A DNA stretch of 64,000 nucleotides from positions 930,001-994,000 of the forward strand of contig NZ_JACXST010000002.1 in NCBI RefSeq assembly GCF_014850975.1, read 5' to 3'. Source of the stretch: Methylomonas fluvii. GTDB lineage: Bacteria; Pseudomonadota; Gammaproteobacteria; Methylococcales; Methylomonadaceae. Positions 1-64,000 of the stretch are shown here, in pieces. A program made the position numbers and the translations under genes. Under the pieces are notes generated by a model that had not been told where the DNA came from, did not search any database, and was given only the letters and a program-made list of their open reading frames with translations. Positions within the stretch are counted from its first letter, which is position 1; every line of letters starts with the position of its first letter.

Positions 1-1
1 A

Positions 2-202
2 ATCTTCTTCATCACTGAAATGGGCTCCGGCATCGGCCGACTGATCGTCGACCCGTTTAAACGCATTCTGTTCTCCACCAAACCCGAAGACGTCAACGCC
101 TTGAAGCAATTGCGCCGGCAAGGTTTGAGTCTGGGCGATGCCATTCAACAACTCATCGACAGTCGCCAGTCTAAAACACGGGAGTTGAATCATGGACGCT
201 AA
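2..202 (+). CDS. traC: TraC (VirB4-type ATPase), C-terminal end only
   Basis: This is the last 66 codons of a gene that begins before the window; the frame is open from base 2. The peptide carries the sequence VDPFKRILFSTKPEDV followed by a QGLSLGDAIQQL helix, which is how F-type TraC/VirB4 ATPases end. TraC powers pilus assembly and DNA transfer at the inner membrane of the type IV secretion system. No Walker motif is visible because the catalytic part lies outside the window. It overlaps the start of the next gene by 11 bases, as expected inside a tra operon. The identification rests on a short tail plus the neighbours, so the family is likely but not certain. Confidence 0.75.
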   Translation: MFFITEMGSGIGRLIVDPFKRILFSTKPEDVNALKQLRRQGLSLGDAIQQLIDSRQSKTRELNHGR

Positions 203-509
203 ATCACAATGGCTCAGCACTGTTTTAATCGCTGTCTGTCTGGGATGTCTCGGTGGCTGGTTGGCTGCGCAACAGCAATTACAACAGCCCTTAGAACGCT
301 TGAATTTGGTGACGCCGGTATTCGTGTTCGACAGAGCCAAATTGATTCAATCGATACCGCCCAATGCCAGTCAGGAGCAGATGGCCAAGATCGTCGATGA
401 CTGGCAGGGTCAAGCCAAAAAGCTCAGTGACGCAGGCTATCTGGTGATCGATTCAACAGCGGTGGTGGCCGCACCGGAGGATGTCTATGTTCGACAAGTC
501 GGACGCTAA
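192..509 (+). CDS. trbI: TrbI-like F-type conjugation protein
   Basis: A 105-residue protein with one N-terminal membrane segment (about residues 8-25, rich in Leu, Val and Gly) and a periplasmic remainder. It contains the phrase TPVFVFDRAKL and a helical region with QEQMAKIVDDWQ. This size, topology and position directly after traC fit TrbI of F-type systems, a small inner-membrane protein thought to influence pilus outgrowth or retraction. It starts inside the traC end and overlaps the next gene, so the genes are probably translationally coupled. TrbI proteins are poorly conserved, so the name rests mainly on synteny. Confidence 0.6.
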   Translation: MDAKSQWLSTVLIAVCLGCLGGWLAAQQQLQQPLERLNLVTPVFVFDRAKLIQSIPPNASQEQMAKIVDDWQGQAKKLSDAGYLVIDSTAVVAAPEDVYVRQVGR

Positions 510-1053
510 ACCGATGAATAATCCACGGTTCCAGACGCCATCCTCGCCCCGTGTCGCTCGTCCTCGTTTAGGTGTCTTCCTGCTGAAGGCGATACCGATT
601 TTGTTGCTCGTATTAACCGTGGAGCGTTACCTCGGTCAACGATTTCTGATTGGCGGCGACGACCAGGTTGATCGCTGCTTGCCGGATAAATGGGTATACC
701 TGATCGACACCCACAAGAAAGACATCTGGCGTGGCGATTTAATTGCGTTTCGCGCCGAGCGCATGGCACCATTTTTTAAGGATGGCCAGATTATCGTCAA
801 AATCGCCGCCGGGGTAACCGGCGACACCATTCACGTCGATCCGCAGCACACCACTATAAACGGTGAACCAGTTATCGACGGGCTACCCTTGACAGAGAAA
901 CTCAAGAAGCCGGCTACCCGTTTTAACCGCCATGAAACGATCCCACCCGCCGCCTATTGGGTAACCGGGCAAACCGACAAAAGCTTCGATTCGCGTTACT
1001 GGGGCTATGTCTACGACCATCAAGTGATTGGACGGGCCTATGCGTTGTTTTGA
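487..1053 (+). CDS. S26-family signal peptidase of conjugative transfer (TraF/TrhF type)
   Basis: A 188-residue protein with one membrane segment (about residues 28-50) followed by a LepB/TraF-like fold. The landmarks are RCLPDKWVYLID, a GDLIAF strand, a lysine in IIVKIAAGVTGD that matches the general-base lysine, and SFDSRYWG, the box E of S26 peptidases. In RP4 TraF the nucleophile is the Ser of a S-L/M-P motif; here the aligned position is Cys in CLP. Members of this clade process conjugative pilin or other secreted parts at the inner membrane. I chose the ATG at 487 because the GGAGG at 476-480 touches the other ATG at 481, leaving no spacer. It overlaps trbI and is overlapped by traW. 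Confidence 0.75.
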   Translation: MFDKSDAKPMNNPRFQTPSSPRVARPRLGVFLLKAIPILLLVLTVERYLGQRFLIGGDDQVDRCLPDKWVYLIDTHKKDIWRGDLIAFRAERMAPFFKDGQIIVKIAAGVTGDTIHVDPQHTTINGEPVIDGLPLTEKLKKPATRFNRHETIPPAAYWVTGQTDKSFDSRYWGYVYDHQVIGRAYALF

Positions 1054-2239
1054 TCGGTTACAGCGTCCTTGGCGTCAATCGGCGGTTTGTTTTCTCTGCT
1101 GGTTCAGTGTGCATACGGTTCAGGCTGAAGAAGCCTGGCTAGATCGTTCTCAGGCCATCTTGCAAGCCTTGGAAGGCCAGCCTCGACCTGAGTGGTTGAA
1201 CGGTCAGACTGATCAACAGGACATGAAACACCAGGCGCGACAAGTCTTGGAAGCTTCGCAGGCGATCCAAGCAGAGGCGCTATCGACGGGATCGGAAAAC
1301 GTCCACCCGACAAATCCTTCGAACAAACCAGTCACACTGCTGTTTGTCTCGTTTTCACTCGGCGATACGGCGCTGAAAGGCATCTTTGAAGAAGCGGCCG
1401 GCCGAGATGATGTGTTACTGGTGTTTCGTGGCCCTAAACCCGGCCAAAAACTGCCGGCTTTGATGGCTGACCTCAAACGTTTGCTGAAAGGCATCGATCC
1501 ACTGCCCAACATCATCATCGATCCCACCCGTTTTCAGCGCTGGTCGGTGACGTCGGTGCCTGACATTATCGTCGAACAGGATGGGAAATCCCGTTTACAC
1601 GTTCATGGCGTCAGTAGTTTGTCCTGGCTGGACGAGCAACTCAAAGCCGGCAAGCAGGGTGATTTGGGAACCTTGGGCGATATCGGCGAGATTGCCGAAA
1701 TCGACTTGCTGGAAGAACTCAAACGCCGGATGGCCGCCATCGACTGGAAACAAAAGCAGCGACAGGCTATCGCTCGGTTCTGGGAACAGCAAAAATTTGA
1801 AGACTTACCTATTGCTCAGGAGGATCACGATCGGTCCGTGGATCTGACCATTACCGCACCGCGCGATCTAGCAGCGCCCAACGGTCAGCTGATCATCCGA
1901 GCCGGACAAACTGTCAATCCGTTGGACAAGATGCCGTTTGGCTTATGCCTGATGGTATTCGATGCCACGGTGCCAGCACAAGTTGAGCTGATTCAGCATC
2001 AATCCTGCCAGGACAAAAAGGCCCACATGATGTATTTGGCCACGTCTCTGTCGCGTCAGGATGGTTGGGACAACTTGCAGCGTTTGGAAACTGCGCTTCA
2101 GGCACCGGTGTATTTACTGACTCCGGATGTGCGAAGTCGTTTTCAATTACAGCAGGTACCGGCGATTGTCGAACAAGTCGGCAACCGTCTGATTGTTCAT
2201 GAACGAAAACTGCCTGTTTCATCGGGAGAGCGGTCATGA
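1040..2239 (+). CDS. traW: TraW with fused TrbC domain, periplasmic F-type transfer protein
   Basis: A 399-residue exported protein. The first 30 residues form a signal peptide ending near VQAEE. Residues about 90-200 contain TLLFVSFSLGD, VLLVFRGPKPGQ and a VPDIIVEQDGK strand, which match the thioredoxin-like TrbC domain of F-type systems. Residues about 265-395 contain QLIIRAGQTVNPLDKMPF, the hallmark of TraW, and a second thioredoxin-like stretch. F plasmid encodes TrbC and TraW separately; they cooperate in pilus assembly, so this is a fusion. The ATG at 1040 was chosen over an in-frame TTG at 1028 because it begins a clean signal peptide. The stop overlaps traU. Confidence 0.85.
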   Translation: MRCFDRLQRPWRQSAVCFLCWFSVHTVQAEEAWLDRSQAILQALEGQPRPEWLNGQTDQQDMKHQARQVLEASQAIQAEALSTGSENVHPTNPSNKPVTLLFVSFSLGDTALKGIFEEAAGRDDVLLVFRGPKPGQKLPALMADLKRLLKGIDPLPNIIIDPTRFQRWSVTSVPDIIVEQDGKSRLHVHGVSSLSWLDEQLKAGKQGDLGTLGDIGEIAEIDLLEELKRRMAAIDWKQKQRQAIARFWEQQKFEDLPIAQEDHDRSVDLTITAPRDLAAPNGQLIIRAGQTVNPLDKMPFGLCLMVFDATVPAQVELIQHQSCQDKKAHMMYLATSLSRQDGWDNLQRLETALQAPVYLLTPDVRSRFQLQQVPAIVEQVGNRLIVHERKLPVSSGERS

Positions 2240-3267
2240 AACGATTCGTTTTCCCTTGGGTTTTGGGAGGCTTGATAACACTGGCAACCCCGCTTTATGC
2301 CGACACCACAACCAATAGCGTCGATCCGTTGTGCTCCGACGCCGAGCTGTGGTCCGGCAAGTTGGTCACCGATATTTGCTGGAGCTGTTTGTTTCCGATT
2401 CGGGCGGCAGGAGCTTCGCTGGGCGGTGGCAACGTACCGAGCATCGCGACTGATGAGAAGTTCTGTTTCTGTACCGATCCGATGGGTATTCCGGAACTGG
2501 GCATGACCATGGGGCTTTGGAATCCGGCGAGGCTGATCGAGATTGTCCGCAATCCCTGGTGCTCGCCGGCTTTGGGAGGCCATAAATTCAGTGCCTCGAA
2601 CGTGCGTCTGATCGCCACCACCGGCAAAGCCGACTTCGATGCCAGCGAGATGTCGTTTTTCAATTACCACTATTTCGCGTTTCCGTTGACCATTTTGCTG
2701 GATCTGTTCTGGGATGGTCGCTGCAACAGTGATGGCTATCGGGATTTCGATTTGCTGTATGTCTCGGAACTGGATCCGACCTGGAATAACGATTTGCTAG
2801 CGTTCTTCACCAGCCCGGAAACGGCGTTGTTCGCCAATCCGGTGGCCATTTCCGCTTGTGTCGCCGATGCCGCAGCGGCCGCCACCGGCAATCCCTTGGA
2901 AGCCTTGTTCTGGTGTGCCGGCGCCTGGGGTCATATGTATCCCTTATCCGGGATTTCGCCGACCAGTTACGGGACCGATCCCAGGATTACCAGCTTGTTG
3001 GCAACGCGCGCCACGGCCTCCTTGCATCGACGCGGGCTGGCCTGGAAAACCTCCGGCAACGATGCTTTGTGCGGCGGCTATATCTACCCCTTTATCCCCA
3101 AATCGCAATACCGGCTATCGATGTTTTATCCGGTCGCGGAAACCGAATCCAATCACGTCATTGGCGAGACGACGTTTAAATGGGGTGTGGGGCGCACCTA
3201 TCCTGGGCCGGGTGAAGACCATCTCTACCTGCTGTGGAGGTGGGTTGACTGCTGCTCAGGATATTAG
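2236..3267 (+). CDS. traU: TraU, periplasmic F-type mating-pair protein
   Basis: A 343-residue cysteine-rich exported protein. An N-terminal signal peptide ends near residue 22 (PLYADTT). Recognisable TraU stretches are CWSCLFPIR, CFCTDPMGIPELG, MTMGLWNPARLIEI and FWDGRCNSDGY, with many paired cysteines that probably form disulfides in the periplasm. TraU is needed for DNA transfer and works with TraN and TraW in mating-pair formation. The length fits the family (about 330 residues). Its ATG overlaps the traW stop, and traN follows after 5 bases, so it is within one operon. Confidence 0.93.
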   Translation: MKRFVFPWVLGGLITLATPLYADTTTNSVDPLCSDAELWSGKLVTDICWSCLFPIRAAGASLGGGNVPSIATDEKFCFCTDPMGIPELGMTMGLWNPARLIEIVRNPWCSPALGGHKFSASNVRLIATTGKADFDASEMSFFNYHYFAFPLTILLDLFWDGRCNSDGYRDFDLLYVSELDPTWNNDLLAFFTSPETALFANPVAISACVADAAAAATGNPLEALFWCAGAWGHMYPLSGISPTSYGTDPRITSLLATRATASLHRRGLAWKTSGNDALCGGYIYPFIPKSQYRLSMFYPVAETESNHVIGETTFKWGVGRTYPGPGEDHLYLLWRWVDCCSGY

Positions 3268-3272
3268 TCATT

Positions 3273-6050
3273 ATGAAACAAGCATTTAACTCTCATTCAG
3301 TAATAAATCAAAGTCTGTCTGCCGTGTTGTGCGTGACGATGGCTTGGACACCGTTTGGTGTGTCCTGGGCCGATGCGATTCAGGCGGCCGGGCGTGATGG
3401 CCAACAACTCGGTCAGCAAGTCCTCGATGGTTTTGCTTTTCCGCTGGATACCAGCAATGGCACGCTGACCTTGAATCCGGGGACTGCTCAGGAAAGTGCC
3501 ATATCGATTGGCACCTTGTTTCCGGATACCAACAGTGCTACAACCACGACCCAGGACTTTGCCGATCTCTATGGCAACAACCCCGGCACACTGGCAGCGG
3601 GGTTGAACGCGCAGACCGCCTTGAACGGCGAAACCAGCTTCACCGGCGAAGCCTATCGCACCCTGATTGACAACGCCCACCAGTCGCATCCGGATTTACA
3701 CAACGATGCAGTCTGGACTGCCGGTGATCAGGTGTTTGCTAATTTCACGCCCTGGGCGCAGTCGTTTTCGGACTGTACCACCGTGACCACGCAAACCGAG
3801 ACCAGCCATTCGGTCCGTATCCCCGACTATCAATTGTGTCTGCGCCAACCGACGGTACCGCAAAGTTGTACCGCCACCCATCAAGTTAACGTCGAAACAT
3901 TGCTCAGCTTTGTCTCCGGAAACGGAGGCATGTCCAGCTGTGGATCTGGCTGCATGGATTTGTATGTGGGCCGCGTTGGCGATAACTATTGGTCAGCCGG
4001 TTGCGGCATATTCAACTGGGAAGTCACATACAACGTCCTGCATCCTGAAGCCATCATCAGCGCCACGCTGGAAGACGTCGAATTCGATGATCATGCCCGC
4101 GTCTATTACGGCGGGAATCTGATCTATACCGGTTCCACCGGCTGGGGTGGCTCATGTGAGCTCAGCAATAGCTGGGTCGACCATCCCAATCGCGACGTCA
4201 CCTATGCCTTCAACAGTACGGGCAACAAAGTCTTCAAACAGGAAACCATGGTTGGTGGTAATGGTGAAGGTTATTCCAGGATTCGACTTCGCTACGATTT
4301 GTCGAAACTGATCACCCAGGATCAATGGAGTTGGAGTGGCCCGAATTGCCAAAACTTAGCCAATGCGATTACTGACGGCATTTGTCAGGCCGGCAGCCAA
4401 TTGAGTTGTACTAGCGATCCTGCCAATGCTTCGGGTTGTTACGTCGATCCAACTTCGCAGGTGATGGTTTGCGGCACGGATTTGGCACAAGCCCCGGTGG
4501 CCAGTTCGACCGGGATTCGCAATACCTGTATGAATATCCAGTCCTCTGGACACTGCGATTTGAATCAGTATGGCCAATGTTGGACCGACACCGCCGGCAC
4601 CCATTGCTTGGAGCCTCCGGCCAATGGTACGCCCACGAATAGTTGTTCGACTTTGGAGACGCAAGGCTGCTCGTTCATCAAAAGCCAATGCACCAGTGTA
4701 CTCGCCTCCGGCACCTGCTGGGACAGCGTCGATACTTATGACTGCGGGCAAACGGTGGGCATTCCCGGCATTCAAAGCAATTCCCAACAGCAATGCGCCG
4801 GGCCGATTCGCTGCATGGGCGAAGATTGCATTACCGTGAATCGCACCCAGAGTCAGGATTTCAGCAAGGCGGTCGCCTTACTCAACAGCGCTCAGCAAAT
4901 GGCGATGGACTTGCATTGCGACTACGCCAACGCCGATCTGCAGCAGAAGGATCCGACCACCTGTCAGGTATTCCAGGGTAAACCCGCCAGTTGCAAAATG
5001 GTCGGCGGCGCTCTCAGTCTGGTGGATTGCTGCGAAACACCTTCGGGTGCGATGGGGCTAGGCCGCTACATTGATTTGCTGATCGCTACCAGTCAGATGG
5101 ACAGCGCAGTCATGGCTATGGACAGTACCTCGGCGATTCGGGGCGCTTGGGAAACCATGCGAACTCCGTTTACTTTAGCCGGCGATGCCTGGAACAGTTT
5201 TCAGGCGGATTTTGCCTCGACGGTGAATGACTTGGTTGGTACCGACATGCTCAGTACCAGCGATATTGCGTCGCAAGGCTTGCTCGATTCTCTCAAAGGC
5301 GAATTGATGAAATCGGTGGCGGAATGGATCGGCCAGACCTTTGGCGAAGCGGCCGGCAATGCCTTGTTCAGCGCTGGCGGCCAGGCTGCCTTCGATTCGG
5401 CGGGCAATTTAACCCCGGCGGCGGAATCGGGTGGCGTCGAGTTGGGCGGCGGTGCCGCGGTCGCCGGCGAACTGCTCAGTACGCTGATGACGGCCTACAC
5501 CGTGGTGATGATCATCATCATGATTATCCAGATCGTCTATTCCTGCGAAGAACCGGAGTACGAACTCGCAGCCAAGAAACAACTGAAAGTCTGCACGGAC
5601 CTCGGCACCTATTGCGAGAGCAAGGTAGCTGGCGTGTGTTGGGTGCGCAAGGAAAGTTACTGCTGCTACAACTCGCCGCTAGCGCGCATTCTCAACGAAC
5701 AAATCAAACCGCAGTTGGGCATGGATTTTGGCACGCCGGAAAGTCCCAGTTGTACCGGCATCAAAGTCGCGGACCTGGACCGGGTGGACTGGACCCAAGT
5801 CTATCTGGACGAATGGTTGGCGATCCTGGCGCAGACGGGGCATTTGCCGACCGCCGCCAATGCCGCAGCCATGCTGAATCTGGATCAACTCACCGGCACA
5901 GGCAGCCGACTCAATCCGCAGAAATACGGCGCAGCCTCCAGCGGCCGCCAAGACACCTTAACCCGTACTCAAGGCCGGATGACCGATTTGGATGTACCCA
6001 CGGTCAAACGGCAGTCGGAACTGGAAGGCTGGGGTATGGGGCCGCAATGA
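3273..6050 (+). CDS. traN: TraN, outer-membrane mating-pair stabilisation protein
   Basis: A 925-residue exported protein with a signal peptide (about residues 1-35, cleavage near SWADAIQ) and a very high cysteine content. Many short CxC and CxxxC groups lie between residues 400 and 600 (for example CMGEDCITV, SCKMVGGALSLVDCC), typical of F-type TraN adhesins that stabilise contact with the recipient's outer membrane. The N-terminal third is less conserved in the family and may decide recipient range. A hydrophobic stretch (YTVVMIIIMIIQIVY) lies near residue 745. It closes the transfer operon; the next gene is convergent, and backbone synteny resumes only beyond the cargo at about 32 kb. Confidence 0.92.
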   Translation: MKQAFNSHSVINQSLSAVLCVTMAWTPFGVSWADAIQAAGRDGQQLGQQVLDGFAFPLDTSNGTLTLNPGTAQESAISIGTLFPDTNSATTTTQDFADLYGNNPGTLAAGLNAQTALNGETSFTGEAYRTLIDNAHQSHPDLHNDAVWTAGDQVFANFTPWAQSFSDCTTVTTQTETSHSVRIPDYQLCLRQPTVPQSCTATHQVNVETLLSFVSGNGGMSSCGSGCMDLYVGRVGDNYWSAGCGIFNWEVTYNVLHPEAIISATLEDVEFDDHARVYYGGNLIYTGSTGWGGSCELSNSWVDHPNRDVTYAFNSTGNKVFKQETMVGGNGEGYSRIRLRYDLSKLITQDQWSWSGPNCQNLANAITDGICQAGSQLSCTSDPANASGCYVDPTSQVMVCGTDLAQAPVASSTGIRNTCMNIQSSGHCDLNQYGQCWTDTAGTHCLEPPANGTPTNSCSTLETQGCSFIKSQCTSVLASGTCWDSVDTYDCGQTVGIPGIQSNSQQQCAGPIRCMGEDCITVNRTQSQDFSKAVALLNSAQQMAMDLHCDYANADLQQKDPTTCQVFQGKPASCKMVGGALSLVDCCETPSGAMGLGRYIDLLIATSQMDSAVMAMDSTSAIRGAWETMRTPFTLAGDAWNSFQADFASTVNDLVGTDMLSTSDIASQGLLDSLKGELMKSVAEWIGQTFGEAAGNALFSAGGQAAFDSAGNLTPAAESGGVELGGGAAVAGELLSTLMTAYTVVMIIIMIIQIVYSCEEPEYELAAKKQLKVCTDLGTYCESKVAGVCWVRKESYCCYNSPLARILNEQIKPQLGMDFGTPESPSCTGIKVADLDRVDWTQVYLDEWLAILAQTGHLPTAANAAAMLNLDQLTGTGSRLNPQKYGAASSGRQDTLTRTQGRMTDLDVPTVKRQSELEGWGMGPQ

Positions 6051-6063
6051 TGCGGCCTAAAAT

Positions 6064-6336
6064 TTACTGAACCGTGTCTTTCAGGCCTTTGCCGGCTTTG
6101 AAGGATGGCAATTTGGCGGCAGCAATCGTAATGGCTTCGCCTGTTTGTGGATTGCGTCCAGCGCGTTCGGCACGTTCTTTTACTTCAAAGGTACCAAAGC
6201 CTACCAAAGCCACGGAATCACCGGATTTCAACGCGGCTTGAATGGATTGAGTAATGCCATCCAATGCGCGACTGGCGTCGGCTTTGGTCAGGTTGGAGTG
6301 GCTGGCGATGGCGTCGATGAGGTCGGATTTGTTCAT
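6064..6336 (-). CDS. HU-family histone-like DNA-binding protein
   Basis: A 90-residue protein starting [20 protein letters not shown] with the HU signature [21 protein letters not shown], where the RNPQTG arm inserts into the DNA minor groove. HU dimers bend DNA and assist recombination and replication. A good ribosome site (AGGAAA) lies just before the ATG at 6336. The gene is convergent with traN, 13 bases apart. A second, clearly related HU gene lies at 59149-59424. Both sit in cargo segments, so they may be element-borne HUs that help the element compact or mobilise its DNA; that role is inference. Confidence 0.93.
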
Positions 6337-6399
6337 TGAATAATTTCCTAAGGGGTATAAAAATAGATTTGTTCTGCCATTAATTTGATTGGAATTTTT

Positions 6400-7551
6400 T
6401 TACCAAAATTTGCAGTATCGACCAAACAAAAAAGTGCAAAAGAGCAAAACTCCCGCTATCAAAACTTCCACAAATAACAAGGCATTTTTCTGTTGTTTAT
6501 AGCGTTTGTCGAGTTCGCCATACATTGGCATCAATTTGGTAGCTAACGCGGCATGTTCAACGGTCAATTTTTCTTTCAACTCACTTATTTCATCATTAAT
6601 CGCTTTCAAGCTATGACGCTGATTTCTTAAAAGCATATTCATGAAGCCCGTGAATATTAAGGCTCCAAACCAAAGAGCCCAGTTTTTTAAAGAATCTCCC
6701 GCTTTCTCGTCCATCTGAGACCCAACTAACAACAGCGCCGCAGGGACGGCTAATAGCTGATTTTGAATCTCCGCAAACACCTTGTTCAATTTTAAGGTGT
6801 ATTCCAAGCGGTTTTCCTGAACTTCCTCTCGCACTTTCTCAAAAGAAAACCCGGCAACATAAAGTTGATAATTATCGCGAGCCCGCCGTTTGAGTTCGTC
6901 AAACACGGAAAGTAGATGCTTAAATCTCTCATCGCCGGGTACATTTTTTAGCATTTCCATCAGCGCAGACTTGAGAATGCTTTTACGCTGCTCTGTATAA
7001 GCATCGTCAACGATAAATTCGTTACGCAAGCTGTTTAACTCAGAAAGCGCTCTAAGGTCGGCAGCCCCATAGTCGATAGTTAACTCGAATTTCTCCTTGA
7101 CCATGAAAACTAACGCAAGACGACCTGCACTAGGCTGAGAAACATCGGCTATCTCTTCCAGTAATTTTATTAAATCGACAACTTGGGAATATCGATCGGC
7201 AAATTGATCCTGAGTAGCGTCGGCAGAATAGAAATTTGTTTCTATGACAAAATATGACCTCGGTTTAGCAAAACGAAAGTTATGATGTTGTAAAAACTCA
7301 TCCCAAGTACTCGCAAAAAACATCTCGGGTAAACGTGGAATCGCAACGTCTCTAACTTTAAATGGCTGACCAAGCGCTCGCTGTTCATCAAACGCTGTTG
7401 GCAGCATGTAATGGCCGTCAGCATCTAATTTCCTCAGAACTGTAAGTGTTTCGGCCGTAAGACTATCGATGTAACCATGAAGTAACGCGTCCTCCACAAA
7501 GGGAGCCGTCAATTCTCGGCATAGTCTTACAACCAAATCAAGTTGGGTCAT
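6400..7551 (-). CDS. Membrane-anchored protein of unknown function, partner of the NdpA-like gene
   Basis: A 383-residue protein that I do not recognise. Residues 1-270 look soluble and mainly helical. The C-terminal third has two hydrophobic segments flanking a charged coiled-coil-like region: one near residues 285-310 (WALWFGALIFTGFMNMLL) and one at the end (VEVLIAGVLLFCTFLFG). Between them lies a heptad-rich stretch with ISELKEKLTVEH. Its start overlaps the end of the ndpA-like gene by 14 bases, so the two were made as a coupled operon. A nucleoid-associated protein paired with a membrane effector-like protein inside a defence-rich cargo zone suggests a defence or toxin module, but nothing in the sequence proves it. 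Confidence 0.7.
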   Translation of the reverse strand: MTQLDLVVRLCRELTAPFVEDALLHGYIDSLTAETLTVLRKLDADGHYMLPTAFDEQRALGQPFKVRDVAIPRLPEMFFASTWDEFLQHHNFRFAKPRSYFVIETNFYSADATQDQFADRYSQVVDLIKLLEEIADVSQPSAGRLALVFMVKEKFELTIDYGAADLRALSELNSLRNEFIVDDAYTEQRKSILKSALMEMLKNVPGDERFKHLLSVFDELKRRARDNYQLYVAGFSFEKVREEVQENRLEYTLKLNKVFAEIQNQLLAVPAALLLVGSQMDEKAGDSLKNWALWFGALIFTGFMNMLLRNQRHSLKAINDEISELKEKLTVEHAALATKLMPMYGELDKRYKQQKNALLFVEVLIAGVLLFCTFLFGRYCKFW

Positions 7552-7989
7552 CGCTTTCAGTTGATGTTGGTTTCAAGCGTTGTTTAAATTCCAAAGGCAA
7601 GTCTTTGATAATCAGTGTTTCGGTAAGGTCATCATAGATGACACGTGAGCCTAGAATCGACTCTTCGAAATCCAATGTCAACTTTGAATCCTTAATCCGA
7701 TGGCGGCGCAAACCGCGGTAGATTCGACTATTCGGCTCAAAGCCATCTCCAAGCGGATAATCTTTACTCGTGACAAATTCAGAGAAGCTAGCAGGCTGTT
7801 GATCGTCAAGACGCATAGACAATGCATCCAGACTAATGCCTTTCTTTTCCTTGGTACATTCGACACAGTAGGCATGAACTCTTTGGCGCATTTCTCGCGC
7901 TTTGTCGACATCAAATTGCTTTTCTTCACAATAGTCCCTGACTACCTGGAGTAAAAGCTTGGTTTGCTCTGCCGATTCGGTTAATTCCG
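7538..7989 (-). pseudogene. NdpA/YejK-like nucleoid-associated protein, 3' part (interrupted)
   Basis: This is the C-terminal 150 codons of a gene cut by an insertion. The frame stays open to base 7989 (FTELTESAEQTKLLLQ upstream of the first internal Met). It contains GDGFEPNSRIYRGLRRHR, LTLDFEESILG and TLIIKDLPLEFKQRL, the C-terminal features of 37-kDa nucleoid-associated proteins (NdpA, YejK). Joining base 7989 to 13824 and counting the CCG duplication once restores one frame reading FLGVTELTES across the junction, about 343 codons in all, close to the 335 of YejK. The fragment has no obvious start of its own, and the downstream membrane-protein gene may have lost its promoter. Confidence 0.85.
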
Positions 7990-8055
7990 TAAAGTGGACC
8001 CCAAAAACCGGACAGTAGTTTAAGCTAAGCCCTGGCGAGAAATAGTAGGCAGGAC

Positions 8056-8349
8056 ATGAGCGAAAGCAAACGGAAGATATTTACCGGGGACCAAAAAGCC
8101 AAGGTTGCTTTGGAAGCAGTGAGAGGGACGAAGACGATCAATGAAATTGCCCAAGAGCACGGCGTGCATCCCACCCAGGTCAGTCAATGGAAAAAGGAAT
8201 TGCTGGATCATGCGGGCAGTCTGTTTGAAGGCAAGCGCGGGCCGAAACCGGTTAATGTGCAGAATGATCCGGACCGATTGTATGCGAAGATCGGGCAGTT
8301 GAATATGGAACTGGACTGGCTTAAAAAAAAGTCTGGGATCAGCCTGTAG
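8056..8349 (+). CDS. IS3-family transposase OrfA
   Basis: A 97-residue protein with the helix-turn-helix typical of IS3 OrfA: FTGDQKAKVALEAVRG, NEIAQEHGVHPTQVSQWKKE, and a leucine-zipper-like tail ending LDWLKKKSGISL. It binds the IS ends. The frame ends at 8349, but a run of eight A (8323-8330) lies 17 bases before the stop. A -1 slip there would lead into the OrfB frame, which is open from that point. This is the usual programmed frameshift that makes the OrfAB transposase. Confidence 0.93.
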   Translation: MSESKRKIFTGDQKAKVALEAVRGTKTINEIAQEHGVHPTQVSQWKKELLDHAGSLFEGKRGPKPVNVQNDPDRLYAKIGQLNMELDWLKKKSGISL

Positions 8350-9245
8350 AGCGGCGTCAAACCTGGGTAGCAGCCGATGACGAGCTAGCGTTATCCACAC
8401 AATGTCAATTGCTCAACGTCACGCGTTCTGTGGTGTACGCGCAAAAAATGCGATTACTGAAAGCCGTTGACGAGGATGAAGGCCTGTTGTTGCGTCTGCT
8501 CGATGAGGAATATACGCGGCACCCTTTTTATGGCTCTCGGCGGATGACGGAATATCTGCGTAGCTGCGGACATGTGGTTAATCGCAAGCGGGTTCAGCGC
8601 TTGATGCGAACCCTCGGATTGGCAGGCATGGCGCCCGGCCCCAATACCAGCAAGCCGCATCCGCAACACAAGCTTTATCCGTACCTGTTGAGAGGCGTCG
8701 ACATCATCCGGCCCAACCAGGTGTGGAGTACCGACATCACCTATATTCGGTTACCACGCGGCTTTGTCTATCTGGTGGCGATCATCGACTGGTACAGTCG
8801 CAGGGTGTTGTCATGGCGATTATCGAACACGATGGATGCCGGGTTTTGCGTGGACTGTTTGGAACAAGCCATCAAGGCCCACGGCACGCCCGAGATCTTC
8901 AATAGTGATCAGGGATCACAATTTACCAGCGACGCTTTCACCGGTGTATTGATCGAGCACGACATCACGATCAGCATGGATGGACGAGGCCGGGCCCTGG
9001 ACAATATCTTTGTCGAGCGGCTATGGCGAACGGTGAAATACGAAGAGGTGTATTTGAAACAACATGCCAGCCTACAAGACTTGTTGCTGGGCTTGACTCG
9101 CTACTTCATGTTTTACAACGAGGAGCGGTTGCATCAATCGTTGGATTATAAAACGCCAGAGATGGTATATCGAACGGCGACGGGGGGCGGCGCCAAAATT
9201 GTGGATAAATTTAACGAGGCGACGGATGCGTCAGCTCTTGTGTAG
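8325..9245 (+). CDS. IS3-family transposase OrfB (rve catalytic domain), made by -1 frameshift
   Basis: The catalytic half of the transposase. The frame is open from the A-run at 8323-8330 and joins OrfA through a -1 shift. If translated alone it could begin at the TTG at 8409. The integrase-type DDE residues are visible: D in WSTDITYIRLPRGFVYL, D in FNSDQGSQFTS, and E in DNIFVERLWRTVKYEEVY, followed by the RLHQSLDYKTPEMVY tail common in IS3 and IS150-type elements. The reading frame is intact, so this IS could still be active if its split right end is recognised. Confidence 0.93.
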   Translation, partial: KKVWDQPVERRQTWVAADDELALSTQCQLLNVTRSVVYAQKMRLLKAVDEDEGLLLRLLDEEYTRHPFYGSRRMTEYLRSCGHVVNRKRVQRLMRTLGLAGMAPGPNTSKPHPQHKLYPYLLRGVDIIRPNQVWSTDITYIRLPRGFVYLVAIIDWYSRRVLSWRLSNTMDAGFCVDCLEQAIKAHGTPEIFNSDQGSQFTSDAFTGVLIEHDITISMDGRGRALDNIFVERLWRTVKYEEVYLKQHASLQDLLLGLTRYFMFYNEERLHQSLDYKTPEMVYRTATGGGAKIVDKFNEATDASALV

Positions 9246-9307
9246 AAGAATTGGGACAGCGCCATTCAGCTGGAGTGTGAACTGGGCTCTATCTTAAACT
9301 GAGCAAT

Positions 9308-9340
9308 AATTTGCGGTATTATGTAGCATCCGCACAAAGC
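9308..9340 (+). repeat. Left inverted repeat of the nested segment
   Basis: This 33-bp end pairs with 13763-13795 on the opposite strand, with mismatches at five positions. The best conserved parts are TATTATGTAGCA at 9317-9328 and CGCACAAAGC at 9331-9340. It lies just downstream of the last IS3-like base. Confidence 0.75.
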
Positions 9341-9400
9341 AATTCCTCGCATAAGCTTCTAACATAACACCTGTTTCTTAACTTAAAAAACAGGTGCCAC

Positions 9401-9832
9401 ATGGCAGATTCCCACGTTATTTCCGGTCTTCTCACCAAGCGTTCCGAACTGGCAGGATTGGTTCAGCACTATCAAGCGGAGATTAGCCGGATCACTGGTA
9501 ATCTTAACCACATTGACGCTACCATCAAATTGTTTGCTCCTGAGTTCGACCTGCGCACAGTCCGCGTCAAGGAACACCGGAAGCGCAATCAATATTTCAA
9601 ACATGGGGAAAGTCACCGGATAGTTTTGGATGTTCTGCGAGAGAGCGGCGGCGCATTGACTAGTCGACAGGTCGTAGAAAATATTCTACGACAAAAAGGG
9701 TTGGAATTGAGTGCGGACATGATAGATCAGTTCCAAAAAAGCGCCCTAAATGTACTAAAACGCCTAGAAAATAAAGGACTGATTGTACAAGCCGTTCCTA
9801 ATGGCGCATCGCGCACATGGCAAATCATCTAA
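9401..9832 (+). CDS. Small protein with N-terminal coiled coil and C-terminal winged-helix-like region, function unknown
   Basis: A 143-residue protein. Residues 5-40 are helical with a coiled-coil look (LLTKRSELAGLVQHYQAEI). Residues 65-143 have the layout of a winged helix: IVLDVLRESGGALTSRQVVENI, then FQKSALNVLKRLENKGLIVQA and a final TWQII strand. Proteins of this shape are common as unnamed genes in mobile DNA and may bind DNA. A modest ribosome site (AGGTG) precedes the ATG at 9401. It is the first gene inside the nested segment, but nothing shows it is a recombinase. Confidence 0.65.
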   Translation: MADSHVISGLLTKRSELAGLVQHYQAEISRITGNLNHIDATIKLFAPEFDLRTVRVKEHRKRNQYFKHGESHRIVLDVLRESGGALTSRQVVENILRQKGLELSADMIDQFQKSALNVLKRLENKGLIVQAVPNGASRTWQII

Positions 9833-9990
9833 CCTTATACTCATCATAATTTAACATTACGATTAGGCTGATTCTGCGACAAATTGACTCATCATCAACG
9901 TTAGTCTATCGGCTATACTCTTCTGCGGACAAAATCTATTGTCCATAAACTGAAGTACATTTTGGAGTTATTTTTTAGGAGTGTAATGGT

Positions 9991-10523
9991 ATGGTTACCA
10001 AATCAATCGGCAGGAAAATTCTTCTCAGTATAAGCTTGATGGCGCTAATGCAGTCTGCACTGGCTCAGACAGGGTCTGTGACAGCCACTGTTCAGCTTAT
10101 ACCGGCATCAGAAATTATGTCAGCTCCAATGGGAACACCATCTGATCCTGTTGAAAGTTTAGGCATTGTCCCACTTGCCAGCGGCGGCGCTTGGGCGAAT
10201 AGCGCCGGAGGCCCGACATTATAATCTATTACTATCTGCAACTGAATCCAGTTGGTAGTATTCCTGCTACAGCTACCATTACGTCCGTTGTTTGGTCTTG
10301 GGGACTATCCCGTTATCCGACTGGCTTGATAGTCTACCTGTGCCACAATACAACAAGTGCATGTATAAATGTAACTAGTACTGGAAGTGGCTCTACTTCA
10401 AGCTTCAATGGACTTCCTGCGAACAAGAAAATGATTTATGCGTTCGGCGTTGCTGGTTCTGGTTCTGTATCTCCGCCCGCTTATGGCCAAGTCGATCAGG
10501 TCATTGTGAACTACCAATATTAA
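9991..10523 (+). pseudogene. flhE: FlhE-like periplasmic flagellar protein, broken by a frameshift
   Basis: The first frame gives a signal peptide (residues 1-25, ending SALAQ) and then GGAWANSAGGPTL before a stop at 10222-10224. The next frame is open across that point and continues through VVWSWGLSRYPTGLIVYLC and FNGLPANKKMIYAFGVAGSG to VIVNYQY. Together they follow E. coli FlhE, which has a W...TL stretch, LRVRLC..RC, an FSGI-type strand and ends VIVNYR. Adding one base near 10218-10224 restores a single frame. FlhE is a periplasmic protein that limits proton leakage through the flagellar export gate. The break could be a real mutation or a sequence error. The ribosome site AGGAG (9977-9981) is good. 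Confidence 0.75.
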
Positions 10524-10532
10524 GCAAAATAT

Positions 10533-10569
10533 GACCGCCTCTATATTTTTAAATATTTAGGCGGTCTTT
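10533..10569. terminator. Hairpin terminator between convergent genes
   Basis: A perfect 8-bp stem, GACCGCCT at 10533-10540 and AGGCGGTC at 10559-10566, encloses an AT-rich loop and is followed by TTT. It sits between the flhE-like gene and the opposite-strand gene ending at 10577 and could serve both. Confidence 0.8.
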
Positions 10570-10576
10570 GGAGTCA

Positions 10577-11107
10577 TCATGCCGATTTTAAATATTTGCT
10601 ATATTTATCAAGGCCAGTTTTTGCTTGGTAATCTTCCGGCAGACTTTTATTAAACTGCATAATCTTGTTAAATATATCTGAGTCACTAGCCCCACTGCCC
10701 TTCATCTCTGTATAAATCTGAATTCGCTGGTCTCTAATTTTATCTGCTTCATTTTCAAAGTTCTTGACTTGCTGAGTATATGCGGACATGGCTGATGTGT
10801 CGCTTAGGCTAGGCAAATCATTCAAATCTACAAGCTCAAAATCTCTAGAGTACGTATATACGTTAGCCATCTCCTTTGCGAACTCAGGATCGCTATTTAC
10901 TCGATCAAAAATGAGCTTCACGCCATCTGATGTTGTGGCTTTTGAGTCGTTTAATGCCTTATAAGCGGAGCCACTGATTTGCACGTTATCACCAGCACTA
11001 ACAGCGTTGTCAGCGGTGATATTGTTGGCTGAGTTAGATTGATAATTGCGGGCAATGGATGAAGTGCCGTAGGTCGGGTACGTATTCGATGTTGTGTTTA
11101 TAAACAT
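10577..11107 (-). CDS. Unrecognised 176-residue soluble protein
   Basis: I do not recognise this protein. It has a low-complexity Ser/Asn/Thr-rich start (residues 1-45), then GDNVQISGSAYKALN, a short stretch reminiscent of the serine-rich segments of flagellar regulators such as FlgM, though this is only a resemblance. The rest is charged and helical (FENEADKIRDQRIQIYTEM) and ends DKYSKYLKSA. No signal peptide or membrane segment is seen. A TATCTCC stretch before the ATG gives a GGAGATA ribosome site on the - strand. It is convergent with the broken flhE-like gene and shares the terminator, so a flagellar link is possible. Confidence 0.6.
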   Translation of the reverse strand: MFINTTSNTYPTYGTSSIARNYQSNSANNITADNAVSAGDNVQISGSAYKALNDSKATTSDGVKLIFDRVNSDPEFAKEMANVYTYSRDFELVDLNDLPSLSDTSAMSAYTQQVKNFENEADKIRDQRIQIYTEMKGSGASDSDIFNKIMQFNKSLPEDYQAKTGLDKYSKYLKSA

Positions 11108-11415
11108 GCTCTATCTCCTTATTAAACCTGAAATTCAAACAGTCAAGATCAGTTTTTAATTAAAAAGCATGATTTATGCCAACGCATTTTGACTACTTTA
11201 TGGCGTTCTGATGGCTTTTTGGCATCGGCTTGCCGCCATTCTAGGCTAGCACCAATAATAAGCGGCAACTTTTTGCCGCTTCCCATACTCATGTGTTTTG
11301 ACGCGATTTCGCATAATGTAACGCAGAGGCCGTGCAACTTACACGGCTGCGAGTGTGCAAATAGAAGGCTCTTTGCGTCATGTTAATACTAGGACTGCTA
11401 TCTACAATAAAAGAC
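11108..11415. other. Non-coding stretch with two hairpins and a XerC-like half site
   Basis: No convincing gene lies here. A hairpin AGCGGCAA/TTGCCGCT is at 11261-11280. A second one pairs 11322-11333 with 11342-11351 around GCCGTG/CACGGC. Just before it, ATTTCGCATAA (11306-11316) equals the usual XerC arm of dif sites, but no XerD-like arm follows at the normal distance. The right part probably includes the edge of the IS1595-family element. Confidence 0.45.
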
Positions 11416-12438
11416 CTAAGAAGCCAGTCGTTCAGCCTGGCGCTTGTTGCCTTGCCAGTAACCGCACCAATCACGATTTACGCGAGTCTGAGCGCATTTT
11501 TTTGTAATATCCATAAAGATGTCACCATTGGGCAAACGCCGGGTATCTTCCCGATAAGCGGCTTCATTGGCATAATTCGCCAGATACAGGTTGCCGAACT
11601 TATGTGTTTGGCCGTACTGCATCCGGCGGAACCGTGAGAAATAGGATTCGGCCAAGTTGTTGGTGATGCCTGCATCACTACGATACTCCAGGGCATGATT
11701 CACGCGACGGGTGTCAAATTTAGCGTGGAGCACATCATAGGCGTTGGATTCATCGGCGCAGATCATTGATCCCTTTTTTAAAAACTCTGTAGCCAGCTTG
11801 CTTACGTCGGCCTGATTCTCGGATTTGATGACAAACGTCAGTGTCTTGTCAGCCCCTTTGATTTCATTATCTATCGTTTCCGCTCGTTGGCGCATTACGA
11901 ACACACAACGCTTATCCGGGCGTTGGTTTTCGGCCAAACGCCGATCTATGCGGTCTTCTTTCTTATTTTTGGGGCGGATATAGCCATTGACATAAGCGCC
12001 GTCCATGTGAATTTCTCCCGCCAGTGCTTCACCGTTACGTTGTTCCATCAGTGATTCTCTTATCTTATGCGCTAATACGAAAGCGGTTTTGTATTGAACA
12101 CCAAGATCACGAGAGAGCTGCAACGCAGAAATCCCTTTCACGGCATTGGAATAGATAGCTATTGCGCCCAAATAAACTTTCAGAGGTAACTTATGAAAAG
12201 CGAAGATCGTACCTGAAGTCACTGAAAAAGTATGGTTGCAATCTCTACAGCGCCATTGGCGACGACTTCTGATGAAGTAATGCTTCGCTAAACTGGCACA
12301 CATCGGACAACCGGTTTCATCGCCATCTCCCCAGCGCAGTTCCCGGAACAGTGAAAAGGCTTGGTCGTCGGTCATGGCGAAAACTTGGCGGACCGACAGG
12401 GTGCGAGCTTTGGCTGAAAGCAGGAAGTGTTGAGACAT
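11416..12438 (-). CDS. IS1595-family (ISXO2-like) transposase
   Basis: A 340-residue transposase. An N-terminal zinc ribbon has Cys at about 44, 47, 64 and 67 (CPMC and CRDC), followed by FSVTSGTIFAFHKLPLKVYL, the hallmark of ISXO2-type enzymes. The catalytic domain shows IHMDGAYVNG, ICADESNAYDVL and NLAESYFSRFRRMQYG, supplying the acidic residues of the DDE-like core. I start it at the ATG at 12438 (MSQHFLLSAK), not at an earlier in-frame ATG at 12522 that would add 28 unlike residues. Related tips lie around 11393-11410 and 12515-12532 (both with TCTACA), so the IS probably spans about 11.39-12.53 kb, with weakly defined ends. Confidence 0.9.
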   Translation of the reverse strand: MSQHFLLSAKARTLSVRQVFAMTDDQAFSLFRELRWGDGDETGCPMCASLAKHYFIRSRRQWRCRDCNHTFSVTSGTIFAFHKLPLKVYLGAIAIYSNAVKGISALQLSRDLGVQYKTAFVLAHKIRESLMEQRNGEALAGEIHMDGAYVNGYIRPKNKKEDRIDRRLAENQRPDKRCVFVMRQRAETIDNEIKGADKTLTFVIKSENQADVSKLATEFLKKGSMICADESNAYDVLHAKFDTRRVNHALEYRSDAGITNNLAESYFSRFRRMQYGQTHKFGNLYLANYANEAAYREDTRRLPNGDIFMDITKKCAQTRVNRDWCGYWQGNKRQAERLAS

Positions 12439-12565
12439 GGTAGAACTCCAAATATCTACGAATATGTGGATATTGTATCCTATATGTGGAAATACGCAAG
12501 ATTTATTTGTAGAATTATCCATGTATATGTAGACTATTCATTGGAATTGACATTAGGGGGATGCC
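12439..12565. promoter_or_regulatory. Divergent promoter region with direct repeats
   Basis: This gap separates the IS1595-family transposase from the DUF6471 gene on the other strand. ATATGTGGA occurs at 12462-12470 and again at 12482-12490, 20 bp apart, and a related ATATGTAGA lies at 12524-12532. Equal spacing close to two helical turns suggests protein-binding sites, although part of this may be the IS end. Confidence 0.4.
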
Positions 12566-12781
12566 ATGCATGAAGAATGGAGCCAAAGGGCTACCAACAT
12601 TCTTAAATCCGAACTCGCTCGCGCAGGAATTGGGTATGAGGAATTGATACGCCGCCTGGGCGAAATCGGCGTTGAAGAAAGCTATAAGGGGATTGCCAAT
12701 AAAATTAATCGTGGCGCATTCAGCTTTGCTTTTTTTATGCAGTGTATGAAGGCTATGAAGATTGAAAACATTAGGCTGTAA
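12566..12781 (+). CDS. DUF6471-family small protein
   Basis: A 71-residue protein with the pattern LKSELARAGIGYEELIRRL, then GVEESYKGIANKINRGAFSF and AFFMQCMKAMKI. This matches the DUF6471 family: small helix-turn-helix-like proteins often seen in mobile DNA and near transposases, of unknown function. A strong purine run (AGGGGG) precedes two ATGs, at 12561 and 12566; the second has better spacing and is in the family frame. It may bind DNA as a small repressor; that is inference. Confidence 0.75.
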   Translation: MHEEWSQRATNILKSELARAGIGYEELIRRLGEIGVEESYKGIANKINRGAFSFAFFMQCMKAMKIENIRL

Positions 12782-12813
12782 GAATTCAATACTATTATGG
12801 GGTTACAGAAAGC

Positions 12814-13227
12814 ATGAGCAATATAAATAATGATGTACTTAAATTGTTAGCCTTTATACTTTTGGCGACTCTGCTGGGAATCGGCGCTTTGTTTTCTAAA
12901 ATAGTCGGGCTCGATTTCGCAACAGGCATGGATGTTTTTACAAGAATTATTATGTGGCTAGCATTATTGGGTGTAGTAATTTATTTTATAAATGATTTCG
13001 GATTTAGATTCGTTTCAATTTTGCCAGCTAGTATTGTAAGCTTTTTACTTTGCTGGCTTCCGGCATTTGATTATTGGTCCAGCCAGGATTTTCGAAATTT
13101 TAGTTTTAATGGAAGTATAAATTATGCTTGGTATGCGACTGGCTGGATTCAGGCGCTGATCGGCCTAGCAATTATCACAGGTGGACATGGGTTAATACAT
13201 TATCTTGATTCGCGCAGTAGCTATTGA
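12814..13227 (+). CDS. Small integral membrane protein, unknown
   Basis: A 137-residue protein with four hydrophobic stretches that should cross the membrane: about residues 8-28 (LKLLAFILLATLLGIGALF), 42-62 (RIIMWLALLGVVIYFI), 66-85 (RFVSILPASIVSFLLCWL) and 110-128 (TGWIQALIGLAIITGG). I recognise no family. It follows the DUF6471 gene by 32 bases with no clear terminator, so the two may be co-transcribed. It lies within the nested segment and looks like passenger DNA. Confidence 0.6.
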   Translation: MSNINNDVLKLLAFILLATLLGIGALFSKIVGLDFATGMDVFTRIIMWLALLGVVIYFINDFGFRFVSILPASIVSFLLCWLPAFDYWSSQDFRNFSFNGSINYAWYATGWIQALIGLAIITGGHGLIHYLDSRSSY

Positions 13228-13395
13228 TGCCTCAAAAAAGTCTGTGCAGAGTCGACTTTTATTTATTTAACGAAAACATTACTACAGTAGCGGTAATAGA
13301 TAAAAGTACTCCAAATAAGTAAATTGAAAGAGCGCTACATAGAATAGATAAGTTAGTGTTTAACATAATAGGCGTTAATCCCACAAAGCTCAATA

Positions 13396-13734
13396 TCAAG
13401 CCGCACCCCCTATTCTGATTATGTACGGTTTAATCCCGCTAATGTCGGCGGATGTGCGTTGACTTTTATGATATTTCACAATTTTAAAATTGAGTATCAC
13501 TTCTTTCTGCGCTGTTGTTAACGCATCCATCCAGTTAAAGTTGCGCTTTATAAGCTCAAACCTTAAAAAAATTGGTGCCACAATAATTGTGGCAGCAAAG
13601 CAGCATATGAATGCTATCATTTTATCGCGTATAGCTGGATTAAATTCTTCTCCGAATAGTATTCCAATTACAGGCAGGCTTATTAAAAAATAGAAAATGG
13701 CGATTTTCTGATGTATATTTATTTTTTTCAACAT
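13396..13734 (-). CDS. Small membrane protein, unknown
   Basis: A 112-residue protein with two hydrophobic segments, about residues 10-28 (IAIFYFLISLPVIGILFG) and 37-60 (MIAFICCFAATIIVAPIFL), followed by a soluble basic tail. The ATG at 13734 is preferred over the one at 13749 because GAGG lies six bases before it on the - strand. It lies next to the right inverted repeat of the nested segment. I can assign no family or role. Confidence 0.5.
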   Translation of the reverse strand: MLKKINIHQKIAIFYFLISLPVIGILFGEEFNPAIRDKMIAFICCFAATIIVAPIFLRFELIKRNFNWMDALTTAQKEVILNFKIVKYHKSQRTSADISGIKPYIIRIGGAA

Positions 13735-13762
13735 GCTACACCTCAACATGTTGATTTATATG

Positions 13763-13795
13763 GCTTTGTGCGATTGCTACATAATATCGATAATT
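13763..13795 (-). repeat. Right inverted repeat of the nested segment
   Basis: The complement of this stretch matches 9308-9340 at 28 of 33 positions. Outside it, GTCTGG begins the detached right tip of the IS3 element (13797-13820). Confidence 0.75.
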
Positions 13796-13823
13796 TGTCT
13801 GGACAATGGGGTCCACTTTACCG

Positions 13824-14403
13824 TGACACCAAGAAAATCCCGAAAATAATCTGTAGCACTTTTACTATCTTCACCACTACGCCGCTTTTTAATAAAGGTC
13901 ACGTATCGATCGTTTCCGGCCTTCCATGCTGTCAGATTAATTCTGGCCGCTTCGTGAAGGTGATCAATATCGAAATTGACCGTTTTATTGATTGTTAGCG
14001 TGGTGTCGTCGATGCCTGTACCAGCCTTTAATTTGAGCGATACAACAAACATGAAATCCTGCCCATTTTCCTGGTAACGAGCAAAAAACAAATAGCCCCC
14101 AGTGGCGAGAGACGCACCGTCGATAGCTTTCTGATAGCAGGTTTTCAGTCCCAGAGTGTATACCCCAAGTCCTTGTTGGTCTGTCAGGTATTTGTCGAGC
14201 AAATCTGAAAAGGGGTAAGCAACATCCTCACTTTTAAAGGCCCCATAGCCACGAGTCATAGTTCGATTAAAAACATCACGAATCCCACCCACCAAATTTT
14301 GTAAATTATCTTCGTTTGGCAAGACCTCATCCCGCATTTTGGCTACCGACGGTTTGTGTCTATCCTTATCAAACCGATGGACGATTGCTTCCTGAATAAT
14401 CAT
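13824..14403 (-). pseudogene. NdpA/YejK-like nucleoid-associated protein, 5' part (interrupted)
   Basis: The N-terminal 193 codons of the nucleoid-associated protein whose remainder lies at 7538-7989. It begins MIIQEAIVHRFDKDRHKPS and includes LVGGIRDVFNRTM, YLFFARYQENGQDFMFVVSL and DYFRDFLGV, matching the start and middle of NdpA/YejK proteins. Translation would now run into the IS3 tip and stop at 13777 after 15 foreign residues. A GGAG ribosome site lies 6 bases before the ATG. NdpA-type proteins bind the nucleoid; homologues turn up in phage-defence and mobile contexts. Before the insertion this gene and the membrane-protein gene formed a coupled pair. Confidence 0.87.
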
Positions 14404-14476
14404 TTCTATGCTCCAACGAATATAAATTCCATTAACGGGATATTGTGTAAGTCTGCCAAAAAGCCACTATTGTCTT

Positions 14477-14502
14477 AATTTCGCAGACACGTCTGCGAAT
14501 TT
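14477..14502. promoter_or_regulatory. 26-bp near-perfect palindrome upstream of the ndpA-like gene
   Basis: AATTTCGCAGAC at 14477-14488 faces GTCTGCGAATTT at 14491-14502 with a 2-base centre; 11 of 12 positions pair. It lies between the hsdR stop and the ndpA-like start, about 75 bases before that start. No T-run follows in either direction, so an operator is more likely than a terminator. Confidence 0.5.
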
Positions 14503-14562
14503 GCCCGACACTGTCTGGCGAATTTTATCGAAGTAAAACCGATCCCTGACGATTGCAACGCT

Positions 14563-17500
14563 TCACAACCCAGCACCAGACTGTGGCGGCACATTGGGCG
14601 GTATCAATCCAGGCTGATAAGTCGTATCAAAAACAGTATCGGTCAGCCACCGCTTAAAGTTTGGATTATCGCTAAACTGTTTGAACAGTTCGGTGTGATC
14701 GGCCAGCAACTCAAGAATGACTCGGTTTAGTGCCTTGTCATGCTCTAGGCGTGCATTCTGTTTGTCGGAGTGCTGCACGGCATTTTGATAAGCCTTATCC
14801 TGAGAAACCCGATTCGGAATTTCCTCGGCAATCACCTTGCGAATCTTGTCGCCATCCTTCCATTCGATATTGCCGAACAAGTCGTTAAAGGCTTTGATGA
14901 TGTTGGATAGCTTGTCGATTTCGGTAATCTTGCCTCCGCCGCCAGCACTGGTCGGTGCCGGCTCTACACTGCCATCCTCATCTTCCATGCCCATGCTCAA
15001 CGCGGCTTTCACTTCCGGCCGATAGCTGTCCATGTCGATGGCGTCGAGCACGCCCTTGGAAAGATCTTCTTCCTTAGGCGCAGGCATCTTTGGAATCAGG
15101 AAATTCAGGAAGATCGCCAGTTTTTCCCAAGCCGGATGACCATAGGTCAATATAGCTCCCAGGAATCCATAGCTGCGTACGAAGGCCTTGGCTTTGCCTT
15201 TAAACTCGACTTGGGCATTTTCATCCAATTGCTGTTTGTACGCTTCGACGCAAACATCCAGAATCGGGTCCAACTTGTCGCGTTCCGCACCTTTGATGTA
15301 CAGCGCCACCAAGTCTTCCACCTGCTGCCAGGCATACACTTGATGGCCGTCCAGATCGTTTTTCAGGTCATGCAGTTTGTTCGGGTCGGTTTCGCCGACT
15401 TGCACCGTGGCGCGGTAATATTCCTGAAACGCCGCCTGTACCGCTTCGGCGTTGTCGGCAAAGTCCAGCACAAAGGTATCGTGTTTTTGCGGATGGGCGC
15501 GATTCAGTCGTGACAAAGTCTGCACGGCCTGCACCCCAGCCAGTGCTTTATCGACATACATGGTATGCAGCAATGGCTCGTCGAAGCCGGTGACGAATTT
15601 GTTGGCGACAATCAAAATCCGATACGGATCCTGCTTCAGCTTGGCCGGAATGTCCTTACTGGGAAAACCATTCATGTCAGCTTCGGTCACATTCTTGCCG
15701 CCCACCTCATGCTCGCCGGAAAACGCCACGATGGCCTTATACGGACTCTTGATTTCCCGCAAGTAATCGCCGATCTCGCGATGATAATCGATGGCCCGCG
15801 CGATGCCGTTGCAGACCACCATCGCCCTCGCCTGGCCGCCGATCTTGCGTTTGCCGATCACCTGCGCCGTAAAATGGTCGATCATGATTTCAGCCTTGCG
15901 GCGAATGGCTTTGTCGTGCGATTCGACGTAATGGCGGATTTTCTTCAGCGCCTTGACCTTGTCAAAATCCGGATCGTCTTCCACGGTCTTGGCGACGCGG
16001 TAAAAGCTGTCCACCGGCGTGTAATTTTTGATGACATCCAGGATGAAGCCTTCCTGAATCGCCTGCTTGGTGGTGTAAGTCAATTCCGGCGGCGAACGGA
16101 AATGTACCTCGTCGCCTTCCTGGTAGCGCTCGCCGAACAGCTCCAGGGTTTTATTCTTCGGCGTTGCGGTAAAGGCAAAGTAACTGGCGTTGGCCAGCAT
16201 CTTGCACGACTCGATCAGCTTGTTCACCGCGTCCTCGACCGACTCTTCGTCGTCCTCGTCGTCACCGGGCGCGGCGGACAAGGCAATGTGCATTTTGGCG
16301 GTGGTCTTGCCGCCCTGGCTGGAATGCGCCTCGTCGATCAGCAACGCAAAGCGGCGGGAACCCAGATCGTCCAGTTCATCCAGAATAAACGGAAATTTCT
16401 GCACCGTGGTGACGATGATTTTCTTGCCCTTGCGCAGAAAGCCGCGTAATTCCTCGGCGCTATCGGAATGGCCAAAGATCGAGGCGACATGGTCATAGCC
16501 CTTGATGGTCTTGGCAATTTGCGTATCCAGGGCGCGGCGGTCGGTGATAACAATCACCGAATCGAACTGGGCGCTATTGGCATCGTTGGCTTGCTTCAAC
16601 TCCACCAGCTGATGCGCCAACCAGGCTATGGTGTTGCTCTTGCCACTGCCGGCCGAATGCTGAATCAGGTAACGGCGGCCCACGCCTTCGGTTCCGCAGC
16701 GGCGCAACAAGGCCCGCACCGTGCGCAGTTGATGGAAGCGCGGGAACACCTGTTTGCGTTTTTTCTTGCTGCGCTCGTCTTCCTCCTCGACGATCTGGGC
16801 GAAGTTTTCGATGATGTTAGCCAGCGATTCCTTGGCCAGCACCTGTTTCCACAGGTAATCGGTTTTCAGACCGTCCGGATTGGGCGGATTGCCGGCGCCG
16901 CTGTTCCAGCCCTGATTAAAGGGCAAAAACCACGAGGTCTTGCCGGTTAGATGCGTGCAAAACGCCACCTCGCTGTCGTCCACCGCAAAATGCACGATGC
17001 AGCGGCCCATTTGAAACAGCAACTCGCGCGGGTCGCGGTCGGTTTGGTATTGGGTGATGGCGTCGGCGACGGTTTGTTTGGTCAGCGAGTTTTTCAATTC
17101 AAAGGTCGCCACCGGCAGGCCGTTGATGAAAATCGCCATATCCAGCGAACGCGCGGCTTCGTCGTTGCTGTAGCGCAGTTGGCGGGTGACGCTGAACAGG
17201 TTTTTGGCGAAATTTTCCGCCGAACTGGCATTACCCGGCGTCGGCAGGAATTTATACAAATCGACATGCGCCGGGCCGTGGCTGACGCCCTTGCGCAACA
17301 CATCCACCACGCCGCGTTTGGCAATCTCGCCCTGGATGCGATGCAGAAACTGGCTGCGTTTGATGCCCTCCCGAGCCAGTTCCAAAGTTTCAACTTTTTC
17401 GGGCTGAGTCGCCTGCAAAAAGGCTAATAATTTGACGACATCCAGCGCCACGTCGCGGTTGTAATCGTGCGGCTGACCTGGCTGATAACCGCCAATGCCG

Positions 17501-17619
17501 TAGGAACCCACACTGGATTGAACCGCGTTACCGGCGGCAACGTCCAGTGTCGGTTGACCGGTGAGATGTTTAACGATCAGGGCTTCCAGGCCCTTTTCGC
17601 TGGTGTCGGTGGGCTTCAT
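14563..17619 (-). CDS. hsdR: Type I restriction enzyme R subunit (HsdR)
   Basis: A 1018-residue motor and nuclease subunit of a type I restriction-modification system. The N-terminal PD-(D/E)xK nuclease region includes AIFINGLPVATFELKNS (about residue 175). The helicase motor has Walker A HSAGSGKSNTIAWL (about residue 320) and a DEAH box in LLIDEAHSSQGGK (about residue 430), followed by later motifs such as VTGFDEPLLHTMYVDK. It cuts foreign DNA away from the recognition site after ATP-driven translocation. I start at the ATG at 17619 (MKPTDTSEKG), which overlaps the DUF1016 stop; the 79 extra residues upstream read through another gene. It is the last gene of hsdM-hsdS-DUF1016-hsdR. Confidence 0.95.
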   Translation of the reverse strand: MKPTDTSEKGLEALIVKHLTGQPTLDVAAGNAVQSSVGSYGIGGYQPGQPHDYNRDVALDVVKLLAFLQATQPEKVETLELAREGIKRSQFLHRIQGEIAKRGVVDVLRKGVSHGPAHVDLYKFLPTPGNASSAENFAKNLFSVTRQLRYSNDEAARSLDMAIFINGLPVATFELKNSLTKQTVADAITQYQTDRDPRELLFQMGRCIVHFAVDDSEVAFCTHLTGKTSWFLPFNQGWNSGAGNPPNPDGLKTDYLWKQVLAKESLANIIENFAQIVEEEDERSKKKRKQVFPRFHQLRTVRALLRRCGTEGVGRRYLIQHSAGSGKSNTIAWLAHQLVELKQANDANSAQFDSVIVITDRRALDTQIAKTIKGYDHVASIFGHSDSAEELRGFLRKGKKIIVTTVQKFPFILDELDDLGSRRFALLIDEAHSSQGGKTTAKMHIALSAAPGDDEDDEESVEDAVNKLIESCKMLANASYFAFTATPKNKTLELFGERYQEGDEVHFRSPPELTYTTKQAIQEGFILDVIKNYTPVDSFYRVAKTVEDDPDFDKVKALKKIRHYVESHDKAIRRKAEIMIDHFTAQVIGKRKIGGQARAMVVCNGIARAIDYHREIGDYLREIKSPYKAIVAFSGEHEVGGKNVTEADMNGFPSKDIPAKLKQDPYRILIVANKFVTGFDEPLLHTMYVDKALAGVQAVQTLSRLNRAHPQKHDTFVLDFADNAEAVQAAFQEYYRATVQVGETDPNKLHDLKNDLDGHQVYAWQQVEDLVALYIKGAERDKLDPILDVCVEAYKQQLDENAQVEFKGKAKAFVRSYGFLGAILTYGHPAWEKLAIFLNFLIPKMPAPKEEDLSKGVLDAIDMDSYRPEVKAALSMGMEDEDGSVEPAPTSAGGGGKITEIDKLSNIIKAFNDLFGNIEWKDGDKIRKVIAEEIPNRVSQDKAYQNAVQHSDKQNARLEHDKALNRVILELLADHTELFKQFSDNPNFKRWLTDTVFDTTYQPGLIPPNVPPQSGAGL

Positions 17620-18740
17620 GCGTTGTCTCCCTTTTTCTTGTTCCGGGGCTTGGGCGCTTGATTCGCTGTCTCGGCAATGGCCGCCGGTAGCGGCAAAGTG
17701 ACCTGTGCGGCTCGTTCGCGCGCCAGTTCCACGGCGCGGTGCAGCTGTGCCTGCAAAACTTTCATATCCGGGATGTGTGCCAGATATTCGGCCACGCGGA
17801 TATTGGAAGCATCCATATCCATCAGCTTGACCTGCTCCGCATCCTTGGTAGCGCACAGAATCAGCCCGATGGGCGCCTCCTCGCCCACGGCGCGGTCGTG
17901 CTGGTTCAGCCAGCGCAGGTACAACTCCATCTGGCCCTTGTGCGCGGGCTGGAACTTCTCCAGCTTCAGTTCCACCGCGACCAGCCGTTTCAGATGGCGG
18001 TGGTAGAACAGCAGGTCGAGGTAGAAATCGTCCGCACCGACGCTGATGCGCTTTTGCCGCGCCACGAAAGTGAAGCCCACGCCCAGTTCCAGCAGGAAGC
18101 GCTCCATTTCGCGCAAGATGGCATTTTCCAGGTCGCGTTCGCTATAGTCGTGCGGCAGGCCCAGAAAGTCCAGCATGTACGGGTCGCGGAACACCAGTTC
18201 GGGCGTCATCTGCCCACCCGCGCGCAGGTGGCTGATTTCCGCCTTCACCACAGCTTCCGGCTGCTTGGCGATGGCCGTGCGCAGGTACAACTGGCTGGCG
18301 ATGCGCTCGCGCAGGGTTCGCACGCTCCAGCGCTCCACGCGGCACAGCTCGGCGTAATACTCGCGTTCCAGTGGCTGCTTGAGCGGCAGGATTTCAATGA
18401 AATGGCTCCAGCTCAATTGTGTCGCCAGCGGCGACACAATGGTTTCGTCGGGGAATACCTCGGCAAACCGGATCATACGCGCCAGATTACGCGCACTGAA
18501 ACCTTGGCCGTAGTCCTGCACCAATTTTGCCGACAGTGTCGGCAAAATCTCCTCGCCGTACTCCGCACGGCCATCGCGCAGCACTTCACTACGGATGCGT
18601 TTACCCACATACCAATACAGCATCGTCAGCGTGGCATTGGCGGTCTGCGCGACGTGCTGGCGGGCAGAGTCGATCAGGCCGCGCAACTCCAGCAGTAAGG
18701 TGTCGGCCGGTTTGGGTGCGGCGGGTTTATTCTTCGCCAT
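17616..18740 (-). CDS. DUF1016 / YhcG-type PD-(D/E)xK nuclease-domain protein
   Basis: A 374-residue protein. The N-terminal DUF1016 part is a helical, probably DNA-binding domain (WYVGKRIRSEVLRDGRAEYG, FSARNLARMIRFAEVFP). The C-terminal part has the nuclease core DDFYLDLLFYHRHLKRLVAVELKLEKF, with D and ExK in the spacing of PD-(D/E)xK enzymes. YhcG-type genes are frequent inside type I restriction operons, and their exact role there is unsettled. I prefer the ATG at 18740 (MAKNKPAAP), preceded by GAGGACGAGG. It overlaps both hsdS and hsdR, so it is translated as part of the operon. Confidence 0.9.
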   Translation of the reverse strand: MAKNKPAAPKPADTLLLELRGLIDSARQHVAQTANATLTMLYWYVGKRIRSEVLRDGRAEYGEEILPTLSAKLVQDYGQGFSARNLARMIRFAEVFPDETIVSPLATQLSWSHFIEILPLKQPLEREYYAELCRVERWSVRTLRERIASQLYLRTAIAKQPEAVVKAEISHLRAGGQMTPELVFRDPYMLDFLGLPHDYSERDLENAILREMERFLLELGVGFTFVARQKRISVGADDFYLDLLFYHRHLKRLVAVELKLEKFQPAHKGQMELYLRWLNQHDRAVGEEAPIGLILCATKDAEQVKLMDMDASNIRVAEYLAHIPDMKVLQAQLHRAVELARERAAQVTLPLPAAIAETANQAPKPRNKKKGDNA

Positions 18741-20055
18741 CCTCGTCCTCCCCATCGGCTTCGATGTCTTCGTCGCCGCCCAGTGCCGCTAAAGCCTCAT
18801 CGGCTACCTCGTCATCCGGGCCGGGCAGCCAGTCGCGCACGTCGATTTGGCCGGTGACGACATCGGCAATCAGACGGTCGCGGTATTCGAGGATAAGAGA
18901 TATTTCATGATTAGTCCTACTTATTGCGATTTCTATGTCCTGTGTTTCAAGTTCAATAGTGTTAGCAATATAACCTTGCTCATCTAATGGAGGAACCGGA
19001 GCATATAAGTTCAGTAGCCTCTCAACCGATAGACCGGGCTGAGCCGCAGAAATAGAATATTGATTTAGATTCATGGCCGACAATAATTTTCTTAGCCATT
19101 GGATGTCATGTTGTGGTCGAACCGTGACCACAACAGCGTGCTCAGATGGCCAAAACCGACCAGAAACGTGGTGTACATTTCCACATAATGCACCTTGACG
19201 CCCAATCAGGATAAACTCACCATCATGAGTAAATCCAGAGGTATAGCCTCGAATTCCATTACCTCCGTATACAGGATATTCACCAGTTTCATCTATTGAA
19301 AAGCTTGTAATTCCATCTCCACTCTTCATAGCGCATAAAGTCTTTAAACGGTTGACCTGCCAATGCTCGGGCACATCCCCGAGCCACTCGATACCGGAGG
19401 GCTTCAACGCGACCGAAGCATCAAGCCCGCGCGTTACGGCGTGGTCGATGATGCGCAGCTTTTGCTCATTGAGCAAGTTAATCAACTCACGCTTAGCCTT
19501 GATGAAACGGGCAATATGAGCATCTTGCACCCGCAGATAGGCGACGATTTGATCTTGCTCTGCTCGCGGCGGCAACAGCGACGGCATTTGCTTGAATTCG
19601 TCCCAATACAGCCGGTTACGATCCGAGACGATGCCGCGCGAAAACTTGTTCACCTCGCGCATATAGGCTGCCGTGCGGAACAGGTAACTGAAATAAGCAC
19701 TATTGGCTTCCGGAAACGGACTGGCCACCACATAAGCCGGGCTGACCAGGCCATCAACCGGCGCCGCGCCAAGCGCGCCTTGCCACATCCGCATCATGTT
19801 ATAGGCAATGTCGCCCTTGGCCGCGCGTTTGTACTTTTCCTTCTGGCTCATCACCTGCTTGCGCTTCAAGTTCTCCATGTCGCGCACGCGCACACCGGTA
19901 CGCAATGACACTTCCAAAATCGGCAAGTCCGGAAAGCCAGTTTGCACCCGATGGGCAAACAGTCGGCCATTGCGAAGCACCTGCCAACCTTCCGGAATTT
20001 CAGGCACCCAAGGCAAGCCGGAGTCTCGATAAGACGGATATCGAACCGTATCCAT
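18727..20055 (-). CDS. hsdS: Type I restriction-modification specificity subunit (HsdS)
   Basis: A 442-residue protein with two target-recognition domains separated by a helical spacer. The first begins PWVPEIPEGWQV; the spacer has EQDQIVAYLRVQDAHIARFI; the second begins GIEWLGDVPEHWQVNRLKTL and is followed by PLDEQGYIANTIELETQDIEI. The paired layout implies a bipartite DNA target; its sequence cannot be read from the protein. A Glu/Asp-rich tail ends the protein. The ATG at 20055 has GGAG in good position; upstream residues in the frame look untranslated. It bridges HsdM and HsdR in the complex. Confidence 0.93.
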   Translation of the reverse strand: MDTVRYPSYRDSGLPWVPEIPEGWQVLRNGRLFAHRVQTGFPDLPILEVSLRTGVRVRDMENLKRKQVMSQKEKYKRAAKGDIAYNMMRMWQGALGAAPVDGLVSPAYVVASPFPEANSAYFSYLFRTAAYMREVNKFSRGIVSDRNRLYWDEFKQMPSLLPPRAEQDQIVAYLRVQDAHIARFIKAKRELINLLNEQKLRIIDHAVTRGLDASVALKPSGIEWLGDVPEHWQVNRLKTLCAMKSGDGITSFSIDETGEYPVYGGNGIRGYTSGFTHDGEFILIGRQGALCGNVHHVSGRFWPSEHAVVVTVRPQHDIQWLRKLLSAMNLNQYSISAAQPGLSVERLLNLYAPVPPLDEQGYIANTIELETQDIEIAISRTNHEISLILEYRDRLIADVVTGQIDVRDWLPGPDDEVADEALAALGGDEDIEADGEDEDGEE

Positions 20056-20122
20056 TACGCAACTCCCGCAGCTTTGCAAGGGCTATAAGTCAATTGTCTA
20101 CTCAGTGCGTAGACAAAACCGT

Positions 20123-22564
20123 TCATGCCGCCCCCACGATTTTATGCAACAAGCCCTCGGTCTGCTGTTCCAGGGCCAGAATGTCGGCGCGGATTTGCTC
20201 CAGCGTCCTGAGCGGCGCGGGCCGGTAGAAATATCGGGCAAACGAGATTTCATAGCCGATTTTGGTGGCGTCCATCGCAATCCAGGCGTCGGGCGCATGC
20301 GGCAGCACTTCGCGGACAAAAAACGCTTCGATGCCGCCGGGTTCGGTCAGCGGCACTTGTTCGGTGTCGCGCAAATCGCTGTCGGCTTCGTATTCCAGCA
20401 TGTAGCGGTCTTTGCCGTCTTGCTCCAGATAGGCTCCGTCGTAGCCGGGTTCGAAGAAGTCATTGGCTTTGAGTTTGGTGCGTTTGGCGATCACTGGCGG
20501 CGCGGTTTCGTCACGCCAGCTCACGGCTTTGTAGATGATTTTTTTATCGGAAGCACTGGGTTTCTTGTCGAGCTGTTTCATGGCCGCATCGAAACGAGCG
20601 CGGAACTGGTTGTGATCGTCAAAGATGTCTTCGCCGAGTTCCTGTTGTGCCAAACTGGCCAGTTCGACCAGGGCTTTGTCGCGCAGCCAAGTGGCTGGGT
20701 CGAGCAGTTTTTTGCGCTTTTGAGACGATACGTTCCTGTATCGTCCCCCTTCGGGGTCGCCATGCGATCCAAATCCGTTCCCGACGGATTTGTCCGGCAC
20801 TGATTTCTTGGCGGGTTTGCTGTCTTCCTCATCGCCGTCCTCCGCATCTTCGTCGCTATCGTCGCCTTTCAGCCAGGCCTCAATCTCAGGCCGTAGTTTG
20901 GCGAATTGATCGTACAGCGCATCGCCCCAGCGACTGTAAATCTCGCTACGCAAGGCTTCATCACCGGAGGCAAAGCGCAGGGTTTCGATGGCGCTGCGTT
21001 TGAGCTGGCTCTTCAGGCGTAACGGCCGTTCGACGGTGATTTTCCAATAGCCGAAATCGGCATTATTAAACCACTTGGATTCCGGCGTTATCTTTGGCGC
21101 ATCGTCATCGGCTGGTGGCGATTGCAGGTAATGCTCCAGAATGCGTTCGATGTCGGCTTCACCAAGGGCGCAGTTTTTCTTGCCCATGTTCCGGCGCAAG
21201 GGCTGGAACCATTGGCTGGCGTCGATTAGTTGCACTTTGCCCTTGCGGTATTCGGCCTTGCGGTTGGTGAGCACCCAAATGTAGGTGGCGATGCCGGTGT
21301 TGTAAAAGATATTCAACGGCAAGGCGATGATGGCTTCCAGCCAGTCGTTTTCGATGGCCCAGCGGCGGATGTTGCTTTCGCCCTGGCCGGCGTCGCCGGT
21401 GAACAGCGCCGAACCGTTATGCACCAAGGCGATGCGGCTACCCAGCGGGGTGTTGTGCTTCATCTTCTGCAGTTTGTTGACCAGGAACATCAGCTGGCCG
21501 TCGCTGGAACGTGTGATGAGTTTGTATTCCGGGTCGCCGTTGTGGGTAACCATGAAGCGCGGGTCATTAAAACCGGCTTTGCCGCCCATGCGTTCCAGGT
21601 CGGTTTTCCAGCTTTTGCCGTACGGCGGATTGGACAACATGAAGTCGAATTCGCGCGCCGGAAACTGGTCGGCCGACAAAGTGGATTTATCCGCGCCGCC
21701 GACGATGTTTTCGGCTTCTTCGCCTTCGCCCTTTAGCAGCAAATCGGCTTTGCAGATGGCGTAGGTTTCCGGGTTGATCTCTTGCCCGAACAAATGAATC
21801 GAAACTTCCTTGCCATGACTGGCGGCCAGTTCCAGCAGCGTTTCCTCGGCCACGGTCAGCATGCCGCCGGTGCCGCAAGCGCCGTCATACAAGGTATAGG
21901 TGCCGGATTCGATCCGGTCGGCAATCGGCACGAACAGCAACTTGGCCATCAGTTTAACCACGTCGCGGGGTGTCCAGTGTTCGCCGGCTTCTTCGTTGTT
22001 GTCTTCGTTGAATCGGCGGATCAATTCCTCGAATGCCGTGCCCATGCCGTGGTTGTCCAGCCCCGGCAGTTTGATGCGGCCGTCGCCATCCAGCACCGGT
22101 TGCGGCGACAGATTCACATCGGGATTAAGAAAATCTTCGATCAGGTAGCCCAGGACATTGGCATCGACCAGGGTCTGAATCTGATCGCGGAATTTGAATT
22201 TGGCCAGGATTTCCTGGACGTTGTGGGAGAAGCCATCGAGATAATCGATGAAGTTATCGCGCAATCTTTGGCCTTGGCTACTGGCTGCCAGACGCGACAG
22301 GGTAAATTCCGAGGTGTTGTAAAAAGCCTGGCCGGCGGCCATGCGTAAGGCGCCTTCCTGATCGACAACGCCATGTTGATCGAGGAACTTTTTACGTTCC
22401 AACACCGCGTCTTTGCTGGATTCCAGCACGGCATCAAGGCGACGCAACACGGTGAACGGCAGAATCACATCGCGGTATTTGCCGCGCACATACACGTCGC
22501 GCAGACGGTCATCGGCGATGTTCCAGATGAAGTCTGCAATCCATTTGAGTTGGCTTTGGTCCAT
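20123..22564 (-). CDS. hsdM: Type I restriction-modification DNA methyltransferase subunit (HsdM)
   Basis: An 813-residue N6-adenine methyltransferase. The N-terminal helical HsdM domain begins LKWIADFIWNIADDRLRD. The catalytic domain has the AdoMet motif DGACGTGGMLTV and the NPPYGKSWK catalytic motif at about residue 313. A long C-terminal region with an acidic insert near residue 575 (GDDSDEDAEDGDEED) makes the protein longer than the roughly 500 residues of classical HsdM, as in other members of this subfamily. It methylates host sites and forms the core of the HsdR-M-S enzyme. It is the first gene of the operon. Confidence 0.95.
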   Translation of the reverse strand: MDQSQLKWIADFIWNIADDRLRDVYVRGKYRDVILPFTVLRRLDAVLESSKDAVLERKKFLDQHGVVDQEGALRMAAGQAFYNTSEFTLSRLAASSQGQRLRDNFIDYLDGFSHNVQEILAKFKFRDQIQTLVDANVLGYLIEDFLNPDVNLSPQPVLDGDGRIKLPGLDNHGMGTAFEELIRRFNEDNNEEAGEHWTPRDVVKLMAKLLFVPIADRIESGTYTLYDGACGTGGMLTVAEETLLELAASHGKEVSIHLFGQEINPETYAICKADLLLKGEGEEAENIVGGADKSTLSADQFPAREFDFMLSNPPYGKSWKTDLERMGGKAGFNDPRFMVTHNGDPEYKLITRSSDGQLMFLVNKLQKMKHNTPLGSRIALVHNGSALFTGDAGQGESNIRRWAIENDWLEAIIALPLNIFYNTGIATYIWVLTNRKAEYRKGKVQLIDASQWFQPLRRNMGKKNCALGEADIERILEHYLQSPPADDDAPKITPESKWFNNADFGYWKITVERPLRLKSQLKRSAIETLRFASGDEALRSEIYSRWGDALYDQFAKLRPEIEAWLKGDDSDEDAEDGDEEDSKPAKKSVPDKSVGNGFGSHGDPEGGRYRNVSSQKRKKLLDPATWLRDKALVELASLAQQELGEDIFDDHNQFRARFDAAMKQLDKKPSASDKKIIYKAVSWRDETAPPVIAKRTKLKANDFFEPGYDGAYLEQDGKDRYMLEYEADSDLRDTEQVPLTEPGGIEAFFVREVLPHAPDAWIAMDATKIGYEISFARYFYRPAPLRTLEQIRADILALEQQTEGLLHKIVGAA

Positions 22565-22589
22565 GGTTTCCTATCGCCGTTTGTCCGGC

Positions 22590-24044
22590 TTAATCGTTAT
22601 ATTCGGGTTGATTCAATTCCGATGCGCCCATCCAGTAGCACAGCAACGGTGCTGGCAGACGCATGATCTGGCTGGCAGTATCGCCAGTTTGCGGCAGACC
22701 GGTCATCAAACCAAAGTCATCGAGCGACTTGGTGACAACGTAGCCGCGGGCAATTTTCTTTTGCTCGCACAGTTCGATCAAACCTTTCAATTCACGCGCG
22801 CCGGTGTGTTGGGCGCGGTATTTCACTTCGAAGGGGATCAATTGGCCGCCGATTTCTGCGACTAAATCGACCTCGCGGTCTTGTTTGCCGTGCCAGTAGG
22901 TAAAACGCACATTCTGGGAATAATAGCGCGCGAACAGATGTTTAAACACTGCCGTTTCGGTCGCCACGCCCAAGGCTGCGGGATCGTCGATGATGCTTTT
23001 GCCCTTCAGCAAAACAGCGGGCGCGATCGCGGCATCGGCCAGGTAAATTTTGAAGCGCCCCTTGAGTACGTCTTTGCCATAACCGAACGGCGGCAGGCGA
23101 TAAATCAGGTGGCAGGCTTCCAGGAGTTCGATGAAATGCTGGGCGGTGGGACGTTTGACTTCCAGATTGCTGGATAAGTCTGTGATATTCAGCAAACCGC
23201 CGTCGTGCATGCACAAATACAGAAAGGTGTGTTCAAGATCGAGAATCCGGCGCACACCAAACAGCGCGGTCATATCGCGCTTGAGCGCCTTATCGATAAT
23301 GTCTTCACGCAGCAAGCGCTGAGCCTGGGTGATGCTTTCCACTTGGGCTGTTTGCGGGAAGCCGCCGCGAATCAGATACTCGTGAAAATGGCCGACATAG
23401 GGCACGGCGATTTCCTGCGCCCGGTAAAATTGTGGCGGCGTCCAGTCGAACAGCTCGGTCAAGCTTTTTAAAGGGGGCAACGGTGGCAGTTGCACTTGTT
23501 TGATTTGCAGGTACTCGTAGAACGATAGTGTGGTCAGCCGAATGGTATGCCAGCGACCGACGCCGGACTCCTGGTCGGCTTCTACCAAGGGCATGGCGGA
23601 ACCGGTAAAGACGATGCGGCGCTGTTTATTGAAATCGATCTGGTGTTTTACCCAAGTCCCCCAATCACGAATAAACTGGGCTTCGTCGAGAAATAGGTAT
23701 TCAGGCCCATCGACGCGCGGCTCGCGCTCGCGCCACGCTTCCAACACGGCTTCGATGCCCGCCAGTTTGAGCACCGGATGGTCAAAAGTGGCGTAAAGGA
23801 TGTTGGCTGCTGGGATACCTTGCTTTAATAAAGCGTCGATTTGTTGTTGTAAAAGTGTCGTCTTGCCGACCTGGCGAGCGCCGGACAGCAGAATGGCGCG
23901 ATGGACCGGTGGATGATTAATCCAGCGGTTTAACTCGCGCGAAGCAGCCCGCTGCCAATCCGGTAAGTCCGCAATTGGCTCACCTCGCCACCAGGGATTG
24001 AATTGGGCCAGTACGGCAATTAGTTCTTCTTTTGAGACTCTCAT
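22590..24044 (-). CDS. AAA ATPase with C-terminal DUF4143 domain
   Basis: A 484-residue protein of the widespread ATPase/DUF4143 family. Walker A is LLSGARQVGKTTLLQQ (about residue 55), Walker B is EYLFLDEAQFIRDWG, and the C-terminal DUF4143 part has the typical VDLVAEIGGQLIPFEVKYR nuclease-like stretch. Function is unproven in the family; many members lie in defence islands or next to toxins. It ends 25 bases before hsdM on the same strand and may be co-transcribed with the restriction genes. Confidence 0.88.
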   Translation of the reverse strand: MRVSKEELIAVLAQFNPWWRGEPIADLPDWQRAASRELNRWINHPPVHRAILLSGARQVGKTTLLQQQIDALLKQGIPAANILYATFDHPVLKLAGIEAVLEAWREREPRVDGPEYLFLDEAQFIRDWGTWVKHQIDFNKQRRIVFTGSAMPLVEADQESGVGRWHTIRLTTLSFYEYLQIKQVQLPPLPPLKSLTELFDWTPPQFYRAQEIAVPYVGHFHEYLIRGGFPQTAQVESITQAQRLLREDIIDKALKRDMTALFGVRRILDLEHTFLYLCMHDGGLLNITDLSSNLEVKRPTAQHFIELLEACHLIYRLPPFGYGKDVLKGRFKIYLADAAIAPAVLLKGKSIIDDPAALGVATETAVFKHLFARYYSQNVRFTYWHGKQDREVDLVAEIGGQLIPFEVKYRAQHTGARELKGLIELCEQKKIARGYVVTKSLDDFGLMTGLPQTGDTASQIMRLPAPLLCYWMGASELNQPEYND

Positions 24045-24158
24045 GAAGAAATCTTAGCATTTGACTGATATTATTGTCATGTATAGATAGCAATAAAATA
24101 CTATTTAAGGCTTATTGGCTAAAATTCATCCGCTTTTACATATCTTTTGTAATTGGCA

Positions 24159-27100
24159 TCACTCTGCAAGCAAGATAGTGTTTAACAAATTGAGCTCATT
24201 GGATGCTGCTAAGTATCTATCATCAAAAATCAGCTCCAGTCTTGCCGGATCTTGCTCACCAATCACCGCAGCATAAGGGATATCCGCATAGCGTGGAATG
24301 ACGGGCAATATTTCAGCGGTGGTGGGTATGCAGGCACCAAGCGAATCCCTCCAAGCGATTTCATCATCGCCAAGCGAAGGAAGTCTGCCACTGGCATCTT
24401 TTTTCCAGAATCTTGGGTAATCCAATGGCACAACAACCCAAGTTGAAGATGATTGAAGCGCTTTGACCGTTGAAAATTCGCGTGTTGCCTCGTCTTTTTT
24501 GCGTGCCAGTATGCGAAATAGTTCTTCAGCGGAATGTCTCAATTTAAAAGGCAAAGTTTCATCCTTATAAATATGGCTCAGTTCTCCAAATAACTTTTCG
24601 CTTTGATGACCGACATCGGTTGACCAACCTTCAACGTTAAACCGCTCTTGTTTCTCAAGGCTTTCCCAATGCTCCAGCCAAAAGGGACCGATACAATAGA
24701 GATGATCTGGCAGCAAACAATCGGGATCGTCATTCGGCGAAATCAATAAAGGTGCATTGTCAGCACTCGCACGTCTGGAAAATTTCTGAATATCCTCCAG
24801 TCGAACAACGCTTTTAAAGTCTTTAGATCGCGCTGTCGCGTCCAACGAAAACTTCGAAAACAAGTGTTGCGTATTTCTTTGGGCATTGGCGACCAAACCA
24901 CGCCGATTCACATCCGCCGAGTAATCCCTCAAAAAAACGTCTGCTTCTCTCAAAAACGCTCTAACATGTGTACTCATTAGTGACAGCATTTCTTCGCTAC
25001 CAATGCCGCCCACCGGAACCATGGCAAGATTCTGTTTATCCAGGCCTGCATCACCGATAATGCGGGTATAAATAGTCGATCGAAGCATGACCAGATAGGT
25101 CAAGAGATCGCTGACCAGCCTTAGCCATTGTCGAGGCTCCGGAACCTCATCCTGTGGCAGAAAATCTTGCAGGAGCATGACTAAGCGGCGATCCTTCCAA
25201 TCTCCGTCATCGCAGAGCACGCCGTCATCCGACGTGTAGTATTTTCCACGGCCCCGATAAATCAACTGAGCCACTTCCATCAACGCTGCTTCAATGCCAA
25301 AGCGGGGAATCATTGCGATGATCCAATCGGTTTTCGGAAAAGAGACTCCGCGAGCGCCACTCGAGGTCATCAAAAATACTTTTACGGTATCCCGCCTATC
25401 ATCTGCAATCAGAGCCTTGCGTTTGGCGGCGATCACACTCGAATCCAAAATCGCCACCTGCGAAGCATTCAATAAAGGCTCACCATCCTCACTGGTGACT
25501 AACAGTGTTTGGACCGAACGTAGAAAGGCCTTGTCCTGCGCGAAAAAAATAACCTGGTCTGCGCCTGAATCCAGCGCCCGCCTAATTTCCTGGATGACAT
25601 TACCGATAATCGCTTCACCTTGTTGCTCGGCAATGGCCTGCCGCACGGTTTGTATTCTTCCGTCGAATAATTCACCTGGCTTGATCAAATCCAGCCTAAC
25701 ACGATAATCGATGGACAACTTGGTTGCCGGGTAGCTGTTCGTCATGATGTGCAGAACCGGCAGGCGTTTTCCACCAATCCTGACCGGCATGGCGGACAAT
25801 CGAAATGGTCTTTTCCCTGCACTTTTGGAAACAAGGACTTTATCCGGGGTGCGTTTGCCACTATTGAGATAACGATCAAGGACTATCTCATTACCCAAAG
25901 AAGCATCGGATACAATCAGAATCACGCGAAACAACGGCTCTTGATCAAAAGGCCGAATGAACTGCTGATCCAACCAACGGGCGACAGTATGAATAAACGG
26001 TGCGCCCGCCCCGTCACCGGTCAATTCATCGACCATGACCACAATGGTTTGGATACGCTGCGCAAACTCCCGTCGCTCCAGCTTTCCAGCCTGTTTGTTA
26101 GTCGGATTTTTAAATAGATAATCCAGGGCGGACAAAGTACTCTTATCACCGCCCAATTCCCGGTAACCCTGGATAGCCGCTGTCAGCACAACGCGATTGA
26201 TATCGGGGTTTTCAGCCAGAAGGTTGCGAGTGGCAAGAGACAACACCTTTAAGACGCCCGGCCGTTTATCATCTTCCATTCTGTCCTGTCGTTCGGTTTC
26301 AGCTCGTTTCCGATTACTAGAACCAATATGGGTCAATTCCAGCGCCTCTTTTGTGGCAGGCGAAAGAATCAGAGTACTGTTGTCTGGGTGTTTAAGATTT
26401 TCAACCCCGTCGGCTACTACAGCACTATCGACCATTCGCTTGGCTACCGTGCCATCCTGCACTTGTTTTTCATACCAGGCCTTGGCAGCACCGATGAGTT
26501 TTGAGTTAGTGGTAACCGTCAGAATGCCGCTGGATTGATTGGTAGCTTTATCCCTTGCCAGATTTTCGGTGACATCGTCATTGATAATAACCCTGGGACT
26601 CACGTAGAGAAACAAAAAGCCTTCGCTGGATTCCTTAAGGAAACTGACAACGGCAGTGGTTTTTCCGATACCCGGATTGCCTTCAAGACCCAACACAGTC
26701 ATTTGACCTAATACTGACGATCGCATGCCGGCAACGACGGCTGCTGAGTGTAAATCACGTAATGGCACAGATTGGCCGTATTTGACTCGCTCTGCAAGGG
26801 TTTCGGAAATTGAAGTTTGAGGATTGGCTTTGAGGAAATCGGCTATGCTCGAATCTGAATCTACCCAAGACAAGGCCTCTTGCCAGGGCATGGTAGCCAT
26901 AGGATTCAAAAACTCCTCGACGTCTTCAGAAAAATTAAATGCCAGGCTTTTGCCGGGTTCTGGCAGTTCGCGCATGTCGACAAACTGCTTGCTGATTGCC
27001 TTGGGTAAAGCCTTACGAATTTTGTCAAACGCATGTCTGATATGATCGTTCAACGCATCTTCATCGCAATCCGGCACTTTTTCGGTGTCGCGATAGGCCC

Positions 27101-28022
27101 GACCCAGACTTTCTAGCAGGGAAACTCTGGGATCGACTTCATGCCTGGAAAAGAATCTGGCAGCCAAACTTTCAAAGCCATTTTGGGTGATGGAAAGTGC
27201 ACGAGCATTACAAGGCTTGTCATCAAGCCCTTGGCTCTTCAGCCATCGCATAGTGGTGTGTAGGTAGGAAGCTGCTTGACATAATTTGTACAGGGGCTTG
27301 TCGCGGCCGGTAAATGCAGGTAAGTGATTTTTGATGTCGGGAGACAGCACAAATTCTTCCCCGGAAACTTCAGCACATACTCTGGAAAATACGCTGCGAG
27401 TATCCATGAACCATGCAAAACGCCGGAGTTCTTCCAAGTGGGCATCGGGTTTGCTGTAGTCAGCCGTTTCAGGCAAACCGTTTAGCGAAAACTCCAGACA
27501 CAGAAATTCGCGGCCCAAGGAATCGTAACTTGGCTCCAACCATAGCAAGAAATCAGCTCTGGCTGGAAAGCCTTTATTCGCCAAAGCAGATTCAATCCGC
27601 TCTTGTCCAAAGGCAGCAGCCCATGCCAGCAAAGCTTCTTCTCTTTCGGCATCGAAGTCGCCCTGTAACCGAGGCAGTTGTAACGGACACCACAACGCTT
27701 TGATGCGGTAATCCTCAGCGTCAGGCTTTAATTTTCGCAAATATTCGCGCATGGCGGTTTGGCCCAGTCCCATTCCCAACTCGAAAAGATGCCGCGCGGA
27801 TTCACGGGTTCTGAATTTCAGGTTTTGATCGACTTCTCGAAGTTCATTGGCCAGCGCGGCATACACATCAGCCGCATCCAATGCCTTCCAGGGTGTCAAA
27901 TCAATACTATCCAGATCCTGAACGGCACTCGCCATTAAAGCTGTCAGCACACCTCTTTTGACGGCAATTTCGAATGTCTGGCCCCACAGAGAATGTCGTT
28001 GGATAGGATCAAGCAAGGCCAT
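24159..28022 (-). CDS. Large P-loop helicase-like ATPase of an unrecognised two-gene system
   Basis: A 1287-residue protein that I cannot place in a named defence family. Residues 1-430 carry no familiar motif. A Walker A loop, GLEGNPGIGKTTAVVSFLKE, lies near residue 445, and an acidic VVMVDELTGDG near residue 660 resembles Walker B. Further on, SSGARGVSFPKTDWIIAM followed by EVAQLIYRGRGKYY (about residues 885-930) resembles the late motifs of SF2 helicases, the R-x-R part acting as an arginine finger. The rest is alpha-helical and unassigned. ATG at 28022 overlaps the upstream stop as TGATG; a GTG at 28025 is an alternative. Tight coupling says the two proteins are made together. Confidence 0.75.
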   Translation of the reverse strand: MALLDPIQRHSLWGQTFEIAVKRGVLTALMASAVQDLDSIDLTPWKALDAADVYAALANELREVDQNLKFRTRESARHLFELGMGLGQTAMREYLRKLKPDAEDYRIKALWCPLQLPRLQGDFDAEREEALLAWAAAFGQERIESALANKGFPARADFLLWLEPSYDSLGREFLCLEFSLNGLPETADYSKPDAHLEELRRFAWFMDTRSVFSRVCAEVSGEEFVLSPDIKNHLPAFTGRDKPLYKLCQAASYLHTTMRWLKSQGLDDKPCNARALSITQNGFESLAARFFSRHEVDPRVSLLESLGRAYRDTEKVPDCDEDALNDHIRHAFDKIRKALPKAISKQFVDMRELPEPGKSLAFNFSEDVEEFLNPMATMPWQEALSWVDSDSSIADFLKANPQTSISETLAERVKYGQSVPLRDLHSAAVVAGMRSSVLGQMTVLGLEGNPGIGKTTAVVSFLKESSEGFLFLYVSPRVIINDDVTENLARDKATNQSSGILTVTTNSKLIGAAKAWYEKQVQDGTVAKRMVDSAVVADGVENLKHPDNSTLILSPATKEALELTHIGSSNRKRAETERQDRMEDDKRPGVLKVLSLATRNLLAENPDINRVVLTAAIQGYRELGGDKSTLSALDYLFKNPTNKQAGKLERREFAQRIQTIVVMVDELTGDGAGAPFIHTVARWLDQQFIRPFDQEPLFRVILIVSDASLGNEIVLDRYLNSGKRTPDKVLVSKSAGKRPFRLSAMPVRIGGKRLPVLHIMTNSYPATKLSIDYRVRLDLIKPGELFDGRIQTVRQAIAEQQGEAIIGNVIQEIRRALDSGADQVIFFAQDKAFLRSVQTLLVTSEDGEPLLNASQVAILDSSVIAAKRKALIADDRRDTVKVFLMTSSGARGVSFPKTDWIIAMIPRFGIEAALMEVAQLIYRGRGKYYTSDDGVLCDDGDWKDRRLVMLLQDFLPQDEVPEPRQWLRLVSDLLTYLVMLRSTIYTRIIGDAGLDKQNLAMVPVGGIGSEEMLSLMSTHVRAFLREADVFLRDYSADVNRRGLVANAQRNTQHLFSKFSLDATARSKDFKSVVRLEDIQKFSRRASADNAPLLISPNDDPDCLLPDHLYCIGPFWLEHWESLEKQERFNVEGWSTDVGHQSEKLFGELSHIYKDETLPFKLRHSAEELFRILARKKDEATREFSTVKALQSSSTWVVVPLDYPRFWKKDASGRLPSLGDDEIAWRDSLGACIPTTAEILPVIPRYADIPYAAVIGEQDPARLELIFDDRYLAASNELNLLNTILLAE

Positions 28023-31000
28023 CACCCACTATGAAGGCTTTCTGTAACATGAGACAACAATGCCGGTAATGACAGCAAAACGTTGCCTTTACGTCGGCTA
28101 GAAGGCTGGACTTCAATTTCCCCTGCTGCACCACTAGAAGATGGTTGCACCCAGCCAAAGGGATCCAATACCGGTTTAAAGACGCCGCCTTCAGGTTGCT
28201 TTTCAGCTTCGAGAAAATGCAATCCTCGTAGAACCGCCAATAGACAATCACGGACGCTATTGCCAGACCCTAGCAGATTTGAACGAACCCGTTCCCTCCA
28301 CTCGCTGTTTTTCACCTGATAATCGGCGTCCCAAAAATAGGTGCAAAAGCCTGATTGCGGCCTAGCGGCATCGTCATTGCCAACAATTGCCAAGGTTGCA
28401 AAGGTATAAACCGGGATAAGTTGCTTGAGCACGCCATCGCCTTGATCAAAGGCAAATTCGTCGTGGTCCGAAATGCGCACAGCCTCAAACGCCGATTCGG
28501 CTTTACTACGTGTGCGAAGTCGGGTGGCAGGAAAGACGTCTCGCCGCAGCATGTACAGACTAACATGGGGGAACTTACTAGCTACCTCGTCAAGAAATGC
28601 CGTTTGAGTATGTGGTGAATGCCGCTGTGCCGAACGATTGATACGCCGATTACCGAAATGGCTCGACACCAGAATTATGTGCTCATAACCCTGGGCTTGT
28701 AGCCTGGAGACTTCTTCAACGATGAGTTTTGGACTTTTAAATGAATCGCGTGTTTCTACAACATGGGTTTGCATGCGGTCAAAAGACAAGCGATAACCGA
28801 TTGATACTTCACTAACGGCTTCCGCAAGATAAGTTTTTGCTCGAAATATAAAGCCATCGGTATCATTGGTTTGCGGGTGATCGTCGCAAGGTCGAGTGCT
28901 ATAAACCAATGCAGCAATCTTATTAACCGACGGTATGCGGTTGGTTGCAACAATCAGGGGAAATGCGGCCGATAATGCAAAAGCCGCCCCTCTGGCTTTG
29001 TAATGATGATTTAACCCATCCGCCACGAAACCTTGCATTCGCACGGGAAGATCGCGCATCAATGCGGATTCGACGGCTTGTGAAATGGCATATATCCAAT
29101 GATCTCCCTCATCCTTGGCCGCAGTTTTACCCTGCTGTTGAAAACGAATCATCAGCGCAGGCATCCGTTTTTCGGCCTGGGACACCAGTTTTTCACTCAA
29201 TACCTGAAGCACCACATAAATCAGAACAGTCATTGCTGTAGCCGCGGCGGCACGATACTGCCGACTGTCTTCTTCGGAATATTTTGGATGGTTGCGGTAT
29301 TTCAAACGCTCGGGATCGTACCAAATGTCGATCCCCGCGGGCATGAGCCACTGGGGCTCAATCTTGACTCGAGACTGCTTAGTTATAGGATTTTGATTTT
29401 CATCAACCCGAAACGGTCTCCAGGTAATATTCAACAGTTGACGGGGTAGCTCCCTGTGAATTTGAAAAATACTATTTTCATCGCCCCTTTCGGCCAGAGT
29501 CCTTTCGTTTAACTCCGTCCGAACACGAACCGAAAATAAGGCATCGGGCACTTCATCCGGTTTTCGAGCAATTTGAATATGTCTGAACCACTCGATATTT
29601 TCGGGTTGGCCTGATGCTGGCTTGATTAACGGATCGCGTACTCTACCCTTGGATCGCTCTATGGAAGACCAGTCCACCAGGGTCTGCTGAACGACCAAAT
29701 ATAAATCATCAACTGATCGCTGCGCGTGAGCAATGACATTATTAGATTTGGTACGTAACAGGGCAACCAGTGTTTTGCTCAATTCCTTGACGTTGGGACT
29801 CCATAGGCTTAAATCATCCAGCATCGCAACAATTGCCGATTGGCCTTGCTCTCTCAATTGAATAGACAGTTGCTGGGCTTCCGTTATCAGGTCGGATGAT
29901 TGAATGGTGGGATTCAAAACCAGCCATAAAACGACAAGCTCGCAAAGATTTCTGCGCAATACAAACGGCGATATTTCATTACCGGAGTCATCAATTAGAA
30001 TGTCACGCAGGCGATTTAGCCTGGCATCAAAAGCCGGCTCCATCTCACTACGCGGATCTTTACCGTTCACGCGAAACCGATAACTCACTTCACGAAAAAC
30101 AGAAACGCCACGTGATTGTGGATCGACCCGACGCGACTCAAATAGTTGAGTATTCCACTCTGCCCAAACTGGCAGGCAGTTGTAGAACAACGCTTTAATC
30201 AGTTCGTCTGCAATGGAAAATTCCGCAGTCAACCCAAATGTACGTGTAAGATCAAAGTGCAGTGAATGGGGCGATTCTGGAGTTCCGTAATGCTCGAATA
30301 GCTGATTGACCCTATGAATATAATCAACAAATCGCCGATCATTGGCATGCTCTGATTTTGATTTTTGGGCAGCCAAACTATCCATAATCGCGAAGCTGAC
30401 TCGCAATCGCACGCGAGACAACGCTTCGTCCTCAAGGAAATTCAAGAATCGAGTCACTTGGCTATCTTGTTTATCAAAGTCCTGCCGAAGCGTTTCAATT
30501 AATTTTTCTTGTTGAACACTATCAAACTCGTCGTCTCGATAAGCATGGGCATTTGAAATGCTGGATGCCATGCGATCCAGCCAATCTTCAGCTTGAATTT
30601 CTTCCTGGGCAGAGATCACACGTGCAACATCTTTTTCGCGATCTTGTGCTGACCGGTCAGTTTTAGCAAATTCCATTGCTACTATTTGTGCCGGCAGTTC
30701 TTTAAGAAAATCTTTAATCCCAGTTAGTTTGGATAATGCCTCGAATGCCATCTCGGGGTTTTTAATCAACAGGCTATCGGCCGAAAGTTCGAGCTTGACA
30801 ATATCATCAACTATCAGGCGTTTTAATTTTGTGGTGGCCTGAGAGAGACCAGTGATATTGTCATGAAAAATCCGGCCGCCGAGTTTCGCAGTAAAGTTTT
30901 TAGGTGGATTAACTAAATCACGCAGAAATCCACTATCGGGTGTTTGGCGGAATGCCTCACGAAATTCTTTTAGAGCAAGAAGCCGCCGAAGTATTCCGTA

Positions 31001-31189
31001 TGTATTAATGCTGAATCGGTGTTTTTCAGGATCAAACTTTAAAACAGACCAACCGAGTGGGTGAGCGGAATCTTCACCAGACGGCGGAAAGACTTTCACC
31101 AAAAAATGAATGAGCGAACTGAGATCGGTGGAGGGAATTTGCCCGCGCGCATGCACGGACGCTCCACCTTGTTGGGCGGTTTGTGACAT
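28022..31189 (-). CDS. Large partner protein of the helicase-like ATPase, unknown
   Basis: A 1055-residue protein of no recognised family. It is soluble, mostly helical in the first 600 residues (QEEIQAEDWLDRMASSISNA, WNTQLFESRRVDPQSRGVSV), with a mixed alpha/beta region near residues 800-930 where YEHIILVSSHFGNRRINRS, VSLYMLRRDVFP and LKQLIPVYTFATLAIVGND form a Rossmann- or RNase H-like strand series. No catalytic triad can be named safely. The ATG at 31189 has GGAGAA upstream at a workable spacing; an ATG at 31195 touches it. Its stop overlaps the ATPase start, so both form one operon. A HEPN-type gene lies upstream on the same strand. Confidence 0.7.
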   Translation of the reverse strand: MSQTAQQGGASVHARGQIPSTDLSSLIHFLVKVFPPSGEDSAHPLGWSVLKFDPEKHRFSINTYGILRRLLALKEFREAFRQTPDSGFLRDLVNPPKNFTAKLGGRIFHDNITGLSQATTKLKRLIVDDIVKLELSADSLLIKNPEMAFEALSKLTGIKDFLKELPAQIVAMEFAKTDRSAQDREKDVARVISAQEEIQAEDWLDRMASSISNAHAYRDDEFDSVQQEKLIETLRQDFDKQDSQVTRFLNFLEDEALSRVRLRVSFAIMDSLAAQKSKSEHANDRRFVDYIHRVNQLFEHYGTPESPHSLHFDLTRTFGLTAEFSIADELIKALFYNCLPVWAEWNTQLFESRRVDPQSRGVSVFREVSYRFRVNGKDPRSEMEPAFDARLNRLRDILIDDSGNEISPFVLRRNLCELVVLWLVLNPTIQSSDLITEAQQLSIQLREQGQSAIVAMLDDLSLWSPNVKELSKTLVALLRTKSNNVIAHAQRSVDDLYLVVQQTLVDWSSIERSKGRVRDPLIKPASGQPENIEWFRHIQIARKPDEVPDALFSVRVRTELNERTLAERGDENSIFQIHRELPRQLLNITWRPFRVDENQNPITKQSRVKIEPQWLMPAGIDIWYDPERLKYRNHPKYSEEDSRQYRAAAATAMTVLIYVVLQVLSEKLVSQAEKRMPALMIRFQQQGKTAAKDEGDHWIYAISQAVESALMRDLPVRMQGFVADGLNHHYKARGAAFALSAAFPLIVATNRIPSVNKIAALVYSTRPCDDHPQTNDTDGFIFRAKTYLAEAVSEVSIGYRLSFDRMQTHVVETRDSFKSPKLIVEEVSRLQAQGYEHIILVSSHFGNRRINRSAQRHSPHTQTAFLDEVASKFPHVSLYMLRRDVFPATRLRTRSKAESAFEAVRISDHDEFAFDQGDGVLKQLIPVYTFATLAIVGNDDAARPQSGFCTYFWDADYQVKNSEWRERVRSNLLGSGNSVRDCLLAVLRGLHFLEAEKQPEGGVFKPVLDPFGWVQPSSSGAAGEIEVQPSSRRKGNVLLSLPALLSHVTESLHSG

Positions 31190-31346
31190 CGGCATTCTCC
31201 AAAATAGATTGACCGTTACTGGTCACATCGCCCTCTATGTCTGCCGAACAAATAGAGAACGGGATTATCTTTCTATATTTTGGAGTTTATAGCACAAAGG
31301 GTGAGTTGCCCTAATAATTAAGAGCAAAACGTTAATTAGGTAGCGA

Positions 31347-31889
31347 TTAAAGATTCGTATCCAAATAAGCATCCGTAGCTTTGACTAATTCCTTGATGAA
31401 ACGAATGACTTTTTCGAGTTCGTCACGTCGTATCAAATGCGCTTGCGGTGAGCCGTTGTTAATGGGTTTCGACCGATGGACGGCATCACCTCTTTTAGAG
31501 ATCCAGTCATTCAGGGACTTTCGAGCTCGCTCAGGATCGGTATTGGCCCACGTCCAACCCAAGGTTACATCGATGCCGACATACTCTAGGAAAAGTCGTT
31601 TGGTTTTGTCTGAGCTAGGATTATGGAATTGCTTGAGGTCTTGATGGAGCTTTTTGTGTATGAAGTCGCCGACATAGCTGCCTGCCACAGCTCCCAAACG
31701 AATATTCATCGCTTCGGTTATGCGATCTTCGACGTAGGTTTCCCAGGCAGTAAGCGCCATCACCAGACCTGCTCGTTTTAAAACCTCAGCGTTTGCCGGT
31801 GGCGGGTTGGTGTTGATTGCGTCGAAATGAGCTAGAAGCTCCTCAGCATCCTTAATTGAATAATCGAAAGCCAGCTTTGCTTGGGACAT
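31347..31889 (-). CDS. HEPN-domain protein (RiboL-PSP-HEPN-like)
   Basis: A 180-residue helical protein. Helix 2 has LVMALTAWETYVEDRITEAM, a WE-x-Y stretch typical of the RiboL-PSP/MAE_28990 type of HEPN proteins, and the catalytic-type R-x4-H motif is RGDAVH at residues 133-138. HEPN proteins with this motif are often RNases used in toxin-antitoxin or phage-abortive systems; enzymatic activity here is inferred from the motif. It is transcribed toward the two large genes with a 157-base gap, so it may belong to the same system or be a neighbour. The ATG at 31889 follows a purine-rich site. Confidence 0.8.
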   Translation of the reverse strand: MSQAKLAFDYSIKDAEELLAHFDAINTNPPPANAEVLKRAGLVMALTAWETYVEDRITEAMNIRLGAVAGSYVGDFIHKKLHQDLKQFHNPSSDKTKRLFLEYVGIDVTLGWTWANTDPERARKSLNDWISKRGDAVHRSKPINNGSPQAHLIRRDELEKVIRFIKELVKATDAYLDTNL

Positions 31890-31974
31890 CCTTGATCTCG
31901 AGAATAAAAATAAAGCACTGATAGTACTGTATTGGTCGAAACTCTAACAACAAAGGAATTACGGATATGGCTTG

Positions 31975-32175
31975 CTAGCGTGGGCTATAGCCAATTACCG
32001 CCAAGTTACTTTTGAGCTTTTCCGCAACAACCATCATGCGATAGGCCTCCTCATCATCGACTGCCTGACTGCGATAATCAGCAAATCCAGTTCGCTTTAG
32101 AAATTGCGCTAAATCCCAAGCCTCCTTTTCGGATAGTGAAACGCTCAAGTATATTTCATCCGAACTAATTGTCAT
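31975..32175 (-). CDS. Small conserved element-associated protein (possibly DUF7706)
   Basis: A 66-residue acidic protein: IYLSVSLSEKEAWDLAQFLK, then TGFADYRSQAVDDEEAYRM and VIGYSPR at the end. I recall similar short proteins in integrative elements, recently given the label DUF7706, but I cannot confirm that here. It overlaps the end of the upstream 222-residue gene by 4 bases (ATGA), so they are coupled. No function is known to me. Confidence 0.65.
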   Translation of the reverse strand: MTISSDEIYLSVSLSEKEAWDLAQFLKRTGFADYRSQAVDDEEAYRMMVVAEKLKSNLAVIGYSPR

Positions 32176-32840
32176 TGCCCACCCGCCTTATCCGAGTCGA
32201 TCTCATCGACCACTGAATCCTCACCCTCGGTAAGCTTCGCTGCCTCATCCAACAACCCTGATTCCTGCCGGGCCAGTCGCACTTCCTCTCCATGTCCCTG
32301 TTCATACGCTGCCTGATGCGCGCGTCTTTCCATCGTCACAATTTTATTCGCTAGCCTCTGCAACCGCTGCTGCCACTGATAACGGGCCTCAATGCAATGC
32401 TTGTTGGAGATGACCTGGCATAGCCACAAGGTGTCCATTACGATCATCAATTGGTCCAGTAAACGAATCAACTCGACGAATTGCGCAATCTGCGGCGAAG
32501 CGATTTTCGCCACAAATTCCCGAGGGTGGGTATAGGTAGGCGTTTCGGTGATGCCATTGTCAGCTTTGAGTTTTTCCAGCCGCATCTTTTCCTGCTGCAG
32601 TTGCTCCGCGCACTCGGCAATCATCTGGCCGACGATGCTTTCTATTTCATCAACGGTTTCTTCCCGGCCGATGATGCGCAGGATCACGTCAATCGCATAC
32701 AAGGACACCATCAGTCGGTGATAGCTATCACGAATGACCCGAATGGCTTGTTCGCTGTTGATGCTAAACGTACGCTCAAATATCGGCCGACTGATGGCGC
32801 GACGCAAGGCTGATTTTGGCTGTGAAGCTGTTTCGGACAT
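32172..32840 (-). CDS. AcaB / DUF1845-like protein of integrative conjugative elements
   Basis: A 222-residue protein starting with a basic stretch, then RPIFERTFSINSEQAIRVIRD, a pattern I associate with the PFL_4669/DUF1845 family that includes AcaB of IncC plasmids. The middle is helical (EIESIVGQMIAECAEQLQQE) and the C-terminus is acidic. In IncC plasmids AcaB activates the acaDC genes, which are flhDC-type like the pair at 63.2-64 kb here. That would give a regulatory link between the two ends of this window; it is inference from family membership. It is transcribed away from ssb, with a 412-base gap between the two genes. Confidence 0.65.
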   Translation of the reverse strand: MSETASQPKSALRRAISRPIFERTFSINSEQAIRVIRDSYHRLMVSLYAIDVILRIIGREETVDEIESIVGQMIAECAEQLQQEKMRLEKLKADNGITETPTYTHPREFVAKIASPQIAQFVELIRLLDQLMIVMDTLWLCQVISNKHCIEARYQWQQRLQRLANKIVTMERRAHQAAYEQGHGEEVRLARQESGLLDEAAKLTEGEDSVVDEIDSDKAGGQ

Positions 32841-33041
32841 GACCGTTTCCTGATGTGGACGAATGGTTCATGATCGTATGTCAAATTCTTTAAAGCCTTT
32901 CCGCAGACGACGGCGAATTCGTCATCAGCTGCAAGAACACTTCAAAAAATCTCTGCTTCAATACCCGCCAACGGAATCGGTCGGCCATCGGCCTTTCGCT
33001 TCTTCCCAGACTTTCTCGGCTGGTCTTTCATGATCACCTTG

Positions 33042-33120
33042 ATCCGACCTCGGTCGGCGTTCCGTTTTTAAACGGCGACGGTGGATTTCCATCGGCGTGT
33101 CAGGTGCGTCAAGCCTGATG
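33042..33120 (+). ncRNA. Three-stem RNA-like motif, copy 1
   Basis: Part of the 412-base gap 32841-33252. Stems: CCGACC/GGTCGG at 33043-33056, CCGT/ACGG at 33061-33074, a middle CGGTGG/CCATCG stem, and TCAGG/CCTGA around a TGCGTCAAG loop at 33099-33117. The same order occurs at 36464-36539 and 41971-42049 with compensatory changes in stems. It ends 18 bases before the leader of ssb. Confidence 0.6.
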
Positions 33121-33138
33121 TGTATTTTTTATTGTCTA

Positions 33139-33189
33139 ACCCTGCCGGGCGTCTCGATTCCCAGCCGGGGTTCGACGGCCGGTATGCCC
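33139..33189 (+). promoter_or_regulatory. Pseudoknot-type leader of ssb (copy 1)
   Basis: ACCC at 33139 can pair GGGGT at 33167-33171. Strand A GGGCGT pairs strand C ATGCCC (33184-33189). This copy is further from its start codon (63 bases) than most, and its link to the ribosome site is not clear. Confidence 0.5.
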
Positions 33190-33252
33190 ATCGCCGCGCC
33201 GCTGGGTATTGTTTTCGTTGAGTCGGGCGCGGCCGACAGGAGGAATGTCATC

Positions 33253-33684
33253 ATGGCCAATCGCGGCGTGAACAAAGTCATCTTGCTGGGCCGGCTCGGC
33301 GCCGATCCGGATATTCGCTTTATGCCCAATAACGGCGGCAAAGTCGTCGCTGTCCGTTTGGCAACCAGTGAAGTCTGGAACGATCCTAAAAACGGCAAAC
33401 AGGAGCGGACGGAATGGCATCGGGTGGTGTTTTTCAAAAAACTCGCCGATACCGCCGAGCAGTATTTGCACAAAGGTAGCCAGATCTACATCGAAGGCCG
33501 TTTGCGTACCCAGCAATGGGGCCAAGCAAATAACAAGCGGTACCGTACCGAAATCGCCGCCTTTGAATTGCAGATGCTGGATCGCCCAAACGCATCGGCA
33601 GCCGCCAACGGTTCGTCATCATCGCCAGCGGCACCCGAGGACAACGATTGGGATGACGAATACAGCGATATGCCCATCCATTAA
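33253..33684 (+). CDS. ssb: Single-stranded DNA-binding protein
   Basis: A 143-residue SSB. The OB-fold begins MANRGVNKVILLGRLGADPD and includes WHRVVFFKKLADTAEQYLHKGSQIYIEGRLRTQQW, all typical. The linker is short and rich in Ser, Ala and Asn. The tail ends DDEYSDMPIH; most bacterial SSBs end in acidic residues plus IPF, so the last residues differ and binding to host partners may be altered. I start at the ATG at 33253, with AGGAGG before it; the longer open frame upstream reads through the leader. In SXT-type elements ssb, bet and exo form a recombination set, and the same order is present here. Confidence 0.95.
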   Translation: MANRGVNKVILLGRLGADPDIRFMPNNGGKVVAVRLATSEVWNDPKNGKQERTEWHRVVFFKKLADTAEQYLHKGSQIYIEGRLRTQQWGQANNKRYRTEIAAFELQMLDRPNASAAANGSSSSPAAPEDNDWDDEYSDMPIH

Positions 33685-33760
33685 ACCCCGGCGCGCCGAT
33701 TATAGGCGTTCATTGGTTTAACGGTTACACCGCCGACCCTTTTCAGGTTTCGGTATTTCA

Positions 33761-33803
33761 ACCCCCTGGGGAACTCCATTCCCCGGCGGGCGATGGCGTT
33801 CCC
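33761..33803 (+). promoter_or_regulatory. Pseudoknot-type leader of bet (copy 2)
   Basis: CCC at 33763 can pair GGG at 33788. Strand A GGGAAC pairs C GTTCCC (33798-33803). Alternatively A pairs B as GGGGAA/TTCCCC. CCTTT at 33802-33806 is complementary (one G-U) to GAAGG at 33813-33817, the ribosome site of bet. The start codon is 23 bases downstream. Confidence 0.6.
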
Positions 33804-33826
33804 TTTTTTATTGAAGGATACCCACC

Positions 33827-34867
33827 ATGAGCCAAAATAACCGCAACACCTTACCCAAAACCCGCGACCTGCCGATGCCGGTCACGGCGCAACAAAGCTA
33901 CGGCCTGTCGGAGCAGTCCTGGAAAGTACTAACCGAAGTCACTTTTCCCACGGCGAAAACCCCGGAAGCCATTCTGATGGCCCTGGATTATTGCAAGGCC
34001 CGCAAGCTCGACATCTTCAAAAAGCCGGTGCATATCGTGCCGATGTGGAGTGCCGCTTTAGGCCGCAATGTCGAAACTGTCTGGCCGTCCATCATGGAAA
34101 TCCAGACTACCGCGTCCAGAACCGGTGTTTGGGCCGGCATGGATAGGCCCGTCTGGGGTCCTGATGTCACCAAGACCTTTACCGGTCGCTACAAAGACGA
34201 CAACGAGCAATGGCAGGAATCCAGTGTCACCGTGACTTTTCCCGAATGGGTAGCCGTCACCGTGTATCGGATCGTTGCGGGAAAACGTTGCGCCTTTACT
34301 GAGGAAGTGTACTGGCTGGAAGCCTACAGCACCGCCGGTGGTAAAAACTCGCAAGTGCCGACCGCGATGTGGATCAAACGCCCCAAGGGGCAATTGGCCA
34401 AATGCGGTAAAGCGGCATCCTTGCGTTCAGCCTTTCCGGAGGAATGCGGTTATGCCGCCGAGGAGATGGATGGCAAAACGCTCGACGACATCGTCGACGC
34501 TACCGTAATTGATGGCGAAGCGACTGTGTGGGATGGCGATGCAGACGATCGGTTTCCCGAATCACCCGAGCACACGTCTCAGGTGATCAACTTGTCGCAA
34601 ATCCATCCCAAGGTGCAAAAGGCCGTAGCGGAATTGGTACGTCGTACCAAGGCGGCAGGTGCCTGGAAAGCAGCCTACGACTATGCCCACCAGAAGTTCA
34701 AAGGCATCGACCTGACCTTTGCGTTGGCCGAGTTGGACAAGGTATCGCAAGTTGAACCCAAGGCAACACAAGCCCTGGAACAAACCGAAAACACTGGCAT
34801 GCCACCCTTGTCCGCGAAAGACATGGCGATGAATCAGGCCCGTCAAACCCTGGGGCACGCGGCGTAG
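33827..34867 (+). CDS. bet: Bet/RecT-family single-strand annealing recombinase
   Basis: A 346-residue protein of the phage-lambda Bet / RecT family. Key stretches are YCKARKLDIFKKPVHIVPMW, ETVWPSIMEIQTTASRTGVW, EEVYWLEAYSTAGG and MWIKRPKGQLAKCGKAASLR, which match Bet annealing proteins. It anneals complementary strands coated by SSB and works with the exonuclease encoded at 35295. In SXT/R391 elements the equivalent pair promotes recombination between elements. The C-terminal tail after residue 230 is longer and less conserved. Confidence 0.92.
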   Translation: MSQNNRNTLPKTRDLPMPVTAQQSYGLSEQSWKVLTEVTFPTAKTPEAILMALDYCKARKLDIFKKPVHIVPMWSAALGRNVETVWPSIMEIQTTASRTGVWAGMDRPVWGPDVTKTFTGRYKDDNEQWQESSVTVTFPEWVAVTVYRIVAGKRCAFTEEVYWLEAYSTAGGKNSQVPTAMWIKRPKGQLAKCGKAASLRSAFPEECGYAAEEMDGKTLDDIVDATVIDGEATVWDGDADDRFPESPEHTSQVINLSQIHPKVQKAVAELVRRTKAAGAWKAAYDYAHQKFKGIDLTFALAELDKVSQVEPKATQALEQTENTGMPPLSAKDMAMNQARQTLGHAA

Positions 34868-34895
34868 AAACGCTGCAATCCTAAATTCTTTAACC

Positions 34896-34942
34896 ACCCA
34901 CGAGGGCGTCATGATTCGCCCACGGGGTAGGACATGGCGCTC
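34896..34942 (+). promoter_or_regulatory. Pseudoknot-type leader (copy 3)
   Basis: ACCC at 34896 pairs GGGT at 34925-34928. Strand A GGGCGTCAT pairs C ATGGCGCTC (34934-34942) over nine pairs including G-U. The alternative A:B hairpin is GGGCG/CGCCC. CTCTTC (34940-34945), which includes the end of C, is complementary to GGAGAG (34954-34959), the ribosome site before the ATG at 34963. Confidence 0.65.
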
Positions 34943-34962
34943 TTCATTTATCAGGAGAGGTC

Positions 34963-35298
34963 ATGAACACAAACGATCAATCATTAAACCGCGTGCCCTG
35001 TCATACCGACTGGCAACGTTACGATTCACCAACGGTGTTACGCCGTCACGGTCGTGGTTTTCTGGAACGCCTGTGGCGACCCCAGGCCAACGAACCGAAC
35101 CCGCAGCCCTTGAGCCAACCGGAACTGACAACGCTGGCCGAGAGTTTTGGCGGTGTGTGTCTGCCGGCGCAAGACGAACTGCTGTTGCTGTTCGGCGATG
35201 GCCATTGGGCCCGGCGTTGCCAGACCCAGTTGCACAAGCTCGGTATCGAGTCGGTGCGCTTCGGTTGCCAAGTGCAGTTGACCGGATTTTCGCGATGA
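34963..35298 (+). CDS. Conserved-looking hypothetical protein between bet and exo
   Basis: A 111-residue protein that I do not recognise. It has a polar N-terminal half (HTDWQRYDSPTVLRRHGRGF) and a compact C-terminal half with LTTLAESFGGVCLPAQDELLLLFGDGHWARRCQTQLHKLGIES, which reads like a small alpha/beta domain. It has a strong ribosome site and its own leader, and its stop overlaps the exo start as ATGA, so it is coupled to exo. The position inside the Bet-Exo pair suggests an accessory role in recombination. Confidence 0.75.
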   Translation: MNTNDQSLNRVPCHTDWQRYDSPTVLRRHGRGFLERLWRPQANEPNPQPLSQPELTTLAESFGGVCLPAQDELLLLFGDGHWARRCQTQLHKLGIESVRFGCQVQLTGFSR

Positions 35299-36296
35299 AG
35301 GTCATCGACGTTTCGCAACGTTCAGCCGCCTGGCGGCAATGGCGTTCACAAGGCGTCAGTGCCAGCGAAGCGGCCATTGTCATGAACCGCTCGCCGTATA
35401 AAACCCTGTGGCGGCTCTGGGCCGAGAAAATCGGCCTGGTGCTGGAAGCCAGTCTGGACAACAACCCGTTGATCCGCGCCGGCATCCAGCAAGAGCCCGA
35501 GGCTTTGCAACGCTTCGAGGACAAACACGATCTGATGTTGTTGCCGCTGTGCGGCGTGTCGGAACAGTATCCCTTGATGCGCGCCTCGTTCGACGGTTTG
35601 TCCGACGCGAATGAGCCCGCGGAAATCAAATGCCCGCACGAGACCACGTTTTTGGATGTGGTGTTGAATCGGGAAGCATCCCAGACCTATCAACTGTATT
35701 GGTGCCAAGTCCAGCAACAACTGCTGGTTTCCGAAGCGCAACGCGGTTTTCTATTCTTCTACCACCAAGGCCAGGACATCGAGTTCGAAATTCAGCGCGA
35801 TGAGACCTTTCTCACTGAACTGGTCGCTGCCGCGATGGACTTCTGGTCGGCGGTCAAATCCAAAAAGGAGCCGATCAAGGATCCCGAGCGTGATTTGTAC
35901 TTGCCGTACGGCGAGTCGGAACGGCAATGGCAACAACTGGCGGCGACGTATCGGCAACGGGCGTTGACCATTTTGGACCTCAAAAGCCAACTCAGCCAGT
36001 TGGATGAGGAGCAGTCGCGCATTGAAGACACCTTGGTGGCGTTGATGGGCGATTACGTGGCCGCAGAGCATTCCGGGTTGCGGATCAGCCGTTTTCAAAG
36101 CCAGGGTGCCATCGATTACAAGGCGGCACTTCAAACCTTGCAACCGGATGTTCAGGCTTCGGCGCTGGAAGTCTATCGAAAACCGTCTGCCACGCGAGTC
36201 CGTGTGACCTGCCGGGACGACGACGGTAAGCACGCCGAAGTCCCGTTCGATGCCCAAGCCTTGAAAGACCTGGCTGGCGTGGACTTTTGGTTTTGA
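35295..36296 (+). CDS. exo: YqaJ/lambda-Exo-type recombination exonuclease
   Basis: A 333-residue nuclease. It opens MKVIDVSQRSAAWRQWRSQG and has GVSASEAAIVMNRSPYKTLW, the conserved start of YqaJ-family exonucleases. The catalytic residues are likely E67/E69 (GIQQEPEAL), D100 (MRASFDGLSD) and E110-x-K112 (AEIKCPH). A later helical region (RALTILDLKSQLSQLDEEQS) may mediate oligomerisation. It resects double-stranded ends for the Bet protein. The start at 35295 overlaps the previous stop; longer open frame upstream reads through that gene. Confidence 0.9.
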   Translation: MKVIDVSQRSAAWRQWRSQGVSASEAAIVMNRSPYKTLWRLWAEKIGLVLEASLDNNPLIRAGIQQEPEALQRFEDKHDLMLLPLCGVSEQYPLMRASFDGLSDANEPAEIKCPHETTFLDVVLNREASQTYQLYWCQVQQQLLVSEAQRGFLFFYHQGQDIEFEIQRDETFLTELVAAAMDFWSAVKSKKEPIKDPERDLYLPYGESERQWQQLAATYRQRALTILDLKSQLSQLDEEQSRIEDTLVALMGDYVAAEHSGLRISRFQSQGAIDYKAALQTLQPDVQASALEVYRKPSATRVRVTCRDDDGKHAEVPFDAQALKDLAGVDFWF

Positions 36297-36463
36297 GTTT
36301 GATGGTTCGTTTCACGACATCCTGTAACCCTGGCGGTTGCAGGGTGTCGCTTGATGGACAGGAACATACATTCGGTGCCGGCGTGTCGGTTTTAGGCTGG
36401 ATTTTCAAAAAAGTCCAACCCAAAACCCGCATCGTTCAGGCATTCCCTTCGTGGAATCCCGAA
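36297..36463 (+). other. Non-coding gap after exo
   Basis: No gene is seen from the exo stop to the next motif. It contains ACCCTG...CAGGGT around 36327-36346, a hairpin similar to the start of the leader family, but no reading frame with a ribosome site follows it. Confidence 0.35.
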
Positions 36464-36539
36464 TCCGGTTTCGACCGGCGTTCCGTTATTAAGCGGCATG
36501 AGCGTTTGCCTCGTGTGCCAGGTGCGTCAAGCCTGGTGT
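36464..36539 (+). ncRNA. Three-stem RNA-like motif, copy 2
   Basis: Stems: CCGGT/ACCGG at 36465-36478 around TTCG, CCGT/GCGG at 36483-36495, a middle stem, and CCAGG/CCTGG around TGCGTCAAG at 36518-36536. Against copies 1 and 3, the first stem changes C-G/A-U pairs in step on both strands. It ends 10 bases before the leader at 36550. Confidence 0.6.
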
Positions 36540-36549
36540 TTTTGTTTGT

Positions 36550-36589
36550 CCCGTTGGGGTTCATCACCTTTGCGGGATTCGGTGACCCC
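36550..36589 (+). promoter_or_regulatory. Pseudoknot-type leader (copy 4)
   Basis: CCCG at 36550 pairs CGGG. Strand A GGGGT(TCA)TCACC pairs C GGTGACCCC (36581-36589) with a 3-base bulge. GACCCCTTT (36584-36592) is complementary at 8 of 9 positions to AAGGAGGTC (36602-36610), the ribosome site of the gene at 36614. Confidence 0.65.
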
Positions 36590-36613
36590 TTTTTTTGATT
36601 GAAGGAGGTCATT

Positions 36614-36826
36614 ATGAATCACGACTTTTGGAAAACATTGCATGGCTGGTTGAACGTTGCCCACAGCAACGACATTCAGGCCAAAAAGCGTTTGCTGCTG
36701 GAGATGCATCGTCAAATCTCGGACCCCGGTTTGAGAAGCGACATTCAGCGTATTGTCCGTTTGATGGATCGGGAGCTGTTGGCCCGCGCCGAATGGGCGA
36801 TGTACTGCGTGATGCAGTTGCGTTAA
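36614..36826 (+). CDS. Small helical protein, unknown
   Basis: A 70-residue protein that I do not recognise. It is fully helical in appearance (MNHDFWKTLHGWLNVAHSND, KKRLLLEMHRQIS, IQRIVRLMDRELL) with no membrane segment. A very strong ribosome site (AAGGAGG) lies before the ATG and a leader of the pseudoknot family precedes it. It is likely real given the leader, the spacing and its place between exo and the cobS-like gene. Confidence 0.7.
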   Translation: MNHDFWKTLHGWLNVAHSNDIQAKKRLLLEMHRQISDPGLRSDIQRIVRLMDRELLARAEWAMYCVMQLR

Positions 36827-36861
36827 CTTTTTATCCACCCTGGTTTGCCAGGGTTTAAATC

Positions 36862-36900
36862 ACCCGTTGGGGCTCATTACCCCTCGGGGCGGTGTGCCCC
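36862..36900 (+). promoter_or_regulatory. Pseudoknot-type leader of the cobS-like gene (copy 5)
   Basis: CCCG at 36863 pairs CGGG. Strand A GGGGC pairs C GCCCC (36896-36900); alternative A:B is GGGG/CCCC. GCCCCTTG (36896-36903) is complementary at 7 of 8 positions to CAAGGAGC (36922-36929), the ribosome site before the ATG at 36935. Confidence 0.65.
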
Positions 36901-36934
36901 TTGTCATTTGAGGCTTTACCTCAAGGAGCGCATC

Positions 36935-37876
36935 ATGTATCAACAATATTCGATTGCCGATACCTTCGGCATTGCAGCCCCGGCGTCCATGAAAGTGGAA
37001 GGCTTTGTCCCAGGCAAAAATGCTTATGTACCGGCGCAAAAAACCTATGTGTTTCGCAAGGATCACTTGCGAGATGTATTGGCGTTTTTAGGTGCCCACA
37101 ATGGCGACGGCTTATACCTGACCGGGCCGACCGGTTCCGGTAAAACCTCGTTGTTGGAGCAAGTCGCGGCGCGCCTTAATTGGGGCGTGCATTCGGTCAC
37201 CGGCCATGGTCGGCTGGAACTCAACGATCTGTTGGGTCAGTACATGCTGGTCGACGGCGGTGCGATGAAGTGGATCGATGGTCCATTAACCCTGGCGGTT
37301 CGCCTGGGTCATGTGCTATTGATCAACGAAATTGATGCCATCGACCCGGCAGAACTGATCGGTCTGAATGAAATCGTCGAAGGCAAGCCGTTGACGATTC
37401 CGCAGACCGGCGATGTGATCACACCGCACCCCAAATTTCGTTTGGTCGCCACCGGCAATAGTGCAGGTAGCGGCGATCAATCGGGCTTGTACCAAGGCGT
37501 GTTACGTCAGAACTTGGCGTTTCTGGATCGATTTCGGCTGATGGAAGTCGGTTACCCCGAACCCGAAGACGAAATGAAACTATTGGCCGATGTGGTGCCG
37601 AGCATGCCGGAAACGGTACGCGAAAGCATGATCAAAGTGGCCAACCAGATTCGCAAGGTGTTTATCGGCGGTGCGGATGGCGGCGGCATGTTATCGGTGA
37701 CCTTATCGACACGCGGTTTAGTGCGTTGGGCGTCATTGGTGGCCACTTTCAAAAGTGCGCCCAATGCCTTGGCCTATTCGCTGGATCGGGCATTGACCTT
37801 TCGGGCTGAACCCGCCGAACGCGAAGCGATTCATCGCATCGCCAAGGACGTGTTTGGCGATGACTGGCAGGTGTGA
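36935..37876 (+). CDS. CobS/MoxR-like AAA+ ATPase
   Basis: A 313-residue AAA+ protein. Walker A is GPTGSGKT (about residues 64-71), Walker B-like VLLINEIDAID (about 128-137), sensor 1 is in FRLVATGNSAGSGDQ, and a late arginine-bearing STRGLVRWASLV follows. It resembles the CobS subunit of cobaltochelatase and MoxR ATPases that act with VWA-domain partners. The CobT-like VWA protein at 39989 is the obvious partner. Similar cobS-like genes are backbone genes in SXT/IncC elements; the role there is unknown and unlikely to be cobalamin synthesis. Confidence 0.88.
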   Translation: MYQQYSIADTFGIAAPASMKVEGFVPGKNAYVPAQKTYVFRKDHLRDVLAFLGAHNGDGLYLTGPTGSGKTSLLEQVAARLNWGVHSVTGHGRLELNDLLGQYMLVDGGAMKWIDGPLTLAVRLGHVLLINEIDAIDPAELIGLNEIVEGKPLTIPQTGDVITPHPKFRLVATGNSAGSGDQSGLYQGVLRQNLAFLDRFRLMEVGYPEPEDEMKLLADVVPSMPETVRESMIKVANQIRKVFIGGADGGGMLSVTLSTRGLVRWASLVATFKSAPNALAYSLDRALTFRAEPAEREAIHRIAKDVFGDDWQV

Positions 37877-37878
37877 TC

Positions 37879-38637
37879 ATGGCCGCCTGGAATCTCTATC
37901 GTCATCGTAACAGTGACGGCAGTTCCAAAGACTGGGCAGTCAGGAGTAATTCGGATGGTTCGATCACCACTCGTTGGGGGAAAACGGCAGATAGTTTGCC
38001 GGGCGTTAGCAACCGATACGGCGTTAAGCAGCTCGACATCGAACGACAAAAGCAGGCCAAAGGCTATGTGTTGGTCGGCGAAGTTGATATTGATGTGAAC
38101 GGCAATGTGACGTTTCCTGGTAAGACTTTGCCGGCAACCCAACCACAAATCCGAGATCCTGAGCCAATGCCAACACCACCGGTAGAGGCGCTGTATTGGA
38201 CCATCGAATGTCGGGCAAAACAGGCTGTCCGAGTGGACTTGGGTATCGAGGTCAGGCGACTGATCGGCGCTATTCAAGCCTTGTCGGATAGTCATGCTAC
38301 GCCTGATCAGGAGTGGAATGGCTGGCAACAACTGATTGATGCGACGCTTAATGCTGAAGCCTTTGAACTGAGCGGTCAGATTAAACAAGTGCACGGTGTT
38401 TTGCCTTGGCTGTTTTTACTGGCGCTGAAAGCAAAAGGCTTCAAAGGTGTGGACATTGATATTGCCACCGAAACCGCCCGAGACCTCTCGGTCGATCTGA
38501 AAGCTGAACAGGACGTGCTGGCATTTTTCGGCACAGATCTGGACAGTATTCGCGAAACCGCCGAAGTTTTAGGCCTACTTAAACCCCGTATAAATCTAGC
38601 TGCGGCCATGTCCGACACGGACGACTGCTGGTTTTAA
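37879..38637 (+). CDS. WGR-domain-like protein
   Basis: A 252-residue protein. Residues 1-75 match the WGR fold: WNLYRHRNSDGSSKDWAVRS, then SITTRWGKTADSLPGVSN (RWGK in place of WGR) and QKQAKGYVLVGEVDID. WGR domains bind nucleic acids or proteins in PARPs and MolR-type regulators. The C-terminal part is helical and unassigned and ends TDDCWF. Several unrelated proteins of this block end in aromatic W-F (exo FWF, DUF3150 protein YWF), which is curious. The gene starts at or just before the stop of the cobS-like gene (a GTG at 37873 overlaps it), so it needs no leader. Confidence 0.7.
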   Translation: MAAWNLYRHRNSDGSSKDWAVRSNSDGSITTRWGKTADSLPGVSNRYGVKQLDIERQKQAKGYVLVGEVDIDVNGNVTFPGKTLPATQPQIRDPEPMPTPPVEALYWTIECRAKQAVRVDLGIEVRRLIGAIQALSDSHATPDQEWNGWQQLIDATLNAEAFELSGQIKQVHGVLPWLFLLALKAKGFKGVDIDIATETARDLSVDLKAEQDVLAFFGTDLDSIRETAEVLGLLKPRINLAAAMSDTDDCWF

Positions 38638-38658
38638 GCGTATTGTTATTTTTCATTT

Positions 38659-38702
38659 ATCCCGAAAGGGGCACATCTGCCCCAGCGGGATGGGTGTGCC
38701 TC
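38659..38702 (+). promoter_or_regulatory. Pseudoknot-type leader of the DUF3150 gene (copy 6)
   Basis: ATCCC at 38659 pairs GGGAT at 38687-38691. Strand A GGGGCACA pairs C TGTGCCTC (38695-38702). Alternative A:B is GGGGCA/TGCCCC with a 4-base loop. GCCTC (38698-38702) is complementary to GAGGT (38713-38717), the ribosome site before the ATG at 38722. This is one of the clearest copies. Confidence 0.7.
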
Positions 38703-38721
38703 TTTTCTTTAGGAGGTTCCC

Positions 38722-39900
38722 ATGTCGCATGAAACACAAGTGATATTAGATCGCGTGGTCTTGGTGAAAGTCGAAGCCAATATCTACGGCGCCCGCAAGA
38801 AACTGAAAAAAGAAGACCTGGTGCTGGCCGATGGTAGCAAATTGCCGCCGGAGGACTTAGCCAGCTTAGGATCCAAACGTTTGCTCGATCCCGATAAGCT
38901 GACGGTGTTTAACCGCCTGAAGAAGGAAGCCGAACGCATTTGTTTGCGCGTCGGCACCCGCTTTCTCGGTGGTTTTGCCGTGCCGGTTGAATCCGCGGCC
39001 AGTATTACTGCGGAACTCGAGCGTATCGCGCTGGATTTTGCAGCGGCTAAAACCGAGTTTATTGCCGGTTACGATGCGGCGGTGACTGACTGGGTGGTTC
39101 GCCATCCGGAGTTTGCCGGCATCATCGAGCAAGCGGTGGATTCGGTGGAGTTTGTCTCGACGCGCTTGTCGTTTGATTTTCTGGTGGTCAGTGTTGGTTT
39201 GCCCGATAGTTTGCCGCCGGCGGATGTCGCGCGACTGGAAAGCAAAATCGGTTCGCTCAGTGAGCAGATGTTCTACGAAATTTCCGTAGAAGCCAATCAA
39301 CTCATCGAGCAATCTTTGCTGGGCAAAGAGCAAGTAACGCGTAATGCGTTACGGCCGATCCGCCGCATGCGGGATAAACTCGATGGTTTGGGCTTTCTGG
39401 ATCATCGGGTCGCACCAGTCGTCAGCACCATTGACGATCTATTGGCGAGAATTCCCACCAAAGGCGCCATTGAAGGCAGCGTTTTGCAGGAGATTCTGGC
39501 CACGGCGATGCTGTTGTCCGATCCGGATAAAACCCGGCGGCACGGTGAAGGCTTGTTGGCGACTCAACTGCCCGTTGTTGATGAGACTGAAGAAGTCATC
39601 GAACATGCGGAGCCAGAGCTACCAGCAGTAGCAACACCCGTCATCGCTGAAATCGTTTCAGACAGCCCCGATTTTACCGATCTGTTTGACGGCATCTTTG
39701 ACGATGAAATCGAACCTGAATCGGTATCGGAGGACTGGGCGCTTGGGGTCTTGCTAGATAAAAGCCAAGCCGATGCTGCTACTAATGATTCTGATGAAGA
39801 CATCAAACCGGATGATCAATCCGATTTGGTAGCAGTCACTGCTGATGGCGATGATGATGAGGATGCTGCGGAGCATTCTGACCAGGACTACTGGTTCTGA
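38722..39900 (+). CDS. DUF3150-family protein
   Basis: A 392-residue protein, helical for the first 290 residues: RVVLVKVEANIYGARKKLKK, then TVFNRLKKEAERICLRVGTRF and GGFAVPVESA, which I associate with DUF3150, found beside the CobS/CobT-like pair in conjugative elements and phages. Residues 295-392 form a long acidic tail (DDEIEPESVSEDW, DGDDDEDAAEHSDQDYWF). The function is unknown; the constant company of an AAA+ ATPase and a VWA protein suggests a three-part complex. It has its own leader and strong ribosome site. Confidence 0.85.
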   Translation: MSHETQVILDRVVLVKVEANIYGARKKLKKEDLVLADGSKLPPEDLASLGSKRLLDPDKLTVFNRLKKEAERICLRVGTRFLGGFAVPVESAASITAELERIALDFAAAKTEFIAGYDAAVTDWVVRHPEFAGIIEQAVDSVEFVSTRLSFDFLVVSVGLPDSLPPADVARLESKIGSLSEQMFYEISVEANQLIEQSLLGKEQVTRNALRPIRRMRDKLDGLGFLDHRVAPVVSTIDDLLARIPTKGAIEGSVLQEILATAMLLSDPDKTRRHGEGLLATQLPVVDETEEVIEHAEPELPAVATPVIAEIVSDSPDFTDLFDGIFDDEIEPESVSEDWALGVLLDKSQADAATNDSDEDIKPDDQSDLVAVTADGDDDEDAAEHSDQDYWF

Positions 39901-39925
39901 ATGATCTGACGCCATTTAACTATTC

Positions 39926-39970
39926 ACCCACTGGGGCAAATTGATGTCCCTTTGGGGCCGTGGTTTGCCC
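39926..39970 (+). promoter_or_regulatory. Pseudoknot-type leader of the cobT-like gene (copy 7)
   Basis: ACCC at 39926 pairs GGGG at 39954. Strand A GGGCAAA pairs C TTTGCCC (39964-39970) over seven bases. TGCCCT (39966-39971) pairs GGAGCA (39979-39984), the ribosome site before the ATG at 39989, at 5 of 6 positions. Confidence 0.65.
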
Positions 39971-39988
39971 TGAATTTTGGAGCACACC

Positions 39989-41809
39989 ATGAAAAATAGA
40001 ACCTTACACAACGCGTTCCCCATAGTTGCGGCGGCCATAGGCAATCGCTTTGGCATTAAGGTCAGCGTCGGTGGCGATCAAGCCTATACCGATGGTAAGT
40101 CGATTCAGCTCCCGGCCTATGAGGGTGATGACCCTGATTACCAGGATTACGCCTGGGGCCTTTTGGCTCATGAAGCGGCGCATATTCGTTATTCGGATTT
40201 TTCGCTGCGCTATGGCAGTTCGGTATTACGCCGGCGCTTATGCGGTGCCATCGAAGATGTCCGCATTGAGCATGAACTGGCGAAAGACTTTCCAGGTACG
40301 CGGCTGACGATAGGCACGGTGATCGAAAAAATGATTGCCAAAGGCGACTTTGTGGCCACTCGTATCGACGATCATCCGGCCAATATTTTGTACAGCTTTG
40401 TTTTGAAGAGTTTAAGGGCCAGGGTACTGGGTCAAACGGCCTTACTACCGTTGGTCGCGCAAACGGAAGTGGCACTGAAAGCGAAATTTCCGAAAGGTGC
40501 CGTAACGCGAATGAAAGGCTTGTTGTCCGAAGTGCCGCAGGGTTTGCAGTCAGAAAGCGATTGTCTGCACTTGACCGACCGTATCCTGACGATGATCGAG
40601 CAGGAGTTCGAGCAACAACGGCAGCGTAATCAGGCGCAGCCAGCGGCAGATGAGGACACACGGCCTGAACCGTATGATACCGATCAGGCCGCTGTATCAG
40701 CAGATTCGGACGGTTCAAACGGCTCGGATTCCGAGGATGATATGGAACACGATCAACGTTTACCTGCCGATAATGACGACGAACAGTCTTCAGAATCCGG
40801 TGGTAACGATGATTCCAATCCGGAAAATCCTGACGATGAACCCAGTGCGCAGGCAGAAAATTCTTCATCCGACCCGCAAGGTGATGACGAAGAGAGCACG
40901 GTGATTGCCGATCCTGTAGGCGTCTTGCAAACCCTCTTATCGGCTGGCGACATTGACATTGACCAGGATCTGTTCGAATCCCTGAAATCATCGTTATCGT
41001 TGGCCGCAGAAAACGTATCGGAACTGTTGATGCCGAGCGGCAACGAGCCGCCTATGGACGAGCGAGCCGGTGCGTTTTTGCTGCGCAAGGTGCAAAGCGA
41101 ATCAGGAAAAATCCGCGCCGCTTTGCAAGGCTTGGTGCAATCGCAAACTCTCAACCGCTCGCAACGCGCCTGTCGTGGTCGGCGGATAGATGGCAAGCGC
41201 TTACACCGCCTGCCGCTCGGTGAAACCAAGTTGTTTCAGCGTAAGCAGGTCAAAGCAGCACCCAATACGGCGATTCATCTGTTACTGGATAAATCCGAAA
41301 GTATGGGATATCAGGTCAACGATAGCCAAGGCCAGTCCGTTGGATCGCGAATGCCGATTGCGTTGGAAGCCACTTTGGCGCTGGCGTTGGCCTTTGAAGG
41401 TATTCCGGGGGTTAATCCTGGCGTCACTGCGTTTCCAGGTCATCAAGACGATTCGGTGTTCAGATTGCTTGAGCATGGTCAACGGGTGAATGTCCGCACC
41501 GGTGCCTTCTCGCTGGCAGCCACCGGCAGTACGCCGATGACCGAAGCGATTTGGTTTGGTGCTGCGTCGCTATTGCGTTGTCGAGAACCGCGCAAGGTGC
41601 TGATGGTCATGACCGATGGTCAACCCAACGATACGCTGAGCACGCTGGATATTTTGCAGCGCTGCCGGGATAGCGGTATCGAAACGGTGGGCATTGGTTT
41701 GGGACTGGATGTCAGTCATCTATTCCCGATTGCCATCACCATTAACGATCTATCAGAGCTGAGAGCACAATTGTTCGAACTCTCGAAAGCGGTGTTGTTG
41801 GCGGCTTAA
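39989..41809 (+). CDS. CobT-like VWA-domain protein with HExxH-type motif
   Basis: A 606-residue protein. Near the N-terminus WGLLAHEAAHIRYSDF carries HEAAH at residues 61-65, a metal-binding motif as in zinc peptidases. Residues about 210-310 are an acidic low-complexity linker. The C-terminal VWA domain has the MIDAS motif DKSESM in AIHLLLDKSESMGYQV (about residue 434), then GSTPMTEAIWFGA and VLMVMTDGQPNDTL. CobT-type VWA proteins pair with CobS/MoxR AAA+ ATPases, here at 36935. The ATG at 39989 was chosen over an in-frame TTG at 39977. The function in conjugative elements is unknown. Confidence 0.88.
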   Translation: MKNRTLHNAFPIVAAAIGNRFGIKVSVGGDQAYTDGKSIQLPAYEGDDPDYQDYAWGLLAHEAAHIRYSDFSLRYGSSVLRRRLCGAIEDVRIEHELAKDFPGTRLTIGTVIEKMIAKGDFVATRIDDHPANILYSFVLKSLRARVLGQTALLPLVAQTEVALKAKFPKGAVTRMKGLLSEVPQGLQSESDCLHLTDRILTMIEQEFEQQRQRNQAQPAADEDTRPEPYDTDQAAVSADSDGSNGSDSEDDMEHDQRLPADNDDEQSSESGGNDDSNPENPDDEPSAQAENSSSDPQGDDEESTVIADPVGVLQTLLSAGDIDIDQDLFESLKSSLSLAAENVSELLMPSGNEPPMDERAGAFLLRKVQSESGKIRAALQGLVQSQTLNRSQRACRGRRIDGKRLHRLPLGETKLFQRKQVKAAPNTAIHLLLDKSESMGYQVNDSQGQSVGSRMPIALEATLALALAFEGIPGVNPGVTAFPGHQDDSVFRLLEHGQRVNVRTGAFSLAATGSTPMTEAIWFGAASLLRCREPRKVLMVMTDGQPNDTLSTLDILQRCRDSGIETVGIGLGLDVSHLFPIAITINDLSELRAQLFELSKAVLLAA

Positions 41810-41970
41810 ATCTCGGCCAGTCAATTATCCGTAGCCCAATCCTTAGGTCATAACCTAAGCGATTGTGGCTATGGGTCGCTGATTGCAAACGCAGTTTGTC
41901 GAATGCACTCACTTCCTGGAGCCCATTCGACAAACAGACATTTCATGCGTTCTTTTCAAAGAATGCTGAA
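41810..41970 (+). other. Non-coding gap after the cobT-like gene
   Basis: No gene is seen between the cobT-like stop and the RNA-like motif at 41971. The stretch has no strong hairpin with a T-run. Together with the motif and leader that follow it makes one of the three longest gaps in this block. Confidence 0.4.
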
Positions 41971-42049
41971 TCCGACTTCGGTCGGCGTTCCGTCTTTAGA
42001 CGGCGAGCACGTTAATCCGTGATCGTGTCGGGTGCGTTAAGCCCGATGT
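41971..42049 (+). ncRNA. Three-stem RNA-like motif, copy 3
   Basis: Stems: CCGAC/GTCGG at 41972-41985 around TTCG, CCGT/ACGG at 41990-42003, CACG/CGTG in the middle stem, and TCGGG/CCCGA around TGCGTTAAG at 42028-42046. Compared with copy 1, the last stem changes A-U to G-C on both strands while the loop stays nearly the same. The next leader begins 33 bases later. Confidence 0.6.
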
Positions 42050-42082
42050 AAATCGCAGTGGTACGACCCTCTGCAAATCCTA

Positions 42083-42129
42083 ATCCCGCTTCGGGCGACC
42101 ATCGCCCGGCCGGGTGCTGTTCATTCGAA
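42083..42129 (+). promoter_or_regulatory. Pseudoknot-type leader (copy 8)
   Basis: CCCG at 42085 pairs CGGG at 42111. Strand A TTCGGGCGA pairs TTCATTCGAA (42120-42129) with G-U pairs and one mismatch; the A:B alternative CGGGCGA/TCGCCCG is perfect. GAAGT (42127-42131) can pair ACTTC (42157-42161) directly before the ATG at 42163. A weaker copy. Confidence 0.55.
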
Positions 42130-42162
42130 GTGTTTTCTTAAATTTTATAAAGGAGAACTTCA

Positions 42163-42696
42163 ATGAACTTTATTTTCGGCATCATTATTTTGGCGCTGTT
42201 CATCCTCGCCTTGCGGGTCATATGGGCAACGGCGTTGCAACTGCTGAGCGTATTGAAACATGCGTCTCAAACGGTTCACAGCTATCGTGCAAAGCGCCTA
42301 GCCCGAAACCGATTACCGGTGATCTTGCCCCAAATCCGTCATGAAGTGGATTGGTTGGCGATGTCAGATTCGGTGCGTCAGGAAATTCATAGTCGCAATC
42401 GTGAAACGAATCGCGAGCTGGATCGCTTGGAACTCCAATATCAAGCCAAACAGAAAACGATCAAACTCTACGAGGCGGATATTGAAATCGCCAAACTAGA
42501 GCGGGATTTATTGAAAATCAAACCGACTATCGTCTCGGCGGAAACCGAGGCTAAACCCCGTCGGCGGTCTAAAAAAGTGGGCGATTCAGCCCTGGTGGAC
42601 GACAAGTCCGCTAAGACTGCCCAACAGGTATTTCAATTGAGGGAAGCGCTGAAAGGAAATGCCAACGCACCGGCTAATCAGCAAGCCCGCCATTGA
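42163..42696 (+). CDS. Membrane-anchored coiled-coil protein, unknown
   Basis: A 177-residue protein with an N-terminal membrane helix (IFGIIILALFILALRVIWA, residues 4-22) and a long charged helical body (RNRETNRELDRLELQYQAKQ, EIAKLERDLLKIK) that should form a coiled coil, then a basic stretch KPRRRSKK. I recognise no family. It lies in the DNA-processing block and has its own leader and ribosome site (AAAGGAGAA). It may tether a partner to the inner membrane; that is inference. Confidence 0.7.
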   Translation: MNFIFGIIILALFILALRVIWATALQLLSVLKHASQTVHSYRAKRLARNRLPVILPQIRHEVDWLAMSDSVRQEIHSRNRETNRELDRLELQYQAKQKTIKLYEADIEIAKLERDLLKIKPTIVSAETEAKPRRRSKKVGDSALVDDKSAKTAQQVFQLREALKGNANAPANQQARH

Positions 42697-43051
42697 ATAC
42701 ACGTAGCGTGATTCCGGTTCCAGTATTGATGCTGCGAACCGGAATCACGCGTTGCTTGGATTCATCAGCAAACACCCAGCTACCTTCGGGCAATAACGAC
42801 AACAGGTCGTTCTGGGTTTCCCGACGTATTTGGCGAATTTTGTTTAGAAACGGCCAGGCTTGTTCAGGATCGTCAACCCGATTGAGCACGTCGGCTTCCA
42901 AAACATCCAATTTTTGGAAAATTTGTTGGCAATGTCGAACGACTTTTAGTGGTTCGTCGACAGGAATAGCCATCGGTTTTTTCGTTGGAATCAGCTCCTC
43001 TGTCCGCTTCGGACTGAGGAAGTCAAAAATGCGCAAAATATCGTCAATCAT
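42674..43051 (-). CDS. Possible opposite-strand hypothetical protein
   Basis: A 125-residue frame on the - strand, tail-to-tail with the previous gene and overlapping it by 23 bases. The translation looks globular (DEPLKVVRHCQQIFQKLDVL, FLNKIRQIRRETQNDLLSLL, VIPVRSINTGTGITLRV) and has no low-complexity bias, so it could be real. Against it: every other gene of this block is on the + strand, no leader precedes it, and the ribosome site is weak. If real, it is the only opposite-strand gene between 33 and 48 kb. Confidence 0.45.
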   Translation of the reverse strand: MIDDILRIFDFLSPKRTEELIPTKKPMAIPVDEPLKVVRHCQQIFQKLDVLEADVLNRVDDPEQAWPFLNKIRQIRRETQNDLLSLLPEGSWVFADESKQRVIPVRSINTGTGITLRVFNGGLAD

Positions 43052-43155
43052 GGCTTTTTCTCTGTTTTTTAATGAGTTTTAGCCACCATATACCGATTTT
43101 TACGTGAATTCAACCCCGCTGCATAAGCCAGTTTTAGGCATTTTCAGCGTTTTTA

Positions 43156-43195
43156 ACCCTGCAGGAACCTCATCCTGCCGGGTGGTCGTTCCTGC
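43156..43195 (+). promoter_or_regulatory. Pseudoknot-type leader (copy 9)
   Basis: ACCC at 43156 pairs GGGT at 43180. Strand A GCAGGAAC pairs C GTTCCTGC (43188-43195) perfectly over eight bases; alternative A:B is GCAGGA/TCCTGC. TTCCT (43189-43193) is complementary to AGGAA (43206-43210), the ribosome site before the ATG at 43217. Confidence 0.7.
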
Positions 43196-43216
43196 GATTT
43201 TTTGGAGGAAATGACC

Positions 43217-43879
43217 ATGTCATCAACATTAGTAAATGGCGTTAGCCATTCGCATTCTGAAATTGAAGGTGTACGGTATTTGAATCATTACCGCTGCCCT
43301 TACTGCAAAAGCGAATGGGAGGATGTATGGGATTGCGGCTGTAATGATCGCTGCCCGGACTGTAACAAGGAGATCGAGCCTTATGAAAGCGCATTGATCG
43401 AGGGTGAATCGGCGGAAACCGACTCGCCAGTCCAAGAACCAGCCTTAGCCAATGCCACGCCAGAAGGCATGAATCGACGTTTCGTAGTGTCCTACGAGAT
43501 CGACTATGTCCATCGCGTGTCGGTAGGCATCACCGCGGAGTGTCCCGAATCGGCACAACAGATTGCCGAACAGGCATTCAATGACGCCACCATTTGGGAT
43601 GACACCGCCGCCATACCGTTATTGTCGGATGAATACCTTGAGTCGGGCGATGAAAGCTTGGTATGGGAATGCGTGGCCGTTGAACAACTGCCGGAACCGG
43701 ATTATTCGGTACGACAATTGAAGCAGGAACAAGCGGCCATGCGGGTTTGCCGCAGATTGGTTGAAGCCTATCCCCAAGGTGAAACCAACGGCGGCAGTAT
43801 CGATTGGGACGACTTGGATCAGTTAATCCCGCTGGCATTACAAGCCTTGGGAAAAACAGCGCTCGAAATCAAATCCTAA
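43217..43879 (+). CDS. Zinc-ribbon protein, unknown
   Basis: A 220-residue protein. Near the N-terminus a zinc ribbon is formed by YRCPYCKSEWEDVWDCGCND and CPDCNKEI (CPYC...CPDC pair). The rest is acidic and mixed, with RRFVVSYEIDYVHRVSVGI, AEQAFNDATIWDDTAAIPL and a helical end. I recognise no family for the C-terminal part. The start at 43217 is preferred because GGAGGA lies seven bases before it; ATG 43211 touches that site. It sits in the backbone block with its own leader. Confidence 0.72.
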   Translation: MSSTLVNGVSHSHSEIEGVRYLNHYRCPYCKSEWEDVWDCGCNDRCPDCNKEIEPYESALIEGESAETDSPVQEPALANATPEGMNRRFVVSYEIDYVHRVSVGITAECPESAQQIAEQAFNDATIWDDTAAIPLLSDEYLESGDESLVWECVAVEQLPEPDYSVRQLKQEQAAMRVCRRLVEAYPQGETNGGSIDWDDLDQLIPLALQALGKTALEIKS

Positions 43880-43962
43880 ACAAATAGCGCGCGTTGTTCA
43901 GACGCGTAATTCGTAAAAGCCTGAGTTAGCCAAGTCATTCGATGCGGCGCTCATTTTTTTCC

Positions 43963-44012
43963 ACCAAAACGGGAATGTCCTATTCCCGCTGGGGAATTGT
44001 GATGTTTCCGTG
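43963..44012 (+). promoter_or_regulatory. Pseudoknot-type leader, divergent copy (copy 10)
   Basis: The A:B hairpin CGGGAAT/ATTCCCG (43969-43988) is perfect, but the outer ACC:GG pairing and the A:C stem are weak. GATGTT with CC (44001-44009) is complementary to GGACAACATC (44021-44030), the bases directly before the ATG at 44031. Confidence 0.5.
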
Positions 44013-44030
44013 TTTTTTGAGGACAACATC

Positions 44031-44528
44031 ATGAATCAAGTCTTTGAACACACGTTCGGCACGGGTCATTGCATCCAGTACCAGCGTTTGCCATCCGGCA
44101 CCTGTTATCACGCCGACACACCGGAACCGGTGGTCGAGTTGTTGGAACAGCTTCGCCATAGCCGACGCAAAATCCGGCTGTATTACGGCGATCCAGCTAC
44201 CGGTCAATCGTGGCTCGATGAACACGATGTCATCGGCTGGGTCGGTCGCTCAATGGGATCCATCAAAGTCCCATTGCTAATCGAACCCGGCGATATCGGC
44301 GGTCCGGCCTTGCTGGACCACTGCATCGTTCGCATCGATAGTCCGCGCCATGTGCTCTACCAACACGATGAATTTCGCGTTGGCGAGGTAGATCTGGTCA
44401 GAGGCGAGCTTAACCGCTTGCCTTGGGAAATCTGGATCGACGGCAGCGTGCATGCCCGATTCAAAGCAAAAACCGAAGCCCGGCAGTATCAGGACTTCAT
44501 TCAAGGTAAGCGGTTTGCGTTGATCTGA
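44031..44528 (+). CDS. Conserved-looking hypothetical protein
   Basis: A 165-residue soluble protein: GTGHCIQYQRLPSGTCYHAD, EQLRHSRRKIRLYYGDPATG, WLDEHDVIGWVGRSMGSIK, then VPLLIEPGDIGGPALLDHCI and a final FKAKTEARQYQDFIQGKRF. I recognise no domain, but the pattern of short strands suggests a compact beta-rich fold. It has its own leader and a terminator follows at 44550, so it is a one-gene unit. It belongs to the backbone block by position. Confidence 0.7.
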   Translation: MNQVFEHTFGTGHCIQYQRLPSGTCYHADTPEPVVELLEQLRHSRRKIRLYYGDPATGQSWLDEHDVIGWVGRSMGSIKVPLLIEPGDIGGPALLDHCIVRIDSPRHVLYQHDEFRVGEVDLVRGELNRLPWEIWIDGSVHARFKAKTEARQYQDFIQGKRFALI

Positions 44529-44549
44529 CGCGCCGTTTTCATTGTTGAC

Positions 44550-44571
44550 ACTCGGTTAAGCCGAGTTTTTC
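44550..44571 (+). terminator. Rho-independent terminator
   Basis: ACTCGG at 44550-44555 pairs CCGAGT at 44561-44566, followed by five T. It ends the transcript of the gene at 44031 and implies that the methyltransferase gene has its own promoter, between here and its leader or just upstream. Confidence 0.8.
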
Positions 44572-44576
44572 ACACT

Positions 44577-44627
44577 ACCCCTGCGGGATGATTCTATCCC
44601 GCCAGGGTTGAATCGGTCGTCAGGGGC
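44577..44627 (+). promoter_or_regulatory. Pseudoknot-type leader of the methyltransferase gene (copy 11)
   Basis: ACCC at 44577 pairs GGGT. The A:B hairpin GCGGGAT/ATCCCGC is perfect; A:C is limited to GATTC/GAATC with a few extra pairs. CAGGGG further on could also pair CCCCTG at the 5' end. The start codon is 16 bases after the end. Confidence 0.55.
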
Positions 44628-44643
44628 TTTTTTGGAGAATACC

Positions 44644-46407
44644 ATGACAGACCCTTATCAATATTACCCCACGCCAGAAGCACTGAGCCGTAAAGCTTGG
44701 GCTATGTTCAAGAACCAGCAATTCGCGCGGGTATTGGAGCCTTCAGCAGGCGAAGGACATTTGCTTCGTCCAGGACCCCACCAGTACGGTAAACGTTTGC
44801 CGATCGATTGCATTGAAATCGATATCCGCAAACACGCGGCTCTGCGCGATGAAGGCTTTGCTGTGGTGGGGATGGATTTTCTGCAGTTTCAAAGCGGCAG
44901 TGTCTATTCGCACATCATCATGAATCCGCCGTTTTCCGACGGCGCCAAACACGTGTTGAAGGCTTGGGAGATCTTGTTTGACGGTGAAATCGTCGCCATT
45001 CTCAATGCCGAAACTGTGCGCAATCCGTTTTCGAAAGAACGCCAGTTGTTATTAAGGTTGATCGAGCAGCACGGCGAGGTCGAGTTTCTGCAAGAAATGT
45101 TCGCCGGCGAGGATGCCGAACGCAAAACGCCGGTCGACGTGGCCCTGGTCTGGTTGAAAAAAACTTCGACGTTCGAACAGGACATCCTCGGCAGTATTCT
45201 GGACGATTTGCGCCAGGATCGTCGGGAGGCCGACGATTTAGCGGGCGAGTTTCAACTGCCCCATGAGTTGGCCTTGCCGAATGCCTTCATCGATAACGCG
45301 GTATTGATGTTCAACGCCGCAGTCGAAGCAGCGCGACAGGCCGTGGTCAGTGAAGCCCGTGCCAGCCGTTATCGGACCATGCTGGGCAAAACCCTCGGCG
45401 AACTAAGCGGTGGCGGTATCAGCAGTGAAGACGACTCGTCATCGGATGCGGTGAAGCGGATGCTGTTCAAACGCTATCACGATCTGAAGAATCGGGCCTG
45501 GGCCAGCATTTTACGCTCTACGCAGGTGACTTCACGCTTGTCATCGACGGCGCAGAAACGCTTGGAGTCGGATTTTGAAGCGGTGAAGTCCTTGGAATTT
45601 ACCGTGCCGAATATCTATGGCTTTCTGCAAGGCATCATCGATCAGCAAGGTGAAATTCAACTGAGCATGGTGTGCGATGTGTTTGATCTGATCACCCGCT
45701 ATTACAGCGATAACGCAGTGTTTTACATGGGCTGGAAAAGCAATGACAAACACCGCACGCTGGGCATGCGGATCAAAACCACTCGGTTCGTTCTGCCAGG
45801 GCACAAAGTCGAGTCCTATCACAATAGCCTGAACTGGGAGTCAGAACGTCTGTTAGCGGATTTCGACAAGGTGTTTGCCTTGCTCGATGGCAAGACCGAA
45901 GCGGACGTGAGTTTGGTGTCGGTGTTTCGGCAGCATTTTCACGCGCTTCGGGTTGGAAAACGGATCGGCGGCAGTTATTTTGACGTTCGCTATTATCCGG
46001 GCGTTGGCACCATCCACTTTTTTCCGAAAAGCAAAACCTTGATCGACCGGATGAACCGTTGGGTCGGTCGCCAGCGCCGCTGGTTGCCGCCGGTGGAAAG
46101 CCAAGCCGGACAAGGTTTCTGGCAGCAGTTCGAACAGGCAGAGAACTTAGATCGGGCGTTTCACACCGAAGTGAACAAGAAGTGTCCACGCAGTAGCCGG
46201 CATGTCCATTTCGATCCCTTTTGGGCGATCAAGCACGGCGGCGAGTCGGAACGGGAAAAAGGTCATCGTCTGTTAGCCCAGGCGATGAGCACGGTACTTG
46301 CCAGCCGGGGCATCGATCCCGATGCGGTATTGGAAAACGAACAATCCAGCTTGCTGGAATGGACGGGCTCATTACCCTCTTCTACAGACCTGGCTTTGGC
46401 ATCGTAA
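44644..46407 (+). CDS. DNA methyltransferase-like protein with DUF4942 domain
   Basis: A 587-residue protein. The N-terminal part is a class I AdoMet-dependent methyltransferase: RVLEPSAGEGHLLRPG is the AdoMet loop and HIIMNPPFSDGAKH holds the NPPF catalytic motif of N6-adenine or N4-cytosine enzymes (about residue 94). The C-terminal half has DVFDLITRYYSDNAVFYMGWKSNDK, which I associate with DUF4942. Such genes are common on conjugative elements and may modify incoming element DNA to avoid restriction. The ATG at 44644 is preceded by TGGAGAA. The adjacent GHKL ATPase gene has a separate leader. Confidence 0.85.
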   Translation: MTDPYQYYPTPEALSRKAWAMFKNQQFARVLEPSAGEGHLLRPGPHQYGKRLPIDCIEIDIRKHAALRDEGFAVVGMDFLQFQSGSVYSHIIMNPPFSDGAKHVLKAWEILFDGEIVAILNAETVRNPFSKERQLLLRLIEQHGEVEFLQEMFAGEDAERKTPVDVALVWLKKTSTFEQDILGSILDDLRQDRREADDLAGEFQLPHELALPNAFIDNAVLMFNAAVEAARQAVVSEARASRYRTMLGKTLGELSGGGISSEDDSSSDAVKRMLFKRYHDLKNRAWASILRSTQVTSRLSSTAQKRLESDFEAVKSLEFTVPNIYGFLQGIIDQQGEIQLSMVCDVFDLITRYYSDNAVFYMGWKSNDKHRTLGMRIKTTRFVLPGHKVESYHNSLNWESERLLADFDKVFALLDGKTEADVSLVSVFRQHFHALRVGKRIGGSYFDVRYYPGVGTIHFFPKSKTLIDRMNRWVGRQRRWLPPVESQAGQGFWQQFEQAENLDRAFHTEVNKKCPRSSRHVHFDPFWAIKHGGESEREKGHRLLAQAMSTVLASRGIDPDAVLENEQSSLLEWTGSLPSSTDLALAS

Positions 46408-46455
46408 TCCGGTGTTATACAGGTCTTTAACTTAACCACTGGCCTAGCCAGTATC

Positions 46456-46513
46456 ACCCGCCTCGGGGAGATGATCCGTTCTCCCCGTCGGGGTTGGACT
46501 GTGTCGTTTCCTC
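46456..46513 (+). promoter_or_regulatory. Pseudoknot-type leader of the GHKL ATPase gene (copy 12)
   Basis: ACCC at 46456 pairs GGGT at 46491. Strand A GGGGAGATGA pairs C TCGTTTCCTC (46504-46513) over ten pairs with G-U; alternative A:B is GGGGAGA/TCTCCCC. TTCCTC (46508-46513) is exactly complementary to GAGGAA (46528-46533), the ribosome site before the ATG at 46539. Confidence 0.7.
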
Positions 46514-46538
46514 GGGGCTTTTTATTTGAGGAACTCAC

Positions 46539-48134
46539 ATGAAAACCACACAATTATCGGTAAACCCCGAAAAATTGATTAACAACTTACGCTTCAGCTT
46601 TACCCAGTCCACCACGGTACTGGGCGAACTGATGCAAAATGCCCGCCGCGCCGGCGCCAGGTTCATCAGCTTCGAGTATTCGGAAGATGCTCGAACCTTG
46701 ACGGTGTGTGACGATGGCTGCGGCATCGCCTGTTTGAAAACGTTACTCACCGTAGCAGAGTCCGGCTGGGATGTTGAGGTCATCGAACGGGAACATCCGT
46801 TTGGACTTGGATTTTTGTCAGCCATTTTTGCCTGCGATGCCATCAGCGTCGACAGCAAAGGCGGTCGCTTTTCGGTGGATACGGCTGAGCTTTTGGCCTT
46901 CCAACCGATTGTGATCGAACCCGCGGACTGGCAAGGCATCACGCGTTTGACGTTGACCCAGTTCAAACCGGAAGCGGATCAGATCGAATCCCAGTTGCGT
47001 CGCTTGGCGCGGGGATTTCCGATTGAAGTGCGCTTTAACGGTGTCAGCCTGGATCGGCCGCGAGCGATCACATCAACATTACCGTTCATCAAGACCGAAC
47101 TGGGCGATCTTTACTTGTATGGCTTGTCCCAGGGCGAAGACTGGTTGCGACAGTCGGAGTATTTTCATCTGTATCTGCAAGGTTTACCGATCTATCACAG
47201 TCACCACGAACGAGACCCCGGTCATGTCATCCACTTGGATTCAAGCCGGTTTTTCGCTCGGTTGCCCGACCGGGATAAATTGATCGATGAAGCACAGGTG
47301 ATTGCTGAGGTTAAGCACGTTCTGCAAGGGGAAGCCAGGCAACGACTGGACGTGATCAAGAACCAGCTATCGGCGGAGGACTTTGTACAGGGCTATGACA
47401 CCCTGAAAACATACCGCTGCCTGGATTTACTGAATGACTTGCCGTTATTGCCCAAACAGGTATTGGCGATCATTCAGGATTATCCGATCAAGGAAGGTTG
47501 CAGCAACGTTAATTTGGCTGTGGATTCGCAACCGGTCAGCCGAAGCGATGTGGAAAAAGGCCTTGTCAAAGTTGCCGACTTGGATGATCTCGATGAGGTC
47601 GGTGCGCTGCGCTGGATGTTCGCCTGGCACCGCGATTATCGGGTATTTCGGCCGGGGTTGGATGCTAGGCATTGGCTGTTTACATACTTGGTCGATTTGA
47701 ACGGGCCGGCCATCACCTTAGACATCGTCAACGAAACGCACCGCGCTTTTTTTGAAGGGCAACGGGTGAGTGGTCCGGCGGTATTTTGTGAAAAATATCG
47801 GTTAACCCTTAATGGCGAGTCTGTCGACATCGATCACGATGCCGTCTATGACGAGGATCAGGACTGCTTCATCGTACCCACTCGGGGGGCATCCGGATTA
47901 GTGGTTTGCCAGGCATCGTCGTACTACGACGAATGGGATACGTTCATGGAATCCGCCAAGGAAGCCGATGAATGGGATTTTCAGAACTTCGTGGTGGCCA
48001 ATACGGCGGATAAACCCGCGGATGCATTGCAACGACTGCTGCCGAAATTTGGTAGTTGTCCGGCGCTGTTTTCCAGGACCTTTCAAATCGTGCTTGGCAA
48101 TAGTGGCGATGTCGTCACCGTTGCGGAAATGTAG
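46539..48134 (+). CDS. GHKL (Hsp90/MutL-type) ATPase-domain protein
   Basis: A 531-residue protein with a Bergerat ATP-binding fold: the N box LGELMQNARRAGARFISFEY (E30, N34), the G1 box VCDDGCGIACLKTLL, and HPFGLGFLSAIFACDAI as the G2-like loop. This is the start of Hsp90/MutL/topoisomerase VI-type ATPases. The remaining 380 residues have no recognised domain (QGEDWLRQSEYFHLYLQGL, DLDDLDEVGALRWMFAWH). Similar proteins occur on conjugative elements without a known role. It lies between the methyltransferase and radC genes, each with a leader. Confidence 0.82.
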   Translation: MKTTQLSVNPEKLINNLRFSFTQSTTVLGELMQNARRAGARFISFEYSEDARTLTVCDDGCGIACLKTLLTVAESGWDVEVIEREHPFGLGFLSAIFACDAISVDSKGGRFSVDTAELLAFQPIVIEPADWQGITRLTLTQFKPEADQIESQLRRLARGFPIEVRFNGVSLDRPRAITSTLPFIKTELGDLYLYGLSQGEDWLRQSEYFHLYLQGLPIYHSHHERDPGHVIHLDSSRFFARLPDRDKLIDEAQVIAEVKHVLQGEARQRLDVIKNQLSAEDFVQGYDTLKTYRCLDLLNDLPLLPKQVLAIIQDYPIKEGCSNVNLAVDSQPVSRSDVEKGLVKVADLDDLDEVGALRWMFAWHRDYRVFRPGLDARHWLFTYLVDLNGPAITLDIVNETHRAFFEGQRVSGPAVFCEKYRLTLNGESVDIDHDAVYDEDQDCFIVPTRGASGLVVCQASSYYDEWDTFMESAKEADEWDFQNFVVANTADKPADALQRLLPKFGSCPALFSRTFQIVLGNSGDVVTVAEM

Positions 48135-48336
48135 TCGAAACCCAATCGGGCCGATGGTCGCGGCTGTGTTAGCCCGTGGCTTTTGGCTGGTTTTCTGGCG
48201 AACGACCATTTAACAAGCACGCATTCCAAAACACCTGACGCAGTACTGGCGTCAGCTCAAGCGTCTTTAGCGAAATGTGTTCTGCCGACGGTCAACGCCT
48301 GCAGACATCGCTGACGATGCTTTGAATATTCTTACA

Positions 48337-48379
48337 ACCCTTCCGGAGAAAGTCCACTCCGCAAGGGGCTGCTTTCTCC
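48337..48379 (+). promoter_or_regulatory. Pseudoknot-type leader of radC (copy 13)
   Basis: CCCT at 48338 pairs AGGG at 48364-48367. Strand A GGAGAAAG pairs C CTTTCTCC (48372-48379) perfectly; alternative A:B is CGGAG/CTCCG. The same GGAGAAAG recurs as the ribosome site at 48396-48403, so C can pair either A or the ribosome site with eight perfect pairs. This is the best single example of the proposed switch. Confidence 0.75.
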
Positions 48380-48406
48380 AAATTTTATGATTACGGGAGA
48401 AAGCCC

Positions 48407-48880
48407 ATGTTATACATTCGAGGAACCAATAATCGTTACCGTATGGCCGATGATCAGGATGTCATCTTAGAGGCCATTCAGATCTACAACCGCACTTTTA
48501 GTAGAGGCGAAGCCTTGACCAGTCCGGACAAGGCGAAGGACTGTATCAAGTTAAAATTGGCGCCGTATGAGCACGAAGTATTTGTGTGTCTGTTCTTGGA
48601 CAATCAACACCGCGTCATCGCTTGCGATGAATTATTCCGGGGGACGATTGATGGCGCTAGCGTGTATCCGCGCGAAGTGGTCAAGGCCTCGTTGCACTAT
48701 AATGCTGCGGCGCTAATCATGGCCCATAACCACCCATCCGGGATTAGCGAGCCCAGTCAGGCGGACCGCGTAATTACAGCAAAACTTAAAGAAGCCTTGG
48801 CCTTGATTGACGTTCGCGTACTTGATCACTTCATCGTCGGCGAGACCGTGTATTCCTTCGCAGAGCATGGCTTGTTGTGA
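48407..48880 (+). CDS. radC: RadC-family JAMM/MPN-domain protein
   Basis: A 157-residue RadC-type protein, the short form found on mobile elements. The JAMM metal motif is E56 ([10 protein letters not shown]), H107 and H109 with S111 ([12 protein letters not shown]) and D120. RadC proteins were once linked to repair, but the function is unsettled; the fold is a zinc protease fold. In SXT-type elements a radC-like gene lies at the end of the same gene block. The ATG at 48407 is preceded by GGGAGAAAG. Confidence 0.93.
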
Positions 48881-49009
48881 AAAGGTATTGGCGCCGAGAC
48901 TATTCGTTGGTATCCAAGGCAACCGTATGTATAAACGAAGTTGAGCAATGGATTCGCCATTGGTAACCATGAAGGCGGCGTCGATACGACTGCATAAAAT
49001 GATATAAAA

Positions 49010-49071
49010 CCACGTCTCCCCAAAATCAGAAGCTAAGCATTGTTCTGAATTCCGGGGAGACTAACTCGTGG
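49010..49071. repeat. Long interrupted hairpin
   Basis: CCACG...GTCTCCCC (49010-49021) faces GGGGAGAC...CGTGG (49054-49071). Inside, ATCAGAA (49025-49031) faces TTCTGAAT (49043-49050). The arms are too long and too GC-mixed to be an ordinary terminator and no T-run follows. It may be an IS tip pair or a recombination site. Confidence 0.5.
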
Positions 49072-49457
49072 CGGTCAGGATACGGCCAATTGTCGCGGTA
49101 GAGATACCCATCACATCATTTACCAGCCACTGGTTTTGGGTACGAAGCTGACCTCTATGTTCGTACCCTTCCGTAAATACATGGATTTGAATTCACATCC
49201 CACCTCGCTAGCAAGGGTTATATTTTCTCCTCCCATGCTTACCTCAAAAAGCCTGAAGTCCGCAAAAGCAAACCTTGCAGTTCTTACAATTATTATAATA
49301 AATCATACCTTTCCTTGCCGGTCGCGCGATGCAGACAAGGAGCAACATCGCTCTCGCTAACTAGTGCCAGTGGCCTATCCTTGAGGCTCAGGCTTCTTTC
49401 GAGCATGGCTATCCTAATTTAAGCCTGAAAATTGAGCTAGACATCAAACCTTGCTTT

Positions 49458-49485
49458 GTATGAAAATAAATAAAATATTTCATAC
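49458..49485. promoter_or_regulatory. NikR operator, perfect GTATGA-N16-TCATAC
   Basis: GTATGA at 49458-49463 and TCATAC at 49480-49485 are separated by exactly 16 bases, identical to the E. coli NikR consensus. It lies 60 bases past the 3' end of the nikR gene on the side of the gap, not in the nikR promoter. A weak TTGCTT is nearby. Which transcript it controls is unclear. Confidence 0.8.
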
Positions 49486-49544
49486 TGATGGTGTCGGATG
49501 TCCTTACGTAGCCAGAGTGAAATTCAGTAAAACAATATTAGTGG

Positions 49545-49994
49545 CTAGCTGTGCGGATGAAAATGAGCATGATGAGCGAAATGAAGTGCGGCGACCTTCA
49601 CAGGAATTAGATTTAGAGAGCTATGCCTAATGCCTGTTTCAACGGATAGCTTCTGAGCAAAATTACGGATTTGTTGCGTTAAGCCCCGTAGAAATAGGGT
49701 TTCTAAACAATCATCGTGATCCAGATGGACATGCGTTGATGAGACAACCAAATCATGCACTTCATGCTGAAGGGTAGTGACGCGTTCGGCCAGATTACGT
49801 TCATGATGGTTGTAAACAAATGAAAAGGTAGCAACGCTGTAGATGGTCTGGTCTTGATCCGCGCTTTTTGTTGAGATTTCTTTTCGGAGTAGATCACGAA
49901 TGGCTTCGGAACGATTGCTATAACCGCGAGCTTCAATCCACTGATCGAAATCCGTGGCTAATTCGTCACTGAGAGAGATAGTAAAACGTTCCAA
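49545..49994 (-). CDS. nikR: Nickel-responsive regulator NikR
   Basis: A 149-residue ribbon-helix-helix regulator. The DNA-binding part is MERFTISLSDELATDFDQWI with GYSNRSEAIRDLLRKE. The nickel ligands are all present in correct spacing: H77, H88, H90 and C96 (QHEVHDL, THVHLDHDDC), equivalent to H76, H87, H89 and C95 of E. coli NikR. The C-terminus is His-rich (HFAHHAHFHPHS). With nickel bound it represses uptake genes through GTATGA-N16-TCATAC, and a perfect copy of that box lies at 49458. It is divergent from the membrane-protein operon at 50125. Confidence 0.95.
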   Translation of the reverse strand: MERFTISLSDELATDFDQWIEARGYSNRSEAIRDLLRKEISTKSADQDQTIYSVATFSFVYNHHERNLAERVTTLQHEVHDLVVSSTHVHLDHDDCLETLFLRGLTQQIRNFAQKLSVETGIRHSSLNLIPVKVAALHFAHHAHFHPHS

Positions 49995-50124
49995 GGCATG
50001 GCTCCATTCTTTTGTTTTTTGATAGTGGATTAAAAATTATAACTCAATGCTGTAAAGCACTCGGGTGGGGTTACAAGCACAGAGGTGTTTGTTTTTGATT
50101 TCAATTTTGTTTTTTGAGAATGCT

Positions 50125-50703
50125 ATGCACACCGGGGAATATATTCACGATCATTTCAGCAAAATCGTTATCCGCACCCAAGTGGCAGTGGCCTTAACCT
50201 TATTGCTGCTTTTGCCTGCTGCCAATTTTTTCTATCCGACTGATTACAGTATGAAAGCAGGTATCCATGGTGTCAGCGCTATTCTGGCCATCATCATTGG
50301 TACCTATCTTACCCATCGCTCCATACCCTTGATTAAAGGCATGCATGTCAGGCTGGAATCTTTACGACTCTGGGTGCTTGGGGCGACGTTGCTGAATTTG
50401 GCCGGCGCGATCAGCGGTAACTGGATTTATATGCGCTATCGCGGCCAAGAAGGACCGCGCGATTGGATACTGGCCCATGTACCGACATTTCATAACGTAC
50501 TGATGGAATTCAAGGAATTCGTTTCTTTGTTCCCCTTTCCATTGATGCTGACTGCTACTTTCACCCTCTACTACTACGGCATGCCCATCCAGCATCGGCG
50601 TGATATTACACGTTTTGTTGGCATCACCATCTTGATTTCATGGAGCTTCTTGATACTAGGTTTCGTGGCGGGTTTGGTGTTGGCTAAGTTGCGCTTTGTT
50701 TAA
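50125..50703 (+). CDS. Integral membrane protein, unknown
   Basis: A 192-residue protein with about five membrane segments: QVAVALTLLLLLPAANFF, GIHGVSAILAIIIGTYLT, LRLWVLGATLLNLAGAI, FPLMLTATFTLYYYG and ITILISWSFLILGFVAGLV. The start MHTGEYIHDHFSK is His-rich. I do not recognise it. The ATG at 50125 was preferred over a far upstream non-ATG start because the signal-like extension there has no ribosome site. It heads an operon with a second membrane protein and the CopC-fold protein, opposite nikR, so metal transport is a reasonable guess only. Confidence 0.7.
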   Translation: MHTGEYIHDHFSKIVIRTQVAVALTLLLLLPAANFFYPTDYSMKAGIHGVSAILAIIIGTYLTHRSIPLIKGMHVRLESLRLWVLGATLLNLAGAISGNWIYMRYRGQEGPRDWILAHVPTFHNVLMEFKEFVSLFPFPLMLTATFTLYYYGMPIQHRRDITRFVGITILISWSFLILGFVAGLVLAKLRFV

Positions 50704-50717
50704 AAGGAAAATCCCCG

Positions 50718-51122
50718 ATGATCAATGAAACCGATGATCAAAAACTGCATTCCGGACCAGTAGTGGCCGCCAGCTTGCCGCTGTTGCTGGCATTTTTAAC
50801 ACTGATGGTCAGTCACCATATTTCCAGATTGACCAAAGAACTAGACAACGTTGTGCACTCGTACGGTCACTGGATACCGGGCTCTACAGGCAGCGGCCCA
50901 ACTGGAAGCATCGGCTCGTATTCGGGTAAAGAGACATTGGCTCTAGGTGTCTGGCTAGTCAGCTGGCTAATTTTTCATCTGTTATGGCGCAAACAGGATT
51001 TTCCCTTGCAAGCCTGGACCAGAATTTTTGTGATCGGTTTGCTAATCATCACGCTTGGCTTTTTCCACCCATTGGCAGATCCCATCGTGTTGTTCATTGC
51101 GGATTTAGTCGGAGCTCGTTAG
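50718..51122 (+). CDS. Membrane protein, unknown
   Basis: A 134-residue protein with three likely membrane segments: PVVAASLPLLLAFLTLMVS, GVWLVSWLIFHLLWR and IFVIGLLIITLGFFHPLADPIVLFI. A Gly/Ser-rich loop lies between the first two (TGSGPTGSIGSYSGK). It follows the previous gene by 14 bases and precedes the CopC-fold gene by 6, so they share a transcript. No family is recognised. Confidence 0.7.
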   Translation: MINETDDQKLHSGPVVAASLPLLLAFLTLMVSHHISRLTKELDNVVHSYGHWIPGSTGSGPTGSIGSYSGKETLALGVWLVSWLIFHLLWRKQDFPLQAWTRIFVIGLLIITLGFFHPLADPIVLFIADLVGAR

Positions 51123-51128
51123 TAGTCT

Positions 51129-51521
51129 ATGAATAAGCGAATATTTCAATCCTTGACCGCACTTTCGCTGTTGATCACTAGTTCGCTTAGTTATGCGGAG
51201 GGCATACTCATTAAATCCGAGCCAAAAAACAATGCCGCGCTTACTAATTTCGACGGCAACATCAAATTGTGGTTTAGCGGCAATGTCAGTGGACGCTCTC
51301 CATCGTTGGTGGTGGTAGACAACAAGGGTAATCGGGTCGACAACAGCGATAGCCGTTTGGTGTTGGGCGAACGCCACCGCCTGACAGCAACAACCAAGCC
51401 CTTAACACCCGGCGCTTACGCGGTGCGTTATCGCGTGATTACCGAAGACGGCTTGATTGTCAGCGGTGTGTCGAAGTTTTCCGTTACCGATAGACCGGTC
51501 TCCACTGAGGTGAATCCGTGA
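51129..51521 (+). CDS. CopC-fold periplasmic protein lacking the usual copper ligands
   Basis: A 130-residue exported protein. After a signal peptide (cleavage near LSYA-EG) the mature part has the CopC/YobA beta-sandwich pattern: LIKSEPKNNAALTNFDGNIKLWF, then HRLTATTKPLTPGAYAVRYRV and a final SKFSV strand. In CopC the mature N-terminal His and a DxH in the last third bind Cu(II). Here the mature protein begins Glu-Gly and the EDGLI stretch has Leu where the His is expected, so the classical site is missing. It may bind another metal or act structurally. GTG of the next gene overlaps its stop. Confidence 0.8.
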   Translation: MNKRIFQSLTALSLLITSSLSYAEGILIKSEPKNNAALTNFDGNIKLWFSGNVSGRSPSLVVVDNKGNRVDNSDSRLVLGERHRLTATTKPLTPGAYAVRYRVITEDGLIVSGVSKFSVTDRPVSTEVNP

Positions 51522-52132
51522 AAACCGTTCAGATTTTACTGGCGTTCGTCGTGCTGTTCGTTGCCATCGCTCAGTGCCATGCCTCTGTACCTTTGGGCGC
51601 TAGTCGTAAAGGTGTGGGGGGCAGTTACGACATGTACGGTTGTATGCACACCAATGATTACTATGTGGTCAATTTCGCTGCGTATCAGTTAGGCGCAAAC
51701 CAGACAATAGATCCTAAAAATCTGCCGGCGGCGGAATGTAACGATCTGCCAAACATAGGTAAAACTCAAATTTCCATTGATTTGCTTGATTTGGATGTGC
51801 GCAAAAAGCCGGTGGCATTAAAGATTCTGCGCGAAGACGGGCAGACCATTGCCGAATTGCCCATGTCCGTCGTGAAACAGGGCGTGCTGTCTTTGACAGT
51901 CAATTTTAAAAACGCGGGGAAATATCAGGCCGTTATCAGTGTAGACGACACCGATTTGCATACGCCGCTTGACGTTAGCGCCTTACACATCCCACTGACC
52001 GTAGCATTGGTTACAGAACAGTCTGGTGGAAATCACGGGCTGATGATCTTGATTGCCATCTTTGGTGTCATTGTTGCCGCCGCTGCTTTCTTCATACCTC
52101 GTTTGCTCAATAGGCAATCTATTGAGTCATAA
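51518..52132 (+). CDS. Exported protein with C-terminal membrane anchor, unknown
   Basis: A 204-residue protein with GTG start overlapping the previous stop. A signal peptide (LAFVVLFVAIAQCHA) leads a beta-rich periplasmic domain (ISIDLLDLDVRKKPVALKIL, GVLSLTVNFKNAGKYQAVISV), and a C-terminal membrane helix LMILIAIFGVIVAAAAFFI with a basic end anchors it. Cys residues in YDMYGCMHTN and AECNDLP may pair. I recognise no family. Position links it to the CopC-fold protein, with which it may form a periplasmic complex. Confidence 0.72.
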   Translation: MKTVQILLAFVVLFVAIAQCHASVPLGASRKGVGGSYDMYGCMHTNDYYVVNFAAYQLGANQTIDPKNLPAAECNDLPNIGKTQISIDLLDLDVRKKPVALKILREDGQTIAELPMSVVKQGVLSLTVNFKNAGKYQAVISVDDTDLHTPLDVSALHIPLTVALVTEQSGGNHGLMILIAIFGVIVAAAAFFIPRLLNRQSIES

Positions 52133-52168
52133 CCTAACCAATATATCTTTCCATCCAAGGGATTCAGT

Positions 52169-52642
52169 ATGAAATTTCCATTTATTCGGATCAGCCAAAC
52201 CTTTGCTGCGGCCGTTCTTTTGACAGCCTGTGCCAGCCATCATCCACCTGTATCTGAACTGACTCAGTTCACACCAGGCTTGGGTGAAATCATGGCTCAA
52301 AGCGCAGTACGTCATGCGAAGCTGTGGTTTGCTGGACGTGCGCAAAATTGGGAATTGGCTGCGTATGAAATAGATGAATTGCATGAAGGCTTTGAAGATG
52401 CAAGTAAATTCCACCCCACCCACAAAGACATCAAACAACCGATTCCAGAGTTGATTGCTCGATATATGGACCAACCGCTGGCCGAACTGGAACAAGCCAT
52501 CAAAGACAAAAATACGCAGGCATTTTCCGAGCGTTACGATCACTTAACAGCATCTTGCAACGCCTGCCATCAGGCAACGGATTTTGGATTCAACAAGGTG
52601 ATCCAGCCAAGCTTTAATCCTTTTGCCAATCAGTCGTTTTAA
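52169..52642 (+). CDS. c-type cytochrome-like lipoprotein
   Basis: A 157-residue lipoprotein. The lipobox is LLTACAS near residue 20. The body is helical (NWELAAYEIDELHEGFEDAS, AELEQAIKDKNTQAFSERYD) and one heme-binding motif CNACH lies near the C-terminus (HLTASCNACHQATDFG). A four-helix layout with heme at the end recalls cytochrome c'-type proteins. It is likely membrane-anchored and faces the periplasm. Its role in the metal cargo is unknown, perhaps redox or heme or metal sensing. Confidence 0.8.
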   Translation: MKFPFIRISQTFAAAVLLTACASHHPPVSELTQFTPGLGEIMAQSAVRHAKLWFAGRAQNWELAAYEIDELHEGFEDASKFHPTHKDIKQPIPELIARYMDQPLAELEQAIKDKNTQAFSERYDHLTASCNACHQATDFGFNKVIQPSFNPFANQSF

Positions 52643-52720
52643 TTATCGAGTGAAAGATCGAATATCGGATTGATTAGTGGAATGGAAAACAATGGTTTTA
52701 TCCATAGGCAGGTTTTAAAC

Positions 52721-53152
52721 ATGAAAATTTCATCCGGATTTTTAGCTGTATTGATTTGCGTCATGCTCAATGCTTGTGGCAACACAAACCAAATCAATGG
52801 CAAGACTATGAAAACCGCTCATAAATCGGTGGCTTTCATCAAAGAACACCTGCCGGCTAATCAGCGCGTCGAATTTGAAGTGGCTTACTGGGGGCTACGC
52901 AATCAAATAAAAGACGATGCTGAGTTTCTCAAAACTATTAATAACAAAACCTCACTCGATATTATCGAGCTTGGAAAGGCGAGTTTTACCAAGAGTAAGG
53001 CGGCAGGTGTGGTCGAGGTTGCCGGCTATGATAATTGGGATCAAATGATTGCCAAGCAGATTGAACAACGTACCGAACAAGATCGCTCTGCCGTCGATTC
53101 TAAAGATAAAAAGGGCTATCCAAGCGTCGATTACAAAATGCACGCGATGTAA
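52721..53152 (+). CDS. Lipoprotein, unknown
   Basis: A 143-residue lipoprotein with lipobox LNAC (VMLNACGNTNQ) near residue 17. The body is helical and charged (KSVAFIKEHLPANQRVEFEV, EFLKTINNKTSLDIIELGKA) with no cysteine pair. I recognise no family. The ATG at 52721 follows a modest ribosome site; the upstream in-frame residues do not look like a signal peptide. It lies between the cytochrome-like lipoprotein and the HupE gene. Confidence 0.7.
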   Translation: MKISSGFLAVLICVMLNACGNTNQINGKTMKTAHKSVAFIKEHLPANQRVEFEVAYWGLRNQIKDDAEFLKTINNKTSLDIIELGKASFTKSKAAGVVEVAGYDNWDQMIAKQIEQRTEQDRSAVDSKDKKGYPSVDYKMHAM

Positions 53153-53198
53153 CGTCAATTCTTTCAGTGAGTTTCAGAAACATAGTGAGGATATAGCG

Positions 53199-53774
53199 AT
53201 GAAAAGCAAGGCAAGATATTTTCAAAAATTTAGTTTGGCGGGTTTGGCATTGGCGCAACCCATTGTGGCAACGGCTCATCCTATGCATTGGGCAAGTGAA
53301 TCGATAGGTTTTCTTAGTGGTTTCATTCATCCAATCACCAGTTCAGATCATATTTTTACTATGTTGGCGGTCGGATTATTAGTATCCAAGGTGAGTAAGA
53401 AAGCAATTTGTCTCATGTTTTTATTTTTTGTAACTTTAATGCTGATTGGTGGCGTGTTAACTCTGATTCCTGTTGAAATTGTATACGCTGAGAATGTAAT
53501 GCATTTTTCCGCTTTATTACTAGGCTTGACTATTATTTCCGGTCACAAGGTTTCGTCGCTTATAGCAATGCCTCTTGTTGCTAATTTTGCATTATTTCAC
53601 GGCTATGTACATGCCTACGATATTTGGCTTGATGCCGATGCCTTCAGCTATACAGTTGGTTTTGCGTTGGCAACAGCGACATTGATCCTAGTAGGCATAG
53701 GCATAAGATCGTTGATTGATCGGTTAGTCCCAGAAGATGATACGCATGTTTTTGGCGGTTCGTTTCATAGGTAA
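53199..53774 (+). CDS. HupE/UreJ-family membrane protein
   Basis: A 191-residue membrane protein. It has a signal-like start (LAQPIVATAHP) followed by GFLSGFIHPITSSDHIFTMLAVGLL, the HP...DH...M..VG signature of HupE/UreJ proteins, and about six membrane segments. HupE and UreJ are implicated in nickel uptake for hydrogenase and urease. With nikR nearby, nickel is a plausible substrate; the family also contains proteins of other or unknown function. The start at 53199 is the ATG with AGTGAGG upstream. Confidence 0.85.
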   Translation: MKSKARYFQKFSLAGLALAQPIVATAHPMHWASESIGFLSGFIHPITSSDHIFTMLAVGLLVSKVSKKAICLMFLFFVTLMLIGGVLTLIPVEIVYAENVMHFSALLLGLTIISGHKVSSLIAMPLVANFALFHGYVHAYDIWLDADAFSYTVGFALATATLILVGIGIRSLIDRLVPEDDTHVFGGSFHR

Positions 53775-53928
53775 GAGTTTTAGACACCTAGGAATATAGC
53801 TTACATATTAATAATATTAATTCATACAAAATCACTCAATTCAAAGGAGTTCACAAAAATCTAAAGTCAATAATTACAACATCAGAAATATTAACCAACG
53901 AATACATCAATTAACAAAGAGTTAAATT

Positions 53929-54297
53929 ATGTCGCTAAAGAAAATTTTTATCACTTTCATCCTGTTTTTTTCGATGCTGGGCCTGTCCGGAACTTCCTTT
54001 GCAAAGGAAGCAAAGGTAGATAACGCTGCAGTTTTGAAAGATATTGATGCAAAAATCCAGGCAGCTCTGGATTCATTTCCTGCTGCAAATGCTGACAAGA
54101 CAGCAACCCTGATCAAAGATATTTCCGAGAGTGCTAGTGAATTGAGTGCAAATTATAAATTCGAGTTCGAGCGTGATAAAGCTGTTATCAAATTGAAAAA
54201 AGCAAGAGAGTTGACAAAAAAATCTGATTTTGCAGGGGCGGAACAAGAGTTAAAAAGCGCCAGAGAAAGTTTTGCAAATTTGCCAAAATTCCAATAA
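53929..54297 (+). CDS. Small helical periplasmic protein
   Basis: A 122-residue exported protein. A signal peptide (KIFITFILFFSMLGLSGTSF, cleavage near FA-KEAK) is followed by a purely helical body with repeats of charged heptads (LKDIDAKIQAALDSFPA, RDKAVIKLKKARELTKKSD). It lacks cysteines and heme motifs. I recognise no family. A hairpin terminator at 54320 ends its transcript before the two-component genes. Confidence 0.7.
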   Translation: MSLKKIFITFILFFSMLGLSGTSFAKEAKVDNAAVLKDIDAKIQAALDSFPAANADKTATLIKDISESASELSANYKFEFERDKAVIKLKKARELTKKSDFAGAEQELKSARESFANLPKFQ

Positions 54298-54319
54298 TAG
54301 AAATTAAGGTGCCTATATG

Positions 54320-54350
54320 CAGCCATGAGCGTGGTTTTATGGCTGTATTT
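54320..54350 (+). terminator. Hairpin with T-rich tail
   Basis: CAGCCAT at 54320-54326 pairs ATGGCTG at 54339-54345, followed by TATTTG. The 5' arm is repeated nearby at 54359-54365 (CAGCCAT again). It probably ends the transcript of the gene at 53929. Confidence 0.65.
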
Positions 54351-54481
54351 GTCTGCACAGCCATGAGCTGTTTAGTTGATGTATGGTTATCCAAAAACGT
54401 TACTAATAAATATATTTTTAGTTATTAAAAGTTTTTGAGAGCCTATTATGGGTCTCAATAATATAAACAAAGTTAAATTTA

Positions 54482-55147
54482 ATGAGACTGCTGGTCATTG
54501 AAGACGATTTAAATTTATCCTTGTCATTAAAGATGGATTTAGGGAATGCCGGCTACGTGGTGGAGACTACACATGATGGCGAATTAGGTGAATTTCTAGG
54601 AGCGACTGAACACTACGACGCCGTGATACTTGATTTAGGTCTGCCGAGGATGTCCGGACTTGAGGTTCTAAGGCAATGGCGTCAAGCAGACAATCATACT
54701 CCCGTTATTGTGATCACTGCACGCGATGCCTGGTTTGAGAAAGTCGATGGTTTCAAAGCCGGTGCCGATGATTACCTCTGCAAACCTTTCCATCCCCAGG
54801 AATTGCTCGCCAGACTACAGGCTGTCTTGAAACGGGTACACAACCTGAATCAAGCCAAGTTAAGAGTTTATGGCATCGAGCTTGATGAAGATGAGCAAAC
54901 CGTCACGGTGGATGGCAGCAATATCCAAGAGTTGACCGCGATTGAGTTCCGCCTGTTGCGTTACTTTATGCTGAACGCTGGCAAGGTGCTGAGTAAGACG
55001 CAACTAGGCGAACACGTCTACAGCGAATCTACTGAACCCGATAGCAACGTCCTTGAAGTATACGTTAAGCGCCTACGCAAAATTGTTGGAAACGATTTGA
55101 TTCATACCCGCCGCAGCCAAGGTTATTTCTTCGGGCTCAAATCATGA
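54482..55147 (+). CDS. OmpR-family response regulator (PhoP-like)
   Basis: A 221-residue regulator. The receiver has the acidic pocket E7-D8-D9, phospho-acceptor D51 (AVILDLGLPRMSG), T79 and K101 (DDYLCKPF). The C-terminal winged helix ends with the OmpR signature VYVKRLRKIVGNDLIHTRRSQGYFF. It would control transcription in response to its partner kinase, whose start overlaps the end of this gene. The adjacent TonB receptor gene is the obvious target, which is inference. Confidence 0.94.
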   Translation: MRLLVIEDDLNLSLSLKMDLGNAGYVVETTHDGELGEFLGATEHYDAVILDLGLPRMSGLEVLRQWRQADNHTPVIVITARDAWFEKVDGFKAGADDYLCKPFHPQELLARLQAVLKRVHNLNQAKLRVYGIELDEDEQTVTVDGSNIQELTAIEFRLLRYFMLNAGKVLSKTQLGEHVYSESTEPDSNVLEVYVKRLRKIVGNDLIHTRRSQGYFFGLKS

Positions 55148-56469
55148 TGTCTCTGCGTAAACGCCTGGGCCGCGGCCTGATGGCGGTGCTGTGCGTGATA
55201 TTCATCGCACACTGGATTGCCGCGGACTGGATCATCCGCACCGCAGCCGAAAAGCAAATGGCCAACCGTTTGGCCGATGACGGCTACTCGCTGTTGGAAA
55301 CATTAGCCTATAGCGATAACGACCAGGTCACCTTCAATAATTTTCACATCAGTTCGGTTTACGACCGCCGGCTGTCCGGCCATTACTATTTGGTCAAAGT
55401 GGATACCAGGGCCTACCCCTCGCCGTCTTTATTGGACTTCCCTCTAGCTGTTGAACCGGTTGCCCCGGATCAGTCCAGGCTTTACCACCTAACCGGTCCA
55501 AATCAAAGCCCGTTACTGGTATTGGGCCTGGGAGCCGTCAGATTCGGGCATAGAGTTAACATCAGTATTGCCGAAGACCTGTCGGCGGTTGATCATGACA
55601 TTACCTCGATTCGGGCGGCTTATTTCGGCCTAACCTTGCTGATTTTGTTCAGCGCAATCGGTTTGCTGCGCTGGGACATCCAACGTTCACTGCGACCGCT
55701 GAATGCGGTTGGTAGCGAATTGGAACAGGTTACCAGCGGCACTAGGCAAAAAATCGAGTCGGATGTGCCGGAGGAAATCCAACCACTGGTGCAAGAGATC
55801 AATCATCTACTGGAAGTGCTGGCACGGCGGCTGCAACAGTCTCGAACGGCGATGGGCAATCTGGCCCATGCACTAAAATCGCCGATGACTCTCCTACTCA
55901 GAACAACAGAAGATCCACTATTCGATACCCGCATCGATCTACGATTGCAAGTTAACACGCAAGCCGAAACCATCCAGCGCTATATTGAACGTGAACTGAA
56001 ACGCGCTCGAATAGCGGGCGACCAACAGGCTTCAGCCGCGTTTAACCCGCGTCAGGAAGTCATTGCGCTAAAAAAGACCTTGCGCACTATTTACGCCGAT
56101 AAGCCTTTGGATATTCAAGTCACCGTACCAAACTATCTCATCCATTTTGATCGCGAAGACATGATGGAGATACTGGGCAATCTGCTGGATAACGCCTGCA
56201 AATGGGCGAACAAGCGGATTGATGTTGAAATCACGCTGTCTGACTTAGCGGTTATCCGTGTCGCCGATGATGGCCCCGGCTGCCTCACCGAGGATTTGAC
56301 GCACCTAACCCAACGCGGCCAACGCTTAGACGAATCGGTTCAAGGGCATGGCCTCGGCTTGGGTATCGTCTTGGACATCGTCGACACTTACCACGGCTCT
56401 TTGCAATTTGGACGCAGTAAAACCTTAGGCGGTTTTCTGGCGACGGTAAGCTTGCCTATACGCCAATAG
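55144..56469 (+). CDS. Sensor histidine kinase (PhoQ-like)
   Basis: A 441-residue inner-membrane kinase. Membrane segments lie near residues 10-30 (LMAVLCVIFIAHWIAADWI) and 158-178 (AAYFGLTLLILFSAIGLL), with a periplasmic sensor domain between. The phospho-acceptor is His in MGNLAHALKSPMTLL (about residue 242). The ATP-binding domain has the N box LGNLLDNACKWAN, DDGPGC and GHGLGLGIV. The ligand is unknown; a metal is a fair guess from its surroundings. It is coupled to the response regulator. Confidence 0.93.
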   Translation: MMSLRKRLGRGLMAVLCVIFIAHWIAADWIIRTAAEKQMANRLADDGYSLLETLAYSDNDQVTFNNFHISSVYDRRLSGHYYLVKVDTRAYPSPSLLDFPLAVEPVAPDQSRLYHLTGPNQSPLLVLGLGAVRFGHRVNISIAEDLSAVDHDITSIRAAYFGLTLLILFSAIGLLRWDIQRSLRPLNAVGSELEQVTSGTRQKIESDVPEEIQPLVQEINHLLEVLARRLQQSRTAMGNLAHALKSPMTLLLRTTEDPLFDTRIDLRLQVNTQAETIQRYIERELKRARIAGDQQASAAFNPRQEVIALKKTLRTIYADKPLDIQVTVPNYLIHFDREDMMEILGNLLDNACKWANKRIDVEITLSDLAVIRVADDGPGCLTEDLTHLTQRGQRLDESVQGHGLGLGIVLDIVDTYHGSLQFGRSKTLGGFLATVSLPIRQ

Positions 56470-56603
56470 CCACTGAGTTCATCCTCAGGGATTTTCAGCT
56501 TCGATTCAGTCGAGTTCGTTACATTAAGGACCGGCGCGTTCCCTATCGGCTTGTCAGGCAATGGGAATGCAGGTATTCCCAATTTCAAATTGAAGCGAAT
56601 CAA

Positions 56604-58874
56604 ATGCATAAACAACCTGGATTTCTGCCCGCTTTGCTGCTGAGTTTAATGAACCAAAGCGTGGCAGCCATTGAACCTGATCAGCATATCAACCAAGCTG
56701 ACAATAGCGTAGAAGCTCTGTCAGCCGTTGAGGTAGTGGAAAGCGTTGAAAAAGCCGCGACATTTTCCGGTTCGACTTCGGTGATTGATAAGCAAACCTT
56801 GGAACGTGATCAGGTATTTACCGTCAATGAAGCGTTGCGTAAGGTACCGGGCGTTTACGTCCGCGATGAGGAAGGATTTGGTCTGCGGCCCAATATTGCC
56901 TTCCGAGGCCAAAATCCTTTCCGTTCCACGAAAGTGTTGTTTCTGGAAGACGGTATTCCGTTCAACTTTGCGCCCTACGGCGACAATGACATTTACTACC
57001 ATCCGCCGGTGGAGCGCTACGATGGCATCGAAATCTACAAAGGTGCCGACTTGACCCAATTCGGCCCGCAAACCATCAACGGCGCAATCAATTACTTGAC
57101 ACCCAAAGTGCCGACTACGCCCGGCGGTTTCGTCAGCTTTACCGGCGGCAACCGGGATTATTTGAACGGCCACGCTCGCTACGGCGGCATGACCAAGAAT
57201 GTCCAAGGCCTGGACGCTGTAGGCGGAGTGGTCGATTACGTTCACAAGGAAGGCATGGAAAACCGCGACAATACCTTTGCCGTGGTGGACGACGCCAACC
57301 TGAAAAGCATCGTCGATTTCGATGCCCGTAACCGCTTGACCCTGCGCGGCGACTTCTACCACCAGGACGAACAAGGAGCGACCTTCGGCATGACGGATGC
57401 CGAATATCGCAATCTGGGCGCTCGTTACAATCCGGACAAGAATGCCAGCTTCATTAACGACCGCTGGTCCACCTCTGCAACCTACGAACATAGCTTCAAT
57501 AACGACGTAACGCTGGAAACCAGTTTTTACTGGTCGGCCTACGAACGCAACTGGTGGCGGCAGCAGAACCAGTTTCCGACCGAAAACCAATGCGGAGCAA
57601 CGTATGTGCAAAACCGGCAGAACGGCATTCCGGTCGATATGGATACCTGTAATTATGACATCGGCCGCAAGCGTAATTACGAAACCTGGGGTATCGCGCC
57701 GACATTACACGCCAAACACGATTTGTTCGGGATCGAAAGCCATTTGGATGCCGGTTTTCGTGCGCACTTCGAGAATCAATACCGGCAGCAAATTAGAGGG
57801 AGTACGCCCACCGCTCGTAGCGGTACTGTATTAGAAAACAATGAGCGTTTCGCGGATGCTTACTCTGGTTTCGTGCAAAACAAATTTGTCTGGAGCGATT
57901 GGACGTTTACGCCCGGTGTGCGAGTGGAGTCGGTTGGTTACGAACGCAAGAATTTATTGAACGGCGCGCAAGGCCAAAGCAGCATGACGGAAATCCTGCC
58001 GTCATTCGCTATGACGTTCAGTCCCATTGAGGAAGCTACTTTATTCTTCGGCATTCATCGCGGCTTCGCGCCGCCGAGAGTCGAGGACAGCGTCAACAAT
58101 AGCAACGGTGCATCAGTGGAAGTCGGGCCGGAAATCAGTTGGAATGCCGAATTCGGTATCAGGGCCAGACCGACACGTGGCGTCAAAACCGAATTGACTT
58201 ACTTCCACAACAATTTCGATACACTGACGGTATTGGGTACAGTCGGTGGTGCGGATACGCCGGTGGCACAGGGCCAAGCGTTATACGAAGGCATCGAGCT
58301 GATGGCGCGGACCGATCTCGGCGACGTATTCAATTGGTCGCATAATCCCTACGCGCAAATTGCCTATACCTGGCTGCCGACTGCCGAAACTACGTCGCCG
58401 TTCCATTGTTTGCCCGATAGCGGCCAGACTGCGTCCAGTCAGAGTGCAAGCTACACTGGATTTTGTCCGGGCGGCAACGTGTTCGGTTCGGCGGCAGGCA
58501 AACGCGCGCCCTATGCGCCGGAAAGCCTGTTGACCGCTACACTCGGGTATTCAAACCAATCGGGTTTTGATGCACATTTGGAAGCGGTATTCGTCAGCGA
58601 ACAGTTCTCCGATTTTATGAACCTTGATAGCGCTAACGATATGCCGACCGTGACTGGGGGTAATCGCGATGCCTTAATCAAATCCGGGCAGTTCGGCAAA
58701 ATCAACGATTACGTGGTGGTTAACTTCGCCACGTCGTACAAGATTCACAAGGACTTGACCTTGTTCGTGTCGATGAAAAACATGCTGGACAACACCTACA
58801 TCGTAGACCGCGTGCGCGGCATTCAACCCGGCGCACCTCGCCTGGTGCAGGCGGGATTCAAATATGAATTCTGA
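56604..58874 (+). CDS. TonB-dependent outer-membrane receptor (FecA-like)
   Basis: A 756-residue receptor. After a short signal (residues 1-22) and linker, the plug domain has TSVIDKQTLERDQVFTVNEA, VPGVYVRDEEG, LRPNIAFRGQNPF and GIEIYKGADLTQFGPQTIN, followed by a 22-strand barrel ending in an aromatic residue (AGFKYEF), all as in FecA-type siderophore receptors. It imports an iron chelate, or possibly a nickel complex given the nikR gene; sequence alone does not decide. Two-component genes lie just upstream on the same strand. The gene has its own intergenic region with a GGGAAT/ATTCCC hairpin at 56564-56581. Confidence 0.93.
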   Translation: MHKQPGFLPALLLSLMNQSVAAIEPDQHINQADNSVEALSAVEVVESVEKAATFSGSTSVIDKQTLERDQVFTVNEALRKVPGVYVRDEEGFGLRPNIAFRGQNPFRSTKVLFLEDGIPFNFAPYGDNDIYYHPPVERYDGIEIYKGADLTQFGPQTINGAINYLTPKVPTTPGGFVSFTGGNRDYLNGHARYGGMTKNVQGLDAVGGVVDYVHKEGMENRDNTFAVVDDANLKSIVDFDARNRLTLRGDFYHQDEQGATFGMTDAEYRNLGARYNPDKNASFINDRWSTSATYEHSFNNDVTLETSFYWSAYERNWWRQQNQFPTENQCGATYVQNRQNGIPVDMDTCNYDIGRKRNYETWGIAPTLHAKHDLFGIESHLDAGFRAHFENQYRQQIRGSTPTARSGTVLENNERFADAYSGFVQNKFVWSDWTFTPGVRVESVGYERKNLLNGAQGQSSMTEILPSFAMTFSPIEEATLFFGIHRGFAPPRVEDSVNNSNGASVEVGPEISWNAEFGIRARPTRGVKTELTYFHNNFDTLTVLGTVGGADTPVAQGQALYEGIELMARTDLGDVFNWSHNPYAQIAYTWLPTAETTSPFHCLPDSGQTASSQSASYTGFCPGGNVFGSAAGKRAPYAPESLLTATLGYSNQSGFDAHLEAVFVSEQFSDFMNLDSANDMPTVTGGNRDALIKSGQFGKINDYVVVNFATSYKIHKDLTLFVSMKNMLDNTYIVDRVRGIQPGAPRLVQAGFKYEF

Positions 58875-58952
58875 TCGCAATATAGCGACTGATGACACGA
58901 CCGCTTGTTTTACCCCAAATTCGTAAAATCGCTGTTGTGCACAGACGTAGAC

Positions 58953-59156
58953 TTATTTTTGGTCAGAATTATTTGAAATATTAGATGGACCGGCTTCTTC
59001 GTTCTGACCGCTGCCGCGTATGAGGGTGTAGAGGGTTTTACAGCCTAAACAACAAAAAATCTTTTGCCCTTCTGCGGTTTTAAGCTCAAACCCCGCAACC
59101 TTTACCGGTAAACCGCATAGATCACAGGGCGTATCGTCTGCAACGATTTCAGGCAT
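58953..59156 (-). CDS. Small zinc-ribbon metal-binding protein
   Basis: A 67-residue protein with CDLCGLP at the start and [10 protein letters not shown] near residue 35, the layout of the metal-binding domain found at the N-terminus of some heavy-metal P-type ATPases (the CCGC-type domain). No ATPase gene is in view, so it is free-standing or a remnant. Its ATG overlaps the stop of the HU gene by 8 bases, so the two are coupled. It may carry copper, zinc or nickel; the metal is unknown. Confidence 0.7.
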
Positions 59157-59424
59157 TCACCGCTTCTTTCAGCACTTTCCCAGCTTTAAACCCAGGTAGT
59201 TTTGCCGAAGCAATGGTCAGTTCAGCGCCGGTTTGCGGGTTGCGGCCCTGACGCTCGGCACGTTCCTTGACTTCGAAATTGCCAAACCCCACTAACGATA
59301 CCGAATCGCCGTTTTTCAAGGTATTTTGAATGGCACTGAGGATGCCATCCAAGCCCCGCCCGGCATCGGCTTTACTGAGGTTCGCATGGCTGGCAATAGC
59401 GTCAATGAGTTCGGATTTATTCAT
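59149..59424 (-). CDS. HU-family histone-like DNA-binding protein (second copy)
   Basis: A 91-residue HU with [20 protein letters not shown] and [15 protein letters not shown], clearly homologous to the HU at 6064-6336 but with many substitutions. I start at 59424; a frame-open extension to 59466 does not match HU. It is upstream of the small metal-binding gene. A terminator at 59568 separates it from the group II intron. Confidence 0.93.
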
Positions 59425-59835
59425 AAGGTCCTCGCTGGGCTTAGGGTTGATGATCGTCAATTCCACAGATAATGGTCTTTCGTTTATTCAAATTTGGTAA
59501 TGCAACAAAGAGGATTAAATCTTGACATCCATCACCTCCAGTATAGGGTTTGGTAGCCCATGAATGACGAAAAAAATCCGGCATGAAGCCGGATAAAGGG
59601 AAGTCACTGCATTGCTTCGCATACAAGCAACGTCTCCTAGGCTACCTATTCCAAGCCAAACTGAAAATGTGACCGATTGCCGCATGATGGTTTGTCACAG
59701 ATTTACGATAATTCACAAACCCTTTCAAAACCAAGCAAAAGAATTCCTTTATGGCTTGGCTTTTAGAATTACCGAATTGATTGGATGTTTGCTATGAGCC
59801 CGTAACCAGACGATCGGTTAGTTGAATGCCGAATG
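59425..59835. other. Gap between HU and the group II intron
   Basis: No gene is seen. It contains the 3' exon side of the intron insertion, a hairpin terminator at 59568-59594 on the - strand, and the promoter zone of the HU gene. The frame that overlaps the intron end here is a chance extension. Confidence 0.45.
59568..59594 (-). terminator. Hairpin terminator reading leftward
   Basis: ATCCGGC/GCCGGAT around ATGAA at 59576-59594 is followed, on the - strand, by a run of T (A-run at 59570-59576 on the + strand). It would stop transcripts coming from the group II intron side before the HU gene. Confidence 0.75.
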
Positions 59836-61747
59836 GTCGCGGTAGGAATACCGGTTGCCCGGCACCCCCCGCGCAGGTCCCAGCGTGCGCTACTAACGCA
59901 CTGGGCTCCTCCCTTGAGTACGAACGTCAAAGCGGTAACAAGGATGGGGATGTAATAATCGAACCCTGGGGAAGAAACGCGACGTAATGCGGACAAAACG
60001 GTCCCAGCTCATAAAACCCTTTTGGCTACGCCTTCTAATACGGTGCAACCATAGGCGGCGAACTTCATTGAAGAACAGCCAGATACTGGAATCATTGCCT
60101 GACACGGAAAAGTAATTCATATGTCCTTGCAGAACTTTCTGAATCCACTCGCCGGTTTTTGGCAGCGGATCATGCCAGCGCTTTCGCAGCTCGCTTTTGA
60201 TCGCATGCAATGTTGCTCGCATGCGCTTCTTGATGGTTTGGCGCCCGATCACAAAGGCTCCGTTTTTCTTGGACTGCGTACAGAAATGCGTAAAGCCCAG
60301 AAAGTCAAAAGTCTCCGGCTTCCTTTCGCCCAGCCGCTTCCTGTCGCTAATTGCATGCCTTCCAAAACGGATCAGCTGTGTTTTGTCGGGGTGCAAAGTC
60401 AAACCAAACGCTTGCAAACGTTCCTGCATGTCCTGCAAGAAGCGTTTTGCCTCCTGCTCGTATTCAAAACCGAGCACCGTATCATCCGCGTAACGGATAA
60501 TAATCATGTCACCCTGAGCTTTTTGTCGTCGCCATTGCTGACTCCATAGATCGAAAACGTAGTGCAGGTAGATATTTGCCAAGATCGGCGAAACCACTGC
60601 CCCTTGCGGGGCACCCTGAACACTAGCCTCCCTATGGGAGCCGTTCATGACGCCAATTTTTAGCCATTTGGCGATGAGACGCAGCAAACGTTTATCCGCG
60701 ATTCGGTGTTGAAGAAATCGCAGCAGCCAGTCATGGTTCATGGCATCAAAGAACTTCTGGATATCAGCGTCCAACACCCAGTTCACCTTCTTTCTGTAAA
60801 TCCCGGCACTGAGGGCATCCAGCGCATCATGTTGGCCGCGCCCCGGTCGAAATCCATAGGAAAAGCCCATGAAACTCTCTTCATAGATGGCTTCCAGCAC
60901 GTAGACTATGGCCTGTTGGACTATTTTGTCTTCCAGGCACAAGATACTCAGTGGCCGCTCTGTGCCGTCCGCTTTCGGGATCATCGTCCGTCTGGCGGGT
61001 TGGGCTCGATAGCTGCCTTGGTGTATCAGGCCATGTAATGCCGTTAACTTCTCAAGGAGATTGTCGCCATAGGTGTGCCACGTCACACCATCGAGTCCGG
61101 GTGCCGAGTTTCGCTTTAACGCAAAATAACTCTGCTCCAGGAGCTCAATAGTAATGTGATGCAGTAAGGCGGTGAACTGTACATCCTTCTTTTGTCGCGC
61201 CGCTTGGCGCACACCAGCCAATCCATTCGACGCAGTGCCCCGGCTCTGTGTCCGGACTGCGGTTGCCTGACCGGTGTTCCTCTTGGGCAAAGCCCTTCCC
61301 TCCACAACCTCCGCCAAGGGTAAACCCTCTTTGTTCGATTGCTTCATCGGTACTACGGCTTTGTCCGACTTCTCATCTGCGTGCATATTTATCGTTCAGT
61401 TTCTACCTTAATAAACCGGCTCGACATGCCTATCGAGCACAGATGAGACCTCCCAGGTTCCGTACAAAGGACTTCTCCACATGCATGGGGTCTACGACTG
61501 CGCGAGGTTTGGACTCATGCTGGCCAAAACGCATGAACCAATATTGCCTTCTCATTAGCGAACGGGATCGGCACCTCGAAGTTAGACCCATTTCGCAGCT
61601 CAATACCCAGCCTGTGGTCTCCCCTGTGAACGCTTCACGTTTACCCTCACGAGTACCCGCGCATCACTCGGGGCCGAGACGGTGGGCTAGACCTTATCTC
61701 GTAGAGGACTTTCACCTCCTATCCTTTGCCAGCTTATCCTGGCGCAC
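59836..61747 (-). mobile_element. Group II intron with encoded maturase
   Basis: On the - strand the element begins GTGCGCC at 61747, the usual group II 5' end, and ends CCTACCGCGAC at 59836, with the branch-point A eight bases from the end in a domain VI hairpin (CCGG-GCAA-CCGG). Domain V is visible upstream: AGCCCAG pairs CTGGG around TGCG/CGCA with the AGC triad. The maturase ORF lies in domain IV. The spliced exons join without leaving a frame visible to me. Length about 1.9 kb. Confidence 0.85.
59893..61386 (-). CDS. ltrA: Group II intron reverse transcriptase/maturase
   Basis: A 497-residue reverse transcriptase-maturase. RT motifs include SAPGLDGVTWHTYG, RRTMIPKADGTERPLSI, FSYGFRPGRGQHDALDAL, VLDADIQKFFD, GAPQGAVVSPILANIYLHY and the catalytic RYADDTVLGF (YADD). 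The maturase X domain follows (KKRMRATLHAIKSEL, MNYFSVSGNDSSIWLF). No HNH endonuclease domain is seen. It splices and mobilises the intron. The ATG at 61386 fits the family start. All catalytic motifs are intact, so it may be active. Confidence 0.94.
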   Translation of the reverse strand: MHADEKSDKAVVPMKQSNKEGLPLAEVVEGRALPKRNTGQATAVRTQSRGTASNGLAGVRQAARQKKDVQFTALLHHITIELLEQSYFALKRNSAPGLDGVTWHTYGDNLLEKLTALHGLIHQGSYRAQPARRTMIPKADGTERPLSILCLEDKIVQQAIVYVLEAIYEESFMGFSYGFRPGRGQHDALDALSAGIYRKKVNWVLDADIQKFFDAMNHDWLLRFLQHRIADKRLLRLIAKWLKIGVMNGSHREASVQGAPQGAVVSPILANIYLHYVFDLWSQQWRRQKAQGDMIIIRYADDTVLGFEYEQEAKRFLQDMQERLQAFGLTLHPDKTQLIRFGRHAISDRKRLGERKPETFDFLGFTHFCTQSKKNGAFVIGRQTIKKRMRATLHAIKSELRKRWHDPLPKTGEWIQKVLQGHMNYFSVSGNDSSIWLFFNEVRRLWLHRIRRRSQKGFMSWDRFVRITSRFFPRVRLLHPHPCYRFDVRTQGRSPVR

Positions 61748-61781
61748 TCGCCTTGGGGTCGTTGTTGCACTTTCATAAAAA

Positions 61782-62768
61782 TTAACGATCAACCAGTAGT
61801 CGCCCGCAACGCGTGATTCGATCGAAACTAAACACATGCTCTCGAGGGCTTTCATAACACCGCCCCACCAACCTTCGCCGATAATCCGGTTCGCCTTTTT
61901 CAAGATAAACGGTGGCGCCACAAATTGGGCATGCCGCTGAATACCGAACCAACCGCACCACTCGTAAATCCCCGTCACGAAGCAACTCAAACTGAGCTGA
62001 TTGCACATGAATTTTTATGAACAATTCATGTGCCAAAACAATTCGATCATCGAACAACAATATCCAAGGCTTGATGACAGTTACCCAAGCACCATAAGGA
62101 ATGACAAAAACACTTATCAATAATGTCAAATCGCGCGTTGTCACGGACCTGGGTGCCGATAACGATAGCCATCCACCATAGGCAATTAACACAGCGAGTC
62201 CGCCAATTGTCAGCAACCAACCTAATACAACCCATACATGCCACCGACGCAATTCGATTTGTCCGTTCCGAAACAACCACCTCACTATCCAACTAGGTTG
62301 TACCTCACCCAATTCAGTCATCTGATAGTTGGCTTTCAACTCGGCTGCGATGCTGTTGTCTACCCAATCCTTATCGATAGCGCTATCATCTTCCATGACT
62401 TCTGGTACCCGCTCGGCTTTGATATAAAACGTGGTGAGTTTTCCCGGACCGCCCTTTGTACTTTTTCGTTCCGGTTTCGGGTAATGCGGTAGCCCGCGTT
62501 TACGAGCAAACTCTATAATTTGCCCCTCGCGAGTTTCGCAATATTTTTTCAAGAAACCCGGCCAATCAATCCACTTTTTCGGATCCGTACTTCCTATCGA
62601 GTCTCCAACGGCAGCGACGATTTCTTCGGCTGTGAACCGTCGTTTCGACTCATCGAAATCCGCCTTCTTTAACGATTCCTGGGCTAACGCACGCAATATG
62701 CGGTGGCCTTTTTCATCGCTTGGCTCGCTATTCAACCAATCGATCAAGCATTGAATTACCTCGCGCAT
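61782..62768 (-). CDS. Membrane protein with a zinc-ribbon-like tail, unknown
   Basis: A 328-residue protein. The N-terminal half is soluble and helical (KGHRILRALAQESLKKADFD, DPKKWIDWPGFLKKYCE). Two membrane segments follow near residues 195-215 (WHVWVVLGWLLTIGGLAVL) and 230-250 (LTLLISVFVIPYGAWVTVI). The C-terminal domain has YSAACPICGATVYLEKGEPD, half of a zinc ribbon. I recognise no family. I prefer the ATG at 62768 with GGGGTGG upstream; an ATG at 62852 would add a Cys-rich extension. The group II intron begins 34 bases beyond its stop. Confidence 0.65.
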   Translation of the reverse strand: MREVIQCLIDWLNSEPSDEKGHRILRALAQESLKKADFDESKRRFTAEEIVAAVGDSIGSTDPKKWIDWPGFLKKYCETREGQIIEFARKRGLPHYPKPERKSTKGGPGKLTTFYIKAERVPEVMEDDSAIDKDWVDNSIAAELKANYQMTELGEVQPSWIVRWLFRNGQIELRRWHVWVVLGWLLTIGGLAVLIAYGGWLSLSAPRSVTTRDLTLLISVFVIPYGAWVTVIKPWILLFDDRIVLAHELFIKIHVQSAQFELLRDGDLRVVRLVRYSAACPICGATVYLEKGEPDYRRRLVGRCYESPREHVFSFDRITRCGRLLVDR

Positions 62769-62852
62769 AAACCACCCCAAACCAGGTAACCGGTAGTTGC
62801 AGTCTGGTTTGCGCTTTGTCGATTCATAACAATGTCCTCCATAACAATTCAA

Positions 62853-63105
62853 GCTTTGGGTAATACCGAAATGATTTTTAACTATCTGAATTTTATTGGT
62901 GTACCAGAAAAAGCACCTTCAGCAACAGCAAGCAACGCTGGAAGCCGGAACGAGAGTATAAGAGTTTCGGAATCATTCAATGGATTCATGTACTCGTTTT
63001 ACGTTTCCGCATTGATCTGGCGGTCCAGTTCGGAAAAAAGAACGTTACGACCATTAATCATTAACTGCTGCAATAAAGTGCCATCAAGGCTTCCAGAGGT
63101 TTGTG
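62853..63105. other. Long gap before the flhDC-type pair
   Basis: No convincing gene on either strand. It should hold the promoter of the flhDC-type operon and perhaps that of the opposite-strand membrane-protein gene. Small reading frames here lack ribosome sites or family matches. Confidence 0.4.
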
Positions 63106-63151
63106 ACCCAAAACAGGTCACCTTGCGAACGGGACATTTGTGCTTTGACCT
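63106..63151 (+). promoter_or_regulatory. Possible pseudoknot-type leader of the flhDC-type operon (copy 14, weak)
   Basis: ACCC at 63106 could pair GGG at 63131. AGGTCA (63115-63120) pairs TGACCT (63146-63151), while GTGACC/GGTCAC is a competing nearer hairpin. The topology matches the 13 leaders at 33-48 kb, but the stems are short and the distance to the ATG at 63195 is 43 bases, so chance is possible. Confidence 0.4.
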
Positions 63152-63194
63152 CCTAGCATATCGACAACAGCCATTAATCAACTAAGAGGCGTCT

Positions 63195-63488
63195 ATGTCA
63201 ACACTGGATGAAGATCTTGCCCGGTTAAATTTCGAATATCTCATGCTAGCCCGGGAATGCGCCCGTAGCAACCCGGCAGAAACAGCATGGCGATTTGGCT
63301 TGGATAAAAACCGTATAGAAAAACTGGCGGACATGACACTGGAACACCTTCGAGATCAAGCTGAAAGTAGCCGAGCGGTTATTCAACTGTTGCCGGTCTT
63401 CGTTCCAAGTGGCGTCTCCATGAGCACCTACGTGGATTTACTTCAACCCTTCATGCCGGAGTGGACCGATGAAAACAGTGCGATTTAA
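63195..63488 (+). CDS. FlhD-type transcription activator subunit (SetD/AcaD-like)
   Basis: A 97-residue helical protein with FEYLMLARECARSNPAETAW, RFGLDKNRIEKLADMTLEHL and a helical end, the layout of FlhD. It overlaps the start of the FlhC-type gene by 20 bases. In SXT/R391 and IncC elements an FlhDC-type pair (SetDC, AcaDC) switches on the transfer genes. The size and the pairing fit that role better than flagellar control, since no other flagellar operon is in view. It probably forms a hetero-complex with the next gene product. Confidence 0.82.
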   Translation: MSTLDEDLARLNFEYLMLARECARSNPAETAWRFGLDKNRIEKLADMTLEHLRDQAESSRAVIQLLPVFVPSGVSMSTYVDLLQPFMPEWTDENSAI

Positions 63489-64000
63489 AAAGGCATCGAA
63501 TTTTGCCAACCACTTGGTTTTAGCTGAGCAATTGATCCAGCTTGGCGCTCGCCCTCCTATTGTGAGTCAACTTTGTCGATTGTCTCGGCAGCAGAGTATC
63601 GACTTGTATAAATCAGTAAAAGGATGCCCACCCAAACAAGGCATGCTTCCTCATGATCACCAATGGGTTATTCAGTCCACCTGCCGTAATATTCACGCGT
63701 CGCTATTTTTAGGCATTCTCGATGATATTCGGCGTCGATTATCAATTCAGCAATCTTCAGCACAGGTATTGGTTGACGCCTATAGCATTTATAAAAACAT
63801 CGTATCAAACATATTCATCGAGCCTAAAGGAATATCTCTTGGAGCAAAACAGTTCTCGTTAGACATAAACAGAGCATGGTCTTTAATCAGCATGCTCTTG
63901 GCCGGCGATTTGATATTCACTGTTTGCGCATGTTGCAGAGCACGCTTTCTCAGCATGATTCACCCTAATGCAACCTTTAGCCAGTGCCCAATCTGCACTG
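63469..64000 (+). CDS. FlhC-type transcription activator subunit (SetC/AcaC-like), cut by the window end
   Basis: The first 177 codons of an FlhC-type protein; the frame is open to the window edge. It begins MKTVRFKKASNFANHLVLAE, has LIQLGARPPIVSQLCRLS and LYKSVKGCPPKQGMLPHD as in FlhC, and the cysteines of its zinc site are in FTVCACCRARFLS and CPICT near the visible end. FlhC-type subunits contact DNA in the FlhD4C2-like complex. The start overlaps the FlhD-type gene, so the two are translated together. The last residues are outside the window. Confidence 0.85.
   Translation, partial: MKTVRFKKASNFANHLVLAEQLIQLGARPPIVSQLCRLSRQQSIDLYKSVKGCPPKQGMLPHDHQWVIQSTCRNIHASLFLGILDDIRRRLSIQQSSAQVLVDAYSIYKNIVSNIFIEPKGISLGAKQFSLDINRAWSLISMLLAGDLIFTVCACCRARFLSMIHPNATFSQCPICT

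Follow-up and report, generated by a model that had tools for sequence, protein, structure and literature searches.

Translational riboswitches hide or free the ribosome site through alternative folds, much as is proposed here for a family of leaders in conjugative elements. In SXT, a translational attenuator precedes bet (Garriss 2013, as reported in the review PMC4542580). By the review's account translation is hindered there despite strong transcription, and the attenuator is also found in IncA/C plasmids. STAXI RNAs, as characterized in PMC2864571, consist of pseudoknots repeated in tandem, which frequently carry UUCG loops.

The window, the whole stretch of 64,000 nucleotides analyzed here, contains 13 leaders, all of which were read and mapped (Table 1). 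A preliminary description had placed ACCC, a strand A, an internal strand B, GGG, and a strand C before those block genes that are separately led, and this order was recovered in every copy. Each leader consists of a short stem P1 (ACCC:GGGT), strand A, a strand B that can pair with A locally, and, distally, strand C. This last strand complements A and, in the majority of copies, the gene's own ribosome site as well. The proposal of one common topology, in which A pairs alternatively with C or B, is supported. Two examples of complementarity to the ribosome site also hold by eye: at radC the C strand CTTTCTCC and GGAGAAAG are paired at 8 of 8 positions, and at 36602 GACCCCTTT and AAGGAGGTC are paired at 8 of 9, with one G-U. 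Strand A of radC, CGGAGAAAGTC, is a copy of the radC ribosome site. As had been stated, only exo, which overlaps the stop of the preceding gene, and the WGR-like gene, which begins 2 nt past a stop, are without a leader.

Table 1. Leaders mapped in the window, with the outcome of the search with covariance model R2
Leader	Positions	Strand	P1	A	C	Remarks
ssb	33139..33185	+	33139-33142/33167-33170	33143-33154	33173-33185	C:ribosome-site pairing weak; R2 sense match at 33137
bet	33761..33827	+	33761-33764/33788-33791 (GGGC)	33767-33781	33792-33805	C:ribosome-site pairing to 33827; R2 24.2 bits
gene 34963	34896..34965	+	34896-34899/34925-34928	34901-34917	34929-34945	C extends to start codon; missed by R2
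gene 36614	36550..36614	+	36550-36553 (CCCG)/36573-36576	36555-36566	36580-36590	R2 match
cobS-like (AAA_5, CbbQ_C)	36863..36935	+	36863-36866/36885-36888	36868-36879	36890-36901	R2 match
DUF3150	38660..38723	+	38660-38663/38687-38690 (TCCC/GGGA)	38664-38679	38691-38707	R2 match
cobT-like (VWA)	39926..39991	+	39926-39929/39954-39957	39932-39947	39958-39972	pairs into AUG; R2 match
gene 42163	42084..42165	+	42084-42087/42112-42115 (TCCC/GGGT)	42088-42104	42116-42132	R2 match
gene 43217	43156..43217	+	43156-43159/43180-43183	43160-43172	43184-43197	R2 match
gene 44031	43962..44033	+	43962-43965/43991-43994 (CACC/GGGG)	43968-43980	44000-44012	missed by R2
DUF4942	44577..44644	+	44577-44580/44605-44608	44581-44595	44609-44624	C:ribosome-site pairing weak; R2 match on opposite strand only
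gene 46539	46456..46540	+	46456-46459/46490-46493	46460-46476	46502-46519	R2 match
radC	48337..48405	+	48337-48340/48365-48368	48344-48354	48370-48380	ribosome site 48395-48405; R2 match

Because MAFFT alignment across paralogues is unreliable, the specificity of pairing was tested through swapped partners. For the 13 window genes (12 cores were set by a script, and that of ssb manually), A:C pairing was -15.4 kcal/mol for own strands versus -8.8 for swapped ones (z -9.7), and C:ribosome-site pairing was -11.3 versus -8.1 kcal/mol (z -5.3), with 0 of 5000 swaps as good in either test; A showed no preference for the ribosome site as a pairing partner (z 0.0). The same excess of own A:C and C:ribosome-site pairing, again equalled by 0 of 5000 swaps in every element, was found in the window and three plasmids, with A:ribosome-site pairing at or near chance. 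The gene lists were hand-picked (17 of 22 printed starts for IncC; 6 of 24 for p123; 10 of 13 for P. nitroreducens, of which 8 were kept and two dropped for too short a C side). The preliminary description had called for a composition control, and C:ribosome-site pairing withstood it: against dinucleotide-shuffled C sides, p<=0.05 was reached in 8 of the 13 window leaders (Fisher 5e-11 for A:C in 8 of 13, and 6e-7 for C:ribosome site). Pairing of C with the ribosome site was no better than in shuffles at ssb (33253), cobT-like (39989), 44031, DUF4942 (44644), and 46539, and A:C pairing no better at ssb, 36614, cobT-like, 42163, and DUF4942.

A wider set of 172 dereplicated leaders was reduced to 169 by dropping three with too short a C side. 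Swapping partners in this set, a procedure that together with dereplication accounts for phylogeny only in part, gave z -26 for A:C, -18 for C:ribosome site, and -2.1 for A:ribosome site. Strand A resembles its own ribosome site more than those of other genes (z 7.3, 0 of 3000), and C partly covers the start codon in 51 of the 169 leaders. Individually, 104 of the 169 miss p<=0.05 for C:ribosome-site pairing against shuffles. In 38 dereplicated leaders from ICEclc-type loci, own pairing again exceeded swapped pairing (A:C z -7.9, C:ribosome site z -7.7, 0 of 5000; A:ribosome site z -0.9). Two other plasmids (L061, z -0.4; L062, z -1.1) gave no excess, and a third (L060), in which at least one motif-like leader is visible by eye, gave a weak one (z -2.3, 63 of 5000).

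Orthologue alignments show that both pairings are retained: A:C is paired in 2655 of 2997 cells and C:ribosome site in 2140 of 2495, versus about half in each case when the strands are slid. The covariation had been called strong, and this holds only in part: double-sided compensatory pairs among Methylomonas orthologues number 21 versus 11.3 in slid controls for A:C, and 14 versus 13.0 for C:ribosome site. With so moderate an excess, the case for C:ribosome-site pairing rests on swapped and shuffled partners rather than on orthologue covariation. What is conserved in the leaders is mainly AACCC/GGG together with the G- and C-rich strands; conservation is low outside P1, A, and B.

The module is not confined to the window. 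Following the suggestion that other elements be searched, it was found in elements of the SXT/R391, IncC, and ICEclc types. A covariance-model scan of the 5.6-Mb genome returned 11 matches, all 11 at leaders of this gene set. Model R2, built from 20 leaders exclusive of window sequence (16 from outside Methylomonas, four from three Methylomonas loci), gave 21 window matches at E<=10, with sense-strand matches at 10 of the 13 leaders and five of the 21 lying away from leaders. In a systematic scan of 84 loci that took in every plus-strand gene reported by a crude gene caller, which mis-set two window starts (ssb and 34963), the P1 plus A:B core was present in 563 of 1525 gene leaders versus 24 of 1525 shuffled ones. 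In the IncC plasmid pSN254 the module occurs at 23 of 30 separately led block genes, at none of five coupled genes, and at one of 15 genes of the tra-side region. DUF3150 loci of Desulfovibrio (L138, 0 of 15; L144, 0 of 11) and Methylocystaceae (L126, 0 of 9) gave no core at a score of at least 25.

These patterns suggest that the leaders probably act in cis as translational switches that are OFF by default, each translation unit having its own. In the OFF state A would pair with its neighbor B inside P1, leaving C free to mask the ribosome site; C would be antisense to the ribosome site (to the SD, the spacer, and often the AUG), and A would imitate, from an upstream position, the ribosome site of the gene that it precedes. 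In the ON state A would capture C and open the ribosome site, forming an H-type pseudoknot if P1 is kept. Action at the RNA level, repression by default, and the pseudoknot as the ON state are the parts of this reading that we infer. Energy calculations favor the OFF pairings: A:B plus C:ribosome site is the predicted minimum free energy (MFE) fold in 120 of 169 leaders, and in 147 the forced OFF fold lies below forced A:C in energy. Only 12 of the 169 have A:C as their predicted MFE pairing, pseudoknot energy lying outside the model, and the ON state would therefore need help. P1 is compatible with both states and gives no indication whether A:C would form a pseudoknot or a plain helix. Since each gene has its own A, C, and ribosome-site triple, little cross-talk would be expected between copies. 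The P1/A:B scaffold (AACCC-n-GGGG..CCCC-n-GGGG), common to all copies, is a likely handle for one shared signal.

The predicted default would also suit static attenuators or insulators, which would keep each cistron weakly translated and stop read-through from the preceding gene without switching, with A:C a folding by-product of a purine-rich A that looks like a ribosome site; in the review PMC4542580, moreover, the SXT bet element is described as an attenuator only. We regard this explanation as unlikely, for a static block needs only C:ribosome-site pairing, whereas A:C is at least as gene-specific (z -26 versus -18) and is retained in most orthologue cells. A role at the level of DNA, whether as folded single strands or as sites for recombination or single-strand promoters lying between gene cassettes, would fit hairpins between genes of mobile elements and the near-identical leaders at three IncC genes (L070 6148, 10983, and 19639). 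It is very improbable, however, given that coupled genes are without leaders (0 of 5 in IncC) and that C fits its own gene's ribosome site. That same complementarity is left unexplained by transcription attenuation, in which A:C and U-rich sequence would form an intrinsic terminator; T-runs do follow C in some copies (bet, by eye; 28 of 169 versus 9 at random places), but 141 of 169 have no T-rich stretch there, and this is the explanation to which we give least credence.

If the leaders are switches, the whole gene block of an element could stay silent until a signal arrives. Mimicry of the ribosome site gene by gene would be an unusual way for one signal to control many genes while cross-pairing stays low, and bears on how conjugative elements quiet strongly transcribed recombination and maintenance operons until needed. 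Leaders of this family precede many genes in two kinds of known resistance-gene carriers, an IncC plasmid and SXT/R391-type elements. More speculatively, one structure-defined switch, fixed in topology and nearly free in sequence, with each copy mimicking its own ribosome site, may govern translation of whole maintenance and recombination operons in no fewer than two superfamilies of conjugative elements from proteobacteria, the SXT/R391-IncC type and the ICEclc/PAGI-2 type. Every copy might then respond to a single signal, read from the P1/A:B scaffold that the copies share; titration of a single-strand-binding protein by incoming or damaged DNA would be one example, and the radC RNA would be a sensor domain added in front. 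We hold this only tentatively.

Searches against Rfam, including the radC RNA, gave no match at the window leaders, either at gathering thresholds or at E<=10 over 31000-50500. Six other elements likewise gave none at gathering, and at E<=1 three of them gave only two matches, both chance-like. High sequence variability escapes sequence-based RNA discovery, which may explain why no Rfam model matches. The leaders had been thought possibly identical or related to the radC RNA (RF01754). Identity is rejected by these searches, whose RF01754 model does find true copies in loci L064-L067. A relation is favored: 12 of 15 radC RNAs examined (three of them near-copies) have the module between the RNA and the start codon. 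In such leaders the radC RNA would be an extra 5' domain directly before the expression platform of the switch, and the module would supply that RNA with a likely platform. None of 201 family genomes yielded RF01754, in a search whose positive control was likewise without a match.

Among known systems, the radC RNA (Weinberg et al. 2010; PMC2864571) resembles the module in being a leader RNA that precedes genes of conjugative elements, with several copies per element; both lie upstream of DNA-handling genes, in the window ssb, bet, radC, and others. It differs in structure, RF01754 being a multi-hairpin RNA of 149 positions with conserved sequence, and the module also occurs without it. STAXI (RF01728), which had no Rfam match here, is similar in that, as characterized in PMC2864571, it is a pseudoknot located close to DNA-handling genes, ssb among them, as is predicted for the present leaders; one module was mapped per leader, with no tandem repeats. 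The autoregulatory pseudoknot of T4 gene 32 also lies 5' of a gene for a single-strand-binding protein and controls its translation, but in the account of PMC3014915 it is a protein-bound repressing pseudoknot of one gene, for which that account describes no strand mimicking the ribosome site. In contrast to riboswitches, the module shows no sign of a conserved pocket for a ligand, its conservation being low beyond P1, A, and B.

The SXT-type bet leader is a member of this leader family. By eye the module is visible in 13 of 15 bet leaders examined, but not in two Marinobacterium loci (L082, L085), and it also precedes bet in Marinomonas D104 (L106), the strain of a published SXT/R391 element. 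The attenuator and the module share a location, directly upstream of bet in SXT-type and IncC elements, and the effect that the review (PMC4542580) reports would gain a mechanism and a context. In the open-access literature no report of the family was found beyond that review's sentence on the bet attenuator. The review's description covers bet alone, whereas here it belongs to a family that stands before most block genes with separate leaders and recurs in other element families.

The window (G000:C2:930001-994000) is part of a Methylomonas-type genome; its proteins have close relatives bearing the name Methylomonas. The block in the window comprises, in order, ssb, bet (RecT), a small gene, exo (YqaJ), a small gene, cobS-like (AAA_5/CbbQ_C), WGR-like, DUF3150, VWA/CobT-like, five more genes (DUF4942 among them) and radC. 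The WGR-like gene has no Pfam match; its name comes from the preliminary description, made from sequence only. That description assigned one topology to the leaders of all separately led genes, and this is borne out by reading and mapping: a single plan is common to 13 of 13. From 5′ to 3′ it consists of the 5′ strand of stem P1 (ACCC, or TCCC, CCCG or CACC), 1–5 nt, a G-rich strand A, a loop, strand B (the complement of A), 1–4 nt, the 3′ strand of P1 (GGGT or similar), a short loop, a distal strand C, the ribosome site (RBS) and ATG. The two genes said to be coupled to their predecessors and leaderless are indeed so, exo overlapping the gene before it and WGR-like starting 2 nt after its predecessor. 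C:RBS pairing is weak at ssb, and thus ssb may use an extended version of this module.

Features located in the window and in other elements
Feature	Location	Strand	Remark
ssb leader	window 33173-33250		GCCGCGCC and GGCGCGGC, additional complementary GC-rich segments between module and RBS (by eye)
Group II intron D1-D4-6 (RF02005)	window 61488-61712	-	172 bits
Second block copy, same genome (L031)	G000:C2:1718500-1736500		all 15 genes matched
Further DUF3150 copy with leader, another contig (L153)	G000:C3:17000-21000
Block of IncC plasmid pSN254	92.6-119.8 kb
Annotated radC RNA	G461:C1:1399585		carries one blind R2 match

The pairing is specific to each gene. P1, A and B were located blind to C and RBS (the window's ssb by hand), and own and swapped partners were then compared by duplex energies and permutations in which phylogeny is not fully modelled. 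In the window (n = 13), A:C scored −15.4 for own and −8.8 for swapped partners (z −9.7), and C:RBS −11.3 and −8.1 (z −5.3). The z values for A:C and C:RBS were −7.7 and −7.1 in pSN254 (n = 17), −9.6 and −5.4 in a Pseudomonas nitroreducens plasmid (n = 8), and −4.2 and −8.6 in Vibrio tubiashii p123 (n = 6); in each of these eight tests (two pairings, four elements), none of 5000 derangements equalled the own partners. A:RBS pairing, not predicted by the model, gave 0.0, −1.6, −1.3 and 0.3 for the same elements in that order. Plasmids without a recognised block gave z of −0.4, −1.1 and −2.3 when their genes were put to the same test, the last from a Polaromonas plasmid that by eye has at least one module-like leader. 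The concern that C might match G-rich sites by composition was addressed with dinucleotide-keeping shuffles of the C side, and the pairing exceeded composition (p ≤ 0.05) in 8 of 13 window leaders for A:C and likewise 8 of 13 for C:RBS; in 169 dereplicated leaders the counts were 93 and 65. The claim of strong covariation held only in part: C and RBS change in step in cobT-like orthologues (GGTTTGCTCC with GGAGCAAACC, GGCTTGCC with GGAGCAAGCC), but double-sided changes among close orthologues were in just modest excess over slid controls (21 vs 11.3 for A:C, 14 vs 13.0 for C:RBS).

The module is widely distributed. An alignment scan for DUF3150 in the species-genome collection gave 166 relatives, of which 80 loci were kept; with three plasmid loci and the window these made 84, and all called plus-strand genes were taken. 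Of the 1525 leaders, 563 had a P1 + A:B core scoring at least 24, compared with 24 of 1525 after shuffling. The 169 leaders dereplicated from these loci gave z of −26.3 for A:C and −17.8 for C:RBS (each 0 of 5000 as good) and −2.1 for A:RBS. Hosts include Shewanella, Marinomonas, Vibrio, Providencia, Alcanivorax, Azomonas, Thiocapsa, Methyloversatilis and Methylocaldum; the Desulfovibrio DUF3150 loci in this core scan are without the module. In two Marinobacterium loci, inspection by eye finds bet and cobS-like leaders without the module, the latter with another hairpin, and exo and VWA leaders that retain it. Four further loci (L056–L059) show a recurrent other leader before ssb, DUF4942 and radC homologues, a hairpin of the type ATGGTTT..AAACCAT and, between it and the start, a GGYCGGGCAATTCCGC..GRCCA-like stretch; it has no Rfam match at gathering score and is possibly another unrecognised leader RNA.

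A covariance model (R2; 34 positions, 9 pairs) was built on 20 leaders outside the window, four of them Methylomonas leaders. Across the whole 5.6-Mb window genome at E ≤ 10, all 11 of its matches fell at leaders of the block gene set. The window block accounted for four, one of which was antisense to a leader, and the second block copy for five, each 31–46 nt before a homologue of bet, DUF3150, cobT or the genes at 42163 and 46539 (one opposite-strand). The remaining two preceded another DUF3150 gene on contig C3 and another radC gene. At E ≤ 1, R2 matched in 87 of 369 genomes of the class, where lone matches may be chance and some cluster. Six clusters were examined. Three carry STY4534, DUF3275 and radC genes, and the others, one each, DUF3275 plus a 43217-like gene, radC plus a 43217-like gene, and ssb/exo/cobS; clusters with STY4534, DUF3275, radC or 43217-like genes we take to be of the ICEclc/PAGI-2 type. 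Nine loci either of this type or carrying radC RNA had 153 leaders, 45 of them with a core scoring at least 24 (5 when shuffled), and 38 dereplicated leaders gave z of −7.9 for A:C and −7.7 for C:RBS (each 0 of 5000 as good) and −0.9 for A:RBS.

Module placement follows the operon structure. In pSN254, counting modules at score 22 or more, one precedes 23 of the 30 separately led block genes and none of the 5 genes overlapping a neighbour or starting shortly after one; the tra-side region has one at 1 of 15 genes, with poor C:RBS pairing. Four of the seven misses (16957, 17243, 18412, 19217) are member-like by eye, and at 19639, scored positive, the detector chose the wrong core although the leader also contains the correct one. 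These counts fit a rule of one module per translation unit. Near-identical leaders precede three IncC genes (6148, 10983 and 19639 of L070), as if copied between genes.

The preliminary description proposed that the module might be radC RNA (Rfam RF01754) or a relative. In the leaders read, it lies between radC RNA and ATG. Sixteen radC RNAs were found at gathering score, and a script located the start codon for 15; the core detector passes 12 of these (shuffled mean, mononucleotide, 0.62), or 9 of 12 distinct leaders, since three that pass (L170) are near-copies of L167. The failures, two in L169 and a near miss in L171 (21.4), are alike by eye, and at the sixteenth the R2 match is inside the Rfam match. 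Ten distinct leaders gave z of −2.8 for A:C (14 of 5000), −3.0 for C:RBS (2 of 5000) and −0.6 for A:RBS. Elsewhere in these elements, inspection by eye shows genes that have the module but no radC RNA. The module is thus not radC RNA itself but follows it in 12 of 15 leaders and also occurs alone; radC RNA has the look of an optional 5′ domain, and the module of the shared part.

Among the 169 leaders, C can pair over a mean of 9.0 bp with RBS or 9.7 bp with A, and often reaches the AUG (51 leaders). A resembles the RBS of its own gene (z 7.3); at a solitary radC gene A is TGGAGAACACCG and the RBS AGGAGAACACCC. Predicted minimum-energy folds contain A:B plus C:RBS (the OFF state) in 120, A:B only in 28, A:C in 12, C:RBS only in 1 and other pairings in 8. 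Forced OFF lies below forced A:C in 147 of 169, with a median difference of −6.9 kcal/mol in energies that omit a pseudoknot term. Because C can pair with either RBS or A, and predicted folds favour OFF, translation would be repressed by default, with C on the RBS, and opening would occur when A captures C and frees the RBS.

Such default repression agrees with what is reported for SXT, where a review describes bet/exo as strongly transcribed but restrained by a translational attenuator that precedes bet (PMC4542580); the SXT-type bet leader carries the module. For the trigger, T4 gene 32 offers a candidate model by analogy rather than evidence: there, a single-strand-binding protein, once it exceeds the DNA, represses the mRNA that encodes it by way of a pseudoknot in the leader (PMC3014915).
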